NCBI GenBank assembly: GCA_038993745.2
Contig: CP160629.1
Location: forward strand, 434,001-498,000
DNA: 64,000 nt
Source: Aliivibrio fischeri
GTDB taxonomy: Bacteria > Pseudomonadota > Gammaproteobacteria > Enterobacterales > Vibrionaceae
Reading direction: 5' to 3'
How positions within the stretch are numbered: position 1 is the first letter of the stretch; every line of letters begins with the position of its first letter. This document shows positions 1 through 64,000 of this stretch, one piece after another. The notes below the pieces were generated by a model. It was not told the origin of the DNA. It did not search any database and saw only the letters and a list, made by a program, of their open reading frames with translations. Made by a program: the position numbers and the translations under genes.

Positions 1-25
1 AAGCGAAGCGAACTGAAGCTGGCTC

Positions 26-1186
26 TTAATCCTCATCCCCCATGAACGCTTCCAACAAATCATTCAAAAACAACTTACCATGCTCTGTGATTTGCCAGTG
101 CGTTTCGGTTTCATCGAGATACTTTTTCTCTTTCGCCCAATCGATGGTTTCTTGAATGGTGTCAAAACCTAAGCCTGTTGTATCTAAGAACTCTTGCTTT
201 GGACACGCTTCTAATAGACGAAAACGGTTCATAAAGAATTCGAAAGGTCTATCGTGATCCATTACCTCTTGCTCATCGATTAAATAAGGTTTTGTTAGAT
301 CTAGAAATCCGCGAGGATGCTTAATTTTCGTGGTTCTAACAATACGGCCGTCAGCGAAACTCAATTTACCATGGGCACCACAACCGATACCAAGGTAGTC
401 ACCAAAGCGCCAATAATTTAAGTTATGGCGACACTGATAACCTACTTTACTGTAGCCAGATATTTCATACTGAACATAACCTGCTTTGGCAAGCATCTGA
501 TGACCTTGCTCGAAAATATCCCATAGGTCGTCGTCGTCAGGCAATGTTGGTGGCTTATAGTAAAACACGGTATTTGGTTCAATGGTTAATTGATACCAAG
601 ACAAATGAGGAGGATTAAGATCAATAGCTTGTTGTAAATCAGACAGTGCATCCTCAATACTTTGGTTTGGTAAACCGTGCATAAGATCGAGGTTGAAGCT
701 GTTTAGTTGTGCTTCATGAGCAAGATGCGCAGCTCGAATCGCTTCATCTTTACCGTGAATTCGACCAAGCTTTTCTAGTTTTTCTTGCTGAAAGCTTTGT
801 ACACCAATAGAAATACGGTTAACGCCCGCTTGTCGATATTCAACAAAGCGACCCGCTTCAACGGTTCCCGGATTGGCTTCCATTGTGATCTCAATATCAT
901 CAGCAAATGGAAGGCGCTTTTCAACTTCACTTAGTAGTCGTTTTATCTCAGGAGCAGTGATTAGGCTTGGTGTACCACCACCAATAAAAATAGAATGCAG
1001 CTTACGTGGTTCACTTTGCATATCATAACGAGCAAGATCCGTATCAAGATCATCAATCAAGGCTGAAATGTATTGAGCTTCTGGGATCTCAGTTTTTAAA
1101 GCATGAGAGTTAAAGTCACAATATGGACATTTCTGAATGCACCAAGGAATATGAATATATAGGCTTAGAGGTGGTGGAATAAGCAT
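26..1186 (-). CDS. hemW: Radical SAM heme chaperone HemW (386 aa)
   Basis: HemW is a radical-SAM-related protein that binds heme and is thought to deliver it to respiratory enzymes; it was long mis-annotated as an oxygen-independent coproporphyrinogen oxidase. The N-terminus carries the 4Fe-4S motif CX3CX2C at Cys16, Cys20 and Cys23 (IPWCIQKCPYC), followed by the GGGTPS SAM-binding stretch near residue 70 and the HemN C-terminal domain. It lacks the extra N-terminal extension of true HemN. The start is 3 nt after the rdgB stop, so the two are probably co-transcribed, as in E. coli yggS-yggT-yggU-rdgB-hemW. Length is close to the family norm (about 380). The assignment is by family resemblance and context. 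Confidence 0.93.
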   Translation of the reverse strand: MLIPPPLSLYIHIPWCIQKCPYCDFNSHALKTEIPEAQYISALIDDLDTDLARYDMQSEPRKLHSIFIGGGTPSLITAPEIKRLLSEVEKRLPFADDIEITMEANPGTVEAGRFVEYRQAGVNRISIGVQSFQQEKLEKLGRIHGKDEAIRAAHLAHEAQLNSFNLDLMHGLPNQSIEDALSDLQQAIDLNPPHLSWYQLTIEPNTVFYYKPPTLPDDDDLWDIFEQGHQMLAKAGYVQYEISGYSKVGYQCRHNLNYWRFGDYLGIGCGAHGKLSFADGRIVRTTKIKHPRGFLDLTKPYLIDEQEVMDHDRPFEFFMNRFRLLEACPKQEFLDTTGLGFDTIQETIDWAKEKKYLDETETHWQITEHGKLFLNDLLEAFMGDED

Positions 1187-1189
1187 TAC

Positions 1190-1786
1190 TTACTGACCTT
1201 CTTTTAATGCTGCAAAGAGCTTTTTCAGAGCTTGGCCACGGTGAGATAGTTGTTTTTTACGTGCAGGTTCAAGTTCAGCAGATGAACAGTTATCTTCACT
1301 TACCCAGAAAATAGGATCATAACCGAAGCCGTTTTCACCTTTTTGCTTTGTCGTGATATGACCTTCCCATGTTCCATGACAAATCAATGGTGTTGGATCG
1401 TTTTCATGTTTCATCAGAACTAAAACACAATGGAAGCGAGCTGTACGTTTTTCAGCAGGAATGCCTTCCATCGCGGCGAGCATTTTATCAATGTTCTTTT
1501 GATCCGTCGCTCCTTCGCCAGAATAACGAGCAGAATAAACACCCGGTGCGCCATTTAGCGCATCAACTTCTAAACCTGAATCATCAGCAATAGCAGGTAA
1601 GCCCGTTTCTTTTGCTGCATGACGCGCTTTGATGATGGCATTTTCAATGAATGTTGTGCCTGTTTCAGCTACATCAGAGACGTTATATTCACTTTGTGCT
1701 ACTACATCAAAACCAAAATCCGCTAGGATGTCGGCCATTTCACGAACTTTACCTTGGTTGCCCGTTGCTAATACGATTTTACTCAT
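1190..1786 (-). CDS. rdgB: XTP/dITP pyrophosphatase RdgB (198 aa)
   Basis: This Ham1/RdgB-family enzyme hydrolyses dITP, dITP-like and XTP nucleotides to monophosphates and so keeps deaminated purines out of DNA. The N-terminal [13 protein letters not shown] phosphate-binding stretch and the [20 protein letters not shown] signature near residues 68-87 are both present, and the length matches the family (about 197 aa). It lies between the DUF4426 gene and hemW with very short gaps on both sides, so it is probably expressed from the same transcript. Confidence 0.95.
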
Positions 1787-1796
1787 AATGGTTCTC

Positions 1797-2228
1797 TTAC
1801 TCTTCTACGTAAAACTTTTGGTTGAACTTTAACTTGCCTGCGCCTTTAGTGCCAGCAGAGACATCAATATCAAAGCGAAAGGTTTCTTCATTAGTTATAG
1901 GCAATTCAGCAATATAGTAAATGGCATTTTGTTCTTTGATTTCTTTAAAGGTCAGTTGTTTGGTTTGACCTAATAGATTCTTTGCACTACCTGATATGTT
2001 TGCTGAAATTGCTGGCTTTCCTGCTTGAGATGTATCTAAGACGCTGATATTTAATAACGCATTGTAACCAGAGCGTTTCAGTTGATAAGCCCGAGCTACT
2101 TTTGGTGTTAAGAATGTGGAGTTGAATGCCGAGTAGTGTACTTCGACATTTTTTATTTGTACAAATTGTCCTGCAAAACTGGGTAAACTAAAAATAAACA
2201 GTGACAACAGTAATAGCGTTTTTTTCAT
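1797..2228 (-). CDS. DUF4426 domain secreted protein (143 aa)
   Basis: Function is unknown. The protein starts with a clear Sec signal peptide ([19 protein letters not shown], cleavage expected after SFA near residue 19) and the remainder looks like a small beta-rich periplasmic domain of the DUF4426 type found in gamma-proteobacteria next to the yggT-rdgB cluster. There is no cysteine for lipid attachment. A rho-independent terminator lies just upstream (2259-2283), separating it from yggU, while rdgB follows after 10 nt. It may therefore head its own DUF4426-rdgB-hemW unit. The family name is from recall of the sequence type; no role is inferred. Confidence 0.75.
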
Positions 2229-2258
2229 ATTACTTTCCTTATAAAAATGACTTCCATA

Positions 2259-2283
2259 TAAAAAAGCCGAGGGTTAACTCGGC
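2259..2283 (-). terminator. Rho-independent terminator after yggU
   Basis: On the minus strand GCCGAG (2283-2278) pairs with CTCGGC (2271-2266) across a 6-nt loop and is followed by a T run (A run 2260-2265 on the plus strand). It sits between yggU and the DUF4426 gene and would end or attenuate the yggS-proC-yggT-yggU transcript. Confidence 0.75.
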
Positions 2284-2297
2284 ATTAATCGTTATTT

Positions 2298-2585
2298 TTA
2301 TACTAACAGCTGTTGGATTTCATTCGGTATGAGCTCAGGGGAGTGAATTCGAACTTGTTTGTGTCGATTTAGTTCGCCTTTTTCTACCGTAATTTTTCCT
2401 TTAGCGACTTTGAATAATTTGGAGAAGTACTTAATTAAATGCGCATTCGCTTTCCCATCAACAGGAGGAGCAGTAATGGCAATTTTTAATTCTTCACCGT
2501 GTATTCCAACTATCTGATCGCGACTGGCTTTAGGTTGTAAATACAGTCGTAAGATCAGATCGTCTTTATCATATTTAACTGGCAT
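2298..2585 (-). CDS. yggU: DUF167 family protein YggU (95 aa)
   Basis: This is a small conserved DUF167/YggU protein of unknown function, recognised by [12 protein letters not shown] near residue 10 and the [18 protein letters not shown] core. I chose the ATG at 2585 (start [10 protein letters not shown]) because it matches the usual length of about 96 aa and lies 7 nt after the yggT stop, consistent with translational coupling. A longer reading from a TTG at 2618 would overlap the end of yggT and adds residues not typical of the family. It is part of the conserved yggS-proC-yggT-yggU cluster. Confidence 0.85.
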
Positions 2586-2592
2586 AGCGAGA

Positions 2593-3147
2593 TTACAAGC
2601 TGTACCAGATTGGGCCAATTAAATCGCCCATTAAGAAGTTAGTAAATTGAAGAACGATAAATAACACTAATACACTTAAATCCAGTCCACCCATTTGAGG
2701 CAAGATCTTACGGATTGGAGAAAGCATAGGTTCTGTTAATTGGTGCATTACGTATTCAATTGGGCTACGACCTTGGCTAACCCAGCTTAAAATTGCACGA
2801 ACTAATAAGATCCAGAACAGTAAACCACCAGCCGCTTTAGCAAGTGCGATTAAACCGATAAATAGAAATTCAGGGCCAAATGCGATGCCACCAGAAACTA
2901 CAAGTTGTAGCGCAACAAATTTAACTACACACAATACATAAGCAAATAGTACTGTTGCTAGATCTAAGCTACCGATGGATGGGATCACTCGACGTAGAGG
3001 AGATACGATCGGTTGAGTTGCTTTAACAATAAATTGTGAGAATGGGTTATAGAAATCCGCTCGTGCCATTTGTAACCAGATACGTAAAATCACGACCATG
3101 ATGTATAGATCAAAAACGGTTGAGATTAAAAAGCTCATTGCATTCAT
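2593..3147 (-). CDS. yggT: YggT family integral membrane protein (184 aa)
   Basis: This is an inner-membrane protein made of two tandem YggT repeats, each with a pair of hydrophobic helices around a conserved segment ([20 protein letters not shown] near residues 34-53 and [20 protein letters not shown] in the second half). The precise role is not established; the family has been linked to osmotic tolerance and, in other lineages, cell-division or plastid membrane organisation. It lies between proC and yggU on the minus strand. Length matches the family (about 185). Confidence 0.88.
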
Positions 3148-3195
3148 AGTATGTTTAACCTTAGAAATATCAGAATTTAGTTGGCTTTATGAATC

Positions 3196-4014
3196 TTAAA
3201 ATAAAGATTCCATTTCTTCTGCACGAGAAACGGCAGCTTGCATTGCTTTTGCTACGATCTCTTGCAGTTGATGTTCATTAAACGTGCGCAGTGCTTCTGC
3301 GGTCGTTCCACCCTTTGAAGTGACTTGCTCACGCAGTGTTGATAATTGTGTTTCTGGATTAGCGACAACCATTTCAGCAGCACCAAGAGCCGCTTGTTGT
3401 ACAAGTTGACGAGCAGTTGCTTCATCAAAACCCTGATTAATGGCTTCTGCTTGCATTGCTTCCATAAATAAAAAGAAATACGCAGGCGCACTTCCTGCCG
3501 CTGCAATTACCGAGTTTATTCCGGATTCTTGCGCCACCCAACACACTTCACCGACAGCGGAAAGTAAATCGCTTGCGAAGCACTTGTCTTGTTCATTTAT
3601 GTGCTCAACAGCAAATAAGCCACTCATGCCTTTGCCTACTAATGCAGGAGTGTTTGGCATTACTCGAACTAGATTGAGTTCACTAGCAAACATTTCATTT
3701 AAACGTTTTGCTGAAATACCAGCAGCAATGGAAATCACTAACTTATTTGAAAAATCAATTTGCTGTAGAGGCTCTGCAGCCATTGCCATCATTTGTGGTT
3801 TTACAGCGAGAACAATCACATCAGCTTGCTGTGCAGCTTGTAAGTTATCTGTGCTGGTGTGGATACCGTAACATTGAGATAAATGGTCTAGTTTTTCAGT
3901 ACTAGGGTTAGTTGCCGTGATTTTATCTTTTGGATAACCACTGCTAATTAGACCCGCAATAATTGAGCGAGTCATGTTACCTGCACCAATAAAAGCAATA
4001 TTGCGATGTTCCAT
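3196..4014 (-). CDS. proC: Pyrroline-5-carboxylate reductase ProC (272 aa)
   Basis: ProC carries out the last step of proline synthesis, NAD(P)H-dependent reduction of 1-pyrroline-5-carboxylate. The Rossmann motif IGAGNM is near residue 8 and the conserved C-terminal dimerisation signature (TSKGGTTAEAL) near residue 235. The reading frame is open 7 codons further upstream, but the ATG at 4014 (MEHRNIAFIGAGN) gives the usual length of about 270 and is preferred. It lies downstream of yggS with an 80-nt gap, an association widespread in bacteria. Confidence 0.94.
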   Translation of the reverse strand: MEHRNIAFIGAGNMTRSIIAGLISSGYPKDKITATNPSTEKLDHLSQCYGIHTSTDNLQAAQQADVIVLAVKPQMMAMAAEPLQQIDFSNKLVISIAAGISAKRLNEMFASELNLVRVMPNTPALVGKGMSGLFAVEHINEQDKCFASDLLSAVGEVCWVAQESGINSVIAAAGSAPAYFFLFMEAMQAEAINQGFDEATARQLVQQAALGAAEMVVANPETQLSTLREQVTSKGGTTAEALRTFNEHQLQEIVAKAMQAAVSRAEEMESLF

Positions 4015-4097
4015 TTCTATTCCTTTTAGGGTCAATAGACCTTAGTTGTTGTGAGCATATGATATCAATTTGTTTTACTTGAAATTGATAGCAGATA

Positions 4098-4808
4098 TTA
4101 TTCTTTGTTTTTATAATCTCTAGCGCCAAAAATGGCAGTACCAATACGCACCATGGTTGAACCTGCTTCGATTGCAGCGTCCATGTCACCACTCATACCC
4201 ATAGATAGGGTATCGACTTGAGGGTATTGTGCTCGTAATTGGTTTTGAATGGAAGTAAGTTGTTTAAATGCCGCTAATTGCTCAGCATAATTAGAGACAT
4301 TTGCCGGGATAGACATTAATCCACGCAAGGTTAGATTTGGCATTTTATTAATGGTCGCGGCAAGCTCCATTACTTCTTCCGCTGTCGTACCAGATTTACT
4401 CTCTTCTGAACTAGTATTGACCTGAATAAGTACATTTAGTTCGCCTAGTTCGGAAGGACGTTGGTCATTTAAACGTTGGGCGATTTTAAGGCGTTCTACT
4501 GAGTGAACCCAATCAAAGTGTTCTGCAATTGGGCGTGTTTTATTCGATTGAATTGGACCAATGAAATGCCACTCAAGAGAAGTGCTAGGGTGTTGTTTTT
4601 GAAAGTATTGAACCTTCTCTATACCTTCTTGGACATAGTTTTCACCAAAAATACGTTGGCCAGCTTCTATCGCTTGTTCGAGTAACTCGATAGGTTTCGT
4701 TTTACTTACTGCCAGCAATTGCACTGAATCGGGGTTTCGACCACATTTTTGAATGCTATTCTCTATTTGATGAGTGATTTGATTGATATTTTGCTTAATA
4801 CTAGTCAT
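4098..4808 (-). CDS. yggS: PLP homeostasis protein YggS (236 aa)
   Basis: This YggS/PLPBP (COG0325) protein binds pyridoxal 5'-phosphate through a conserved lysine in LLAVSKTKP near residue 36 and buffers vitamin B6 without known enzyme activity. The MGMSGDMDAAIEAGSTMVRIG phosphate-binding region is present near the C-terminus. It is the first gene of the minus-strand cluster. Its ATG lies only 23 bp from the divergent pilT start, so promoter elements of each gene must extend into the other's coding sequence, or start further in. Confidence 0.93.
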   Translation of the reverse strand: MTSIKQNINQITHQIENSIQKCGRNPDSVQLLAVSKTKPIELLEQAIEAGQRIFGENYVQEGIEKVQYFQKQHPSTSLEWHFIGPIQSNKTRPIAEHFDWVHSVERLKIAQRLNDQRPSELGELNVLIQVNTSSEESKSGTTAEEVMELAATINKMPNLTLRGLMSIPANVSNYAEQLAAFKQLTSIQNQLRAQYPQVDTLSMGMSGDMDAAIEAGSTMVRIGTAIFGARDYKNKE

Positions 4809-4831
4809 AGAAACGATTACCGAGGAAAATT

Positions 4832-5869
4832 ATGGACATCACAGAACTACTGGACTTTAGTGTAAAACAAAACGCATCAGATCTACACCTATCTGCAGGA
4901 GTTCCTCCTATGGTACGTGTAGATGGTGAAGTGCGTAAACTGACATTACCTGATTTTACACATGCCGATGTTCATCGTTTAGTGACTGACATTATGAATG
5001 ATGCTCAGCGTAGTGAATTTGAAGATAAACTAGAAGTCGATTTTTCATTTGAGTTACCTAATATTGGACGCTTTCGTGTTAATGCATTTAACCAGTCTCG
5101 TGGCTGTGCTGCTGTGTTTCGAACTATCCCTGTTGATATTCCATCATTAGAGCAATTAGCGGCACCTCAAGTGTTCACCGATATTGCAAAATATCAAAAA
5201 GGATTAGTGTTAATCACAGGGCCTACTGGTTCAGGTAAGTCGACAACCTTAGCTGCTATGGTTGATTACATTAACGAGAACTACAACAAGCACGTACTTA
5301 CGATTGAAGATCCGATTGAATTTGTTCATAAGAATAAGAAGTGTTTGATTAACCAACGTGAAGTTAATCGTGATACACATAGTTTTAAAGCAGCTCTTCG
5401 TTCAGCTCTGCGTGAAGACCCAGATGTTATTTTAGTCGGTGAACTACGTGATCAAGAGACAATCAGTCTTGCATTGACTGCTGCTGAAACTGGGCATTTA
5501 GTATTTGGTACCTTGCACACGAGTTCAGCGGCAAAAACCATTGACCGTATTATTGATGTTTTCCCAGGCAGTGATAAATCTATGGTTCGCTCGATGTTGT
5601 CTGAATCATTAAGAGCGGTAGTAGCACAAACATTGCTTAAACGTATTGGTGGTGGTCGTATTGCGTGTCATGAAATCATGATAGCGACACCAGCTATCCG
5701 TAACTTAATCCGTGAAGATAAAGTCGCTCAAATGTATTCAATCATTCAAACTGGTTCTTCTTTTGGTATGAATACCATGGAGCAGAATGCGAAGAAAATT
5801 ATTGCTCAAGGTTTGGTTGATCCGGATGAAGTCGTTAAGAAAGTTGAAATGAGCAGCATAGGGTTTTAG
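4832..5869 (+). CDS. pilT: Type IV pilus retraction ATPase PilT (345 aa)
   Basis: PilT is the hexameric cytoplasmic ATPase that depolymerises type IV pili, driving twitching motility, surface attachment and DNA uptake. Visible motifs are the N-terminal PAS-like domain, Walker A GPTGSGKST (residues 130-138), the Asp box TIEDPIEFVH near 160, the Walker B region around DVILVGELRD, and the His box region HTSSAAKTIDRI. Length is standard. A good ribosome site (GAGGA) precedes the ATG. pilU follows 2 nt after the stop. Confidence 0.96.
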   Translation: MDITELLDFSVKQNASDLHLSAGVPPMVRVDGEVRKLTLPDFTHADVHRLVTDIMNDAQRSEFEDKLEVDFSFELPNIGRFRVNAFNQSRGCAAVFRTIPVDIPSLEQLAAPQVFTDIAKYQKGLVLITGPTGSGKSTTLAAMVDYINENYNKHVLTIEDPIEFVHKNKKCLINQREVNRDTHSFKAALRSALREDPDVILVGELRDQETISLALTAAETGHLVFGTLHTSSAAKTIDRIIDVFPGSDKSMVRSMLSESLRAVVAQTLLKRIGGGRIACHEIMIATPAIRNLIREDKVAQMYSIIQTGSSFGMNTMEQNAKKIIAQGLVDPDEVVKKVEMSSIGF

Positions 5870-5871
5870 TC

Positions 5872-6977
5872 ATGACATTGGATCAAATACTGAAACAAAT
5901 GATCGCTTTAAAAGCATCGGATATTTACTTAACGGTTGATGCTCCTTGTTTACTGAGAGTGAATGGTGAACTTCAAGCTTTAGGCCACAAACAGAGTATT
6001 GAATCAGTCACTGCTTTGCTTGCTGAAATGATGGATGAAGAGCGCCAAGAAGAGTTTAACGAAAGCTTAGAAGCGAACTTTGCCATTGTGAAAGAATTTG
6101 GTCGCTTTCGTGTGAGTGCTTTTTGGCAGCGAGAGCAACCTGGTGCAGTGATACGTCGTATTGAAACCAAAATCCCGTCCATGGAGTCACTAAATCTTCC
6201 CGAAGTAATGAAAGAATTAGCCGTTACTAAGCGTGGATTAGTATTAGTGGTGGGGGCTACGGGTTCAGGTAAATCAACGTCAATGGCGGCGATGACGGGT
6301 TATCGAAATGACAACCGAAGTGGTCATATCTTAACGGTAGAAGACCCTATTGAGTTTGTGCATCCTCATAATAAATGCATTGTGACTCAGCGTGAAGTTG
6401 GTCTTGATACTGAAAGTTATGAAGTGGCATTAAAAAACTCGTTACGCCAAGCTCCAGATATGATTTTAATTGGTGAGATCCGTAATCGAGAGACGATGGA
6501 ATATGCCATGAGCTTTGCTGAGACGGGGCATCTATGCATGGCAACATTACACGCAAATAACGCAAACCAAGCATTAGAGCGAATTTTGCACCTTGTTCCT
6601 AAAGAGAGTAAAGAGCAGTTTTTGTTTGATTTATCCATGAACTTAAAAGGGTCATTGCACAGCAGTTAGTTCCGGATATGAATGGTAATGGTCGTCATGG
6701 CGTTTATGAAGTGTTACTAAACACGCCACGCGTTGCAGACTTGATCCGTCGTGGTGATTTGCATGAACTTAAATCGACTATGGCAAAATCACGTGAGTCG
6801 GGTATGCAGACGTTTGATCAGAGTTTATTTGAACTGGTAATGGATAAGAAAATATCAGAAATGGAAGCGTTGCACAGTGCGGATTCGGCTAATGATTTAC
6901 GCCTGATGTTGAAAACAAAAAGAGGGGATGCGTTCTCTTCATCTACATTGGATAATGTGTCGATATCGTTAGACTAA
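5872..6977 (+). pseudogene. pilU: PilU retraction ATPase, interrupted by a 1-nt deletion
   Basis: PilU is a PilT paralogue that works with PilT in pilus retraction. The first segment (5872-6669) has Walker A GATGSGKST, the Asp box VEDPIEFVHP and a normal ATPase core, but after SMNLKG it runs into SLHSS and a TAG stop at 6667-6669. The rest of PilU (VIAQQLVPDMNGNGRHGVYE onward) continues in the -1 frame to 6977. Adding one base to the GGG run at 6649-6651 restores an uninterrupted 368-residue protein, the normal size. Either the gene is truly broken or a base is missing from the sequence; similar one-base losses elsewhere in the window favour the latter. Confidence 0.9.
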
Positions 6978-6980
6978 AAA

Positions 6981-7096
6981 AGCAGGGTTCAGGACGCTTC
7001 GCGCTTAGGATTCAGAGACGTTTGTTGTAAGTATTGTACTTACAATGAGTACCTCTGAACCCTTTAAGGGAGCTTGCGACCGATCTGAAACCTGCT
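6981..7096. repeat. 116-bp nested palindromic intergenic element
   Basis: Three nested inverted repeats fill the gap between pilU and ruvX. Outer arms AGCAGGGTTCAG (6981-6992) and CTGAAACCTGCT (7085-7096) match 11/12. Middle arms ATTCAGAG (7010-7017) and CTCTGAAC (7053-7060) match 7/8. A perfect inner pair TTGTAAGTA (7025-7033) and TACTTACAA (7037-7045) has a 3-nt loop. The element could fold as a long hairpin and act as a bidirectional transcript end for the convergent genes, or be a dispersed repeat. Confidence 0.6.
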
Positions 7097-7105
7097 CTTA
7101 TGCTT

Positions 7106-7531
7106 TTAGCTCCACTGATTCTCAAACCAACTTTCTAAAATAACCACAGCTGACTGACAGTCAATATTGCCTTTTGATAGGGCTTTATATCCACCAAATT
7201 CGAATAAATCAGCACGAGCCTCAGCCGTTGATAAGCGTTCGTCATGCAATTCAACTTGTTTACCAAAACGACCATGTAGGCGATTAGCAAATTTCTTTGC
7301 TCGTGGCGTAATAGTGTCGAGCTCTTTACCGTGAAGATCGGTTGGCAAACCAACAACGATTAAATCAGGATTCCACTCTTTAATTTGTTTTTCAATATCA
7401 TCCCAATTAGGGGTGCCATCTTGAGCTTTAAATGCTTTTAGTGGACTTGCTGTTCCTGTGATTTCTTGTCCAATCGCAGAACCAATACTCTTGGTTCCGA
7501 AATCAAAGGCCATAATGGTGCGTGAACTCAT
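7106..7531 (-). CDS. ruvX: RuvX/YqgF family RNase H-fold nuclease (141 aa)
   Basis: This YqgF/RuvX family protein has a Holliday-junction-resolvase-like RNase H fold and is implicated in maturing the 5' end of 16S rRNA; in other bacteria it has been described as a junction resolvase. The first acidic residue is in [13 protein letters not shown] near the N-terminus, and the [12 protein letters not shown] strand follows near residue 55. The start overlaps the yqgE stop (ATGA type), indicating coupled translation. An internal ATG 6 codons in is an alternative start. Confidence 0.93.
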
Positions 7532-8091
7532 GCGTGTCCAATCTCACTTGATAAATTTGCAGGGTTAATTCCCAGTAGTTGTAATGCTTTACGCCAACGA
7601 TCAGGAATAGGAGTATCGAAAATAACGCTTGGATCTGCTTCTAAAGTCAGCCATGTATTCTCTGATAATTCTTTTTCAAGCTGTCCACCTTCCCATCCAG
7701 AGTATCCTAGTGCAACAAGATATTTATATGGCTGGTATTCTGTACCTAATGTAGCAAGAATATCTTTTGAGGTTGTTACTGATAACTCATCAGTCACTTG
7801 AATGCTTGATAAATAGTTATCTTTATTTGAATGAAGAACAAAACCACGATCATCCGACACCGGCCCACCATTTAATACTGGTTGGCTTAATGTTTGAGGG
7901 AAAATGATAGGTGATGGGTTATCTAGCTCTATTTGGTCTAGCATTCCTTTTAATGAAATCTGTACAGGCTCATTGATACGTAAGCCCATGGTTCCATCTG
8001 AATCATGTTCACAAATATAAATAACGCTTCGTTGAAAGAACGGATCTTTCATACTAGGCATAGCAACTAAAAAATGATTTTTTAAATTCAC
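7528..8091 (-). CDS. yqgE: YqgE/AlgH family protein (187 aa)
   Basis: This is a UPF0301/AlgH-type protein, an alpha/beta fold of unclear biochemical role; the name AlgH comes from an alginate regulatory gene in Pseudomonas. The start [19 protein letters not shown] and the [17 protein letters not shown] segment near residue 125 are characteristic. Length is typical (about 187). Its stop overlaps the ruvX start, preserving the gshB-yqgE-ruvX order seen in enterobacteria. The gap to gshB contains a 55-bp inverted-repeat element. Confidence 0.93.
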
Positions 8092-8111
8092 AGAGCCTCC
8101 CGGAAAGCGAG

Positions 8112-8166
8112 ATTAATACCAATGTAAATACCGCTAAAGATAACGCATAAACCAATTGGTATTAAT
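8112..8166. repeat. Inverted repeat ATTAATACCAAT / ATTGGTATTAAT
   Basis: A perfect 12-bp inverted repeat (8112-8123 and 8155-8166) separated by 31 bp lies between gshB and yqgE. A second structure with the same TTGGTATTA-type end and nearly the same size occurs at 55111-55158. Similar short TACCAA...TTGGTA elements are, to my recollection, common in vibrio intergenic DNA. Confidence 0.6.
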
Positions 8167-8203
8167 ATTGAGGAGTTGCCCCCTCAATACAGTTAGAATG
8201 TGA

Positions 8204-9151
8204 TTAAGCGTTAATTCGGCGCTCAATTGCATCCATTAATTTGCCTGTAATCGAAATATCAAAAGCAGCTTCAATTTCTTTAATACAGGTTGGGCTTGTT
8301 ACATTAATCTCAGTTAGCTTGTCGCCAATCACGTCGAGTCCTACAAAGATTAGACCCTTTTCTTTCAATGTTGGAGCTACTGCATTAGCAATTGCCCAAT
8401 CTGTCTCACTTAATGGACGTGCTTCACCTGTACCACCTGCTGCTAAGTTGCCGCGAGTTTCACCTTTTGCTGGAATTCGAGCTAAACAGTAAGGCATTGG
8501 CTCACCATCAACCACAAGAATACGCTTATCACCGTTACTAATATCAGGGACAAAGGTTTGTGCCATGCAGTAGTTTTGTCCGTGATTGGTTAATGTTTCG
8601 ATGATCACTGATACATTTGGATCGCCTGCTTTTACTCGGAAAATAGAAGCGCCACCCATACCATCTAGTGGTTTAAGAATCACATCTCCATGCTCTTCAC
8701 GGAAAGCTTTAATTTTTTCAGCCTTACGAGTCACTAATGTTGTTGGCGTTAGCTCTGGGAACCAAGCCGTGAATAGTTTCTCGTTACAATCACGTAGACT
8801 CTGAGGTTTATTAACAATTAGTGCACCTTGGATTTCAGCTCTTTCTAGAATATATGTCGCATAGATGTATTCTGTATCGAAAGGTGGGTCTTTACGCATT
8901 AATACCGCATCAAGATCAGCAAGGTCGATGGTTTGCTCTGATTGGAATTCATACCAACCTGTTGGATCATCTTTTAGCGTAACGATTTTGGTATCAGCGA
9001 CCGCTTTGCCTTGATCTAAATGTAGGTCACTCATTTCCATGTAATGAATTTCCCAACCACGTTTTTGAGCTTCAAGCATCATGGCAAAGCTAGAGTCTTT
9101 TTTAATGTTAATGGATGAAATTGGATCCATTACGATACCGAGTTTGATCAT
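8204..9151 (-). CDS. gshB: Glutathione synthetase GshB (315 aa)
   Basis: GshB joins gamma-glutamylcysteine and glycine with ATP to form glutathione, the second step of the pathway, in the cytoplasm. It is an ATP-grasp enzyme; the region LKPLDGMGGASIFR near residue 160 and the C-terminal FVGLDVIGDKLTEINVTSPT (Mg-binding Glu and Asn) are conserved. The reading frame is open 37 codons upstream into rsmE, but the ATG at 9151 (MIKLGIVMDPI) gives the usual 315 aa and starts 13 nt after rsmE. Confidence 0.96.
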   Translation of the reverse strand: MIKLGIVMDPISSINIKKDSSFAMMLEAQKRGWEIHYMEMSDLHLDQGKAVADTKIVTLKDDPTGWYEFQSEQTIDLADLDAVLMRKDPPFDTEYIYATYILERAEIQGALIVNKPQSLRDCNEKLFTAWFPELTPTTLVTRKAEKIKAFREEHGDVILKPLDGMGGASIFRVKAGDPNVSVIIETLTNHGQNYCMAQTFVPDISNGDKRILVVDGEPMPYCLARIPAKGETRGNLAAGGTGEARPLSETDWAIANAVAPTLKEKGLIFVGLDVIGDKLTEINVTSPTCIKEIEAAFDISITGKLMDAIERRINA

Positions 9152-9164
9152 TGTGTTTCTCCAG

Positions 9165-9896
9165 TTAGCCAAGATCGCCAAAACGAACTTGTAGGGCTGT
9201 AATTGCGGTAAGCGCTGCGGTTTCTGTTCGTAGAACACGAGGACCAAGCAGCGTTTCTTCAAATTGATATTGTTCTGTCATGCTAATTTCATCAGACGAT
9301 AAACCGCCTTCAGGACCAATTAACAAGCGTACATTTGTTACCGGTTCAGGAAGTGTATTGATTGAGTATTTTGCTCGTGGATGAAGGTTGAGCTTTAACC
9401 CATCGTACTCTTCTGCGCACCATTCTTCTAATGACATAATAGGACGAATTTCAGGAACAGTATTACGTCCACATTGCTCACATGCAGCAATTGCAATTTT
9501 TTGCCATTGATCTAATTTCTTTTCAAATCGCTCTTTATTTAATTTAACGCCACAGCGCTCAGAGATCAGTGGTGTAATGATATTCACACCCAATTCGACC
9601 GATTTTTGAATGGTAAATTCCATTTTATCGCCACGAGAAACAACCTGACCTAAATGTAAGTTAAGTGGCGATTCGCTGCTACGCTCAATACGCTCAGTGA
9701 TTTCCACTTCAACACTCTTTTTTGACGCTGAAGTGATCACGGCTGGAAATTCAGATCCGCTTCCATCAAACAGAAGCACAGATTCACCTTCTTTCATTCG
9801 CATTACACGACCAACGTGATTTGCTGCATCATCACTTAAATTTACTTTTCCTTGTGAAGGAAGAAGCTCTGGGTGGTGGATTCTTGGTATTCTCAT
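9165..9896 (-). CDS. rsmE: 16S rRNA (uracil1498-N3)-methyltransferase RsmE (243 aa)
   Basis: RsmE methylates U1498 of 16S rRNA using SAM. It belongs to the SPOUT class; the knotted SAM-binding site is visible as [14 protein letters not shown] near residue 192 and the following [11 protein letters not shown] near residue 218. The N-terminal PUA-like domain contains [20 protein letters not shown]. It sits directly upstream of gshB with a 13-nt gap, as in E. coli. Confidence 0.95.
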
Positions 9897-9969
9897 GGTC
9901 TACTTTTCTTTAACTATCTTGTATTTAAGGATGGAGGTTAAAGTATGCTTTTTCAACCTCTAATTATGT

Positions 9970-10674
9970 CTATTTGCGACATGCTTTGTAGACAAACTGG
10001 TTATGGTTGCCTTGAATTTTAGCAATGCGCTTATCGCGTTCACACTCCCATTCAGATACTGGGTATTGCTTGTTCCATGCATTCATTAGCTGACGTTGTG
10101 ACTTCGATAAATTGAAACGATACTCTTGGTTCATGTATAAATAAGTACGAGCAATAGCACCTCTTGATTGTGCTGGTGGCTCAGCGACACGTCCTTTGAA
10201 ATCCACTTTGAAGGCACACTGACCGTAATATGCGCCTTTATTGCCATTCCATTGTGAGAAACGGAAATTAGATCGGTCACCATTTACTTCGCCAATTGCT
10301 GGAACAAGGTTATGCAAATCAGCTTCCATTAACTTAAATTGCTTATCTTTTCGGGTGCAGTTTTTACGGCCCCCATCTTGCCAACATTGACGTTGGTGGC
10401 CAAATTGCCATGCTGGAACGACGTGCTCCCATTCGATTCGGCTTGCTCGCTTTTCTTGTTTACGCACGTTATAACCACAACTTTGTAAATCAGGAATGCC
10501 TTTCTTTTTATCTTTCCAAGTTATGTCACAGCCACAATAAAATGAGGTTGGATGATCTAAATAGATTTTGACAGCTTCTTTTTTGGCTTTTGAAAATGAA
10601 GAAGGAGGAGCGGCTAATACATTAAATGCAGAGCCAATAGCGATAATGCTAATAAGTAAGCGGATTAATTTCAT
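9970..10674 (-). CDS. endA: Endonuclease I, periplasmic/secreted DNase EndA (234 aa)
   Basis: This is a Vvn/EndA-type nonspecific nuclease exported by a Sec signal peptide (cleavage expected after VLAA near residue 22). The beta-beta-alpha-metal active-site segment is [12 protein letters not shown] (His general base) with the Mg-ligand region [17 protein letters not shown]. Eight cysteines suggest the disulfide-bonded fold known for Vvn, which keeps the enzyme inactive in the reducing cytoplasm. Vibrio Dns-type nucleases degrade extracellular DNA and limit natural transformation. The position between sprT and rsmE is conserved. Confidence 0.95.
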
Positions 10675-10750
10675 AATAACTACTACTGATGATTGTATTA
10701 ATTCAGTAAGAGTAGCTTATTGTTAAACCGCTTTATAGATAAATTAATTA

Positions 10751-11266
10751 TTAGAAGTCGTTAATTTCACTACAGTTGATTTTGGCTCGAGACAGTTTTA
10801 ATGGCGATTGACAGTTTTTACATACATATTGAGTCTGTTTTTTTTGCACTCGATTATGGCGACGTACCGTTAATTCGTGTGTCGAGCATTTGCAACGATA
10901 AGGAAAGGTTTTTCCTTTAACTGAATCGACACTGAAACTGTGTGTTGTACGAGCGGGGAGATTGAATACCTGATTCATTACTCCTTGCCATTCTTTTCCA
11001 TGAGGGCGCACACGGCCATACAATTTGAATGTGATTAGGTGAGCGATTTCATGAGGGATCACTTCATTAATAAACGTGTGTTGATTTTCTTCTAATAAAA
11101 TAGGGTTAATGCGTATTTCCCAACCTTGAAGACGTGCTGTCCCTGCGATTTTGCCACGCTGAGTAAATTTGATTTCTGGCAGAGAAAAAGGACGATTAAA
11201 AAAGGTAGAAGCTTGTTGAATACATTGTTGTGCTTTTGCTATTGATGCTTGTTGAAGTGGGGTCAT
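10751..11266 (-). CDS. sprT: SprT family zinc metalloprotease (171 aa)
   Basis: SprT proteins resemble the protease domain of eukaryotic Spartan. The zinc-protease motif HEXXH appears as VIPHEIAHLITF near residue 85, and a C-terminal zinc ribbon is suggested by CKC near residue 130 and CKNC near residue 153. The bacterial function is not settled. Length matches E. coli SprT (165). It lies upstream of endA on the same strand. Confidence 0.92.
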   Translation of the reverse strand: MTPLQQASIAKAQQCIQQASTFFNRPFSLPEIKFTQRGKIAGTARLQGWEIRINPILLEENQHTFINEVIPHEIAHLITFKLYGRVRPHGKEWQGVMNQVFNLPARTTHSFSVDSVKGKTFPYRCKCSTHELTVRRHNRVQKKQTQYVCKNCQSPLKLSRAKINCSEINDF

Positions 11267-11380
11267 TACGTCTCTTTATTATCGGTTTTCAAACTTCCGG
11301 AAAAGGAAGAACGATTAAATAGACCATTTCAAAGAGGATTAATCAATAGATAGGAAAATATTATTCATGCTGTAAACATA

Positions 11381-11406
11381 AAAAAGGAAGCCGAAGCTTC
11401 CTTTTT
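11381..11406 (-). terminator. Rho-independent terminator of metK
   Basis: GGAAGC pairs with GCTTCC around a CGAA loop (stem in 11386-11401), with A and T runs on both sides, just downstream of the metK stop. The minus strand has a clean T run. The flanking symmetry would also allow function on the plus strand. Confidence 0.85.
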
Positions 11407-11431
11407 AAATTCAGAAATAAGCAAATAAAAC

Positions 11432-12586
11432 TTATTTAATACCAGCAAAATCACGAAGGATTGCGGCTTTATCTGTCGCTTCCCAAGGGAACTCTTCACG
11501 ACCGAAGTGACCGTAAGCTGCTGTCTTCTTGTAGATAGGCTGAAGAAGGTTAAGCATTTCTTGTAGGCCGTATGGGCGTAGGTCGAAGTTTTGACGAACT
11601 GCTTCAATGATGATGTCGTGAGATACCTTCTCAGTACCGAACGTTTCAACCATGATAGATGTTGGATCAGCAACACCGATTGCGTATGAAAGTTGGATTT
11701 CACAACGGTCAGCCATGCCAGCTGCTACGATGTTTTTCGCTACATAACGTGCAGCGTATGCTGCTGAACGGTCAACTTTTGATGGATCTTTACCAGAGAA
11801 TGCACCGCCACCGTGACGAGCTGCACCGCCGTATGTATCAACGATAATTTTACGACCAGTAAGACCACAGTCACCCATTGGACCACCGATAACAAAACGA
11901 CCTGTTGGGTTAATAAAGAAGTTAGTGTCTTTATTTAACCATTCAGCAGGCAGTACTGGCTTGATGATTTCTTCCATTACTGCTTCACGAAGATCTGGTG
12001 TTGTCACAGAATCACAGTGTTGTGTTGAAAGAACAACAGCATCAATACCAACAATTTTACCTTGGTCGTATTGGAACGTTACTTGAGATTTTGCATCTGG
12101 ACGTAGGAAGTCTAGCTTGCCACTCTTACGTACTTCAGCTTGTTTTTGAACAAGTAGGTGAGAGTAGGTAATTGGAGCTGGCATTAAAATTGGCGTTTCG
12201 TTAGTTGCGTAACCAAACATGATACCTTGGTCACCAGCACCTTGTTCTTTAGGATCGGCTTTATCAACACCTTGGTTGATGTCTGGAGATTGCTTACCAA
12301 TTGTGTTTAATACGGCACAAGAGTTTGCATCAAAGCCCATGTCTGAATGAACGTAGCCGATTTCACGAACGGTTTCACGAGTGATTTCTTCGATATCAAC
12401 CCATGCAGAAGTGGTTACTTCACCACCAACCATCACCATGCCAGTTTTTACGTATGTTTCACACGCAACACGCGCTTTTGGATCTTGTTCTAAGATCGCA
12501 TCAAGTACTGCATCTGAAATCTGATCTGCAATTTTATCTGGATGACCTTCTGATACTGACTCAGAGGTAAATAGGTGCTTAGCCAT
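11432..12586 (-). CDS. metK: S-adenosylmethionine synthetase MetK (384 aa)
   Basis: MetK makes SAM from methionine and ATP. Conserved motifs include [18 protein letters not shown] near residues 11-28, the [12 protein letters not shown] hexapeptide region near 116, and the P-loop-like [19 protein letters not shown] near 259. Length equals the E. coli enzyme. The gene is monocistronic here, with its own terminator downstream and three MetJ-box-like octamers upstream (12639-12686), including one perfect AGACGTCT, so methionine-pathway repression by MetJ is likely. Confidence 0.97.
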
Positions 12587-12638
12587 AAGAGAGCTCCACT
12601 TCTATAAATAATAAGTTCTAAAAATACCCACAATCTAT

Positions 12639-12686
12639 ATAAGTCTATACGTTTAACAGTGTAGGTGTTTTTCCATCTAGACGTCT
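12639..12686 (-). promoter_or_regulatory. MetJ operator (met boxes) upstream of metK
   Basis: The MetJ consensus half-operator is AGACGTCT, used in tandem. A perfect copy is at 12679-12686, itself inside the 10-bp palindrome TAGACGTCTA. Two adjacent weaker copies, ATAAGTCT (12639-12646) and ATACGTTT (12647-12654), each match 6/8, and all three lie on the same 8-bp register. Placement 50-100 bp upstream of metK fits repression by MetJ with SAM as corepressor. Confidence 0.75.
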
Positions 12687-12751
12687 ATAATAAAGTAAAA
12701 TTGATTAATTACAACTCATTTAGTTTAAGAAAATAAATATAAGACATAACC

Positions 12752-12847
12752 AATCGTTTGCGTTTTGCTGTGAGATTTATCGGTATAAATCAGGTTTTCT
12801 GTCAAAATCGTGAAAAAAAGCGCCTTATTTACTAAGTAATCGTTTGC
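12752..12847 (+). promoter_or_regulatory. Two AATCGTTTGC operator-like sites upstream of tkt
   Basis: The decamer AATCGTTTGC occurs at 12752-12761 and again at 12838-12847, both upstream of tkt. The first, extended to AACCAATCGTTTGCGT, matches the LacI-family PurR consensus ACGCAAACGTTTGCGT at 13 of 16 positions; the second matches about 11 of 16. A fully palindromic relative lies upstream of fbaA. The 364-bp metK-tkt gap also holds the MetJ boxes and must hold the divergent promoters; I could not fix the -35/-10 elements. Confidence 0.4.
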
Positions 12848-12950
12848 AGTGCCGATGAGGCTTTGCGACAATACGCACCTGCAAATTTAGGTTAATCAAT
12901 AGTGGTTAACTTGCTCAACAATATAGTCCTTCGAATTTTCAGGAGCAGGC

Positions 12951-14945
12951 ATGTCTTCACGTAAACATCTAGCAAATGCAATCCGCGCTTTAAGCATGGA
13001 TGGTGTTCAACAAGCAAATTCTGGTCACCCAGGCGCACCTATGGGTATGGCAGATATCGCTGAAGTATTATGGCGTAGCCACCTAAATCACAACCCACAA
13101 AATCCAGAGTGGGCTGACCGCGACCGTTTCATTCTTTCAAACGGTCATGGCTCTATGCTGATTTATTCTCTGCTTCATCTTTCAGGTTATGACCTGTCTA
13201 TCGAAGACTTAAAGAATTTCCGTCAACTGCATTCTAAAACTCCAGGTCACCCTGAGTACGGTTATGCACCAGGCGTAGAAACAACTACGGGTCCATTAGG
13301 TCAAGGCATCACTAACGGTGTTGGTATGGCGATGGCTGAAAAAGCATTAGCGGCACAATTTAACCGTGAAGGCCACGATATCGTTGATCACAACACATAC
13401 GTGTTCATGGGTGACGGTTGTCTAATGGAAGGTATCTCTCACGAAGCGTGTTCACTTGCTGGTACATTAGGTCTAGGCAAATTAATCGCATTTTGGGATG
13501 ACAACGGTATCTCTATCGATGGTGAAGTTGAAGGTTGGTTCTCTGATGACACGCCTAAACGCTTTGAAGCTTACGGCTGGCACGTAATTCCTGCTGTTGA
13601 TGGTCACGATTCAGACGCTATCAATGCAGCAATTGAAGCGGCTAAAGCTGACCCTCGTCCTTCTTTAATTTGTACTAAAACAGTAATTGGTTTTGGCTCT
13701 CCAAATAAACAAGGTACACACGACTGTCACGGCGCTCCATTAGGTGCTGAAGAAATTGCAGCAACTAAAGCTCAATTAGGTTGGGAATACGGTGCATTTG
13801 ATATCCCTGCTGACGTATATGCAGGCTGGGATGCAAAAGAAGCTGGTGCTGAAAAAGAAGCAGCTTGGAATGCGAAATTTGACGCATACGCAGCAGCTCA
13901 CCCTGAATTAGCAGCTGAATATAAACGCCGCGTAAATGGTGATTTACCTGCGGAGTGGGAAGAAAAAGCAAATGCAATCATTGCTGATCTTCAAGCAAAT
14001 CCTGCAAATATCGCTTCTCGTAAAGCGTCTCAAAACGCATTAGAAGCGTTTGGTGCTATGTTACCTGAATTCATGGGCGGCTCTGCTGACCTTGCACCAT
14101 CTAACTTAACGATGTGGTCGGGTTCTAAATCTTTAGAAGCAAATGACTTCTCTGGTAACTACATTCACTACGGTGTGCGTGAATTTGGTATGACAGCAAT
14201 CATGAATGGTATTGCTCTGCACGGTGGTTTCGTACCATACGGCGCAACGTTCCTAATGTTCATGGAATACGCTCGTAACGCAATGCGTATGGCTGCACTA
14301 ATGAAAGTGCAAAACATTCAAGTTTACACGCACGACTCTATCGGTCTTGGCGAAGATGGTCCAACTCACCAACCAGTTGAGCAAATCGCTTCTCTACGTC
14401 TAACTCCTAACATGAGCACATGGCGTCCATGTGACCAAGTTGAGTCTGCTGTAGCATGGAAATTGGCTATCGAGCGTAAAGATGGTCCTTCTTCTTTAAT
14501 CTTCTCTCGTCAAAACCTTGCACAGCAAGAGCGTACACAAGAGCAAGTTGCTGATATCGCTAAAGGCGCATACATCCTTAAGGATTGTGAAGGCCAACCT
14601 GAGTTGATCCTTATTGCAACAGGTTCAGAAGTTGAGCTAGCAGTTGAAGCTGCAGCACAACTGACAGCAGAAGGTAAAGCGGTACGTGTTGTTTCAATGC
14701 CATCAACAGATGCATTTGATAAGCAAGACGAAGCATACCGTGAAGCAGTACTTCCATCAGCGGTAACTAAACGTATCGCAATTGAAGCGGGTATTGCTGA
14801 TTTCTGGTACAAGTATGTCGGTTTCGGTGGTAAGATCATCGGCATGACAACATTTGGTGAGTCAGCGCCTGCTGATGAGCTATTCAAAATGTTTGGTTTC
14901 ACTACTGAAAATGTAGTAAACACGGCGAAAGAACTTTTAGCTTAA
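12951..14945 (+). CDS. tkt: Transketolase (664 aa)
   Basis: This thiamine-diphosphate enzyme moves two-carbon units between sugar phosphates in the non-oxidative pentose phosphate pathway. The TPP motif GDGCLMEG is near residue 154 with the closing DDNGISIDG near 184; the catalytic His and substrate region PGHPEYG and GPLGQGI are conserved, and the C-terminal [16 protein letters not shown] is intact. Length equals E. coli TktA (663). It is followed by a strong terminator and then epd, so the tkt-epd-pgk-fbaA order of many gamma-proteobacteria is kept. Confidence 0.97.
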
Positions 14946-14993
14946 TTAAAAAAGCATTAGCTTAATTTAGCGATAAGTAAAAATAAGATGAAG

Positions 14994-15026
14994 AGCGAAG
15001 TTATTGAAAGGTAACTTCGCTTTTTT
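14994..15026 (+). terminator. Rho-independent terminator after tkt
   Basis: AGCGAAGTTA (14994-15003) pairs perfectly with TAACTTCGCT (15012-15021), followed by a T6 run ending at 15026, about 50 nt after the tkt stop. Confidence 0.88.
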
Positions 15027-15090
15027 GATCCTTTAAGAAAAAAGCGAAAAGAGTACAATAACCGCAAATGGAAAAAGAGAGTTATGTATT

Positions 15091-16110
15091 ATGTTGAGAG
15101 TGGCAATAAATGGATTTGGCAGAATTGGTCGTAGTGTACTTCGAGCGTTATACGAGAGTGATAAGCGCGATAAAATAGAAGTGGTGGCTGTTAATGAATT
15201 ATCACAGCCTGAAGCGATGGCGCACTTATTTCAATATGATTCAACTCACGGACGCTTTCAACACAAAGTCACCCACGATCAAGAATACCTTTATATTGAT
15301 TTACCTGACGGCTCTCAAGATAAGGTTCGCATATTACATCAAGCGGATCTTTCTCTTTTACCATGGCAATCGTTAGAGGTTGATTTAGTTTTGGATTGTA
15401 CGGGAGTGTACGGTTCTAAATCTGATGGTGAAAAACACATTACTGCTGGAGCTAAGAAGGTTCTATTTTCTCACCCTGGTGGCTCTGATTTAGATAACAC
15501 TATTATTTATGGTGTGAATCACGATACGTTATTACCAGAACATCGAATTGTTTCTAATGGATCATGTACTACCAATTGCATTATTCCTGTTATTAAAGCG
15601 ATTGATGATGCGTTTGGTATCGATTCTGGCACCATTACCACCATCCATTCTTCAATGAATGACCAACAAGTTATTGATGCTTACCATTCAGATTTACGTC
15701 GTACTAGAGCCGCTAGCCAATCTATTATTCCTGTTGATACTAAGTTGCATAAAGGTATTGAAAGAATATTTCCGAAATTTTCTAACAAGTTTGAAGCGAT
15801 TTCTGTGCGAGTACCAACGGTAAACGTAACTGCGATGGATTTAAGTGTAACAATTAATACAAATGTGAAAGTTAATGACATAAATCAAACCATTGTTAAC
15901 GCATCTCGGTGTACATTACATAACATTGTTGACTATACTGAAGCGCCGCTTGTTTCTATCGACTTTAATCATGATCCCCACAGCGCCATTGTCGATGGAT
16001 CACAAACAAGGGTAAGTAATGGGCATTTAGTTAAAATGCTAGTTTGGTGCGATAACGAGTGGGGTTTTGCTAATCGGATGCTAGATACCGCATTAGCAAT
16101 GAGTAAATAA
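15091..16110 (+). CDS. epd: D-erythrose-4-phosphate dehydrogenase Epd (339 aa)
   Basis: Epd is a GAPDH paralogue that oxidises erythrose 4-phosphate to 4-phosphoerythronate for pyridoxal phosphate (vitamin B6) synthesis. The NAD motif INGFGRIGR is at the N-terminus, and the catalytic Cys is in SNGSCTTNC near residue 155. Position directly before pgk and the divergent residues relative to GapA favour Epd over a glycolytic GAPDH. Length matches E. coli Epd (339). Confidence 0.95.
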
Positions 16111-16138
16111 ACTCAGTAATCAGTAAATTTGTGATGAA

Positions 16139-16165
16139 AAGATAAAAAAGATGAATTTTTATCTT
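16139..16165. repeat. Perfect 10-bp inverted repeat in the epd-pgk gap
   Basis: AAGATAAAAA (16139-16148) and TTTTTATCTT (16156-16165) form an AT-only-type stem with a 7-nt loop. It has no clear T tract immediately after and may be an mRNA processing or weak termination site between epd and pgk, or a regulator site. Confidence 0.4.
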
Positions 16166-16276
16166 GAAAAAAGTGAACTGCATCCCTATTTACTGAATAA
16201 TGCAGTAAGAATTTAATCGGTTTGGCAATGACGCCGAGCTTGAAAACTTTTTATTATTTAATTGAGAGGACAAAAC

Positions 16277-17440
16277 ATGTCTGTAATCAAGATGACTGAC
16301 CTGGAACTTGCAGGTAAACGCGTATTTATCCGTGCTGACCTAAACGTACCAGTTAAAGATGGTAAAGTAACTTCTGATGCACGTATCCTTGCATCTCTAC
16401 CAACTATCAAGCTTTGCTTGGAAGCTGGCGCTAAAGTAATGGTTACTTCTCACCTAGGTCGTCCAACGGAAGGCGAGTACAACGAAGAGTTCTCTCTAGC
16501 TCCTGTAGTTAACTACTTGAATGACGCACTAGATTGTGACGTTAAGCTAGCAAAAGATTACCTAGACGGTCTTGAACTGAACGCTGGTGAATTAGTTGTT
16601 CTTGAAAACGTTCGCTTCAACAAAGGCGAGAAGAAGAACGAAGAAGAGCTTTCTAAGAAATACGCTGCACTATGTGACATCTTCGTAATGGATGCATTTG
16701 GTACTGCTCACCGTGCACAAGCATCTACTCACGGTGTTGGCATGAACGCTCCTGTAGCGTGTGCTGGTCCACTACTAGCAGCAGAACTTGAAGCACTTGG
16801 TAAAGCAATGTCTAACCCTGAGCGTCCACTAGTTGCTATCGTTGGTGGTTCAAAAGTATCTACTAAGCTAACAGTTCTTGAGTCACTATCTAAAATCGCT
16901 GACCAACTTGTTGTTGGTGGTGGTATCGCGAATACATTCATCGCTGCTGAAGGTCACAACGTAGGTAAATCACTATACGAAGCAGACCTAGTTGAAACAG
17001 CTCAAAAATTAATGAAAGAGTGTGCAATTCCAGTTGCTACTGATGTTGCATGTGCGAAAGCATTTGACGAAAACGCTGAAGCTGAAATCAAACACGTTTC
17101 TGAAGTTCAAGATGACGACATGATTTTCGACCTTGGTCCAGATTCAACAGCTGCACTTGCTGAAATCATCGGCAATGCGAAAACAATTCTTTGGAATGGT
17201 CCAGTTGGCGTATTCGAATTCAAAAACTTCGAAGCGGGTACAGCGGGTATCTCTAAAGCAATCGCTGAATCTGCAGGTTTCTCTGTAGCAGGTGGTGGTG
17301 ATACACTAGCAGCTATCGACAAGTTCGGTATTAAAGCTGACGTATCTTACATCTCTACAGGTGGTGGTGCATTCCTTGAATTCGTTGAAGGTAAAGTACT
17401 TCCTGCAGTAGCAATGCTTGAAGAGCGTGCTAAAGCATAA
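16277..17440 (+). CDS. pgk: Phosphoglycerate kinase Pgk (387 aa)
   Basis: Pgk transfers phosphate from 1,3-bisphosphoglycerate to ADP in glycolysis. The N-terminal signature [13 protein letters not shown] is near residues 11-23 and the nucleotide-binding GGGDT segment near residue 340. The ATG at 16277 is preferred over an alternative start 5 codons upstream because GAGAGGA lies at the right distance and the resulting 387 aa equals E. coli Pgk. Codon use is strongly biased, as expected of a highly expressed glycolytic gene. Confidence 0.97.
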
Positions 17441-17449
17441 TTATTTAAG

Positions 17450-17477
17450 AGCGGGAATCTAATCATTCCCGCTTTTT
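17450..17477 (+). terminator. Rho-independent terminator after pgk
   Basis: AGCGGGAA (17450-17457) pairs with TTCCCGCT (17466-17473), followed by a T run to 17477. This means fbaA probably has its own promoter, as well as any read-through from pgk. Confidence 0.85.
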
Positions 17478-17524
17478 ACGTTTGTTGATGGCAAGGTTTA
17501 TTGATACAATACCGACAGTTGTGA

Positions 17525-17536
17525 GCAAACGTTTGC
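17525..17536. promoter_or_regulatory. Palindromic LacI-family-like operator upstream of fbaA
   Basis: GCAAACGTTTGC is a perfect 12-bp palindrome with the central CG typical of LacI/PurR/Cra-type operators; the flanking bases (GA before, AA after) give a good PurR-box-like 16-mer. It lies 60 bp before the fbaA start. The likely regulator is unknown; PurR and a sugar-responsive LacI protein are both possible. Confidence 0.5.
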
Positions 17537-17595
17537 AAAAGTTTAAACGTAAGTTTTTTAATTTTTAAAACGATAGAATAAATAGGACTATTTCC

Positions 17596-18672
17596 ATGTC
17601 TAAGATCTTCGATTTTGTAAAACCTGGTGTTATTTCTGGCGACGACGTACAGAAAGTATTTGAAGTAGCAAAAGAAAACAAATTTGCTCTTCCTGCAGTA
17701 AACGTAGTTAACACTGATTCAATCAACGGTGTTCTAGAAGCTGCTGCTAAAGTTAAAGCTCCAGTTGTTGTTCAATTCTCTAACGGCGGTGCTGGTTTCT
17801 TCGCTGGTAAAGGCGTTAAACTTGAAGGTCAAGGTGCTCAAATCCTTGGTGCTGTAGCTGGTGCTAAATACGTTCACGCTGTAGCTGAAGCTTACGGTGT
17901 TCCAGTTATTCTTCACACTGACCACGCTGCTAAGAAACTTCTTCCATGGATCGACGGTCTACTAGACGCTGGTGAAGCATTCTTCGCTGAAACTGGTAAA
18001 CCTCTATTCTCTTCTCACATGATCGACCTTTCTGAAGAGTCTCTAGAAGAAAACATCGAAATCTCTGGCAAATACCTTGAGCGTATGGCTAAGATGGGCA
18101 TGACTCTAGAAATCGAACTAGGTTGTACTGGTGGTGAAGAAGACGGCGTTGATAACTCTCACATGGACGCATCTGAGCTTTACACTTCTCCTGAAGATGT
18201 TGCATACGCATACGAGAAACTAAACGCTATCAGCCCACGTTTCACTATCGCTGCATCTTTCGGTAACGTACACGGTGTTTACCAAGCTGGTAACGTTGTA
18301 CTTACTCCAACTATCCTACGTGACTCTCAAGCATACTGTGCAGAGAAGTTCGGTATTGCACCTAACGCTCTAAACTTCGTATTCCACGGTGGTTCAGGTT
18401 CTTCTGAAGCTGAAATCCAAGAGTCTATCGGTTACGGTGTTATCAAAATGAACATCGATACTGATACACAATGGGCTACTTGGGACGGTATCCGTACTTA
18501 CGAAGCTGAAAACCGTGATTTCCTACAAGGTCAAATCGGTAACCCAACTGGCGAATCTGCGCCAAACAAGAAGTACTACGATCCACGCGTATGGCTACGT
18601 GCTGGTCAAGCTTCTATGGTTACTCGTCTTGAGAAAGCATTTGCTGACCTTAACGCAATCGACGTACTATAA
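17596..18672 (+). CDS. fbaA: Class II fructose-bisphosphate aldolase FbaA (358 aa)
   Basis: This zinc-dependent aldolase interconverts fructose 1,6-bisphosphate with DHAP and glyceraldehyde 3-phosphate. The metal and active-site motifs HTDHAAK near residue 108, ELGCTGGEEDGVDN near 174, NVHGVY near 225 and FHGGSG near 263 are all present. Length equals E. coli FbaA (359). Codon use is highly biased toward a few codons, implying strong expression. Confidence 0.97.
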   Translation: MSKIFDFVKPGVISGDDVQKVFEVAKENKFALPAVNVVNTDSINGVLEAAAKVKAPVVVQFSNGGAGFFAGKGVKLEGQGAQILGAVAGAKYVHAVAEAYGVPVILHTDHAAKKLLPWIDGLLDAGEAFFAETGKPLFSSHMIDLSEESLEENIEISGKYLERMAKMGMTLEIELGCTGGEEDGVDNSHMDASELYTSPEDVAYAYEKLNAISPRFTIAASFGNVHGVYQAGNVVLTPTILRDSQAYCAEKFGIAPNALNFVFHGGSGSSEAEIQESIGYGVIKMNIDTDTQWATWDGIRTYEAENRDFLQGQIGNPTGESAPNKKYYDPRVWLRAGQASMVTRLEKAFADLNAIDVL

Positions 18673-18703
18673 TTTTTTATTATAGACAGCTCGAATTGAG
18701 TTA

Positions 18704-18733
18704 ATAAAAAACCGCTAATTAGCGGTTTTTTTA
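18704..18733 (+). terminator. Rho-independent terminator after fbaA
   Basis: The perfect palindrome ACCGCTAATTAGCGGT (18711-18726), preceded by an A run and followed by a T run, lies about 40 nt after the fbaA stop. Confidence 0.88.
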
Positions 18734-18748
18734 TGTTTGTAAAAAGAG

Positions 18749-18828
18749 ATTAGAGGCGAGAGTATAGGGACGAGTCTTTTTACTCGAAGCTAAGCGTTCT
18801 TGTCCCTAGTACCTAAGTGACTTCTAAT
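18749..18828. repeat. Near-palindromic intergenic element between fbaA and srmB
   Basis: Outer arms ATTAGAGG (18749-18756) and CTTCTAAT (18821-18828), middle arms TAGGGACGAG (18765-18774) and CTTGTCCCTA (18799-18808), and an inner GAGT/ACTC hairpin (18772-18775, 18782-18785) form a nested imperfect palindrome. The octamer AGCTAAGC occurs at 18788, 18871 and 18888. An 18-mer at 18882-18899 is repeated with 16/18 identity at 22628-22645. Confidence 0.5.
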
Positions 18829-18856
18829 AAAAAAGCAGCCTGTAATACAGACTGCT
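18828..18856 (-). terminator. Rho-independent terminator of srmB
   Basis: On the minus strand AGCAGTCTGTA pairs with TACAGGCTGCT (18834-18856) with one internal mismatch, followed by a T run (A run 18828-18833). It lies about 50 nt downstream of the srmB stop. Confidence 0.8.
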
Positions 18857-18904
18857 TTTATCGTTTCTTGAGCTAAGCATTCTAGTTAGCTAAGCGTATA
18901 GATA

Positions 18905-20146
18905 TTATTTCTTCTTTTTCTTCGGTGCTTTTTTCTTCGCTAAAGCAGCTTTCTTCTTCGCATTTTTCTTCTGTTTATTTTTGAAAACAGGTTTTTTATG
19001 CTTAGGTTTTAGCCCTTCGATGAAGCGTTCTTTAATGATGTCATCTTCTTTGATGTAACGACCTACACGCTCCATCATTGGTTGATCATGCGCTTCAATT
19101 AAAGATACCGCATTACCTTTTTTACCAGCACGAGCGGTACGACCAATACGGTGTAAGTACACATCAGCAGTACGTGGCATGTCAAAGTTGATAACGTGTG
19201 AAACGTCAGGTAAATCAATACCACGAGCAGCAACATCTGTCGCAATTAACACGTTTACTGTTCCGTCACGGAAGCGAGCAATTGCGTTATTACGGCTTTC
19301 TTGAGCCATTTCACCTTGAATCCAAGCACAAGGGATCTTAGCTGTTTCTAAGTGACCACGAAGTTCCGCTAAACGTTCACGTGTTTTTACGAATACAATT
19401 GAGCGTTCAGCTTGCTCTGTTAAGATATTTTTTAACAGATCAATTTTATGAGCCATGTTGTCAGCACGGTGGTACCACTGAGTGATCTTTTTACGCTCAC
19501 GGCGTGATGGCTCTGCATTAATCTCTGCTGGTTCATTCAGTAGGTCTGCAGTAAAGCCTTCTACGCCACGACCTTCTAATGTCGCTGAGAATAAGAAGGT
19601 TTGCTTACGCCAGCGGCATTCTTTAGATAGACGGTCAACAACAGGGCCAAAACCCATATCTAACATGCGGTCTGCTTCATCAAGAATAAGGGTTTCAATA
19701 GCTCGGCAATCAAAGCGCTCAGCTTCAATGTACTCCATTAAACGACCAGGAGTTGCTACAACGATATCTTGAGTAGTTGCTAAAATATCAGCGTGATCTT
19801 GGTAGCTAATACCACCTGTAATCGTAAATACTTTATGACGAGTATATTTTGCTAATTGACGAGCTTCATCAGCGACTTGAATTGCTAATTCACGTGTAGG
19901 CGTCAGGATAAGAATACGAGCAGGTCCTGGTTCGCGACGAGGGAAGTCATCTAAGTGCTGAAGAGCAGGTAATAAGAATGCAGCAGATTTACCTGTCCCT
20001 GTTGGTGCAGAAGCAAGGATATCTTTACCTTCTAATGCTTCAGGGATAGTCATAGCCTGAACTTGAGTTGGACGTTGATAATCTATCTCCTCAAGAGCAC
20101 GCAATAGGTTAGGTGATAGATCGAGGTCAGCAAACGTTTTGATCAC
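18905..20146 (-). CDS. srmB: DEAD-box RNA helicase SrmB (413 aa)
   Basis: SrmB is an ATP-dependent RNA helicase that helps early assembly of the 50S ribosomal subunit. Motifs in order are Q motif (RPTQVQ), motif I APTGTGKS near residue 48, PTRELA, ATPGRL, DEAD (LILDEADRML), SAT and HRIGRTARAG near residue 335. The C-terminal tail is short and lysine-rich (ends in five K), shorter than E. coli SrmB (444). The neighbour trmN (yfiC) is also next to srmB in E. coli, supporting SrmB over other DEAD-box paralogues. Confidence 0.92.
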   Translation of the reverse strand: MIKTFADLDLSPNLLRALEEIDYQRPTQVQAMTIPEALEGKDILASAPTGTGKSAAFLLPALQHLDDFPRREPGPARILILTPTRELAIQVADEARQLAKYTRHKVFTITGGISYQDHADILATTQDIVVATPGRLMEYIEAERFDCRAIETLILDEADRMLDMGFGPVVDRLSKECRWRKQTFLFSATLEGRGVEGFTADLLNEPAEINAEPSRRERKKITQWYHRADNMAHKIDLLKNILTEQAERSIVFVKTRERLAELRGHLETAKIPCAWIQGEMAQESRNNAIARFRDGTVNVLIATDVAARGIDLPDVSHVINFDMPRTADVYLHRIGRTARAGKKGNAVSLIEAHDQPMMERVGRYIKEDDIIKERFIEGLKPKHKKPVFKNKQKKNAKKKAALAKKKAPKKKKK

Positions 20147-20234
20147 TGTTGATTCTCCGTTCAGGTATGAAATTTTAAAAATATAGTGTCAGCCGGACAT
20201 TATAGTGATCCATCTCTAATAAATCACCGATCTT

Positions 20235-20939
20235 TTAATCCATATTGAGATAAAACGTTCTAGTTAACTTAATAAAGTCGTCGCTATACCCATTTCCGTC
20301 GTGAATTGTGAGTGTACTCTCTTGATAAATATGAGGAAAAAGAGATAGCTCGATAAGAAGGCGAGTAGGAAATTTTTTTTCAGTAGTTTTTACTTTTGTT
20401 ATTTTGGTTAAATGAAAATCATCGTTTTTAGCCACTTTAATAAAAAGTTCACCTTCAAATACTGGAAGAATAAAGCTAGCACGACCCGTTGGGGAAATCA
20501 GTGTTTTACAGTGTTGTAATAGTTTGTCAAAAGGAAGGCTATCTGTATGTCGAGCGGTAGAACGTTCACCTTTTTGTGATTGTTCTCCATTATTAAAATA
20601 AGGAGGATTACAAATAATAGCGTCATATTTATGAGGTGCTTGGTAAGTAAGAAAGTCATGATGAATAAGAGTGAGTCGCTCTTTCCATGGGCTTTGACAA
20701 AAATTTAAACGAGCAACGTCAGCGGCGATTGGCATTAATTCTATGGCATCAATGTGTGCATCTGAATTTCTTTGTGCACTCATTAGGCTTAATAACCCCG
20801 TTCCAGCACCTATATCTAATATTTGGCTACACGCACTAATATCTGCCCAAGCACCTAATAGCACCCCATCAGTACTAACTGGCATTCCACATGAACCAAT
20901 ATCGATATGAAATTGTTTGAAAGTAAAGCTTTTGCTCAT
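20235..20939 (-). CDS. trmN: tRNA1(Val) (adenine37-N6)-methyltransferase TrmN/YfiC (234 aa)
   Basis: This class I SAM-dependent methyltransferase modifies A37 of tRNA-Val. The SAM motif DIGAGTGLLSLM is near residue 42 and the catalytic NPPY (IICNPPYFNNGEQ) near residue 117; the motif is typical of N6-adenine methyltransferases. It lies 88 nt upstream of srmB on the same strand. Length is slightly below E. coli YfiC (245). Confidence 0.92.
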   Translation of the reverse strand: MSKSFTFKQFHIDIGSCGMPVSTDGVLLGAWADISACSQILDIGAGTGLLSLMSAQRNSDAHIDAIELMPIAADVARLNFCQSPWKERLTLIHHDFLTYQAPHKYDAIICNPPYFNNGEQSQKGERSTARHTDSLPFDKLLQHCKTLISPTGRASFILPVFEGELFIKVAKNDDFHLTKITKVKTTEKKFPTRLLIELSLFPHIYQESTLTIHDGNGYSDDFIKLTRTFYLNMD

Positions 20940-21227
20940 AATAGGCCTATTGGGAGATGGTTGTTAATTTTGTAATTAAGTTGTTAACTGGTTTATTGTT
21001 CTATTTGGGATCTATTGTTAAATGTTTTTATACTTACCAGATATTCTGTTTGCGATTGCTTAAATAGATTAATAATCTAGTTTTTAACTAATATTTAACT
21101 AGATTATGGTGTTTTACGCTAAGGTATTGCGAACTTGTGATAATTTGTTCATTATTCTGGAAGATATATCATATATAGATATAAAACATAAAATTAAATA
21201 CACACAACATTATACAAGGGTTTTATT

Positions 21228-22541
21228 GTGAAACAGTCATTAAAACTAGCCGATATCATTGCCGTTGGCTTTATGCTTTTTGCCTTTTTCTTAGGCGCAG
21301 GCAATATTATTTTCCCACCAATTGCTGGCCAAATGGCTGGTGAGCACGTTTTTGGTGCAATGAGTGGATTTTTAATCACAGCTGTTGGTTTACCATTATT
21401 AACTATCATTGCTATTGGTGTCTCTGGTGGCTCTTGGCAGCACCTAACACGTGACCTACCTCCTAAAGTAGCAATGATAATGGCAATTTTAATGTTTGTT
21501 ATTATTGGTCCTGCTTTTGCTGCTCCTCGAACAGGTTTGGTGGCATATGAAATGGCAGCGAAACCATTTATCGGAGCGGATGCAGGTCAATTTTCACTGA
21601 CTCTATTTTCAATTGTATTCTTCTCTATCGCAATGTTTTTTGCATGGTCTCAAGGTAAATTGATTGACACTATTGGTAAGTTTTTAACGCCAGCATTGTT
21701 CATTGGGTTAATTGTGCTTGCTATTGCTGTATTCGTTAATCCTCAAGGTGATATTGTTGCTGCTACAGGTAAGTATGTTGATAGCCCTCTAACAACAGGA
21801 TTTTTTGAAGGTTACAATACAATGGATACGTTTGGTGCCTTAATGTTTGGTATTTTGATCATCGATGCATTGAAGAGCAAAGGTATTACAGAGCATAAAG
21901 CGACAACTAAATATTTAACGATTGCTGGTTTAATTGCGGCATCGGGCTTAGCTTTTGTGTACGTATCATTATTCTACTTAGGTGCAACGTCTAGTACGGT
22001 TGCAGCAGGGGCTGATAATGGTGGGGCAATACTAACAGCTTATACTCATGCATTGTTTGGTACTTCTGGGCAGACGGTATTATCTGTTATTGTATTAATT
22101 GCTTGTTTAACAACGGCTATTGGTCTGATTTCAGCTTGCGCAGATTACTTTAGCTCAATCTGTAAAGTGACATATAAGTCTTGGGTTATTATTGTTGGTG
22201 TAGCATGTGCAGTAGTTGCTAATGTTGGATTAACTCAGCTAATTACGCTTTCGGTTCCTGTATTATTCTTACTTTACCCGGTAGCAATTGCATTAGTTGT
22301 GTTGGCTTTTATTCGTAAAATGATGCCAAATCCACAATTAGCTTATCGTGTCGTTATTTCTGTTGCGACGTGTTTTGCGATATTAGATGCTGCGAAAGTT
22401 GCTGGTGCGGATATGTCTGCTTTCTCAATGTTACCAATGTTTGACCATGGTATGGCTTGGGTGATTCCAACATTTGCTTCGATGATCATTGTTCGTTTTG
22501 TCGGTAAGAAAGAAGACGAATTAGTGACTGAAAATGCATAA
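21228..22541 (+). CDS. brnQ: Branched-chain amino acid:cation symporter BrnQ (437 aa)
   Basis: This LIVCS-family inner-membrane transporter imports leucine, isoleucine and valine with Na+ or H+. About 12 hydrophobic helices are visible, with the family N-terminus GFMLFAFFLGAGNIIFPP near residues 16-33. The start is GTG at 21228 with CAAGGG 7 nt upstream. It is monocistronic. The 288-bp upstream gap to trmN is AT-rich and must contain its promoter; I see no clear operator in it. Confidence 0.93.
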   Translation: MKQSLKLADIIAVGFMLFAFFLGAGNIIFPPIAGQMAGEHVFGAMSGFLITAVGLPLLTIIAIGVSGGSWQHLTRDLPPKVAMIMAILMFVIIGPAFAAPRTGLVAYEMAAKPFIGADAGQFSLTLFSIVFFSIAMFFAWSQGKLIDTIGKFLTPALFIGLIVLAIAVFVNPQGDIVAATGKYVDSPLTTGFFEGYNTMDTFGALMFGILIIDALKSKGITEHKATTKYLTIAGLIAASGLAFVYVSLFYLGATSSTVAAGADNGGAILTAYTHALFGTSGQTVLSVIVLIACLTTAIGLISACADYFSSICKVTYKSWVIIVGVACAVVANVGLTQLITLSVPVLFLLYPVAIALVVLAFIRKMMPNPQLAYRVVISVATCFAILDAAKVAGADMSAFSMLPMFDHGMAWVIPTFASMIIVRFVGKKEDELVTENA

Positions 22542-22549
22542 TTTTAGGG

Positions 22550-22660
22550 ACTAGAGACTAGAGACTATAAGAGCGAGTATAACTGTTTAAGTTCACTCGC
22601 TCTTTTCTTTTATAGTAATGCAGTGCTCTAGCTAGCAAAGCGTATCGTTTCTAGTTCTAA
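22550..22660. repeat. Intergenic repeat element between brnQ and fldB
   Basis: The segment begins with a 7-bp tandem repeat (ACTAGAG at 22550-22556 and 22557-22563, then ACTA). It contains the brnQ terminator and ends with an 18-mer (22628-22645) that matches 16/18 with 18882-18899 downstream of srmB. Both copies lie just past the stop of a minus-strand gene in a convergent pair. Confidence 0.45.
22569..22611 (+). terminator. Rho-independent terminator after brnQ
   Basis: AAGAGCGAGT (22569-22578) pairs perfectly with ACTCGCTCTT (22595-22604), followed by a T-rich tract. It lies between convergent brnQ and fldB. Confidence 0.85.
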
Positions 22661-23181
22661 AGTGACTCGTGATATTCTACTAAAACCTGCTCACACCACT
22701 GCTCAATACGCTCATCACTTTTATCATACTGACTGTCTTCATCTAGAGCTAAACCAACAAAGTGAGATTCATCTTCAGTTAATGCTTTTGATGCGTCGAA
22801 TTGGTAACCTTCATTTTTCCAATAGCCAATGAATTTAGCATTCGTTGCTTTTAATTCATCATGTAATAAGCCCATGGCATCTAAGAACCATTCACCGTAG
22901 CCTTCTTGATCGCCAAGACCAAATAATGCAATTGTTTTTCCATCTAGAGATAGGCCATCTAACTCTTCCCAGACGGCTAACCAATCTTCTTGGATTTCAC
23001 CAAAATCCCATGTAGAGATCCCAAGTAATAAAAGATCGTAATCATTCATTGTGGTCACTGGTGTCTCTTTAATATTAAAGACATCAACAAGATCCTCTCC
23101 AATAAAAGCTCTGATTTTTTCAGATGCCATTTCGGTATAACAAGTTGAAGAACCATAAAACAGACCGATTTTCATTTTCAT
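22657..23181 (-). CDS. fldB: Flavodoxin FldB (174 aa)
   Basis: This long-chain flavodoxin carries electrons through FMN. The FMN phosphate loop is GSSTCYTEM near residues 10-18 and the isoalloxazine-contact loops include [12 protein letters not shown] near 56 and [11 protein letters not shown] near 90. I call FldB rather than FldA from these sequence details and because it is divergent from xerD, the same neighbour as in E. coli. Confidence 0.92.
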
Positions 23182-23320
23182 TACCTTAACGATGAATAAA
23201 TATAGAGTTAGTTTACCGTAAATGATTATTAAAATTAAACTTGCATTTAAAGTGGGTAAAATTGTTTAATACTGTAATTCTAACCAGTGTTTTCTGGAAT
23301 GTACGTTAAGTGGTAAGTAG

Positions 23321-24216
23321 ATGAATAATGATATGGCATTAATGGAGCGTTTTTAGATACCATGTGGATGGAGCGTGGCCTGTCTGAAAATACGTTGGCT
23401 TCATATCGAAACGATTTAGTGAAGTTGTTGCAGTGGTTAGAAGATAATCACTATAAATGTGCTTCTATTTCAGCGATGGGACTTAATGAGTTTCAAGCTT
23501 ATTTAGTTGATAAAGAATATAAACAAACTTCTCGAGCTCGAATGCTGTCTGCATTACGTCGTTTTTTTCAGTATTTACATCGTGAAAAAATCCGCGGAGA
23601 TGATCCCACAGCATTACTTGCTAGCCCTAAATTACCTCAACGCTTACCAAAAGATTTAAGTGAAGAGCAAGTTGATGCGTTGCTTAATGCTCCGAATGTC
23701 GAAGATCCTCTAGAGCTTCGAGATCGAGCAATGTTAGAACTACTTTATGCAACAGGTTTACGTGTTACTGAGCTAGTTAGCTTAACCATGGAAAATGTAA
23801 GTTTACGCCAAGGTGTTGTACGAGTTACTGGTAAAGGTGATAAAGAACGTTTAGTCCCAATGGGAGAGAATGCCGTAGATTGGATTGAGCAGTTTTTAAC
23901 TCATGGTCGTCCAATGCTGCTTGGTGAAAAAAGTTCGGATGTCGTGTTTCCTAGTAAACGAGCAAAACAAATGACTCGTCAGACATTTTGGCACCGAATT
24001 AAGCATTATGCTGTTATTGCTGGTATTGATTCTGATAAATTATCGCCACACGTATTGCGACATGCTTTTGCTACACATCTTTTAAACTATGGCGCAGATC
24101 TCCGTGTTGTACAAATGTTGTTAGGACATAGTGATCTTTCAACAACACAAATATATACTCATGTAGCAACGGAACGTTTGAAGCAAATTCATCAAGAGCA
24201 TCACCCTCGCTCATAA
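23321..24216 (+). pseudogene. xerD: Site-specific recombinase XerD, interrupted by a 1-nt deletion near the start
   Basis: XerD with XerC resolves chromosome dimers at dif. The catalytic set is intact: Arg in ATGLRVTEL, HVLRHAFATHLL (H-x-x-R), LLGHSDLSTTQIYTHV (H and the nucleophile Tyr). The conserved N-terminus MNNDMALMERF starts at 23321 in one frame and meets a TAG; the continuation LDTMWMERGLSENTL is in another frame. Adding one T to the run 23350-23354 joins them into a 298-residue protein, exactly the E. coli length. An ATG at 23362 could produce a 284-residue form lacking about 14 residues. A missing base in the sequence is the likeliest cause. Confidence 0.9.
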
Positions 24217-24290
24217 TTGAGGGAACTTCTGGTGGTTTAAAAACTCTAAACTTCAAATCTTCTACAATTACATTTTTTATAGGTACCCTT

Positions 24291-25067
24291 ATGTCATTTA
24301 TTCGCCGAACTAGTGCGATGATCATTGCTTTAATGAGCGTAGTTTCTTTTACTGCATGTTCAGATGAACAAGCAAAAAACCAGGATGCGTCACCTTCTGC
24401 TGTTGAGGCTGCTCAACCTGATGCAGAACAAGCTATTACTCAGCGACTAACGACTTTAGGTTTGCCTGTAGAAGCTATCCATGATTCTGAAGTAGATGGT
24501 TTTAAACAAGTTGAAACACCGTTTGGGATTTTTTACGTATCTTCAGATGGTAAGCATTTTATTCAAGGTCGAATTTTTGAGTTTGATGAAAATGGCGACA
24601 TGAAAGATTTATTAGCTGCTCGTTTTGCTAAATTGGTGGATAGCCAAAGCGAAAATATGATTGTATTCCCAGCTAAAAACGAAAAACACGTTATTACTGT
24701 ATTTACAGATATTACTTGTGGTTACTGTACAAAACTGCATAAAGAGATGAAAGACTATAATGATGCGGGTATTACCGTTCGTTATTTAGCATACCCTCGC
24801 CAAGGCTACCAAGGATCAGTTGCTGATAAAATGGCTCAAATTTGGTGTGCTGATGATAAACAGCAAGCAATGGAAGATGCAAAATCAAATCGTCCAATTA
24901 ATGGTTCAAAACCTGCAACTGCAGAGTGTAAAAACATCATTAAAGAACAGTATTTATTAGGTAGAAAGATGGGTGTAAATGGAACACCAGCAATCGTTCT
25001 TCCAAGTGGTGATCTTGTTCCTGGATACAAACCAGCACGAGAGCTTCTATCTGATTTAGAAAAATAA
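24291..25067 (+). CDS. dsbC: Thiol:disulfide interchange protein DsbC (258 aa)
   Basis: DsbC is a dimeric periplasmic disulfide isomerase. The active site CGYC lies in DITCGYCTKLHKEM near residue 142, and the N-terminal dimerisation domain precedes it. It is followed by recJ, the E. coli xerD-dsbC-recJ order. The signal region is unusual: its hydrophobic stretch ends in FTAC followed by Ser, which resembles a lipobox (Cys near residue 24), and a linker of about 20 residues follows before the mature-domain homology. This may mean a lipid-anchored form; ordinary cleavage is also possible. Confidence 0.93.
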   Translation: MSFIRRTSAMIIALMSVVSFTACSDEQAKNQDASPSAVEAAQPDAEQAITQRLTTLGLPVEAIHDSEVDGFKQVETPFGIFYVSSDGKHFIQGRIFEFDENGDMKDLLAARFAKLVDSQSENMIVFPAKNEKHVITVFTDITCGYCTKLHKEMKDYNDAGITVRYLAYPRQGYQGSVADKMAQIWCADDKQQAMEDAKSNRPINGSKPATAECKNIIKEQYLLGRKMGVNGTPAIVLPSGDLVPGYKPARELLSDLEK

Positions 25068-25088
25068 TTCAGTAAAGCCATTCATTTT

Positions 25089-25115
25089 AATCCCCGTATA
25101 TGCGGGGATTTTTTT
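25089..25115 (+). terminator. Rho-independent terminator between dsbC and recJ
   Basis: AATCCCCG (25089-25096) pairs with CGGGGATT (25103-25110), followed by a T run to 25115. It lies just before the recJ ribosome site, so read-through or an internal promoter must serve recJ. Confidence 0.85.
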
Positions 25116-25137
25116 ATTGAAAAACTAGGTGAAATTC

Positions 25138-26877
25138 ATGATTGAAGTGAAACGTCGAACAGTACCATCCTCAACTCAACTTCCTGATTCGATACCTCCG
25201 ATTTTGCAGCGAATTTATGCAGCGAGAGGGATTACATCAAGCTCGCAGCTTGAGCGTGGTGCAAAATTTTTACTATCATTTCAATCAATGCACGGTATTT
25301 CTAAAGCTGTAGATATCCTAGTTGAAGCAATTCAAAAGCAAACTCGTATTATCGTTGTTGGGGATTTTGATGCCGATGGTGCAACCAGTTCAGCATTATC
25401 TGTAATGGCATTTCGTATGATGGGAAGTCAAAATGTCGATTACTTGGTGCCTAACCGATTTGAAGACGGCTATGGCTTGAGTCCTGATGTTGTGGATCAA
25501 GCAAAAGAGATGGGTGCTGAGATCATCATGACCGTTGATAATGGTGTTTCATCCATTGATGGTGTTTTGAAAGCAAAAGAATATGGTATGCAAGTTGTGG
25601 TAACGGATCATCACTTACCTGGTGCTCATTTGCCTCTTGCTGATGCGATTGTAAACCCTAATTTAGAGGCGTGCGCATTCCCATCTAAATCTTTAGCAGG
25701 TGTAGGTGTTGCCTTTTATTTAATGCTTGCTATTCGTGCTCGTCTTCGTGAAATAAATTGGTTTGAAAAACAAAATATAGCGATACCGAATTTAGCTGAT
25801 TTACTTGATTTAGTTGCGCTTGGGACTGTGGCTGACTTAGTTGCTTTGGATGAAAATAATCGAATTCTTGTTCATCAAGGTATTCAACGCATTCGCGCTG
25901 GTAAGTGTCGACCAGGGATCCAAGCGCTGATTGAAGTGGCTAACCGAGTTCCATCACGTATTGTTGCTTCTGACTTTGGGTTTGCGTTAGGCCCAAGAAT
26001 AAATGCAGCGGGTCGTTTGGATGATATGTCATTTGGCGTTGAGCTTTTAATGTCAAATAACATTCATGCCGCTCGTCGTATGGCGGCAGAATTAGATTCA
26101 TTAAATCAAACTCGAAAAGAAATTGAGCAGGGCATGAAAGAAGAAGCCATGGCTATTTGTGAGCGATTAGAGTTTGGTGCTCAAAGTGAATTGCCTTTTG
26201 GATTGGTGTTGTTTCAGCGTGATTGGCACCAAGGTGTTATTGGTATTTTGGCTTCACGTATAAAAGAAAAATATCATCGTCCTGTCATTGCTTTTGCTGA
26301 CGGTGGTGATGGTTTTATTAAAGGATCATGCCGCTCTATTGCAGGCTTTCATATGCGTGATGCATTAGATTTGATTGATACTAGAAATCCAGGCCTTATT
26401 TTGAAATTTGGTGGACATGCTATGGCTGCTGGATTAACCATTAAAGAGGCGGATTACAAAAAATTCAGTCAAGCTTTTGATGATGTCGTCCGTGAGTCGG
26501 TAGAAGAAGAAGCTCTTAAAGGGATTATTTTATCTGATGGTGCACTAACACCAGAAGAATTTACATTAGGTACGGCTGAAATTATCCGTGCGGGTGGACC
26601 ATGGGGACAAGCTTTTCCTGAGCCTATTTTTGATGGTGAATTTAAAGTATTAAACCAACGTCTAGTGGGCGAAAAACATCTTAAATTAATGTTAGAGCCG
26701 ATTCACCGTGATTTTCCAACCAATAAAATGGTTGATGCTATCGCATTTAATATTGATGTTCGCCGTTGGCCAGATGCTTCAGTTCAAAAAGTAAAGTTAG
26801 CTTATCGACTCGATATTAATGAATTTCGTGGAAATCAGACCTTACAGCTTATGGTTGAGAACATTGAACCACTTTAA
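25138..26877 (+). CDS. recJ: Single-strand DNA exonuclease RecJ (579 aa)
   Basis: RecJ is a 5'-3' ssDNA exonuclease in recombination and mismatch repair. DHH-family motifs are visible: VVGDFDADGATSS near residue 75, TVDNGVSS, VVTDHHLPG near 157, and the DHHA1 signature KFGGHAMAAG near 422. I prefer the ATG at 25138 over the in-frame GTG 9 nt upstream because AGGTGA lies at proper spacing and overlaps that GTG. Length is close to E. coli RecJ (577). Confidence 0.95.
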   Translation: MIEVKRRTVPSSTQLPDSIPPILQRIYAARGITSSSQLERGAKFLLSFQSMHGISKAVDILVEAIQKQTRIIVVGDFDADGATSSALSVMAFRMMGSQNVDYLVPNRFEDGYGLSPDVVDQAKEMGAEIIMTVDNGVSSIDGVLKAKEYGMQVVVTDHHLPGAHLPLADAIVNPNLEACAFPSKSLAGVGVAFYLMLAIRARLREINWFEKQNIAIPNLADLLDLVALGTVADLVALDENNRILVHQGIQRIRAGKCRPGIQALIEVANRVPSRIVASDFGFALGPRINAAGRLDDMSFGVELLMSNNIHAARRMAAELDSLNQTRKEIEQGMKEEAMAICERLEFGAQSELPFGLVLFQRDWHQGVIGILASRIKEKYHRPVIAFADGGDGFIKGSCRSIAGFHMRDALDLIDTRNPGLILKFGGHAMAAGLTIKEADYKKFSQAFDDVVRESVEEEALKGIILSDGALTPEEFTLGTAEIIRAGGPWGQAFPEPIFDGEFKVLNQRLVGEKHLKLMLEPIHRDFPTNKMVDAIAFNIDVRRWPDASVQKVKLAYRLDINEFRGNQTLQLMVENIEPL

Positions 26878-26914
26878 TTCATGAATAATCCGTAAAACAC
26901 GTTAATTTTCACTG

Positions 26915-26947
26915 AACAACTCATTAAAAAAGACTTAATGAGTTGTT
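26915..26947. repeat. Perfect 13-bp inverted repeat after recJ
   Basis: AACAACTCATTAA (26915-26927) and TTAATGAGTTGTT (26935-26947) form a long stem with a 7-nt loop in the recJ-prfB gap. No clear T tract follows, so intrinsic termination is possible but weak. Confidence 0.5.
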
Positions 26948-27146
26948 ATGTTTATGGTCTAGTTGCAAACAGATAGGCCTTATTTTTCTTTGGGAAGTTA
27001 AATAAAAAACGTTTTGGTGTGATGTTTTTTACACCATTTTCTCAATCTTTATTGTTCTTGCTTTCAGAGGGTGAAATACCTCGATTTCTATCACACTTTT
27101 GGTTAAAATCTCTCGGTTATTTTTTATTCGGCGATGATAAAACACC

Positions 27147-28244
27147 ATGTTCGAAATTAATCCTATTAAAAACCGTCTCCAGGATGTGTCTGAACGCACA
27201 AATATCCTGAGGGGTACCTTTGACTATGACGCTAAAAAAGAGCGTCTAGAAGAAGTAAATGCAGAGCTAGAACAACCGGATGTATGGAATGAACCTGAAC
27301 GTGCACAAGCACTAGGTAAAGAACGTGCATCACTAGAAGCTGTTGTTGAAACCATTGATCTTTTAGATCAAGGTGTTGAAGACGTAGATGGCTTACTAGA
27401 ACTTGCGGTTGAAGAAGAAGATCAAGAAACCTTTGATGAAATTGAACCGGAACTGGCTGAGTTAGAAGCTAAGCTAGCGAAACTTGAGTTTCGTCGTATG
27501 TTCTCTGGTGATCACGATGCTTCTGACTGTTATATCGATCTTCAATCAGGCTCTGGTGGTACAGAGGCTCAAGATTGGACTTCTATGATGCTGCGTATGT
27601 ATTTACGTTGGGCTGAAGCAAAAGGCTTCAAAGTAGAAGTTATCGAAGTATCAGAAGGTGAAGTTGCTGGTCTTAAAGGCGCAACAGTTCGTATCGCTGG
27701 TGAATACGCTTATGGTTGGTTACGTACAGAAACTGGTGTTCACCGTTTAGTTCGTAAATCGCCATTTGATTCTAGTGGTCGTCGCCATACTTCATTTGCA
27801 TCTGCATTTATTTATCCAGAGATTGATGACAACATTCAGATTGATATCAACCCTTCTGATTTACGTATTGATGTTTACCGTGCTTCTGGTGCGGGTGGTC
27901 AACACGTAAACACCACCGAATCTGCGGTACGTATTACTCACGTACCAACAAATATCGTTGTTCAGTGTCAGAATGACCGTTCTCAGCATAAGAACAAAGA
28001 TCAAGCAATGAAGCAGTTACGTGCGAAATTGTTTGAGTATGAGTTGCAAAAACAAAATGCTGAAAAACAGGCCAATGAAGACGCTAAATCTGATATCGGA
28101 TGGGGCAGTCAAATTCGCTCATACGTATTAGATGATTCACGCATTAAAGATTTGCGTACCGGTGTAGAAAACCGTAATACGCAAGCCGTTTTAGACGGTG
28201 ATTTAGATAAATTTATCGAAGCCAGCTTAAAATCTGGATTATAA
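27147..28244 (+). CDS. prfB: Peptide chain release factor 2 (RF2) PrfB (365 aa)
   Basis: RF2 ends translation at UGA and UAA. The anticodon-like SPF is in [14 protein letters not shown] near residue 206 and the catalytic GGQ in GAGGQHVN near 250. In most bacteria prfB is read through a programmed +1 shift at CTT-TGA-C near codon 26. Here the remnants (AGGGG spacer and CTTTGAC) are present, but the gene is open in one frame because the G run at 27211-27214 is one base short; the protein reads LRGTFDYD instead of the usual LRGYLDYD. One added G would recreate AGG-GGG-TAC-CTT-TGA-C. It is followed by lysS. Confidence 0.95.
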
Positions 28245-28257
28245 GAAAGGGTTCATT

Positions 28258-29763
28258 ATGACTGAACAAGTACAACTAGATGAAAACAAACTGATTGCTG
28301 AACGTCGTGGTAAATTAGACCATATTCGTCAAGCATGTAAAGCTAATGGCCACCCAAATGACTTCCGTCGTGATAGCCTAGCGGGTGATCTTCAAGCTGA
28401 ATTTGGTGAAAAGACCAAAGAAGAGCTAGAAGAACTGAACCACGTTGTTGCAATTGCTGGCCGTGTTATGGCTAAGCGTGGTCCTTTCTTATTGATTCAA
28501 GAAGTATCTGGTAAGATCCAAGCTTACGCAGCAAAAGAAGTTCAAAAAGAACTAAAAGACAAATACCAAGGTTTGGATATCGGTGACATCATCGGTGTTA
28601 AAGGTGCACTTCATAAGTCAGGTAAAGGTGATCTTTACGTGAACATGGAAGAGTATGTACTGCTAACAAAAGCATTACGTCCATTACCAGAAAAATTCCA
28701 TGGTTTAACAGACCAAGAGATGCGTTACCGTCAACGTTACGTAGATCTAATCGTAAATGATGACTCACGTCATGCATTTATCGTTCGTTCTAAAGTGGTT
28801 GCTGCCATCCGTAACTTCATGGTTGATAAAGGCTTCATGGAAGTTGAAACTCCTATGATGCACGTTATCCCTGGCGGTGCTTCTGCGCGTCCATTCGTAA
28901 CGCACCATAATGCTCTTGATGTTGATATGTACCTACGTATTGCTCCTGAGCTTTACTTAAAACGTCTAGTTGTTGGTGGTTTTGAACGTGTATTCGAAAT
29001 TAACCGTAACTTCCGTAACGAAGGTCTATCTCCACGTCATAACCCAGAATTCACAATGATGGAATTCTACATGGCGTATGCAGATTACAACGATCTAATG
29101 GACCTTACAGAAGAAATGCTATCTACAGTAGCAACATCTGTTTTAGGTAGCGACAAAATGCCTTATGGTGAGCACACGGTTGATTTTGGTGGCAAATACG
29201 CTCGTATGAGCATGTTAGATGCTATCAAACAATACAACCCTGATCACGCAGAGATCCAAGCGCTAACGTATGAAGGCGTTAAAGATCGCGATCTAATGGT
29301 ATCTATTGCTAAATCTGTACATGTTGACGTTGAAAGCTTCTGGACATGTGGTCAGCTTCTTGAAGAGATCTTCGGTGAAACGGCTGAACCTAAGCTAATG
29401 CAACCTACATTCATTACTGAATACCCAGCAGATATTTCTCCATTAGCACGTCGTAACGATGACAATGATTTCATTACTGATCGTTTTGAATTCTTCATTG
29501 GTGGTCGTGAAGTAGCAAATGGTTTCTCTGAGCTGAATGATGCACAAGATCAAGACGAGCGTTTTAAAGCGCAAGTTAATGCTAAAGAATCTGGTGATGA
29601 TGAAGCTATGTACTACGATGCAGACTACATCACAGCTCTTGAGCATGGTTTACCACCAACAGCTGGTCAAGGTATCGGTATTGACCGTTTAGTTATGCTA
29701 TTAACTAACACGCACACAATTCGTGACGTTATTTTATTCCCATCAATGCGTCCACAAGCGTAA
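28258..29763 (+). CDS. lysS: Lysyl-tRNA synthetase LysS (501 aa)
   Basis: This class II aminoacyl-tRNA synthetase charges tRNA-Lys. It has an N-terminal OB-fold anticodon-binding domain, motif 2 around [19 protein letters not shown] near residue 258 and motif 3 [11 protein letters not shown] near residue 474. Length is standard (about 505). The prfB-lysS arrangement with a 13-nt gap matches E. coli and suggests co-transcription. Confidence 0.97.
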
Positions 29764-29786
29764 TAAAGAATAAATAAACATGATGA

Positions 29787-29816
29787 AAGAGCGGCTAATT
29801 AGCCGCTCTTTTTTTA
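29787..29816 (+). terminator. Rho-independent terminator after lysS
   Basis: AGAGCGGCTAATTAGCCGCTCT is interrupted here for brevity: the stem halves AGAGCGGC and GCCGCTCT lie between 29788 and 29809 and are followed by a T run. It ends the prfB-lysS unit. Confidence 0.88.
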
Positions 29817-30150
29817 TTTATCTTACTTAAAGCACTAAAAATGAGAAAATAACTACACTTTTTTATCAATTGACTTAATTTTTACAATTCAAATTAATAG
29901 TCATGTAACGGTTAAAAAGTAATAAAAACCCTTTTTTTTATGCAATAAATCTTCTCTAATCTCATATTTGATTCAACTATTTCTTTAATATGTTAACTGT
30001 CATTTATTTATTATGCTTAAGATGTATTTTTTTTGTTAAAAGGATGACGCGCATCTCATTTGTGAGACGAGATAAGGTCTTAAAACCTGTATAGTTGCAA
30101 CTAAGAAACATTTTAAGTTGGTTTAGAAATAAGAATTTAGAGGTAGTGTT
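29817..30150 (+). other. Leader/promoter region of vpsR, 334 bp without a gene
   Basis: This stretch between the lysS terminator and vpsR is very AT-rich. A small hairpin-like ATCTC...GAGAT pair lies near 30053-30073, roughly 80-100 nt before the vpsR ATG. I see no ORF of note, no c-di-GMP riboswitch pattern and no clear -35/-10 that I would commit to. Confidence 0.5.
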
Positions 30151-31488
30151 ATGGGTACTCAATTTCGTATGGATTCGGTTCCAGGCTCTTTAGTTGTTGT
30201 AGGTGGCAGCTATGAACCTTGGTTAGCCGTTTTAGAACAAGTAGGTTGGCGTTGTCATCGTTGCTATGATCTTCGAGCAGCTCAAGCTCTGTTTGACGAG
30301 ATTGGGCCATGTATTGGTATTGTTGATTTAAGCCAAGATGATTTTAGTCTTAATGGCATTGCAACGTTAGTTAATAACAATAAGCAAGTTCGCTGGATGG
30401 CTTTCATCCGTGAATCTCAGCTAAGTTCAGATACTATTTGCCAGTTTATTGTTAACTTCTGTATTGATTTCTTCACTGCACCAATTCCTGATGCTCAATT
30501 ATTAAGCACGATTGGTCACCAATTGGGTATGCTTAAGTTAGAACGCAAAGTATGGCCAAATATGGGGAATAAATCGGATCTTGGTATCTTGGGTGAAGCT
30601 CCAGCTGTTAAGCGCCTGCGAGATCAAATCCGCCGTGTTGCTCCAACAGATGTTTCTATTCTTATTTCTGGTGAAAGTGGTGTAGGTAAAGATGCAGTAG
30701 CAAAAGCGGTTCATGAATCTTCTGGTCGTAATAAAGGCCCATTTGTTTCATTAAACTGTGGTTCACTATCTGAAAATAAAATTGAACAAGAATTGTTTGG
30801 TTCTCACTCTTCGTCACCAGAAGAATCTAAATTATTCCAAGCCAATGGTGGTACATTATTTTTAAATGATATTAATGATTTGCCAGCTAGTCAGCAGCAA
30901 CATCTATTACGATTCTTACAAGAAGGTAATATCGAGACTGAAAAAGGTTTTGTTGATTTAGATGTTCGAGTGATTGTTGCAAGCCACATCGATTTAGAAA
31001 AAGCGATTGAAGAAGGCAGCTTTAAAGAAGAGTTGTATTATCGCTTAAATGTATTGCGTATTCATGTACCATCTCTAAAAGAGAGAAGTTCAGATATCTC
31101 GGTTTTAGCAGAGCATTTCTTACAGCGTTATGCAAAAGAGTACAATACACAAGCAAGAACGTTCTCAGAAGAAGCATTACAAACGATGTTGCATTATCAA
31201 TGGCCTGGTAATGTACGTGAGTTAGTAAACCAAGTGAAACGTGCTGTATTACTTGCAGATAGCATGACGATTGATCTTGAACACTTAGACTTACCGCAAC
31301 GCAGTGAAACAAAACGCAGTTTGCGTGTTATCCGTGAAAACTCGGAGAGAGATGCGTTATTAATGGTATTAGAATCTCATGATGGCCAAGTTTCTTCAGC
31401 TGCAAAAGAATTAGGTGTTTCACGAGCAACTATGTATCGTTTATTAAATAAACATAATTTGATTTCTGAGCCGAGAAGCTATAGCTAA
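30151..31488 (+). CDS. vpsR: VpsR-type biofilm transcription regulator (445 aa)
   Basis: This is an enhancer-binding-protein homologue of V. cholerae VpsR, which activates biofilm polysaccharide genes and binds c-di-GMP. It has an N-terminal receiver-like domain with Asp59 (GIVDLS), an AAA+ domain with Walker A GESGVGKD near residue 176 and a Fis-type C-terminal helix-turn-helix (AAKELGVSRATMYRLLNKHN). The sigma-54 GAFTGA loop is absent (the equivalent stretch reads GSHSSSPEES) and Walker B is FLNDIND rather than FLDEIGD, as in VpsR proteins that act with sigma-70. Close overall similarity to V. cholerae VpsR is from memory. Confidence 0.92.
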   Translation: MGTQFRMDSVPGSLVVVGGSYEPWLAVLEQVGWRCHRCYDLRAAQALFDEIGPCIGIVDLSQDDFSLNGIATLVNNNKQVRWMAFIRESQLSSDTICQFIVNFCIDFFTAPIPDAQLLSTIGHQLGMLKLERKVWPNMGNKSDLGILGEAPAVKRLRDQIRRVAPTDVSILISGESGVGKDAVAKAVHESSGRNKGPFVSLNCGSLSENKIEQELFGSHSSSPEESKLFQANGGTLFLNDINDLPASQQQHLLRFLQEGNIETEKGFVDLDVRVIVASHIDLEKAIEEGSFKEELYYRLNVLRIHVPSLKERSSDISVLAEHFLQRYAKEYNTQARTFSEEALQTMLHYQWPGNVRELVNQVKRAVLLADSMTIDLEHLDLPQRSETKRSLRVIRENSERDALLMVLESHDGQVSSAAKELGVSRATMYRLLNKHNLISEPRSYS

Positions 31489-31505
31489 TCGAACCCTTAT
31501 TGAAG

Positions 31506-31541
31506 AATAGGCTTACCTTGAATTAGGTAGGCCTATTTTTT
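31506..31541 (+). terminator. Rho-independent terminator after vpsR
   Basis: AATAGGCTTACCT and AGGTAGGCCTATT pair at 12 of 13 positions, followed by a T7 run, between convergent vpsR and mutH. Confidence 0.85.
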
Positions 31542-32209
31542 TAGCTGAAGAATGAAGTCAGTATCGAATGAGTAAATTGAGTTTTTAAATAAAAACCGCG
31601 GGGTAGCGTTTTTATAGGTTGTCCATTTTCACCATATGCCTCAGTCAGCGCTTGGCTGTTTGCTGCTTTAGGTCTTAATTGAAGAACTTCGCCATGTTTT
31701 GCTGTAATTGACTCAACCTTACCGAGCACAATTAAATCCATCAATTCTTCCCAATCTTGTTTTAACTGTCGTTCTTCTTCCACAGAAGGTTGCCATAAAA
31801 CTGGATATCCGACATGACGATCCCCGACAGGGATCTCTCGCTCGCCTTCTACAGGGATCCATAATACGTGAGCCAGTTTATGACGAACATGAGACTCTTC
31901 CCATTGTAAGCTGTGTACGCCTGTTAATGGAGCGACACAAACAAAAGTCGTTTCTAATGGTTTACCTGTATAGCTGATTGGAATGGTTTTTAGTTCTACA
32001 CTAAGATCGATGAAATCAGGTAAAGGTTTACTGCCAGCTGAAGCTCCTAAATGCCATTCTAATAATTGACCAACCCAGCCTTTATCTCGCTTTAAATTTT
32101 CAGGCACAGGGATGCCGGCCTGCTCTGCCAATTCAGATAGCGTATAGCCTGCAATACTTTCTGCTCGTTGTAATAATTCATCAATAGTATTTGGTGGTGG
32201 TAAGCTCAT
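31541..32209 (-). CDS. mutH: DNA mismatch repair endonuclease MutH (222 aa)
   Basis: MutH nicks the unmethylated strand at hemimethylated GATC sites during MutSL-directed mismatch repair. The catalytic D-X6-E-X-K motif is in [12 protein letters not shown] near residues 61-72, and the C-terminal [12 protein letters not shown] is conserved. Length matches E. coli (229). Presence of MutH implies a Dam-methylating gamma-proteobacterium. Neighbours mutH-rppH-ptsP follow the enterobacterial order, but here mutH is divergent from rppH. Confidence 0.95.
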
Positions 32210-32806
32210 AAAGACTCTTCAACATGATTGAATGAATAGATTATCATATTATCAACATTATTTTTTGACCTAATTTGGATCTTAGTAAGTTATCCACAAT
32301 AGTGTATATATTTTATCCGTTACTTATTTTTCTGGATCCATATACAGTGCTTTAATTTTGAATAACTCATTGACTTTTAGTTCTTATACTTAATCAGATA
32401 GCCTTAATTGTGGGTAATTAGGTTGTTGGTGGATCTTTAATCAATCTGTGTTTATATTATCCAATCACTTTTTAGTGGAAAAGATCAAGGTAAAGATCTT
32501 TGCTTTAACTTGTTGGTTTTATTGTTTTTTGTTTGTTTGGTGCTTTTGTTTTTATTTTGTATTTAAAGAGCTAACTTTTACCGTTTATGATTTATTTTTA
32601 GCTTCTACACAAAGTTATACACAGAAAAGGTGAATAAATGTGGCTTATATCTCATTGTTGTGTTGATAAGTTAAGCAGTGATTAAAAGTTATTCAGAAAA
32701 TTAGGTTATTTTGGTAAAACGTGACAAGAAAGCGTGATCCTGTTTGCTCAAAGAGCCGATCTGTGAAAAAATCAGAGTCAATATAAGTTTATGATGAGGT
32801 CATCCA
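32210..32806. other. 597-bp mutH-rppH gap with GATC cluster and DnaA-box-like 9-mers
   Basis: This AT-rich gap has seven GATC sites between 32278 and 32761 (about 2 expected by chance in 600 bp), a perfect DnaA-box 9-mer TTATCCACA at 32290-32298 and a related TTATACACA at 32615-32623. The pair AAAGATC/GATCTTT near 32481-32500 forms a small palindrome. The only ORF (32448-32633) encodes a low-complexity hydrophobic peptide and is probably not real. It must also hold the divergent promoters of mutH and rppH. Confidence 0.5.
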
Positions 32807-33319
32807 GTGATAGATGGCGATGGTTTCCGCCCGAACGTCGGGATAGTGATATGTAATAGCCATGGTCAAGTATTCTGGGCGAAGCGATACGGACAGCATT
32901 CGTGGCAATTTCCGCAAGGTGGTATTGATGATGGTGAGACTCCAGAACAAGCCATGTACCGTGAATTATACGAAGAGGTAGGTCTGACAAAAAATGATGT
33001 TCGTATTTTAGCAAGCAGCCGTCATTGGCTACGATATAAATTACCGAAACGTCTAGTTAGATGGGACTCTAAACCTGTTTGTATCGGACAAAAACAAAAA
33101 TGGTTTTTGTTACGCTTAGAATGTGATGAATCCAAGGTTAATATGCAAAGAGATCGCTCGCCTGAATTTGATGGTTGGCGATGGGTAAGCTACTGGTACC
33201 CTGTAAGACAAGTGGTTTCATTTAAGCGTGATGTTTATCGTCGAGCACTAAAAGAGTTCGCGGTGATCGCTATGCCGTTTAAGGAACGAAAATTTAAAAG
33301 GAAAGGTAAAAAAGGTTAA
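32807..33319 (+). CDS. rppH: RNA pyrophosphohydrolase RppH (170 aa)
   Basis: RppH removes pyrophosphate from the 5' end of mRNAs and so triggers RNase E-dependent decay. The Nudix box GX5EX7REXXEEXG is complete ([20 protein letters not shown] then VG) near residues 38-60. The start is GTG with GAGGT 6 nt upstream, giving [13 protein letters not shown]. coli RppH also starts with GTG. The C-terminal tail is basic. ptsP follows after 38 nt. Confidence 0.96.
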
Positions 33320-33357
33320 GCGGTCGATACCTTATATAACCTTAAGGATTGGCAAGC

Positions 33358-35618
33358 ATGCTTACTCAACTCAGGGATATAGTTGATCACGTAGCTAAAG
33401 CGGAGTCTCTTGATGATGCTTTAGCGTTGCTCGTGAAAAATACTCGTCACTCTATGCATACAGAGTGCTGCTCAGTCTATTTGATGAGTAATGATAACCT
33501 GCGCTTAGAATTAATGGCGACAGAAGGACTAAAAGCGAAACCAAAAACCGTTTCATTGGGGATTGATGAAGGTTTAGTTGGATTGGTTGCGCGTAGTTGT
33601 GAACCGCTAAACTTAGCGAATGCTTCTGTACACCCTTCATATAAATACATTCCTAGTATTGCTGAATATAAGTTTAACTCCTTCCTAGCAACCCGATTAT
33701 TTACCGACGCCAAAACCTTGGTGTGCTTGTTGTACAACAAAAGGAAAAACGTCAGTTTACTGAAGTCGAAGAATCCTTTTTAGTCACCTTATCCGCGCAA
33801 CTTGCAGTTGTACTTGCTCATGCTAAAGCTCATGAAAGTTGGTCAACTCAATTACAACCCCAATCGATTGAACAAAAGCAATTCAAAGGTATCTCTGCAT
33901 CAAATGGTGTGGCTATTGCTCCATTATGGTTTGACGATGCTCAACCAAGAATAGAATCCATTCTACCAAGTTCATGTCTTGATACAGAGCAAGAACAAGA
34001 TCGTTTAGGTACTGCGGTTGAGTTAGCTTTAAAAGATTTCCGCCGAGCTAAAAAACGCTTTGAGCAAGAATTAAATACCGAAACGTTGGCTATTTTTGAT
34101 CTTTTCACCCACTTATTAAATGATCCTATGTTGAAGGGAGATCTGAAAAAACAGATCAACCAAGGTGATTCTGCCGAGTGGGCATTGCGTCAAGTTATTG
34201 AGTCATACGCCGGGCGTTTTGAAAAAATGAGTGATTCATACCTCAGTGAGCGAGCGAATGATGTTCGTGAGTTAGGACAGAGATTACTTTATTTTTTAAA
34301 TTATGAAGGTAAGTTAGAGCTGGATTTAGCTCATCCCGTGATTTTAGTGACGACTCAGTTAACGGCTTCTATGTTAGCGAGTGTTCCTCAAGATAAATTA
34401 AAAGCCGTTATTTCGCTTGAAGGTGCGGCAAACTCTCACGCAGCCATTTTATCAAGAGCGCTTGGTATTCCTGCAATTATGGGGGTGGAGTTTAATCCAA
34501 CTCATTACCATCAAAACCTAGCTATTGTAGATGGCTATAGTGGTGCTCTATACATCAAGCCAACAGAAGCGCTAATTCAAGAATATACAGAGCTACAAAA
34601 TGAAGAGTTAGCCCTTTCTGAATTAATCACTCAAGATCTTGATAAACCTACATTTACACGTGATGAGCATCAAATGAAAATTTATTTGAATGCAGGGTTA
34701 AGTGCAGATACGAGTATTGCTGTTAATCAGGGGGTTGATGGTGTGGGTCTATATCGAACTGAAATTCCTTTTTTATTACAACAGAGATTTCCATCAGAAG
34801 AAGAGCAGTACCTACAATACAAAACTATTTTAGAAACGTATCCTAAAAAGCCAGTCATTATGAGGACGTTAGATATTGGTGGTGATAAACCATTACCGTA
34901 TTTACCAATTGAAGAAGAGAATCCATTTTTAGGTTGGCGTGGTATTCGTTTTACTTTAGATCATCCTGATATCTTTCTTCTGCAACTAAAAGCGATGGTT
35001 AGAGCAAATATAGGTAATGGTAATTTGTCCATTATGTTACCTATGATTTCAGGCTTACCTGAATTAAAGCAAGCAAGAAAGCTTATTAACCAAGCCTATG
35101 AAGAAGTGCTTGGTGAATCGGAAGGAGACTTTTCACAACCTCGTATAGGTATGATGATAGAAGTGCCTTCTATGCTGTATTTGTTACCAAGAGTTGTTGG
35201 ATTAGTGGATTTTATTTCTGTAGGTACTAATGACTTAACTCAATACCTTTTAGCGGTGGATCGAAATAACGCACGAGTTTCACATGTTTATGAATCTTAT
35301 CATCCCGCTGTGTTACTCGCATTAAAGCAAATTATTGATACGGCAAATCAATATAAATTGCCTGTTAGTGTTTGTGGAGAACTTGCAGGGGACCCAATTG
35401 GTTGTTTATTACTGCTTGGTTTGGGTTATCAAAGCTTAAGTATGAACACCTCTAACGTAGCCAAAGTAAAATATATTATTAGGCAAGTATCGCAGCAAGA
35501 AGTTGAACAATTAGTTGCGACTCTTTTACATCACGATGATGCAGAGCAAATTTTAACTGATATGATTGGCTTCTTTGAAGAGAAAGATCTCTCTGGGTTT
35601 ATTCGAGCAGGCAGGTAA
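33358..35618 (+). pseudogene. ptsP: PtsP (enzyme I-Ntr), interrupted by a 1-nt deletion
   Basis: PtsP is the first phosphotransferase of the nitrogen PTS, taking phosphate from PEP and passing it to NPr. The N-terminal GAF domain (MLTQLRDIVDHVA onward, ATG at 33358) is open until residue about 112, then the frame runs to a stop at 33781-33783. The rest, GVLVVQQKEKRQFTEVEESF onward with the phosphohistidine site GAANSHAAILSR, PEP-binding GGDKPLPYLP and SVCGELAGDP, continues in another frame to 35618. One C added to 33692-33694 gives ATPIIYRRQNLGVLVVQQ and a 753-residue protein (E. coli 748). The TAA overlaps the next ATG. Confidence 0.9.
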
Positions 35619-36421
35619 TGACAGTGGATTTTGGTTCGCTTTTTGTTTTATATCTTTTGCTAGGTAGTATCGTTGGCGTAATGGCTGGATTACTTGGAAT
35701 CGGTGGTGGTTTGTTAGTTGTACCGGCTTTATTGTGGTTATTACCTCAAGCGGGAATCGATAGTTCAATTGTAATGCAAATGGCATTAGGTACTTCACTT
35801 GCAACGATTATTTTAACTTCAACGTCATCTGCGTTGAACCATTTACGTTTAGGTAATGTCGAAGTAGCGCTTATTCGTAGTTTAGCTCCTGGGGTGATAG
35901 CTGGTGGTTTTCTTGGTAGCTACGTTGCAGAATTAATTCCAAGCCAATATTTACCAAAAGTATTCGGCGTTATTGTGCTTCTGCTTGCTTTGCAAATGCT
36001 ATTAGCGCTTAAGTTGACTGCTACCAGAACTTTACCATCTCCACTTAAAATTGCCGCTTCAGGAAGTGTTATTGGTATTGTTTCAAGCTTAGCTGGAATT
36101 GGTGGTGGCTCATTAACGGTACCGTATTTAAGCTTTCATGGCATAGAGATGAGAAAAGCCATTGGCAGTTCTTCTTTGTGCGGTACATTGATAGCACTTG
36201 CCGGCATGATAGGTTTTATTCTTCATGGGGTACAAGTGACTAATTTACCTCCCATGAGTTTAGGATATGTTTATTTACCGGCATTATGCGGTATTGGTGT
36301 AACTTCTATTTTGACGACCAGAATAGGGGCAAAGTTAACATCGCATTTACCAACATCAACGTTAAAAAAAATCTTTGCCATATTTCTTGTATTTATTGGC
36401 AGTAAAATGTTTTTAGGATAA
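35618..36421 (+). CDS. TauE/SafE family sulfite exporter-like permease (267 aa)
   Basis: This is an integral membrane protein with about eight hydrophobic segments and the duplicated TauE/SafE motif ([15 protein letters not shown] near residue 25 and [16 protein letters not shown] near 160). The family moves sulfite or organosulfur anions; the actual substrate here is unknown. It overlaps the ptsP stop by one base (TAATG) and lies 11 nt before lgt, so it is translationally coupled into the ptsP-lgt-thyA unit. E. coli lacks a gene at this place, to my recollection. Confidence 0.85.
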
Positions 36422-36432
36422 AGAGAGTAGTC

Positions 36433-37265
36433 ATGAGTCAGGGGTATTTGAACTTCCCACATATTGATCCTGTATTAATTGAGATCGGTCCATTAGCGGT
36501 TCGTTGGTATGGATTAATGTATTTATTTGGTTTTATGTTTGCATTATGGCTTGCTAATAAGCGTGCAGATAAGCCAAATAGCGGTTGGACACGAGATCAA
36601 GTTAGCGACCTATTGTTTGCTGGATTTTTAGGTGTAGTGATCGGCGGTCGTGTTGGTTATGTGCTGTTTTATAATTTCGGCTACTTCTTAGATAACCCAC
36701 TGTACTTATTTGAAGTATGGACTGGTGGTATGTCTTTCCATGGTGGTTTACTGGGGTGATCTCAGCAATGCTTTGGTATGGTTATAAGAATAATCGTAGT
36801 TTCTTTACGATTGCAGATTTCGTTGCACCATTAGTACCATTTGGTCTGGGAGCGGGTCGTTTAGGTAACTTTATGAATGGTGAGTTATGGGGACGTGTTA
36901 CCGATGTGCCTTGGGCAATGGTGTTCCCAACTGGCGGTCCTTTCCCTCGACATCCTTCTCAGCTATATGAATTTGCCCTTGAAGGTGTTGTATTATTCCT
37001 TATTCTAAATTGGTTTATTCGTAAACCTCGTCCATTAGGTACTGTTTCAGGTTTATTCCTATTTGGATATGGTACATTCCGATTCTTGGTCGAGTATGTA
37101 CGTCAACCAGATGCACAGTTAGGATTATTTGGTGATTGGATTTCAATGGGACAAATTTTGTCACTACCAATGGTTATTGGTGGCTTATTAATGATGCTTT
37201 GGGCATTTAAACGCAATTTGTACCCATCAATTGAGCAACCACAAAGTACGACAAAGAAAAAATAA
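36433..37265 (+). pseudogene. lgt: Prolipoprotein diacylglyceryl transferase Lgt, interrupted by a 1-nt deletion
   Basis: Lgt adds diacylglycerol to the lipobox cysteine of prolipoproteins in the inner membrane and is normally essential in Gram-negatives. The N-terminal half (to [13 protein letters not shown]) ends at a TGA at 36757-36759. The C-terminal half, including the Lgt signature [16 protein letters not shown] and HPSQLYE, continues in another frame to 37265. Adding one G to the run 36753-36756 joins them as [10 protein letters not shown] and yields 277 residues. A sequencing gap base is much more likely than loss of an essential gene. Confidence 0.9.
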
Positions 37266-37288
37266 GTTAGAATAGTTTTATAATATAG

Positions 37289-37318
37289 TGGCCTCTGAAC
37301 TCATGAGGCCATTTTTTT
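37289..37318 (+). terminator. Rho-independent terminator after lgt
   Basis: TGGCCTC (37289-37295) pairs with GAGGCCA (37305-37311), followed by a T7 run, before thyA. Confidence 0.85.
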
Positions 37319-37343
37319 AAGTTAAATTTTGAGAGAAATGACC

Positions 37344-38195
37344 GTGAAGCAGTATTTAGATTTATGCCAACGCATTGTAGATGAAGGAACTTGGATCGAA
37401 AACGAGCGCACAGGAAAGCGTTGTTTAACGGTGATTAATGCGGATTTAACTTATGATGTAGAAAATGGTGTTTTTCCTCTTGTGACAACACGTAAGAGCT
37501 TTTGGAAAGCGGCAGTAGCTGAAATGATTGGTTATATTCGTGGTTACGATAGCGCAGAAGACTTCCGTAAAATTGGAACAAAAACATGGGATGCGAATGC
37601 TAACCTTAACGATGCATGGCTAAACAACCCTCATCGTAAAGGTGATGATGACATGGGCCGAGTATATGGTGTGCAAGGTCGTTCATGGGCAAAACCAAAT
37701 GGTGAGTTTGTCGATCAACTGAAAAAAATCATTGATGATTTAAGTCAGGGAATTGATGATCGTGGTGAGATTTTAAATTTTTATAACCCAGGTGAGTTTG
37801 ATATGGGTTGCTTGCGTCCATGTATGTACTCACACCATTTTTCATTATTAGGTGATACGTTATACCTAAATAGCACTCAACGCTCTTGTGATGTGCCTCT
37901 AGGTCTAAACTTCAATATGGTTCAAGTGTATTTCTTATTAGCGATAGTGGCACAAATTACAGGGCATAAAGCAGGTAAGGCGTACCATAAGATTGTAAAT
38001 GCACATATTTATGAAGACCAACTTGAACTAATGCAAACTGTGCAGCTAAAGCGTGAACCGTTACAAGCCCCAATCTTTAAAATAAACCCTGAGATTAAGT
38101 CACTAGAAGATTTAGAAACATGGGTAACTATGGATGACTTTGAAGTGATTGGCTATGAAAGCCACGAAGCAATTAAGTATCCTTTTTCTGTTTAA
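37344..38195 (+). CDS. thyA: Thymidylate synthase ThyA (283 aa)
   Basis: ThyA makes dTMP from dUMP with methylenetetrahydrofolate. The catalytic Cys is in [16 protein letters not shown] near residue 184. I prefer the GTG at 37344 (MKQYLDLCQ) because GAGAG lies 8 nt upstream and it gives 283 aa, which I recall for V. cholerae ThyA; an ATG at 37338 two codons earlier is an alternative. The protein is about 20 residues longer than E. coli ThyA because of an insertion around [13 protein letters not shown]. Position after lgt is conserved. Confidence 0.95.
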
Positions 38196-38214
38196 TATTA
38201 TTTATTAGATATAA

Positions 38215-38252
38215 TAAAAAAGCCCCGAAGCATAACTTCGGGGCTTTTTTTA
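38215..38252. terminator. Bidirectional terminator between thyA and nptA
   Basis: AAGCCCCGAAG (38220-38230) pairs perfectly with CTTCGGGGCTT (38236-38246), with A and T runs on both sides, so it can end both convergent transcripts. Confidence 0.9.
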
Positions 38253-38268
38253 TTCGTGTTTTTTAGTT

Positions 38269-39414
38269 TTAAACGGTTAGTGCTAATACACTACCAGGTA
38301 GGATGATAAATACAAAACCTAAATATCCAGCTACCACACTTCTGTTACGGTTAGCCATTTCAGCAATCCACTCAGCACCTTTAATTGGTAACTCACGTAA
38401 GAATGGCGTACCGAAGATTACTAGCGTTGCTATAACGTTAAAGCATAAGTGAACTAGTGCAATTTGTAGAGCGAATACTGCATACTCACCAGACACCGCT
38501 GTAGCTGCTAGTAGAGCTGTTACACAAGTACCAATGTTAGCACCTAGAGTAAATGGATATACATCGCGAACTTTAAGAACACCAGTACCAACTAGCGGAA
38601 CCATTAAACTTGTCGTTGTTGATGATGATTGAACAAGAACCGTAACCGCAGTACCTGATGCAATACCGTGTATAGGACCACGACCGATTGCACTTTTAAG
38701 TAGTTCTTTTGCACGACCAACCATTAGGCTCTTCATTAACTTACCCATTAAGGTAATAGCGATGAACAAAATCGTAATACCAAGAGCAATCATTAGTAGA
38801 CCACCAGTCATACTACCAAAGCTTGATAGTGGCTCTTGAATAGCACTGATTACCGGCTTTGTAATAGGCTTAATAAAATCAAAGCCTTTCATGCTCATAT
38901 CACCAGCATTTAGTAGCGGAGATACTAACCATGCTGATAGTTTTTGGAAAATACCAAACATCATCTCTAATGGTAAGAAAATAGTTACCGCTAGTAGGTT
39001 GAAGAAGTCATGAACTGTCGCACAAGCAAAAGCACGTCTAAATTCGTTCTTACAACGAGCATGACCAAGACTTACTAGTGTATTTGTAACGGTTGTACCA
39101 ATGTTTGCACCCATAACCATAGGGATAGCTGTTTCAACAGGTAAACCACCAGCTACTAATCCAACAATAATTGAAGTTACTGTTGAAGATGATTGAATTA
39201 ACGCTGTTGCCACTAAGCCGATCATTAAGCCCGCAATTGGGTGAGCAGCAAATTCAAAAAGAACTTTCGCTTCTTGACCTACAGACCATTTAAAGCCTGT
39301 ACCAACCATAGAAACGGCTAAAAGAAGAAGGTAAAGCATAAATGCTAAGTTTGCCCAACGCAGCATGCGCGAGGTATTGCTCATTGTTGCTGCAGAAATT
39401 GATTGGGTATTCAT
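38269..39414 (-). CDS. nptA: Na+/phosphate cotransporter NptA-like (381 aa)
   Basis: This Na/Pi cotransporter family (SLC34-like) membrane protein resembles V. cholerae NptA. The paired inverted-repeat motifs typical of the family are visible: ALIQSSSTVTSIIVGLVAGG near residue 69 and VLVQSSSTTTSLMVPLVG near 258, together with GANIGTTVTNT and GANIGTCVTAL. About 9-10 hydrophobic segments are present. It is divergent from nhaR. The intergenic region carries palindromic operator-like sites. Confidence 0.92.
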   Translation of the reverse strand: MNTQSISAATMSNTSRMLRWANLAFMLYLLLLAVSMVGTGFKWSVGQEAKVLFEFAAHPIAGLMIGLVATALIQSSSTVTSIIVGLVAGGLPVETAIPMVMGANIGTTVTNTLVSLGHARCKNEFRRAFACATVHDFFNLLAVTIFLPLEMMFGIFQKLSAWLVSPLLNAGDMSMKGFDFIKPITKPVISAIQEPLSSFGSMTGGLLMIALGITILFIAITLMGKLMKSLMVGRAKELLKSAIGRGPIHGIASGTAVTVLVQSSSTTTSLMVPLVGTGVLKVRDVYPFTLGANIGTCVTALLAATAVSGEYAVFALQIALVHLCFNVIATLVIFGTPFLRELPIKGAEWIAEMANRNRSVVAGYLGFVFIILPGSVLALTV

Positions 39415-39829
39415 AGTAAAGCTCCGTACCGAGAAATTATGTTGTCGGTTTATTTAATCTGAAGCGATAGTAGATAACGAATATTTCAGAAATATTACAG
39501 TGAAAGAGAAAACTGTAATAAATGCGTCATATTCGATTGTTTGAATGAATGGGTGATTTTTACTATTTTTAAGTTATTGATATTAATGGTTTTGTGTGCG
39601 TTATTAGAAAATGGAATATAAATTATTTTTTGGGATTATTTTGTTCTATGTTTCGTTAGTATGACATTTTGAAGAATCTGGATGCGGAAAAAACGAATAA
39701 TTTTGATATTTATATTATTTTTTACGAAGTGTTTGCTATTACTGTAATAAATGACGTATCTTGCTTAGAGCAAAATAATATTAACGATTATTGCAGTAAT
39801 TCAGAACATGAGTGATAAAAGGATTCATA
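39415..39829. promoter_or_regulatory. nptA-nhaR intergenic region with repeated ATTAC-W-GTAAT motifs
   Basis: This 415-bp AT-rich divergent control region contains an inverted pair ATTACAGT (39494-39501) and ACTGTAAT (39512-39519), a perfect palindrome ATTACTGTAAT at 39738-39748 and a near copy ATTGCAGTAAT at 39790-39800, 30 bp before the nhaR start. The 13-mer ACTGTAATAAATG is repeated exactly at 39512 and 39741. Another copy, ATTACAGTAA, follows nhaR at 40727-40736. These are plausible operators for NhaR (LysR family) or another regulator. Confidence 0.5.
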
Positions 39830-40720
39830 ATGTCTCATTTAAACTATAACCATCTTTATTATTTTTGGATGGTATGCAAACAAGGTTCAGTAACTAAAGC
39901 GGCTGAGGCATTATTTCTTACTCCTCAAACCGTAACAGGTCAAATTAAAGCCCTAGAAGATAGACTTGATGGAAAGTTAACTAAACGTAATGGTCGTAAT
40001 ATTGAGCCTACAGAGCTAGGCCAACTTATTTATAAATACGCCGATCGTATGTTTGGTTTAAGTTATGAAATGCTAGATATCGTTAATTATAGTCAGCAAG
40101 CAAACGTACTGTTTGATGTTGGTGTTGCTGATGCGCTTTCTAAAAGGTTAGTTAGTAAGGTGCTTTCAACAACCGTTCCTGAAGATGCATCTATTCACTT
40201 ACGTTGTTTTGAATCAACACACGAACTATTACTAGAACAATTATCTCAACATAAATTGGATATGATCCTTTCAGACTGTCCTGTAGATTCAAGCCAAAAT
40301 TCAGGGTTATTCAGTAAAAAGTTGGGTGAATGTGAGATGAGCTTCTTTTGTTCAAAGGAACTTAAAGGAGTGACATTTCCTGAGGTATTAGAAAAACATA
40401 AGGTACTAATCCCAGGTAGTCGTACTTCAATGGGAAGAAAAGTGGTTCAATGGTGCGATCAACAAGGCGTGACTCCAAATATTTTAGGTGAGTTTGATGA
40501 TGTTGCATTAATGAAAGCATTTGCTCGTGAAAATAATGCGGTTTTTTTAGCGCCTTCCGTATATATGAATGAAGCGGATTCTGATTTATCTTTACATAAG
40601 ATTGCAGATGTAAGAGATCTAAAAGAAGAGTATTACGTCATTTTTGCAGAGAGAATGATACAGCACCCAGCGGTGAAAAGTATTTGTGAAGCAGACTTCT
40701 CGCATTTATTTGATTTTTAA
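39830..40720 (+). CDS. nhaR: LysR-type transcription regulator NhaR (296 aa)
   Basis: NhaR activates the Na+/H+ antiporter gene nhaA in response to sodium, and also biofilm genes in E. coli. The N-terminal winged helix-turn-helix ([20 protein letters not shown] near residues 20-39) and the C-terminal LysR effector domain are intact, with close resemblance to E. coli NhaR in the middle segment [18 protein letters not shown]. The ATG at 39830 ([13 protein letters not shown]) has AAGGA upstream and is preferred over an in-frame ATG-type start 18 nt earlier. No nhaA lies in this window. Confidence 0.93.
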
Positions 40721-40783
40721 TTTGCAATTACAGTAAGTAACAAGCTAAATTAGCCAGAGCTAAATTAGAAGGTGGGCGTCTAT

Positions 40784-41080
40784 ATGGACTTACAAATGAT
40801 GGAAGATAATGCACCACAAGCGGTGACATTATTAAAAGCAATGGCTAACGAACGTAGATTGTTCATTTTGTGCTTACTATTAGATGGTGAATTGTCGGTA
40901 GGTCAAATTGCAGAAAAATTAGAATTAAGTCAATCAGCACTGTCACAACACTTAGGCTGGCTACGTCGTGATGAGTTAGTCTCAACAAGAAAAGAATCTC
41001 AAACGGTTTTTTACTCATTAAATAGTCAAGAAGTAAGATCCGTTATTCAATTACTCCACGATTTATATTGTCAAAAGTAA
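40784..41080 (+). CDS. hlyU: HlyU-like ArsR/SmtB transcription regulator (98 aa)
   Basis: This small winged-helix ArsR-family protein strongly resembles V. cholerae HlyU, which derepresses haemolysin and RTX toxin genes by countering H-NS. The recognition helix is LSVGQIAEKLELSQSALSQH near residues 36-55. It has only two cysteines that could act as a redox pair (Cys30 and Cys96), matching the positions reported as the HlyU redox switch, and lacks the ArsR metal motif ELCVCD. The ATG at 40784 with AAGGTGG upstream is preferred over GTG at 40772. Confidence 0.88.
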   Translation: MDLQMMEDNAPQAVTLLKAMANERRLFILCLLLDGELSVGQIAEKLELSQSALSQHLGWLRRDELVSTRKESQTVFYSLNSQEVRSVIQLLHDLYCQK

Positions 41081-41144
41081 GTTATAGAGAAAAGGAGAGG
41101 AAGGGGTTGTAAAAGCTTTTTCTTTTTTCTTCAAATTGCAGATA

Positions 41145-41174
41145 TAAAAAAACCGACCTAAGTCGGTTTTTTCT
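41145..41174. terminator. Bidirectional terminator between hlyU and rpsT
   Basis: AACCGAC (41151-41157) pairs with GTCGGTT (41162-41168) around CTAA, with an A run before and a T run after. Confidence 0.85.
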
Positions 41175-41201
41175 TATTTCTAACTGAGAATCAAATTTCT
41201 A

Positions 41202-41462
41202 TTAAAGAGCTTTGATTGCAGCAGTGAAACGCGCTTTATGACGTGCAGCTTTATTCTTATGAATAAGGCCTTTAGTCGCCATGCGGTCTAGAAGTGGAGT
41301 TGCAGTTGCTAGTGCAGCAGTTGCAGCTTCTTTATCGCCAGCTTCGATAGCTGCGATAGTTTTTTTCATGTAAGTGCGCATCATTGAACGACGGCTAGCG
41401 TTGTGCTGGCGACGTCTTTCAGCTTGAGTTGCGCGCTTCTTAGCAGATTTACTATTTGCCAA
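41202..41462 (-). CDS. rpsT: 30S ribosomal protein S20 RpsT (86 aa)
   Basis: S20 is a primary 16S rRNA-binding protein of the small subunit and in E. coli feeds back on its own translation. The sequence (M)[16 protein letters not shown] is diagnostic. The start codon is TTG at 41462, conserved with the E. coli rpsT UUG start that is part of autoregulation; GGAG lies upstream at a suitable distance. A longer reading from 41531 is not supported by the family. murJ is divergent and ribF-ileS-lspA follow, the conserved arrangement. Confidence 0.96.
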
Positions 41463-41684
41463 GGGTCTAACTCCCAAAAACGTAGTTCGGTGACAATTTA
41501 AGGTCGGGAAATATGCACCCTTTGAACCCAAATGTCAAATGATTTGTGTAAAAACCAAGCTGTCTCAAACAAAAGTTTGATGAAACTGGCAAAACACGGT
41601 TAAGATGACGTGCATTCTAACAGCATTTTTTCCAGTTAGTAAGCTCTTTATGGTCATCATTACCATCTTTATGAGGTTTTTTTT

Positions 41685-43244
41685 GTGAGTAAACGACTTT
41701 TACGTTCTGGCTTAATAGTCAGCATCATGACTTTAGTGTCTCGAGTTCTCGGTTTAGTCCGTGATGTCGTGGTTGCAAATCTTATGGGCGCAGGAGCATC
41801 GGCTGATGTTTTCTTCTTTGCAAATAAGATCCCCAACTTTTTACGTCGTCTATTTGCAGAGGGCGCTTTTTCTCAAGCATTTGTCCCTGTTTTAACTGAA
41901 TACCATGCCAGTGGGGATGACAACAAAACGCGTGAATTAATTGCAAAAGCCTCGGGAACGCTTGGGGTTCTTGTTACCATCGTCACCTTCTTTGGTATTA
42001 TTGGCTCAGGTGTCGTCACTGCATTGTTTGGTGCAGGTTGGTTTATGGATTGGCTTAATGATGGTCCAGCAGCACCTAAATTTGAGTTGGCCAGCTTTCT
42101 TTTAAAAATTACCTTTCCTTATTTATGGTTTATCACATTTGTAGCCTTGTCGGGCGCCATTTTAAATACCCTTGGGAAGTTTGCTGTTTCTTCTTTTACG
42201 CCTGTTTTCCTTAATATAGCCATTATTGCGTGTGCATATTTCGTCTCTCCTAATTTAGAGCAGCCAGAAATCGGCTTAGCAATAGGGGTATTTTTAGGCG
42301 GTTTAATCCAATTCTTATTCCAACTTCCATTTCTTTATAAAGCAAAGATGTTAGTTCGCCCACAATGGGGGTGGAATGATCCTGGTGTAGTAAAAATCAG
42401 AACGTTAATGATCCCTGCATTATTTGGTGTGTCTGTTAGTCAAATCAACTTATTATTTGATACCTTTATTGCCAGCTTTTTAGCGACGGGCTCGATCAGT
42501 TGGCTATATTATTCTGATCGTCTGTTAGAGTTTCCTTTAGGGCTATTTGGTATTGCTATTGCAACCGTAATATTACCAGCATTATCACGTAAACATGTCG
42601 ATGCAGAAGGCGATGGATTTTCGCAAACTATGGATTGGGGCGTTCGTATGGTGATTTTACTTGGTATTCCAGCCATGCTGGGTTTAATGGTACTAGCCAA
42701 GCCGATGTTGATGGTCTTGTTTATGCGTGGTGAGTTTTCTCCAAATGATGTAAACCAAGCTTCTTTGTCTTTATTGGCTTACGCATCTGGTTTGTTGAAC
42801 TTTATGTTAATTAAAGTATTAGCGCCTGGTTATTACGCTCGTCAAGATACTAAAACACCAGTTCGTTACGGTATCATTGCCATGGTAACCAACATGTTCT
42901 TTAATGCTATTTTTGCTTATTTTTATGGCTATGTTGGTCTTGCTATGGCGACAGCATTATCTGCATTAGTTAATATGGTTCTCTTATATAGAGGACTGCA
43001 TTTAGCAAATGTATATAAATTATCAAAAGAGACGGTATTTTTTGTATTGAAGCTAATTGTGTCAGGCGGTGTTATGGTATCTATTTTACTGTGGCTGATG
43101 CCGAGCATGAGCATCTGGTTAGAGTGGGATTTGGCTAAGCGAGTGATGATGCTATTTGCCTTTATTGGTTTAGGTGCCACTTCTTACTTAATGACAGCTA
43201 TTGTATTTGGATTGCGCCTGCGTCATTTAAGAGCATCAGTCTAA
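41685..43244 (+). CDS. murJ: Lipid II flippase MurJ (519 aa)
   Basis: MurJ moves lipid II across the inner membrane for peptidoglycan synthesis. It is a MOP-superfamily protein with about 14 hydrophobic helices; the N-terminus has SRVLGLVRDVVVA near residues 19-31 and FLRRLFAEGAFSQAFVP near 52-68, both typical. The start is GTG at 41685. Length is near E. coli MurJ (511). It is divergent from rpsT. Confidence 0.95.
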   Translation: MSKRLLRSGLIVSIMTLVSRVLGLVRDVVVANLMGAGASADVFFFANKIPNFLRRLFAEGAFSQAFVPVLTEYHASGDDNKTRELIAKASGTLGVLVTIVTFFGIIGSGVVTALFGAGWFMDWLNDGPAAPKFELASFLLKITFPYLWFITFVALSGAILNTLGKFAVSSFTPVFLNIAIIACAYFVSPNLEQPEIGLAIGVFLGGLIQFLFQLPFLYKAKMLVRPQWGWNDPGVVKIRTLMIPALFGVSVSQINLLFDTFIASFLATGSISWLYYSDRLLEFPLGLFGIAIATVILPALSRKHVDAEGDGFSQTMDWGVRMVILLGIPAMLGLMVLAKPMLMVLFMRGEFSPNDVNQASLSLLAYASGLLNFMLIKVLAPGYYARQDTKTPVRYGIIAMVTNMFFNAIFAYFYGYVGLAMATALSALVNMVLLYRGLHLANVYKLSKETVFFVLKLIVSGGVMVSILLWLMPSMSIWLEWDLAKRVMMLFAFIGLGATSYLMTAIVFGLRLRHLRASV

Positions 43245-43334
43245 ATTAAGAATTGCTTTTGTTCAGTGGTCTGAATGAGTACATTAGTATATAATTCGTC
43301 AGTTTTTTTAAGCGAATAAATTGATATTGAGATA

Positions 43335-44267
43335 ATGGAATTAATCCGAGGTATTCACAATATTACGCCAGACCATAAAGGCTGCGTAATGACGATAGGT
43401 AATTTTGATGGTGTTCATTTAGGACATCAGCAAGTATTACAACAAGTTAAGTCTAAAGCTAAAGAGCTAGGCTTACCGTCTGTCGTAATGACTTTTGAGC
43501 CTCAACCGATGGAGTTTTTTGCAAAAGAAAAGGCTCCGGCACGATTAACGCGTTTACGAGATAAATTTGTTCAGCTTAAAAAACTAGAAATAGAACGTTT
43601 ATTATGTATTAATTTTAACCAGAAATTTGCAGAACAAAGCGCCGATGAGTTTGTCGAAGACTTGTTGGTGAGATTGTTGGATGTTAAGTTTTTGGTTGTG
43701 GGTGATGATTTCTGTTTTGGTAAACATCGCAAAGGAAATTTTGCCATGTTGCAAGAAGCAGGTAAAAAACATGGCTTTGAAGTGGTGAACACACAAAGTT
43801 TTTGCCTACAGCAACAACGAGTAAGTAGCACAGCAATACGTTCTGCACTTTTACATAATAAATTAGATGATGTCGCAACCATGCTAGGGCGACATTATAG
43901 TATTACAGGTCGTGTATCCCACGGTCGAAAATTAGGACGAACCATAGGTTTTCCTACAGCGAATATCCCATTAAAACGTTGTGTTTCTCCTGTCTCTGGC
44001 GTGTATGTTGTGCAAGCTAAAGATAGCGAAGGGAAACAATTAGGTGGTGTTGCCAATATCGGTCATCGCCCAACGGTAAATGGCGCTCGTCAGCAACTTG
44101 AAGTTCATTTCTTTGACTATAAAGGAAACCTTTATGGCCAACAGTTGGATGTTGAATTGCTTTATAAATTAAGAGACGAGCATAAATTTGAGTCTTTTGA
44201 CGCTCTAAAACAACAAATAGAATTAGATTCTCAGGCAGCGCGGGTGTGGCTGTCTGAAAATAGATAA
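43335..44267 (+). CDS. ribF: Bifunctional riboflavin kinase/FAD synthetase RibF (310 aa)
   Basis: RibF phosphorylates riboflavin to FMN and adenylates FMN to FAD. The N-terminal nucleotidyltransferase motif GNFDGVHLGHQQVL is near residues 22-35; the C-terminal riboflavin kinase domain has GRTIGFPTANI near 200 and later GVANIGHRPTV. Length matches E. coli (313). It is in the conserved murJ-ribF-ileS-lspA-fkpB-ispH run. Confidence 0.95.
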   Translation: MELIRGIHNITPDHKGCVMTIGNFDGVHLGHQQVLQQVKSKAKELGLPSVVMTFEPQPMEFFAKEKAPARLTRLRDKFVQLKKLEIERLLCINFNQKFAEQSADEFVEDLLVRLLDVKFLVVGDDFCFGKHRKGNFAMLQEAGKKHGFEVVNTQSFCLQQQRVSSTAIRSALLHNKLDDVATMLGRHYSITGRVSHGRKLGRTIGFPTANIPLKRCVSPVSGVYVVQAKDSEGKQLGGVANIGHRPTVNGARQQLEVHFFDYKGNLYGQQLDVELLYKLRDEHKFESFDALKQQIELDSQAARVWLSENR

Positions 44268-44303
44268 CATTTCATTTCGCCCAAGTAACGGAATTAAGAA
44301 TCA

Positions 44304-47162
44304 ATGAGTGACTATAAAGATACCTTGAACCTGCCAGAAACAGGATTCCCAATGCGTGGTAACTTGGCTAATCGTGAGCCAGAAATGCTTAAGCGTTGGT
44401 ACGATGAAGACCTTTACGGTGAAATCCGTAAAGCGAAAAAAGGTAAGAAATCGTTCGTATTACACGACGGCCCTCCTTATGCAAATGGTGACATTCATAT
44501 TGGTCACGCACTAAACAAGATTCTTAAAGACATTATTATTAAGTCGAAAACACTTTCTGGTTTCGATGCGCCGTATGTTCCTGGTTGGGACTGCCACGGC
44601 CTACCAATTGAATTAATGGTAGAAAAGAAAAAAGGTAAGCCGGGTCAAAAGATCTCTGCTGCTGAATTCCGTGAAGAATGTCGTAAATATGCGGCAGGCC
44701 AAGTTGAAGGTCAAAAAGAGAGCTTCAAGCGTCTAGGCGTTATGGGCGAGTGGGATAAACCTTACCGCACAATGGATTTTGGTACTGAAGCAAACATTAT
44801 TCGTTCTTTAGGTAAAATTGCTGACCAAGGCCACTTATTGAAAGGTTTCAAACCTGTTCACTGGTGTACGGATTGTGGTTCTGCACTAGCTGAAGCGGAA
44901 GTTGAATACCAAGATAAAGTATCTCCATCAATTGATGTACGTTTTGTTGCCGCTGACGAAGCTGCTACATTAGCGAAATTCAGTACGCCTGAAGGTCATC
45001 AAGGTGAAGGTGAATTATCAGTTGTTATCTGGACAACAACACCTTGGACTCTTCCTGCAAACCGTGCAGTGGCATTACACGCAGATCTTGAATACGTATT
45101 AGTACAAGTAGAAGCACACGGTGAGCAAAAAGCGCAACGTCTGATCCTTGCTTCTGAACTGGCTAAGTCAGTATTAGAACGTGCAAACATCGAACATTAC
45201 CATAACTTAGGTTTTGCTAAAGGTTCTGACTTAGAGCTTCTTCAATTTAACCACCCATTCTACAACTTTACGGTTCCTGCAATTTTAGGTGAACACGTAA
45301 CGACTGATTCAGGTACAGGTATTGTTCATACAGCACCAGGCCATGGTCAAGAAGACTTCGTGGTTGGTAAAAAATACGATTTAGAAATCGCAAACCCAGT
45401 AGGTTCAAATGGTGTATATCTTCCTGATACTGAACTGTTTGCTGGCCAGCATGTATTCAAAGCAAACGACTCAGTACTTGAAGTATTGAAAGAAAAAGGT
45501 GCGCTACTGCATCATCATGCGTATGAGCATAGCTATCCACATTGTTGGAGACACAAAACACCAATCATCTTCCGTGCAACGCCACAATGGTTCATCTCAA
45601 TGGATCAAGCGGGTCTTCGTGCTAAAGCGCTAGAAGAAGTGAAGAGTGTTGAGTGGATGCCTGAATGGGGTCAAAACCGCATTGAAGGTATGATCGAAGG
45701 TCGTCCTGAATGGTGTATCTCTCGTCAACGTACTTGGGGCGTGCCAATTGCTCTGTTTGTACATAAAGAAACGGCTGAATTACACCCTGATTCACTAGAG
45801 CTAATTGAGAAAGTAGCGAAACTAGTTGAAGAAAAAGGTATTCAAGCATGGTGGGATGTTGATGCTGCTGAGCTTATGGGCGAAGAAGATGCTGCAAACT
45901 ACGAAAAAGTTTTAGATACTTTAGACGTATGGTTTGATTCTGGCGTAACTCACTTCTCTGTTGTTGACTCTCGCGAAGAATACAACTTCCCAGAAGAAGA
46001 AAGAACGCACAGTGCAGATCTTTACCTAGAAGGCTCAGATCAACACCGTGGTTGGTTCCAATCGTCGCTGATCTCATCAGTAGCAATGAAAGGTAAAGCA
46101 CCTTACCGTCAAGTACTAACACACGGTTTCGTGGTGGATGGTAACGGTCGTAAGATGTCTAAATCTATCGGTAACGTTGTTGCACCTAAAGATGTAACAA
46201 ACAAACTAGGTGCAGATATTCTTCGTCTATGGGTAGCATCTACTGATTATACTAACGAAGTTGCAGTTTCGGATGAAATTCTAAAACGTTCAGCTGACGC
46301 ATACCGTCGTATTCGTAATACAGCTCGTTTCTTCCTAGCTAACTTAAGTGGCTTTAACCCAGCAACAGATATCGTTCCTGCAGAAGAAATGGTAGCGTTA
46401 GATCGTTGGGCTGTAGGTCGTGCATTTGCAGCACAGCAAGAGATCATTAAATCTTACGATGAATACAACTTACACGAAGTAACTCAGCGTTTGATGCATT
46501 TCTGTTCAATCGAAATGGGTTCTTTCTACTTAGATGTAATTAAAGACCGTCAATACACAGCTAAGAAGGGCGGTCACGCTCAACGCAGTTGTCAAACGGC
46601 GCTTTACTACATCGTAGAAGCATTAGTTCGTTGGATGGCTCCTATTATGTCATTCACTGCTGATGAAATCTGGAATGAAATGCCAGGTGAGCGTGAGAAA
46701 TTTGTATTTACAGGCGAATGGTACCAAGGTCTATTTGATCTTGCTGAAGGTGAAGAGTTCAATAATGAATTCTGGACTGAAATCCAAGCGGTTCGTGCTT
46801 CTGTAAATAAATTACTTGAAGCTGCACGTGGTGAGAAAGTGATCGGTGGCGCACTTCAAGCAGAAGTAACGCTGTACGCTGATGACGCATTAATTGCTAA
46901 AATCAACAAATTAGAAGATGAACTGCGTTTTGTTCTTCTAACTTCAGCAGCAACTGTTAAACCACTTAGTGAGAAAACAGAATCAGCGAAAGCAACAGAA
47001 TTAGATGGTCTGTTTGTTGATGTTGCTGCATCTGAAGCGGCGAAGTGTGAGCGTTGTTGGCACCATGTTGCTGATGTAGGTACTATCGAAGGTCACGAAG
47101 AAGTATGTGGTCGTTGTGTATCTAACGTTGATGGTGAAGGCGAAGAGCGTAAATTTGCATAA
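44304..47162 (+). CDS. ileS: Isoleucyl-tRNA synthetase IleS (952 aa)
   Basis: IleS is a class I synthetase with editing activity. HIGH is present in [12 protein letters not shown] near residue 64, KMSKS in [10 protein letters not shown] near 615, the connective editing domain in between ([12 protein letters not shown] near 248) and a C-terminal zinc finger CERCWHH...CGRC near residues 913-938. Its stop overlaps the lspA start (TAATG), so lspA is translationally coupled to it. Confidence 0.97.
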
Positions 47163-47677
47163 TGACTAGCGATAAGAAAACATTACCGCTGCTTAAAGAA
47201 TCAGGACTCCGCTGGCTATGGCTAGCGGGGATCATCTTTATGGCAGACATCAGCATCAAATTATTTGTGATGAAAGAAATGGGTTATGGTTGGGCAAACC
47301 GTATTGAAGTATTGCCTTTCTTTAACTTTCTTTATGTTCATAACTATGGTGCAGCATTTAGCTTTTTAAGTGATCAAGCTGGTTGGCAACGTTGGTTTTT
47401 TACTGGCATTGCTATTAGCGTATGTGGTTTGTTAGTTTATTGGATGCGTAAAGCTCCGCAGAAAGATAAATTGAATAATATTGCTTATGCACTGATCATT
47501 GGTGGTGCTATTGGTAATGTTTTTGATCGCTTAGTTCATGGTTTCGTTGTCGATTATCTCGATTTTTATTGGGGTAATTATCATTGGCCTGCATTCAATT
47601 TAGCGGATGCTGCCATATGTATCGGTGCGGGCTTGATCATTTTGGATGGTCTCCGCTCTGGTAAAAAAGAGCAATAA
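47162..47677 (+). CDS. lspA: Lipoprotein signal peptidase LspA (171 aa)
   Basis: LspA cleaves prolipoprotein signal peptides after Lgt action, in the inner membrane. Four hydrophobic segments are visible, and the two catalytic Asp residues are in [20 protein letters not shown] (near residue 124) and [11 protein letters not shown] (near 143). The ileS overlap is conserved in gamma-proteobacteria. Its substrate-generating partner lgt is also in this window. Confidence 0.96.
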
Positions 47678-47699
47678 AACGCATAGAGCATAATCAATG

Positions 47700-47731
47700 A
47701 ACGCTACCCGAGCAGTCGAGTGGCGTTTTTT
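47700..47731 (+). terminator. Probable rho-independent terminator after lspA
   Basis: AACGCTAC pairs with GTGGCGTT at 7 of 8 positions and is followed by a long T run. It lies just before fkpB, so it may be an attenuator within the operon. Confidence 0.65.
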
Positions 47732-47748
47732 TTCAAGGAAAGATTGAA

Positions 47749-48177
47749 ATGAAAATAGAAAATAACAGTGAAGTTACCCTACATTTCACCATAAAATTAA
47801 AAGATGGATCTGTTGCGGATAGTACACATAGTTCAGGTAAGCCAGCAAAATTTACTATGGGTGATGGCAGCTTAAGTGAAAATTTTGAGAAATGTTTACT
47901 TGGTTTAGAAGCCGAGCAAGCTAAGAGTATTGAATTATGTGCTGAAGATGCATTTGGCCTTCCAAACCCTGATAATATTCATCATATGGATAGAAATCGC
48001 TTTGTAGGTGATGCCGCAGCTGAAGTCGGAACTATTATGGCCTTTAGTGGCCCTGATGGAATGGATATTCCAGGCATCATAACAGAAATTGCTGGTGACT
48101 CAGTGACAGTTGATTTTAATCACCCATTAGCGGGTCAAGATGTTATCTTTGATGTAGAGATTGTAGCGGTTGGTTAA
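47749..48177 (+). CDS. fkpB: FKBP-type peptidyl-prolyl isomerase FkpB/SlpA (142 aa)
   Basis: This is a SlyD-like FKBP with an inserted flap domain but without the histidine-rich tail. The sequence VTLHFTIKLKDGSVADSTHS near residues 9-28 and FGLPNPDNIHHMDRNRF near 69-85 are characteristic. Its cellular role is a chaperone-like isomerase with modest activity. Position between lspA and ispH is conserved. Confidence 0.93.
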   Translation: MKIENNSEVTLHFTIKLKDGSVADSTHSSGKPAKFTMGDGSLSENFEKCLLGLEAEQAKSIELCAEDAFGLPNPDNIHHMDRNRFVGDAAAEVGTIMAFSGPDGMDIPGIITEIAGDSVTVDFNHPLAGQDVIFDVEIVAVG

Positions 48178-48201
48178 TCCAACACAATAAAGAGAAAGAA
48201 A

Positions 48202-49146
48202 ATGAAAATAGTATTAGCTAATCCTCGTGGTTTTTGTGCCGGTGTTGATCGTGCCATTAGCATTGTTGAGCGTGCTTTAGAGTTATATGAAGCACCTATT
48301 TATGTTCGTCATGAGGTAGTACATAATCGATTTGTTGTTGAAGGATTAAAGCAACGTGGTGCTATTTTTGTTGAAGAATTGCACGAAGTGCCTGACGATA
48401 ATATTGTTATTTTCTCTGCTCATGGTGTTTCACAGGCAGTACGTAAAGAAGCGAAAGAACGAGCATTAACTGTGTTTGATGCAACTTGCCCACTAGTGAC
48501 AAAAGTTCATATGGAAGTGGCTCGTGCAAGTAAGAAGAATATTGAAGTTGTATTAATTGGCCATGCCGGACACCCAGAAGTTGAAGGTACAATGGGGCAG
48601 TATGCGAGTGATTCAGCTGGTATGTATTTAGTTGAAACTCCTAATGACGTCATTAAATTAAATGTAAAAGATCCATCGAATCTTCATTATGTAAGTCAAA
48701 CAACATTATCTGTTGATGAAACCGCTGATGTGATTGATGAATTACGTCGAGTATTTCCTGAAATTCAAGGACCACGTAAAGATGATATTTGTTATGCAAC
48801 ACAAAATCGTCAAGATGCAGTGCGTGATATGGCAAGCCAAGTGGATGTGATGATCGTTGTTGGTTCTAAAAACTCTTCAAATTCAAATCGTTTACGCGAA
48901 TTATCTGAAAAACTAGGGACAACGAGTTATTTAATTGATTGTCCTGAAGATCTTAAAGAAGAATGGTTAACAGAACAGACTAAAGTTGGTGTAACTGCTG
49001 GAGCTTCAGCCCCTGAAGAATTGGTTAACCAAATTATTGAACAAGTAAAAGCATTTGGCGGAACGACTGTTGAAGAATTAACTGGTCGTGAAGAAAATAT
49101 GTTTTTTGAAGTGCCAAAAGAATTGCAAATCAAAACGGTATCTTAA
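48202..49146 (+). CDS. ispH: 4-hydroxy-3-methylbut-2-enyl diphosphate reductase IspH (314 aa)
   Basis: IspH is the last enzyme of the MEP isoprenoid pathway and makes IPP and DMAPP using a 4Fe-4S cluster. The cluster cysteines are in [13 protein letters not shown] near residue 12, [12 protein letters not shown] near residue 96, and [11 protein letters not shown] near residue 197. Length matches E. coli IspH (316). It ends the ileS-lspA-fkpB-ispH run. Confidence 0.97.
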
Positions 49147-49176
49147 TACTTCACATAGTAGTGAATAAAAATTTAA

Positions 49177-50028
<852 letters not shown>

Positions 50029-50036
50029 TTATTACT

Positions 50037-50069
50037 AAGCCCGAATCAATGTGACTCGGGCTTTTTTTA
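50037..50069 (+). terminator. Rho-independent terminator after dapB
   Basis: AAGCCCGAATCA pairs with TGACTCGGGCTT at 11 of 12 positions, followed by a T7 run. Confidence 0.88.
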
Positions 50070-50621
50070 ACTAAAACCCTGTAATGGTAATGACTTGAAG
50101 GGGAGATACTAACTATTTATCTTTAATTTATTATAATCACTTATTATTCACGAATAATGCACGGTATATCTTAGTTTTCTCTATTCTTATAAATCTAACT
50201 TCTTCTTGTTTTAAATTAAATTACATAGGTAGTGCTTGTGTTTTTTTGTGGTTTTGTTTGTGTTTTTAATTGAGATGGTTGTTTTTGTAACTTTTCTTTG
50301 TTGTTTATCGTTTGCTTTGATCTGATGCTTAAATTAATCATTCTAAAAAGTGATTTTTTGATGAAAAAAATCATTAAGAGCAAAAAAACATCAATTTTAG
50401 CTTTAAAAGTTCCATTTTTGACCTTATATATTGATTTTTAGTTTGAGTTGGCTGAAAAAGTTATTTAATAATGTGTTTTTGGTTGACAGTTAATCTATAC
50501 ATCTCTAAAATTTCGCCAATTTGTCAAAAATCGAGCTTGTAGTTTGTTTTTTGGGTTTTAAAAAAATAGTTTTGCATATATATTGATGTGAAATGAATGA
50601 TTATTATGTTTGGAGGTTGTC
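50070..50621 (+). other. 550-bp carA leader and promoter region
   Basis: This is an AT-rich stretch without a credible ORF. It contains a clear sigma-70-like promoter at 50483-50511, an ARG-box-like sequence TGAAT-N4-ATTAT near 50594-50607 close to the start codon, and a 14-bp palindrome TTATTC-AC-GAATAA near 50145-50160. In E. coli carAB has tandem promoters, one pyrimidine and one arginine controlled; a similar layout is possible here but unproved. Confidence 0.5.
50483..50511 (+). promoter_or_regulatory. Sigma-70-type promoter of carA
   Basis: TTGACA (50483-50488) and TAAAAT (50506-50511) are separated by 17 bp, about 110 bp before the carA start codon. Confidence 0.7.
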
Positions 50622-51779
50622 TTGAGTAAATCAGCGCTGTTAGTCCTAGAAGATGGGACAGTGTTCCACGGTCAATCGATTGGAGCAGATGGCTCGGCCG
50701 TTGGTGAAGTCGTTTTTAATACCTCGATGACGGGGTATCAAGAAATTCTCACTGATCCTTCCTATTCTCAACAAATCGTTACTCTCACTTATCCCCACAT
50801 TGGCAATACCGGAATCAATTCCGAAGACGAAGAATCTTCTTCAATCCACGCTCAAGGCCTTGTAATTCGCGATCTCCCTCTCTTAGCTTCAAACTTCCGC
50901 AGTGAACAAACTCTTTCTGAATATCTTAAATCTCAAAATATTGTCGGCATCGCTGATATCGATACGCGTAAGCTGACTCGAATTTTGCGTGAAAAAGGTG
51001 CTCAAAACGGTTGTATCGTAGCGGGCACTAATTTAGATGAAGCATTTGCGCTTGCTCAAGCAAAAGAGTTCCCAGGTCTTAAAGGCATGGATTTAGCAAA
51101 AGAAGTAACGACTTCTGAAGCTTATCAATGGAAGCAAGGTTCTTGGACTTTGACTGGCGGTTTGCCAGAAGAAAAAGCAGACAGTGAATTACCATTCCAC
51201 GTAGTGGCTTATGACTTTGGTGCTAAACGTAACATCTTACGTATGTTAGTTGACCGTGGTTGTCGTTTAACGGTTGTTCCTGCCCAAACTTCTGCAGAAG
51301 AAGTATTAGCAATGAATCCTGATGGCGTATTCCTATCAAATGGCCCTGGTGACCCAGCACCATGTACTTACGCTATTGAAGCAACAAAAGTGTTCCTAGA
51401 AAAAGGTTTACCAATCTTTGGTATCTGTCTTGGCCATCAAATTCTTGCTTTAGCATCTGGCGCTCAAACAGTAAAAATGAAGTTTGGTCATCATGGTGCA
51501 AACCACCCAGTTAAAGACTTGGATCGTGATGTAGTAATGATCACTGCACAGAACCACGGTTTTGCAGCAGATGAAGAAACATTACCTGAGAATCTACGTG
51601 CGACGCACAAATCACTATTTGATGGCACTCTGCAAGGTATCCACCGTACAGATAAACCAGCATTCAGCTTCCAAGGTCACCCTGAAGCAAGCCCAGGTCC
51701 ACACGATGCAGCGCCATTGTTTGACCATTTCATTGAATTAATTCAGCAGTCTATTGCTGACAAGACAAACAAAGCTTAA
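50622..51779 (+). CDS. carA: Carbamoyl-phosphate synthase small subunit CarA (385 aa)
   Basis: CarA is the glutamine amidotransferase subunit that supplies ammonia to CarB for arginine and pyrimidine synthesis. The catalytic Cys is in [13 protein letters not shown] near residue 270, with His-Glu in [13 protein letters not shown] near 355. The start is TTG at 50622 (read as Met-Ser-Lys-Ser-Ala-Leu), with GGAGG 5 nt upstream; E. coli carA also starts with TTG. A reading from 50610 adds four residues and would destroy the ribosome-site placement. carB follows after 17 nt. Confidence 0.96.
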
Positions 51780-51796
51780 TTCGGAGTAGTAATAAG

Positions 51797-54700
51797 ATGC
51801 CAAAACGTACTGATATTAAAAGCGTTCTAATTCTAGGTGCCGGTCCAATTGTAATCGGCCAAGCATGTGAATTTGACTACTCTGGTGCACAAGCGTGTAA
51901 AGCACTTCGTGAAGAAGGCTACCGTGTTATTCTTGTGAACTCTAACCCAGCAACAATCATGACTGACCCAGACATGGCTGATGCAACGTACATTGAACCA
52001 ATTCATTGGGAAGTGGTTCGTAACATCATCGAAAAAGAGCGTCCAGATGCGGTATTACCAACAATGGGTGGTCAAACAGCATTAAACTGTGCGCTTGATT
52101 TAGAAAAGCACGGTGTTCTTGCTGAATTCGGTGTTGAGATGATTGGTGCAACAGCTGATGCAATTGATAAGGCGGAAGACCGTTCTCGCTTCGATAAAGC
52201 AATGAAATCAATTGGTCTTGAATGTCCTCGCGCTGATACTGCAAAAACAATGGATGAAGCATATCAAGTTTTAGATATGGTTGGCTTCCCATGTATCATT
52301 CGTCCATCATTTACGATGGGTGGTACGGGCGGTGGTATCGCATACAACAAAGAAGAGTTCGAAGAGATTTGTCGTCGCGGTTTAGACCTTTCGCCAACTA
52401 ACGAGCTTCTAATCGATGAATCATTAATCGGTTGGAAAGAGTACGAGATGGAAGTGGTTCGTGATAAGAACGACAACTGTATCATCGTATGTGCGATTGA
52501 AAACTTTGATGCGATGGGTATTCACACTGGTGACTCAATCACGGTTGCGCCAGCACAAACGCTAACGGATAAAGAATACCAATTAATGCGTAATGCATCT
52601 CTAGCTGTACTGCGTGAGATTGGTGTTGAAACGGGTGGCTCAAACGTACAGTTTGGTATTAACCCGAAAGATGGTCGTATGGTTATCATCGAAATGAACC
52701 CACGAGTATCTCGTTCATCTGCACTTGCTTCTAAAGCAACAGGTTTCCCTATTGCAAAAATTGCAGCGAAATTGGCTATTGGCTTTACGCTTGACGAGCT
52801 AATGAATGACATTACAGGTGGGGCAACGCCTGCGTCATTTGAACCAACAATCGATTACGTTGTTACTAAGATCCCTCGTTTTAACTTTGAAAAATTCGCA
52901 GGGGCTAACGATCGCCTAACAACACAGATGAAATCAGTTGGTGAAGTGATGGCTATTGGCCGTAACCAACAAGAATCTCTACAAAAAGCACTTCGTGGCC
53001 TAGAGGTAGGTGCGACTGGTTTTGATGAGATGGTTGATTTAGATGCTCCTGATGCATTAACAAAAATTCGTCATGAACTGAAAGATGCTGGTGCTGAGCG
53101 TATTTGGTACATCGCTGATGCGTTCCGTGCGGGTATGTCTGTTGATGGTGTGTTTAATCTAACGAATGTTGATCGTTGGTTCCTAGTTCAAATTGAAGAT
53201 TTAGTAAAAGAAGAAGAAGCGGTTAAAGCGGGTGGTTTTGCTAACTTAACCGCAGATGCACTTCGTAAACTTAAGCGTAAAGGTTTTGCTGATGCGCGTC
53301 TTTCTAAACTATTGGGCGTTGGTGAGAGTGAAATTCGTCGCCTGCGTGACCAGCATGATATCCACCCAGTATACAAGCGTGTAGATACGTGTGCTGCTGA
53401 GTTCTCATCAGATACGGCTTACATGTACTCATCTTATGATGAAGAGTGTGAAGCAAATCCAACAGACAAAGATAAGATCATGATCTTAGGTGGCGGTCCA
53501 AACCGTATCGGTCAAGGTATTGAGTTTGATTACTGTTGTGTACACGCATCATTAGCACTACGAGAAGATGGCTACGAAACTATCATGGTTAACTGTAATC
53601 CTGAGACGGTTTCTACGGATTACGATACGTCTGACCGTCTATACTTCGAACCAGTTACGTTGGAAGATGTATTAGCTATCGCTCGTGTTGAGAAACCAAA
53701 AGGCGTTATCGTTCAGTACGGTGGTCAAACGCCACTTAAACTGGCTCGTGCTCTTGAAGCGGCGGGTGTTCCAATCATAGGTACAAGCCCTGATGCTATC
53801 GACCGTGCAGAAGACCGTGAGCGTTTCCAAGTTGCAGTAGACCGTTTGGAGCTTCTTCAACCAGAAAATGCAACGGTTACTACAATGGAGCAGGCGATTG
53901 ATAAATCAAAAGAAATCGGCTTCCCACTCGTAGTACGTCCTTCATATGTTCTTGGTGGTCGTGCGATGGAAATCGTATATGACGAGCAAGACTTACGTCG
54001 TTACTTCAATGAAGCAGTAAGCGTATCAAATGAATCTCCAGTTCTTCTTGATAGCTTCCTTGATGATGCTGTAGAAGTGGATGTTGATGCGATTTGTGAC
54101 GGTGAGCAAGTGGTTATCGGCGGTATCATGGAGCACATTGAGCAAGCGGGTGTTCACTCTGGTGACTCAGCATGTTCTCTTCCTGCTTATACATTAAGCG
54201 AAGAAATCCAAGATGTAATGCGTGATCAAGTACGTAAGCTGGCATTCGAGCTAGGTGTTCGTGGTTTAATGAATACACAGTTTGCTGTTAAAGATAACAA
54301 AGTATATCTAATCGAAGTTAACCCACGTGCTGCTCGTACGGTTCCATTCGTATCGAAAGCAACAGGTGCACCATTAGCTAAGATTGCAGCGCGTGTAATG
54401 GCGGGTCAATCTCTAGAGTCTCAAGGCTTTACTAAAGAGATCATCCCACCATACTACTCAGTTAAAGAAGTGGTATTACCGTTCAACAAATTCCCTGGTG
54501 TTGACCCACTGTTAGGCCCAGAAATGCGCTCAACGGGTGAAGTTATGGGTGTTGGTGCAACGTTTGCTGAAGCATTTGCTAAAGCTGAACTTGGCTGTAG
54601 CAAAGAATACCCAGAAGGTGGTCGTGCATTACTTTCTGTTCGTGAAGGTGATAAGAAACGTGTTGTAGATTTAGCAAAACATCTTGTTAAATTGGGTTAC

Positions 54701-55027
54701 CAACTGGATGCAACTCACGGTACAGCAGTTATTCTTGGCGAAGCGGGTATTAACCCACGTCTAGTAAACAAGGTACATGAAGGCCGTCCTCATATTCTTG
54801 ACCGTATCAAGAATGGTGAGTACACCTACATCGTTAATACTGCAGCAGGTCGTCAAGCGATTGAAGATTCAAAAGTATTACGTCGCGGTGCACTAGCTGA
54901 GAAAGTAAACTACACAACAACGCTAAATGCAGCATTTGCTAGTTGTTTAGCTCATGAAGCGGATGACCGTAAAACGGTTAACTCTGTTCAAGAGCTACAC
55001 GCTAAAGTGGCAGCTAAATACGCTTAA
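51797..55027 (+). CDS. carB: Carbamoyl-phosphate synthase large subunit CarB (1076 aa)
   Basis: CarB makes carbamoyl phosphate from bicarbonate, ammonia and two ATP. It has two homologous ATP-grasp halves, each starting with a GGGP/GAGP-type loop ([19 protein letters not shown] near residue 12 and [17 protein letters not shown] near 557), an oligomerisation domain between them and a C-terminal allosteric domain (MGS fold). Length is standard (1073 in E. coli). It is probably co-transcribed with carA. Confidence 0.97.
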
Positions 55028-55068
55028 TCGCGAAACAGACTAAGTAACAATATTAGTTAAGTAATAAT

Positions 55069-55107
55069 AAAAATCCCGAAGAATAAGAGTTCTTCGGGAT
55101 TTTTTTG
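55069..55107. terminator. Terminator between carB and dacB
   Basis: AAATCCCGAAGAA pairs perfectly with TTCTTCGGGATTT (55071-55102), with a T run after; A residues before it could let it work for the convergent dacB as well. Confidence 0.88.
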
Positions 55108-55110
55108 GTT

Positions 55111-55158
55111 TATACCAAGATAACTAAACAGATTAGATTATTAATGGAATTGGTATTA
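55111..55158. repeat. TATACCAA...TTGGTATTA inverted-repeat element
   Basis: TATACCAA (55111-55118) and TTGGTATTA (55150-55158) flank about 31 bp in the carB-dacB gap. Size and ends resemble the element at 8112-8166, suggesting a dispersed intergenic family. Confidence 0.45.
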
Positions 55159-55175
55159 CTAATTGCTAGAAAACG

Positions 55176-56582
55176 TTACTCTTGTGATAATTTAATTAAT
55201 TCTTGATAAAAGCTTTTCTCAAAGGAATCTATTGGTCGTTCAACCGGAGTGGCTCCTTCTTTTGCTACAACAGGGTGATAATCTGCAACAAATTGAACGA
55301 ACAGCTGAGGCTCTTTATTTTCTAAACCAACAAATCCTGCCATATTATAGCTACCAAATAGTGAACCACTCTTGGATTTCATGCTGCCTTTAATTGGCTC
55401 TTTACGCATGCTATTACGATACTTTAGGGTGCCATCAATACCAGAGGTTGGTAATAGTTCAATTAAACCTAGCTCTTTATCGTATTTATGAATGAATTGA
55501 AGAATGCTTTTCATTTGATTAGCTGTCATGCGGTTATTACGTGATAAACCAGAACCATCAACTAATACGGCATTACTTAAATCAATATCCGCTTGCTTTA
55601 ATAAGATGTCTTTAATTGCAGCTGTGCCATTGGTGAAGCTACCTGGCTGCTGGTAATTTAAATGGCCTAACATCTTAGTTAAGTTATCAGCATAATGGTT
55701 ATCAGACTTTTTGAGCATGTGGTCCAATAATTCCATTAATGGTTTAGAGTTATGTTTAGCCAATACGTTTAAGTTGGTTAATTCAGACTTTGGTGCACCA
55801 AAATGAATTTCACCATTAAGTTTAATATTATGCTCAGATAGGATTTTAGATACGGTTCTTTTTGTGAAATCTCTTGTATCTTGCACAGCAAATTTTAATG
55901 GCAGAGGTTTATTACGCCTAACTAAACAACCGTTTAGCTCATAATGGTTACCTTGAGTGGTTAACTCTAGGTCGCAGAACGTCGATTTTTGTTCTTCTCT
56001 GCTCACACTTTTAGCATAGCTAGAAAAAGAAATAGGTTGATGAATAGGCACAAAGACCTTGGTACTTCCATCCTCATGAGTGGTGATTGAAGCTTGAACG
56101 CAGTTTTCATCAATACTTAATGCACTTGATGGTGCGCTATAACAGACGCCTAAAATATCCCAAGGCCAACCCACTGCTCGCTCATATCCAGTAAAGATAC
56201 TTCCATCGATCCATAAATCACCTTGGATGGTTTTTAGTTCACTATCATTAAATAATTCAGAAAGTTGTTTTCGTGATAGAGAAGGATCGCCAGAGAAAGT
56301 CAAAACAACATCTTTATCCGCTTTATATAGTGTTGTTGTAAACGTGAATTCGGTCCCTAAAGCTAAACGAGCCGCTAATGCAGTGGAAATTTTTAAGGTA
56401 CTTGCTGGTGGCAATAGTTCATCTTGTTTTTGTTGAAATTCTATCTTATTTGATTGTAGATTTTCGACAGTAATAGCGGCTCTGCTACCAGATGGGAGAG
56501 AAGAAAGTGTCTCTTTAATATCAGCAATACTTGAAAAAGAAATAAGACTGAGTGCGATAAGGGAGTAACGAGAAAAAAACAT
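55176..56582 (-). CDS. dacB: D-alanyl-D-alanine carboxypeptidase/endopeptidase DacB (PBP4, 468 aa)
   Basis: DacB is a periplasmic low-molecular-weight penicillin-binding protein of class C that trims and cleaves peptidoglycan crosslinks. Active-site motifs are SXXK in PASTLKIS near residue 55, SDN in KKSDNHYADNL, and KSG (KSKSGSLFGS) near the C-terminus. A signal peptide (FFSRYSLIALSLISFSSIA) supports the ATG at 56582; the frame is open 29 codons upstream but those residues are not signal-like. The dacB-ompU-greA order matches V. cholerae. Confidence 0.93.
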   Translation of the reverse strand: MFFSRYSLIALSLISFSSIADIKETLSSLPSGSRAAITVENLQSNKIEFQQKQDELLPPASTLKISTALAARLALGTEFTFTTTLYKADKDVVLTFSGDPSLSRKQLSELFNDSELKTIQGDLWIDGSIFTGYERAVGWPWDILGVCYSAPSSALSIDENCVQASITTHEDGSTKVFVPIHQPISFSSYAKSVSREEQKSTFCDLELTTQGNHYELNGCLVRRNKPLPLKFAVQDTRDFTKRTVSKILSEHNIKLNGEIHFGAPKSELTNLNVLAKHNSKPLMELLDHMLKKSDNHYADNLTKMLGHLNYQQPGSFTNGTAAIKDILLKQADIDLSNAVLVDGSGLSRNNRMTANQMKSILQFIHKYDKELGLIELLPTSGIDGTLKYRNSMRKEPIKGSMKSKSGSLFGSYNMAGFVGLENKEPQLFVQFVADYHPVVAKEGATPVERPIDSFEKSFYQELIKLSQE

Positions 56583-56673
56583 GATGAGCTCAATTTGAAA
56601 ATAATGAGATATCTTAACGTCTGTTGATAATGATGTGTAATGAATTAGAAAAATTTCAGAAGGCGTCACAAAT

Positions 56674-56700
56674 AAAAAACGCCCACCGAGGTGAGCGCTT
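56674..56700 (-). terminator. Probable terminator of ompU
   Basis: On the minus strand GCGCTCACC pairs imperfectly (7 of 9) with GGTGGGCGT and is followed by a T run, just downstream of the ompU stop. Confidence 0.65.
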
Positions 56701-56724
56701 TATTTAAGTAAGAGTTAAGACTGA

Positions 56725-57693
56725 TTAGAAGTCGTAACGCATACCTAGAGCAACTTCGTCTTCTGTCATCGCTTTAGTGATACCTTTTGATGCATCGTCA
56801 TCAAGAAGGTTCAGGTTGTAAGAGATGTAAGTACGGAAGTTTGCGTTGAAGAAGTAAGTAGCATCAACAGCAAAGTTGTCAGCGTTTTCGTTGTTAGCAA
56901 CAGTTAGAGCATTTGTATCGTGGTCAGCGTTGTTGTATGTCGCTGTGAATACAGTTTTACCCATTGTGTAAGCACCAGCTACTTCGAAACCTGTGTAGTC
57001 TAGGTCAACAACTTCACCTGTAGTGAATGTACCAGCGAAGTAGAAGTCGCCCATAGTCATCGAACCAGCAACCATTGCTTCGTTGTCTGTACCTTGATCA
57101 GCGTAACCAGCACCTAGTTTGAAACCAGAGTCGCCGAATGCGTAGATACCAGAAGTAGAGAAACCGTCGTTGCTTTCTTGGTTAGCTGCTGCATCATCAA
57201 AACGGTAGTTTGCTTTGAATGCGAAATCGCCAAATTGACCTTTGTAAGCAATTGCGTTGTCTTCACGGTCAGCTACTGCTAGTTTGTATGCCGCAGAGTT
57301 ACCGTGGTAAGCCATGATATCAGTGAAGTCAGTGATAACACCTAGAGCACCGTCGTTTTTACCGTAAGTTACTTCACCGAAGTTACCACCGATACCAGCG
57401 TATGTGTAACGGTTTTCAAGGTTGCCGTTTGGATTTACTGCATCGTTAGTTGTAAATTCACCTTCCCAGAAACCAACACCGTATAGGCCGTCAGAAATTT
57501 GAGTTGTACCTTTAAAGTTTAGACGGATACGAGTGTTATCAGCTGCGTCACCATCTTTCATAGCTAGACGAGCTTCAGCACGGCCGCCCATTTCGATAGA
57601 TTGTGCTTCGTCTTTATAAAGTTCTGCTGCGTTTACTGCACCAGCTGAAGTAATTGCTGCTACTGCTAGAGCTAATACTTTTTTGTTCATCAT
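56725..57693 (-). CDS. ompU: OmpU-type outer-membrane porin (322 aa)
   Basis: This is a trimeric 16-strand beta-barrel porin of the Vibrio OmpU type. A Sec signal peptide (ALAVAAITSAGAVNA, cleavage near residue 22) precedes AELYKDE, and the protein ends in Phe (MRYDF), the usual beta-barrel assembly signal. The GGRAEARL and NDGALGVITDFTDIMAYHG segments match Vibrio OmpU. In V. cholerae and A. fischeri OmpU is ToxR-dependent and matters for host colonisation. Position between dacB and greA supports the call. Two adjacent ATGs exist; the first (57693) has AGGA at proper spacing. Confidence 0.92.
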   Translation of the reverse strand: MMNKKVLALAVAAITSAGAVNAAELYKDEAQSIEMGGRAEARLAMKDGDAADNTRIRLNFKGTTQISDGLYGVGFWEGEFTTNDAVNPNGNLENRYTYAGIGGNFGEVTYGKNDGALGVITDFTDIMAYHGNSAAYKLAVADREDNAIAYKGQFGDFAFKANYRFDDAAANQESNDGFSTSGIYAFGDSGFKLGAGYADQGTDNEAMVAGSMTMGDFYFAGTFTTGEVVDLDYTGFEVAGAYTMGKTVFTATYNNADHDTNALTVANNENADNFAVDATYFFNANFRTYISYNLNLLDDDASKGITKAMTEDEVALGMRYDF

Positions 57694-58280
57694 TATTCTA
57701 ATTCCTATAAGGGTGGAGGAGATTAATTTCCATTTTTAATGAAACGAACTGTTTATTACTTCTTATGTCTAAGAGATTTCTAATCAGTTACCTTCACTGT
57801 TTCAATAAGACTATTTTCATGGGTAAAGGCACAAAAAGGTTAGTAAAACAATCTAAAAAGTACAATTGAACAGCGTTTTTTATTGTTTTTATGTGATATT
57901 GATCTTTATTTTTCAGTTGGTTACGCAAATGAGGGAAAGTTTGTCTGATTTTTGCGGTAAATGTAAATTTATGTTTTTTTGATTTTTGTTTTGGAACTTT
58001 ATGTGAGCTTGTTCTCATTTTAGTTAATTTTATATGGTTTAAATTGTTGATATTTAAGAATTGAGACGAGGTTCTTAATTTGCGTACTCGTCATTTTTGA
58101 AAACAATTCGTAGAAACAAACAATAGATAGGTGATAAAAAAACTTTCTTTGTTTAAACTAGAGAGAATTAATATTTAACAGAAACACTTAAGGTTTACGC
58201 TCAATGGTCTGTTTATTGAGAGCCTTTGGTGGGATTTTTATTTGCTGAATTTCTGATTTCAGCTCTAGAGGTATATAAAT
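57694..58280. other. 587-bp ompU-greA divergent control region
   Basis: This AT-rich region separates divergent ompU and greA. A hairpin CTCAAT (58200-58205) / ATTGAG (58215-58220) lies about 60-80 nt before the greA ATG and may belong to a greA leader. ToxR sites are expected upstream of ompU, but I could not confirm a TNAAA-N5-TNAAA pattern. The ORF 57794-58018 on the minus strand is basic and low-complexity and I do not believe it. Confidence 0.45.
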
Positions 58281-58754
58281 ATGGATAAGGTACCAATGAC
58301 GGTACGTGGCGAAAAGCTACTGCGTGATGAATTAGAAGTATTATTAAAGCGTCGTCCTTTGATTTCAAAAGCGATCGGTGAAGCTCGTGAGCTAGGCGAT
58401 TTAAAAGAAAATGCTGAATATCACGCAGCACGTGAAGAGCAAGGTATTTGTGAGGCACAGATCCGTGATATTGAATATAAACTATCTGTAGCTCAGGTTA
58501 TTGATGTAACTAAAATGACCAACACTGGTAAAGTTATTTTTGGTACAACAGTGACTTTAATTGATGTGAATACAGACGAAGAAGTGAAATACCAAATCGT
58601 TGCTGATGATGAAGCGAACATTAAAGAAGGTCGAATCTCTGTGAATTCACCGATTGCTCGTGGCTTAATTGGCAAAATGGAAGGGGATGAAGTAAACATT
58701 CAAACTCCTGGCGGTACGAAAGAGTTCGAGATTGACGCTGTAGATTACATTTAA
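58281..58754 (+). CDS. greA: Transcript cleavage factor GreA (157 aa)
   Basis: GreA rescues backtracked RNA polymerase by stimulating RNA cleavage. The N-terminal coiled coil has the catalytic tip residues in [16 protein letters not shown] near residues 35-50 (Asp-Leu-Lys-Glu-Asn-Ala-Glu). The C-terminal FKBP-like domain ends in [10 protein letters not shown]. Length equals E. coli (158). It is divergent from ompU and convergent with yhbY. Confidence 0.96.
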
Positions 58755-58777
58755 TATTTATTACTTGTATGAAACAC

Positions 58778-58832
58778 AAAGGCCGCATAGTTAACTCTAC
58801 TTTAAAGATAACTACTACGGCCTTTTTAATTT
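58778..58832 (+). terminator. Rho-independent terminator after greA
   Basis: AAAGGCCG pairs with CGGCCTTT across a longer loop that contains a second AGTTA/TAACT pairing, followed by T residues. It lies between convergent greA and yhbY. Confidence 0.75.
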
Positions 58833-58853
58833 CTTTAGATTAAATGGAAGAAA

Positions 58854-59150
58854 TTATTTTCTAGGAATTTCGATTTTACGATCTTCGCTAGGACGGTATA
58901 AAACAAGTGTTTTACCGATAACTTGAACTTTTTCAGCTTCTGTTTCACGGATAATTGCTTCAACAATCAGTTGTTTAGTATCACGGTCTTCAGAAGCGAC
59001 TTTAACTTTAATTAACTCGTGATGATTAAGTGCAATTTCAATTTCAGCTACTACAGCTTCTGTTAGACCATTTGCACCCATCAATACAACGGGTTTTAGG
59101 TTGTGAGCAAGACCTTTAAGGTATTGCTTCTGTTTTGTGCTTAGGTTCAT
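58854..59150 (-). CDS. yhbY: Ribosome assembly RNA-binding protein YhbY (98 aa)
   Basis: YhbY is a CRM-domain RNA-binding protein associated with pre-50S particles. The conserved GxxG-type loop is in VVLMGANGLTEAV near residue 23, and the segment LNHHELIKVKV is typical. Length matches E. coli (97). It is divergent from rlmE, as in E. coli and V. cholerae. Confidence 0.94.
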   Translation of the reverse strand: MNLSTKQKQYLKGLAHNLKPVVLMGANGLTEAVVAEIEIALNHHELIKVKVASEDRDTKQLIVEAIIRETEAEKVQVIGKTLVLYRPSEDRKIEIPRK

Positions 59151-59268
59151 ATATACCCGATTTTTTCTATATTAAGGGTTGAAAACAGCCTATTCTAACG
59201 CCATCTAAGCAGGAAGACTATTTTTTGTTGCAGTCTTCTAATTTTAATTAAGTATTTTTAGGTAATGC

Positions 59269-59898
59269 ATGAGTAAGAATAAAGTTTCAGCGAGCTCTGG
59301 TCGCTGGTTAAAAGAACATTTTGATGATAAATACGTTCTTGAGGCTCAAAAAAGAGGTTATCGCTCTCGTGCTATTTTTAAAATTGAAGAAATTCAAAAT
59401 AAAGACAAGCTTTTAAAACCAGGAATGACAGTCGTTGACCTTGGTGCTGCACCTGGTGGCTGGTCACAATATGCGGTTGAGCAAGTTGGTGATGAAGGAC
59501 AAGTTATTGCTTGTGATATCTTGCCAATGGACTCTATTGCTGGTGTAAGTTTTTTACAGGGGGACTTTAGGGAAGAAGCAGTATTGGATGCACTATTAGA
59601 GAGAATTCAACCTGATATGGTTGATGTCGTAATGTCTGATATGGCGCCAAATATGAGTGGTAACTTAGCGGTAGATCAGCCTCGTGCGATGTACTTAGTT
59701 GAGTTAGCTTTGGATATGTGTCGTCAAGTTCTTGCGCCAAATGGCAGCTTTACTGTGAAAGTATTCCAAGGTGAAGGCTTTGATCAGTACTTGCAAGAAG
59801 TGCGTAATATGTTCAAAGTAGTAAAAATCAGAAAGCCTGATTCATCACGTGCTCGTTCACGTGAAGTATATATTGTAGCGACTGGTTACAAAGGATAA
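59269..59898 (+). CDS. rlmE: 23S rRNA (uridine2552-2'-O)-methyltransferase RlmE (209 aa)
   Basis: RlmE (FtsJ/RrmJ) methylates U2552 in the A loop of 23S rRNA at a late step of 50S assembly. The SAM motif [13 protein letters not shown] is near residue 59 and the catalytic K-D-K-E tetrad can be placed with Lys in RAIFKIEE, Asp in VMSDMAPN, Lys in [10 protein letters not shown] and Glu near SREVYIV. It precedes ftsH in a conserved pair; a heat-shock promoter is typical in E. coli, but I did not identify one here. Confidence 0.96.
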
Positions 59899-59974
59899 GT
59901 TTTACGTAGTAGATACAGAATATAAACTGTAGTACTCTGTCTTTCATCTATTTAGTTAACGCGGGGTTAACACC

Positions 59975-61957
59975 TTGAGTGACATGGCAAAAAATCTAAT
60001 ATTATGGCTGGTTATCGCTGTTGTTTTAATGTCGGTATTCCAGAGTTTTGGACCAGGTGATAGCTCTGGTCGTTCAATTGACTATACGACTTTTGTTAAA
60101 GAAGTAGGTAATAGTCAAGTACAAGAAGCAACCTTTAATAATCGTGAGATTAAGGTAATGAAACGTGACGGCACTCGTTACGTAACATATATGCCAGTAT
60201 TCCAAGATCCTAAGTTGCTTGATGACCTAATTAACCAAAATGTAATCGTTAAAGGTACACCACCAGAAGAGCAGAGCTTACTTGAGTCTATCTTCATCTC
60301 GTGGTTCCCAATGATTCTTCTTATTGGTGTTTGGATCTTCTTCATGCGTCAGATGCAAGGTGGCGGTGGCAAAGGAGCTATGTCCTTTGGCAAGAGTAAA
60401 GCCAAGATGATGACTGAAGAGCAAATCAAAACAACATTTGATGATGTTGCTGGCTGTGATGAAGCAAAAGAAGATGTAAAAGAGTTAGTTGATTACTTGC
60501 GCGAACCAAGCCGTTTCCAAAAACTGGGTGGTAAAATTCCAACTGGTGTTTTATTGGTTGGTCCTCCAGGTACAGGTAAAACGTTGATTGCAAAAGCGAT
60601 TGCCGGTGAAGCAAAAGTACCTTTCTTCTCAATTTCTGGTTCTGATTTTGTTGAGATGTTTGTGGGTGTTGGTGCGTCACGTGTTCGTGATATGTTTGAA
60701 CAAGCGAAAAAATCATCACCTTGTATTATCTTCATTGATGAAATCGATGCTGTAGGTCGCCAACGTGGTGCTGGTGTTGGTGGTGGTAATGATGAGCGTG
60801 AGCAAACATTGAACCAAATGCTAGTTGAAATGGATGGCTTTGAAGGTAACGAAGGCATCATTGTTATTGCTGCGACTAACCGTCCAGACGTACTTGATGC
60901 AGCATTACTACGTCCAGGTCGTTTCGACCGTCAAGTTGTTGTTGGTCTACCTGATATCCGTGGTCGTGAGCAGATCCTTCAAGTTCATATGCGTAAAGTA
61001 CCATTAGGTGCTGGCGTAGAACCATCGTTGATTGCTCGTGGTACTCCTGGCTTCTCTGGTGCAGATCTAGCTAACTTAGTAAACGAAGCTGCTTTGTTTG
61101 CGGCGCGCGGCAATAAGCGTGTTGTTTCAATGGTTGAGTTTGAATTAGCGAAAGATAAAATCATGATGGGCGCAGAGCGTAAATCAATGGTTATGTCTGA
61201 AGAAACTAAAGAATCAACAGCATATCATGAAGCAGGCCATGCGATTGTTGGTCGTTTAGTTCCTGAACATGATCCAGTATACAAAGTATCTATCATTCCA
61301 CGTGGTCGAGCGTTGGGTGTAACTATGTATCTACCAGAACAAGATCGTATCAGCATGAACCGTCAACATTTAGAATCGATGATTTCGAGTCTATATGGTG
61401 GTCGTTTAGCTGAGGAATTGATTTACGGTGTTGATAAGGTATCAACTGGTGCATCGAACGATATTGAACGCGCAACAGATATTGCTCGTAAAATGGTAAC
61501 GCAATGGGGCTTCTCTGATGCTCTAGGTCCTCTACTTTATGCAGAAGATCAAGGCGACCCGTTCTCTGGTCACGGTGGTTCTCATCAACCTAAGCATGTT
61601 TCTCCAGAAACACTGCAATTAATTGATGCTGAGATCCGTACTATCATTGATCGTAACTATGCTCGTGCAAGACAGATCCTTGAAGATAATATGGATATCA
61701 TGCATGCGATGAAAGATGCGTTGATGAAGTTTGAAACCATTGATGCCGGTCAGATTGATGATCTCATGGATCGTAAAGCTGATATTCGCGAACCACAAGG
61801 GTGGGGTGATAATAACCCACAGCCTCAAGCGAAGACTGAAGCACCAGTAGAAAAAGAAGAAACAGAATCAAAAGCAGAAGAGAAGGTTGAAGAAACAAAA
61901 GAACAACCAACTCCAACTGATGAAACAAAAAATGATTCTGAATCATCTGAAAAGTAA
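59975..61957 (+). CDS. ftsH: ATP-dependent zinc metalloprotease FtsH (660 aa)
   Basis: FtsH is a membrane-anchored hexameric AAA+ protease that degrades LpxC, sigma-32 and misassembled membrane proteins. Two transmembrane segments flank a periplasmic domain; Walker A is GPPGTGKT near residue 195, Walker [24 protein letters not shown], and zinc site HEAGH near 417. The start TTG at 59975 (MSDMAKNL) has GGGG 8 nt upstream and matches the V. cholerae N-terminus as I recall it; ATG at 59984 is the E. coli-like alternative. The segment around residue 530 ([11 protein letters not shown]) departs from the usual GEVFLGR. Confidence 0.96.
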
Positions 61958-61974
61958 GATGAAATAAGATAAAT

Positions 61975-62003
61975 GAAACCCCGAGTTATGCTCGGGGTTT
62001 TTG
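61975..62003 (+). terminator. Rho-independent terminator/attenuator between ftsH and folP
   Basis: AAACCCCGAG pairs perfectly with CTCGGGGTTT around TTATG, followed by a T run, 20 nt after the ftsH stop and 25 nt before folP. Confidence 0.85.
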
Positions 62004-62025
62004 TATTTATTAAAGGTGTAGAGTA

Positions 62026-62862
62026 ATGAAACTAATAAGTAAAAATAAATCCCTTTTATTAGATCGCTCTCATGTCATGGGAATACTTAACGTAACACCT
62101 GACTCTTTTTCTGACGGTGGCCAGTTTACCCATTTAGATGCTGCGCTTAAGCAAGCCGAAAAAATGGTTAATGCTGGGGTGAGTTTTATTGATATTGGTG
62201 GAGAGTCAACGCGACCTGGAGCCCCTGAAGTATCATTACAAGAAGAGCTAGATAGAGTATTACCAATCATCGAAGCCGTTCATCAACGTTTTGATACTTG
62301 GATATCTATTGATACAAGTAAAGCTGTCGTCATGGAAGAGGCAGTAAAAGCCGGTGCTGATTTAATTAATGATGTGAGGGCACTACAAGAGCCGAATGCC
62401 TTGGAAGTCGCAGCAAAAGCGAATGTTCCTGTTTGTTTGATGCATATGCAAGGGCAACCTCGAACTATGCAAACTAATCCTTCTTATCAAGACTTATTTA
62501 CCGACATATCGAGCTTTTTAAGTGAAAGAATAGATGCATGCCAATCGGTTGGTATCGCAAAAGATAAGTTAATTCTCGATCCTGGATTTGGTTTTGGTAA
62601 AACCTTGGCGCATAATTACCAGCTTCTTGCTGAGCTAGAGCGTTTTCATCAATTCGGTTTGCCGCTTCTTGCTGGGATGTCGAGAAAATCGATGGTTTTT
62701 AAGTTACTAGATGTAGAGCCGAAAATGGCAGTATCTGGCAGCTTGGCTTGTGCAACGATTGCAGCCATGAAAGGGGCGCAAATTATTCGTGTTCATGATT
62801 TTGAACAAACGATGGATATCGTAAAGGTTTGCCAAGCAACTTTAGAACAATCTCCTCATTAA
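62026..62862 (+). CDS. folP: Dihydropteroate synthase FolP (278 aa)
   Basis: FolP condenses p-aminobenzoate with dihydropterin pyrophosphate in folate synthesis and is the sulfonamide target. The pterin-binding signatures NVTPDSFSDGG near residues 22-32 and DIGGESTRPGA near 56-66 are intact, as is the LDPGFGFGKT loop near 183. Length is standard. The ftsH-folP-glmM order is conserved. Confidence 0.96.
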   Translation: MKLISKNKSLLLDRSHVMGILNVTPDSFSDGGQFTHLDAALKQAEKMVNAGVSFIDIGGESTRPGAPEVSLQEELDRVLPIIEAVHQRFDTWISIDTSKAVVMEEAVKAGADLINDVRALQEPNALEVAAKANVPVCLMHMQGQPRTMQTNPSYQDLFTDISSFLSERIDACQSVGIAKDKLILDPGFGFGKTLAHNYQLLAELERFHQFGLPLLAGMSRKSMVFKLLDVEPKMAVSGSLACATIAAMKGAQIIRVHDFEQTMDIVKVCQATLEQSPH

Positions 62863-62909
62863 AGAGTTGTTCAATTTAAATAAATTATTAAAAAAACATG
62901 GAGTACAAC

Positions 62910-64000
62910 ATGGCTGAACGTAAATATTTCGGAACTGATGGCGTTCGAGGATTAGTAGGGCAAGCACCTATCACACCTGATTTTGTTATGAAGCTTGGCT
63001 GGGCGGCAGGACAAGTTTTAGCTAAGCAAGGTACAAAAAAAGTCATTATTGGTAAAGATACGCGTATTTCTGGTTATATGCTTGAATCAGCATTAGAAGC
63101 AGGTTTAGCCGCTGCTGGATTACAAGCTAAATTTACGGGTCCGATGCCAACTCCAGCTGTGGCTTACCTTACTCAAACATTTCGTGCAGAAGCAGGTATT
63201 GTGATTTCAGCTTCTCATAATCCATACTACGATAATGGCATTAAATTCTTCTCATCAGAAGGGACAAAACTTCCGGATGACGTTGAAATGGCGATTGAAG
63301 CAGAGCTTGATAAGCCAATGACATGTGTTGAATCAGCCTTACTTGGTAAAGCTTCTCGTCTTAATGATGCTGCAGGTCGTTACATTGAATTTTGTAAAAG
63401 TACATTCCCTAAAGAATTGAGTCTTGCTGGTCTAAAAATTGTTATCGATTGTGCTAATGGTGCAACGTATCATATTGCTCCTAATGTGTTTAAAGAGCTA
63501 GGTGCAGAGATCATCACAATCGGTTGTGAACCAAATGGTACCAATATTAACCATGAAGTTGGTGCGACGGATGTTCGAGCTCTTCAAGCAAAAGTTGTTG
63601 AAGAAAAAGCCGATTTTGGTGTTGCATTTGATGGTGACGGTGACCGTATCATTATGGTGGATGAATTCGGCGAGAAAGTAGATGGCGACCAGATTGCGTA
63701 CATCATTGCTCGTGACGCACTGCGTCGTGGTGAGTTAAAAGGTGGTGTGGTTGGTACATTGATGACGAATATGGGGATGGAGGTTGCTTTACGTAATCTT
63801 GGAATTCCATTTGTTCGTTCAGATGTTGGTGACCGCTATGTGATGGAAAAACTTCTAGAAAACAAATGGTTAATTGGTGCGGAGAATTCAGGTCACGTTA
63901 TTCTTTTAGATAAAGTAACGACGGGCGATGCTATTGTTGCAGCGCTTCAAGTTATTGCGTCGATTGTAGGCAGTAAAATGTCATTAAAAGAATTATGTGA
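62910..64000 (+). CDS. glmM: Phosphoglucosamine mutase GlmM (5' part, cut by window end)
   Basis: GlmM converts glucosamine-6-phosphate to glucosamine-1-phosphate for peptidoglycan and LPS precursors. The N-terminus (M)[16 protein letters not shown], the phosphoserine loop [16 protein letters not shown] near residue 100, the Mg loop [13 protein letters not shown] near 240, and the sugar-binding [12 protein letters not shown] near 325 are all present. ATG at 62910 has GGAG upstream. About 363 of the expected 445 codons are inside the window; no stop is reached, so the gene runs off the right edge. Confidence 0.95.

Follow-up and report, generated by a model that had tools for sequence, protein, structure and literature searches.

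Apparent gene breaks in an Aliivibrio fischeri assembly are very probably consensus errors, most marked in G and C runs

Five genes in a stretch of an Aliivibrio fischeri assembly, pilU, xerD, prfB, ptsP and lgt, each differ by one missing base from both near relatives considered. Comparison of the sequences leaves little room for doubt that these breaks arose as errors in the assembly consensus and are not biological. The stretch, hereafter called the window, comprises all 64,000 nucleotides at positions 434,001-498,000 of contig 1 in a two-contig assembly (2,926,402 and 1,419,103 bases). The sequence-only reading had proposed a systematic undercall of homopolymers, and this was borne out far beyond the window: over 549 kb, 34 G/C runs of at least three bases are shorter in the assembly and one is longer than in the nearer relative, and shortfalls occur in 13 of 15 16S rRNA copies found. 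The error mainly concerns G/C runs; A/T runs are less affected and some deletions lie outside runs, so that the term "homopolymer undercall" is broadly correct but too narrow.

The near relatives were a two-contig genome (G002) and A. fischeri emors.2.1 (G003). The latter was the nearest named record in a contig scan, which contained no second assembly of the same species and from which very near records may be missing. In the aligned sample G002 is the nearer of the two, as it and the assembly share more with each other than either shares with G003. The three-way comparison was based on a 400 kb sample per genome with a base composition of 39% G+C. Both relatives covered 283.7 kb of the assembly, and the aligned coding bases numbered 247,814; only places that both relatives cover were counted, and aligned pieces shorter than 1500 bases were dropped. 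A change present in one genome of the three was called private. The pairwise comparison with G002 alone included 549 kb of alignment, in pieces of at least 1500 bases and at least 90% identity, and counted one-base indels only. The intactness of genes was checked in 80 named loci and in 13 further genomes from the genus. On chromosome 2, only 20.4 of the 200 kb at positions 100001-300000 aligns with the same coordinates of G002, which suggests that gene order or content has shifted in this region.

In the alignments, one-base deletions against both relatives were observed at window positions 6649, 23350, 27211, 33692 and 36756. As stated previously, all five are deletions and none is an insertion, and each proved to be private to the assembly. 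The sequence-only reading had called for comparison with other genomes of the same species, and at all five sites the longer sequence is found in G002 and G003. Four of the sites were placed by the sets of open reading frames (ORFs), and prfB was judged by its own frame. It had also been claimed that one extra base restores a protein of family length at each site. This agrees with the open pilU, ptsP, lgt and xerD frames of the relatives, but not with prfB, which is already full length at 365 aa. The claim that a homopolymer is one base short at each site cannot simply be applied to lgt, where the relatives have no longer G run.

In the part of the window aligned in both relatives (63,771 bases), the private changes of the assembly are 10 one-base deletions and 5 one-base insertions. 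The five sites listed above are those of the 15 that lie in genes, and the other ten fall outside the ORF sets. Five private shortfalls in G/C runs of at least three bases were seen in the window, three of them among the five sites; the numbers expected in 64 kb are 7.2 given the rates in rRNA and 3.9 given those in the wider sample, of which the window is a part. The five breaks are more than chance, yet the window is ordinary for this assembly. A terminator-like hairpin at 18700-18740 has both arms one base shorter than in the relatives. It may have suffered two errors at once, but a real paired change is at least as likely. Some of the non-coding deletions surely represent real divergence.

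These five genes are all on the forward strand. The pilU gene is written as a frame of 265 aa (5872..6669), compared with 368 aa in the relatives, and is broken at the run near 6649. The ptsP gene is written as two pieces, 33349..33783 (144 aa) and 33723..35618 (631 aa), with the break near 33692. The lgt gene also consists of two pieces, 36433..36759 (108 aa) and 36717..37265 (182 aa), broken near 36756. The xerD gene is broken near 23350, at approximately codon 9, and is written from a downstream start (23362..24216) as 284 aa versus 298 aa. Even as written, xerD, the ptsP pieces and each half of lgt exceed the family cut-offs, that of the PTS family model in the case of the second ptsP piece. 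Both pilU and ptsP are single open frames in all 13 other genomes of the genus, whereas lgt is open in 12, and in the thirteenth (G008) it is split across two contigs, both pieces being open. Many of the 80 named loci end nearby; of the 51 in which ptsP was found, 44 have it whole, and of the 19 with lgt, 5 do. The xerD gene was found in 53 of the 80 loci, and all 53 keep it open over 93% of its length or more. An uncultured Photobacterium metagenome-assembled genome (L067) has one stop within an otherwise full-length lgt match.

The G/C run at the pilU and ptsP sites is four bases long in the relatives, and runs of this class are short in 7 of 297 cases in the assembly. At lgt, a base that varies among the relatives follows their two or three G, and the window has four G, so that its run is not simply one G shorter than that of the relatives. 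According to PMC9487459, Lgt is essential in proteobacteria. The last lgt codons and the sequence beyond them (37180-37340) show approximately 70% identity to the relatives and contain several indels, being far more divergent than the rest of the window. A multi-base indel at 37249, within these divergent codons, looks like real divergence.

The prfB gene (27147..28244) is written as a single full-length frame of 365 aa, in which the G run near 27211 is one base short. The earlier inclusion of prfB among the genes short of family length was mistaken, as this ORF scores above the prfB cut-off; what differs is the internal stop. Both signals of the programmed frameshift, the Shine-Dalgarno-like run and the slippery CTTTGA, are at the right place. 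The run is one base shorter, which puts the internal stop out of frame, and CTTTGA is retained. As written, prfB contains no in-frame internal stop and is open for 365 aa. The frameshift site is kept in all 13 relatives from the genus. The exact five-G form was observed in 76 of the 80 named loci, and another three carry a variant that includes the internal stop; in 78 of the 80, an internal stop lies within the first 35 codons of the match. In Neiella litorisoli (L074) the first prfB codons lack the internal stop and the slippery region is altered, and a real loss of the frameshift is plausible there. An error in prfB of the assembly needs no special cause, since five-base G/C runs are short at rates of 4/33 in the sample and 7/60 in 16S rRNA.

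One possibility is that errors account for most of the breaks but not for one or two of the five, which would be real: either the prfB deletion, or slippage in the T run of xerD rescued by the downstream start. We consider this unlikely, although it fares better than the other alternatives. As written, the prfB protein is whole, and in Pseudomonas fluorescens SBW25 single-G deletions in the Shine-Dalgarno-like run, which remove the internal stop, have been recovered as real suppressors (PMC13245932). The xerD protein from the downstream start is above the XerD cut-off, and A/T runs of six bases have private insertions as well as private deletions in each of the three genomes. Thus xerD is the least certain of the five as an error. 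On the other hand, the frequency of short five-base G/C runs makes an error in prfB unexceptional, its frameshift site is retained throughout the genus, and every private one-base change in the coding sequence of the assembly is a deletion. Moreover, prfB of the assembly keeps the slippery CTTTGA, whereas in-frame prfB genes lack both the Shine-Dalgarno-like and the slippery elements, according to a survey of more than 12,000 genomes (PMC12421855). It is very improbable that the prfB frameshift has truly been lost by one recent deletion in the Shine-Dalgarno-like run, with the slippery site not yet decayed and the other breaks being errors. If it were true, this loss would be a natural counterpart of the laboratory P. 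fluorescens suppressors.

The explanation by consensus errors extends to the whole sample. With the ORFs of G002 as the reference, the private one-base changes in coding sequence are 25 deletions and no insertions in the assembly, one deletion and one insertion in G002, and two deletions and three insertions in G003. With the ORFs of G003, the assembly has 27 deletions, two of which are coding by this reference only, and again no insertions. At all sites of the 283.7 kb, coding or not, it has 54 private one-base deletions and 16 insertions. Private substitutions number 5795 in the assembly, 3907 in G002 and 7260 in G003, and thus branch length does not account for the excess of deletions. The 27 coding deletions include 18 of G or C. 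Nine of the 27 fall where the run in the relatives is one or two bases long, which argues against a pure undercall of runs: the deletions are not restricted to homopolymers, and the earlier observation that all of them lie in runs of at least three bases does not generalise from the window to the wider sample. Part of the deletions in short runs may be in runs found only in this strain. Multi-base private indels that change the frame in coding sequence number three by each reference.

The 27 deletions are spread over 25 ORFs. According to family models, these include lptF, mutY, prmC (two deletions), nirB, proW, pta, cydC, lrp (two deletions), adhE, and genes for alanine dehydrogenase, a Bcr/CflA transporter and an aspartate:alanine-type antiporter. 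The affected copA is under the cut-off of its own model and over that of the copper-ATPase subfamily. The ORFs under the cut-off are pgm (just under, and tested as a part), a SirB1-like protein, and a LolA-like protein, which is under both LolA cut-offs. The shortfall seems to be indifferent to gene function, as 16S rRNA copies, one tRNA-Phe gene, lgt and lptF, an essential gene, are affected alike.

The deletions depend strongly on the length and the base of the run. The numbers of private deletions per G/C run of length one to six are 6/74612, 6/14734, 6/1882, 7/297, 4/33 and 1/5, respectively, so that the rate climbs from 0.008% through 0.04%, 0.32% and 2.4% to 12% for lengths one to five. 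The corresponding numbers for A/T runs of length three to eight are 2/8402, 1/2796, 4/1037, 3/383, 3/127 and 3/24. A/T runs of three to seven bases contain 11 private insertions and 13 deletions in the assembly, and those of four to six bases change both ways; thus the A/T runs alone are not clearly biased. No private insertion was observed in the assembly in a G/C run of any length, and two single G/C bases have been gained. No private deletion in a G/C run of at least three bases was found in G002 or G003. The aligned part of chromosome 2 (20.4 kb, 189 G/C runs of at least three bases) contains neither shorter nor longer runs.

The 16S rRNA copies of the assembly serve as an internal yardstick. 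We found 15 copies of 1548-1553 bases in the assembly and 10 copies in G002, all of 1553 bases. Of the assembly copies, 13 are affected; together they have 25 one-base deletions, all of them of G or C and 24 in runs of at least three bases. No one-base insertions were found in the 15 copies, and no deletions in the 10 copies of G002. The affected copies are on both contigs, and one copy on chromosome 2 has five short G/C runs of at least three bases. The shortfalls per run in rRNA and elsewhere are, respectively, 5/495 and 6/1882 for length three, 4/135 and 7/297 for length four, 7/60 and 4/33 for length five, and 8/15 and 1/5 for length six. The differences are not significant (Fisher p 0.058, 0.75, 1.0 and 0.32 for lengths three to six), with the rRNA rate being three times that elsewhere in runs of length three. 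Since the rates per run are alike, one process can explain the rRNA and the other sites. Real decay of 13 out of 15 16S copies is implausible. Approximately 4.7 kb before the window, one of the three tRNA-Phe copies (L111:9204-9278) has 75 nt compared with 76 nt in both relatives, the missing base being in the acceptor stem.

The mechanism is very probably a sequencing or consensus step in which homopolymers lose one base. The probability of such a loss climbs steeply with the length of the run, and is much higher for G/C than for A/T runs of equal length. The source would then be an uncorrected long-read consensus, in whose correction accurate short reads presumably played no part, and the living strain would have intact genes at these places. 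Correction with short reads is improbable, since unique genes and repeats suffer at about the same frequency.

A different explanation is a real mutator lineage, in which mutS, and mutY as well, has been lost, slippage shortens homopolymers throughout the genome, and the genes are truly broken. We give it almost no credence, although several observations point in its direction. In the assembly mutS is written in two pieces (contig 1, 570032-572559), and it is whole in all 13 relatives from the genus; mutY (contig 1, 431198, 2.8 kb before the window) bears one private coding deletion; and V. fischeri without mutS acquires one-base homopolymer indels, more of them in longer runs (PMC5854121). 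The split of mutS is itself a change of the kind in question and probably represents the same artefact; its break is not in a long run. The mutL gene is open. The spectrum of the V. fischeri mutS deletion provides a yardstick. That strain gained 4313 substitutions per 382 indels (PMC5854121), which predicts approximately 282 extra substitutions for 25 coding indels. With the ratio taken from one relative or the other, the non-synonymous excess in the assembly comes to -18 or +44. Private nonsense changes number 0 in 76,914 codons with the G002 reference and 1 in 76,474 with that of G003, compared with two in each of the relatives. The ratio of non-synonymous to synonymous changes is 0.102 in the assembly and 0.106 and 0.091 in the relatives, and the ratio of transitions to transversions is 2.26 compared with 2.32 and 2.20. 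A mutator would also require true damage to 13 of the 15 16S copies, lgt and lptF. As the nonsense count and both ratios resemble those of the relatives, the mutator lineage was rejected.

Recent gene decay of the ordinary kind, in a host-associated strain that is no mutator, is just as hard to credit: Aliivibrio does include host-associated symbionts, and frame breaks by one-base deletions are common in young pseudogenes, but such decay should be accompanied by nonsense substitutions, insertions and longer deletions, whereas the coding sequence has one private nonsense change at most, no one-base insertions and three multi-base frame-changing indels, and the 16S copies are affected at similar rates.

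The consequences of the errors for the use of this assembly are considerable. The 25 private coding deletions, set against 234 genes mostly covered by the sample, mean that about one gene in ten looks broken, and extrapolation to the genome gives approximately 380 false coding breaks. The warning of the sequence-only reading that claims of loss of function from this assembly are unsafe was thus justified. It applies to pseudogene counts, to gene absences, and to labels such as "mutS-minus" or "prfB without frameshift". On the other hand, the 16S copies of one genome form a yardstick of errors by run length for which no reads are needed, and it could be used for any closed genome with several rRNA operons.

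Similar errors have been documented. A PacBio genome before correction had 561 one-base homopolymer deletions (PMC4888979), and the approximately 380 breaks extrapolated here are of the same order as this long-read precedent. Fragmentation of genes by homopolymer errors is the subject of PMC12007338, where one nanopore assembly is profiled and its deletions are mostly at A/T runs. As in the uncorrected long-read assemblies described in PMC4888979, PMC12007338 and PMC8812927, the changes observed here are deletions and not insertions, occur mostly in homopolymers, number hundreds per genome and fragment genes. Unlike in the nanopore assembly, where A/T runs dominate, the bias is strongest in G/C runs of three to six bases. 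The resemblance to V. fischeri without mutS (PMC5854121) is that one-base homopolymer indels make up most of the indels and their rate rises with length. However, in that strain substitutions outnumber indels 11 to 1, whereas here the deletions come without an excess of substitutions. Finally, as in the prfB suppressors of P. fluorescens (PMC13245932), one base fewer in the Shine-Dalgarno-like run joins the two prfB frames, but the P. fluorescens deletion is a selected and verified suppressor, whereas the one described here belongs to a class of runs that is short in approximately 12% of cases.
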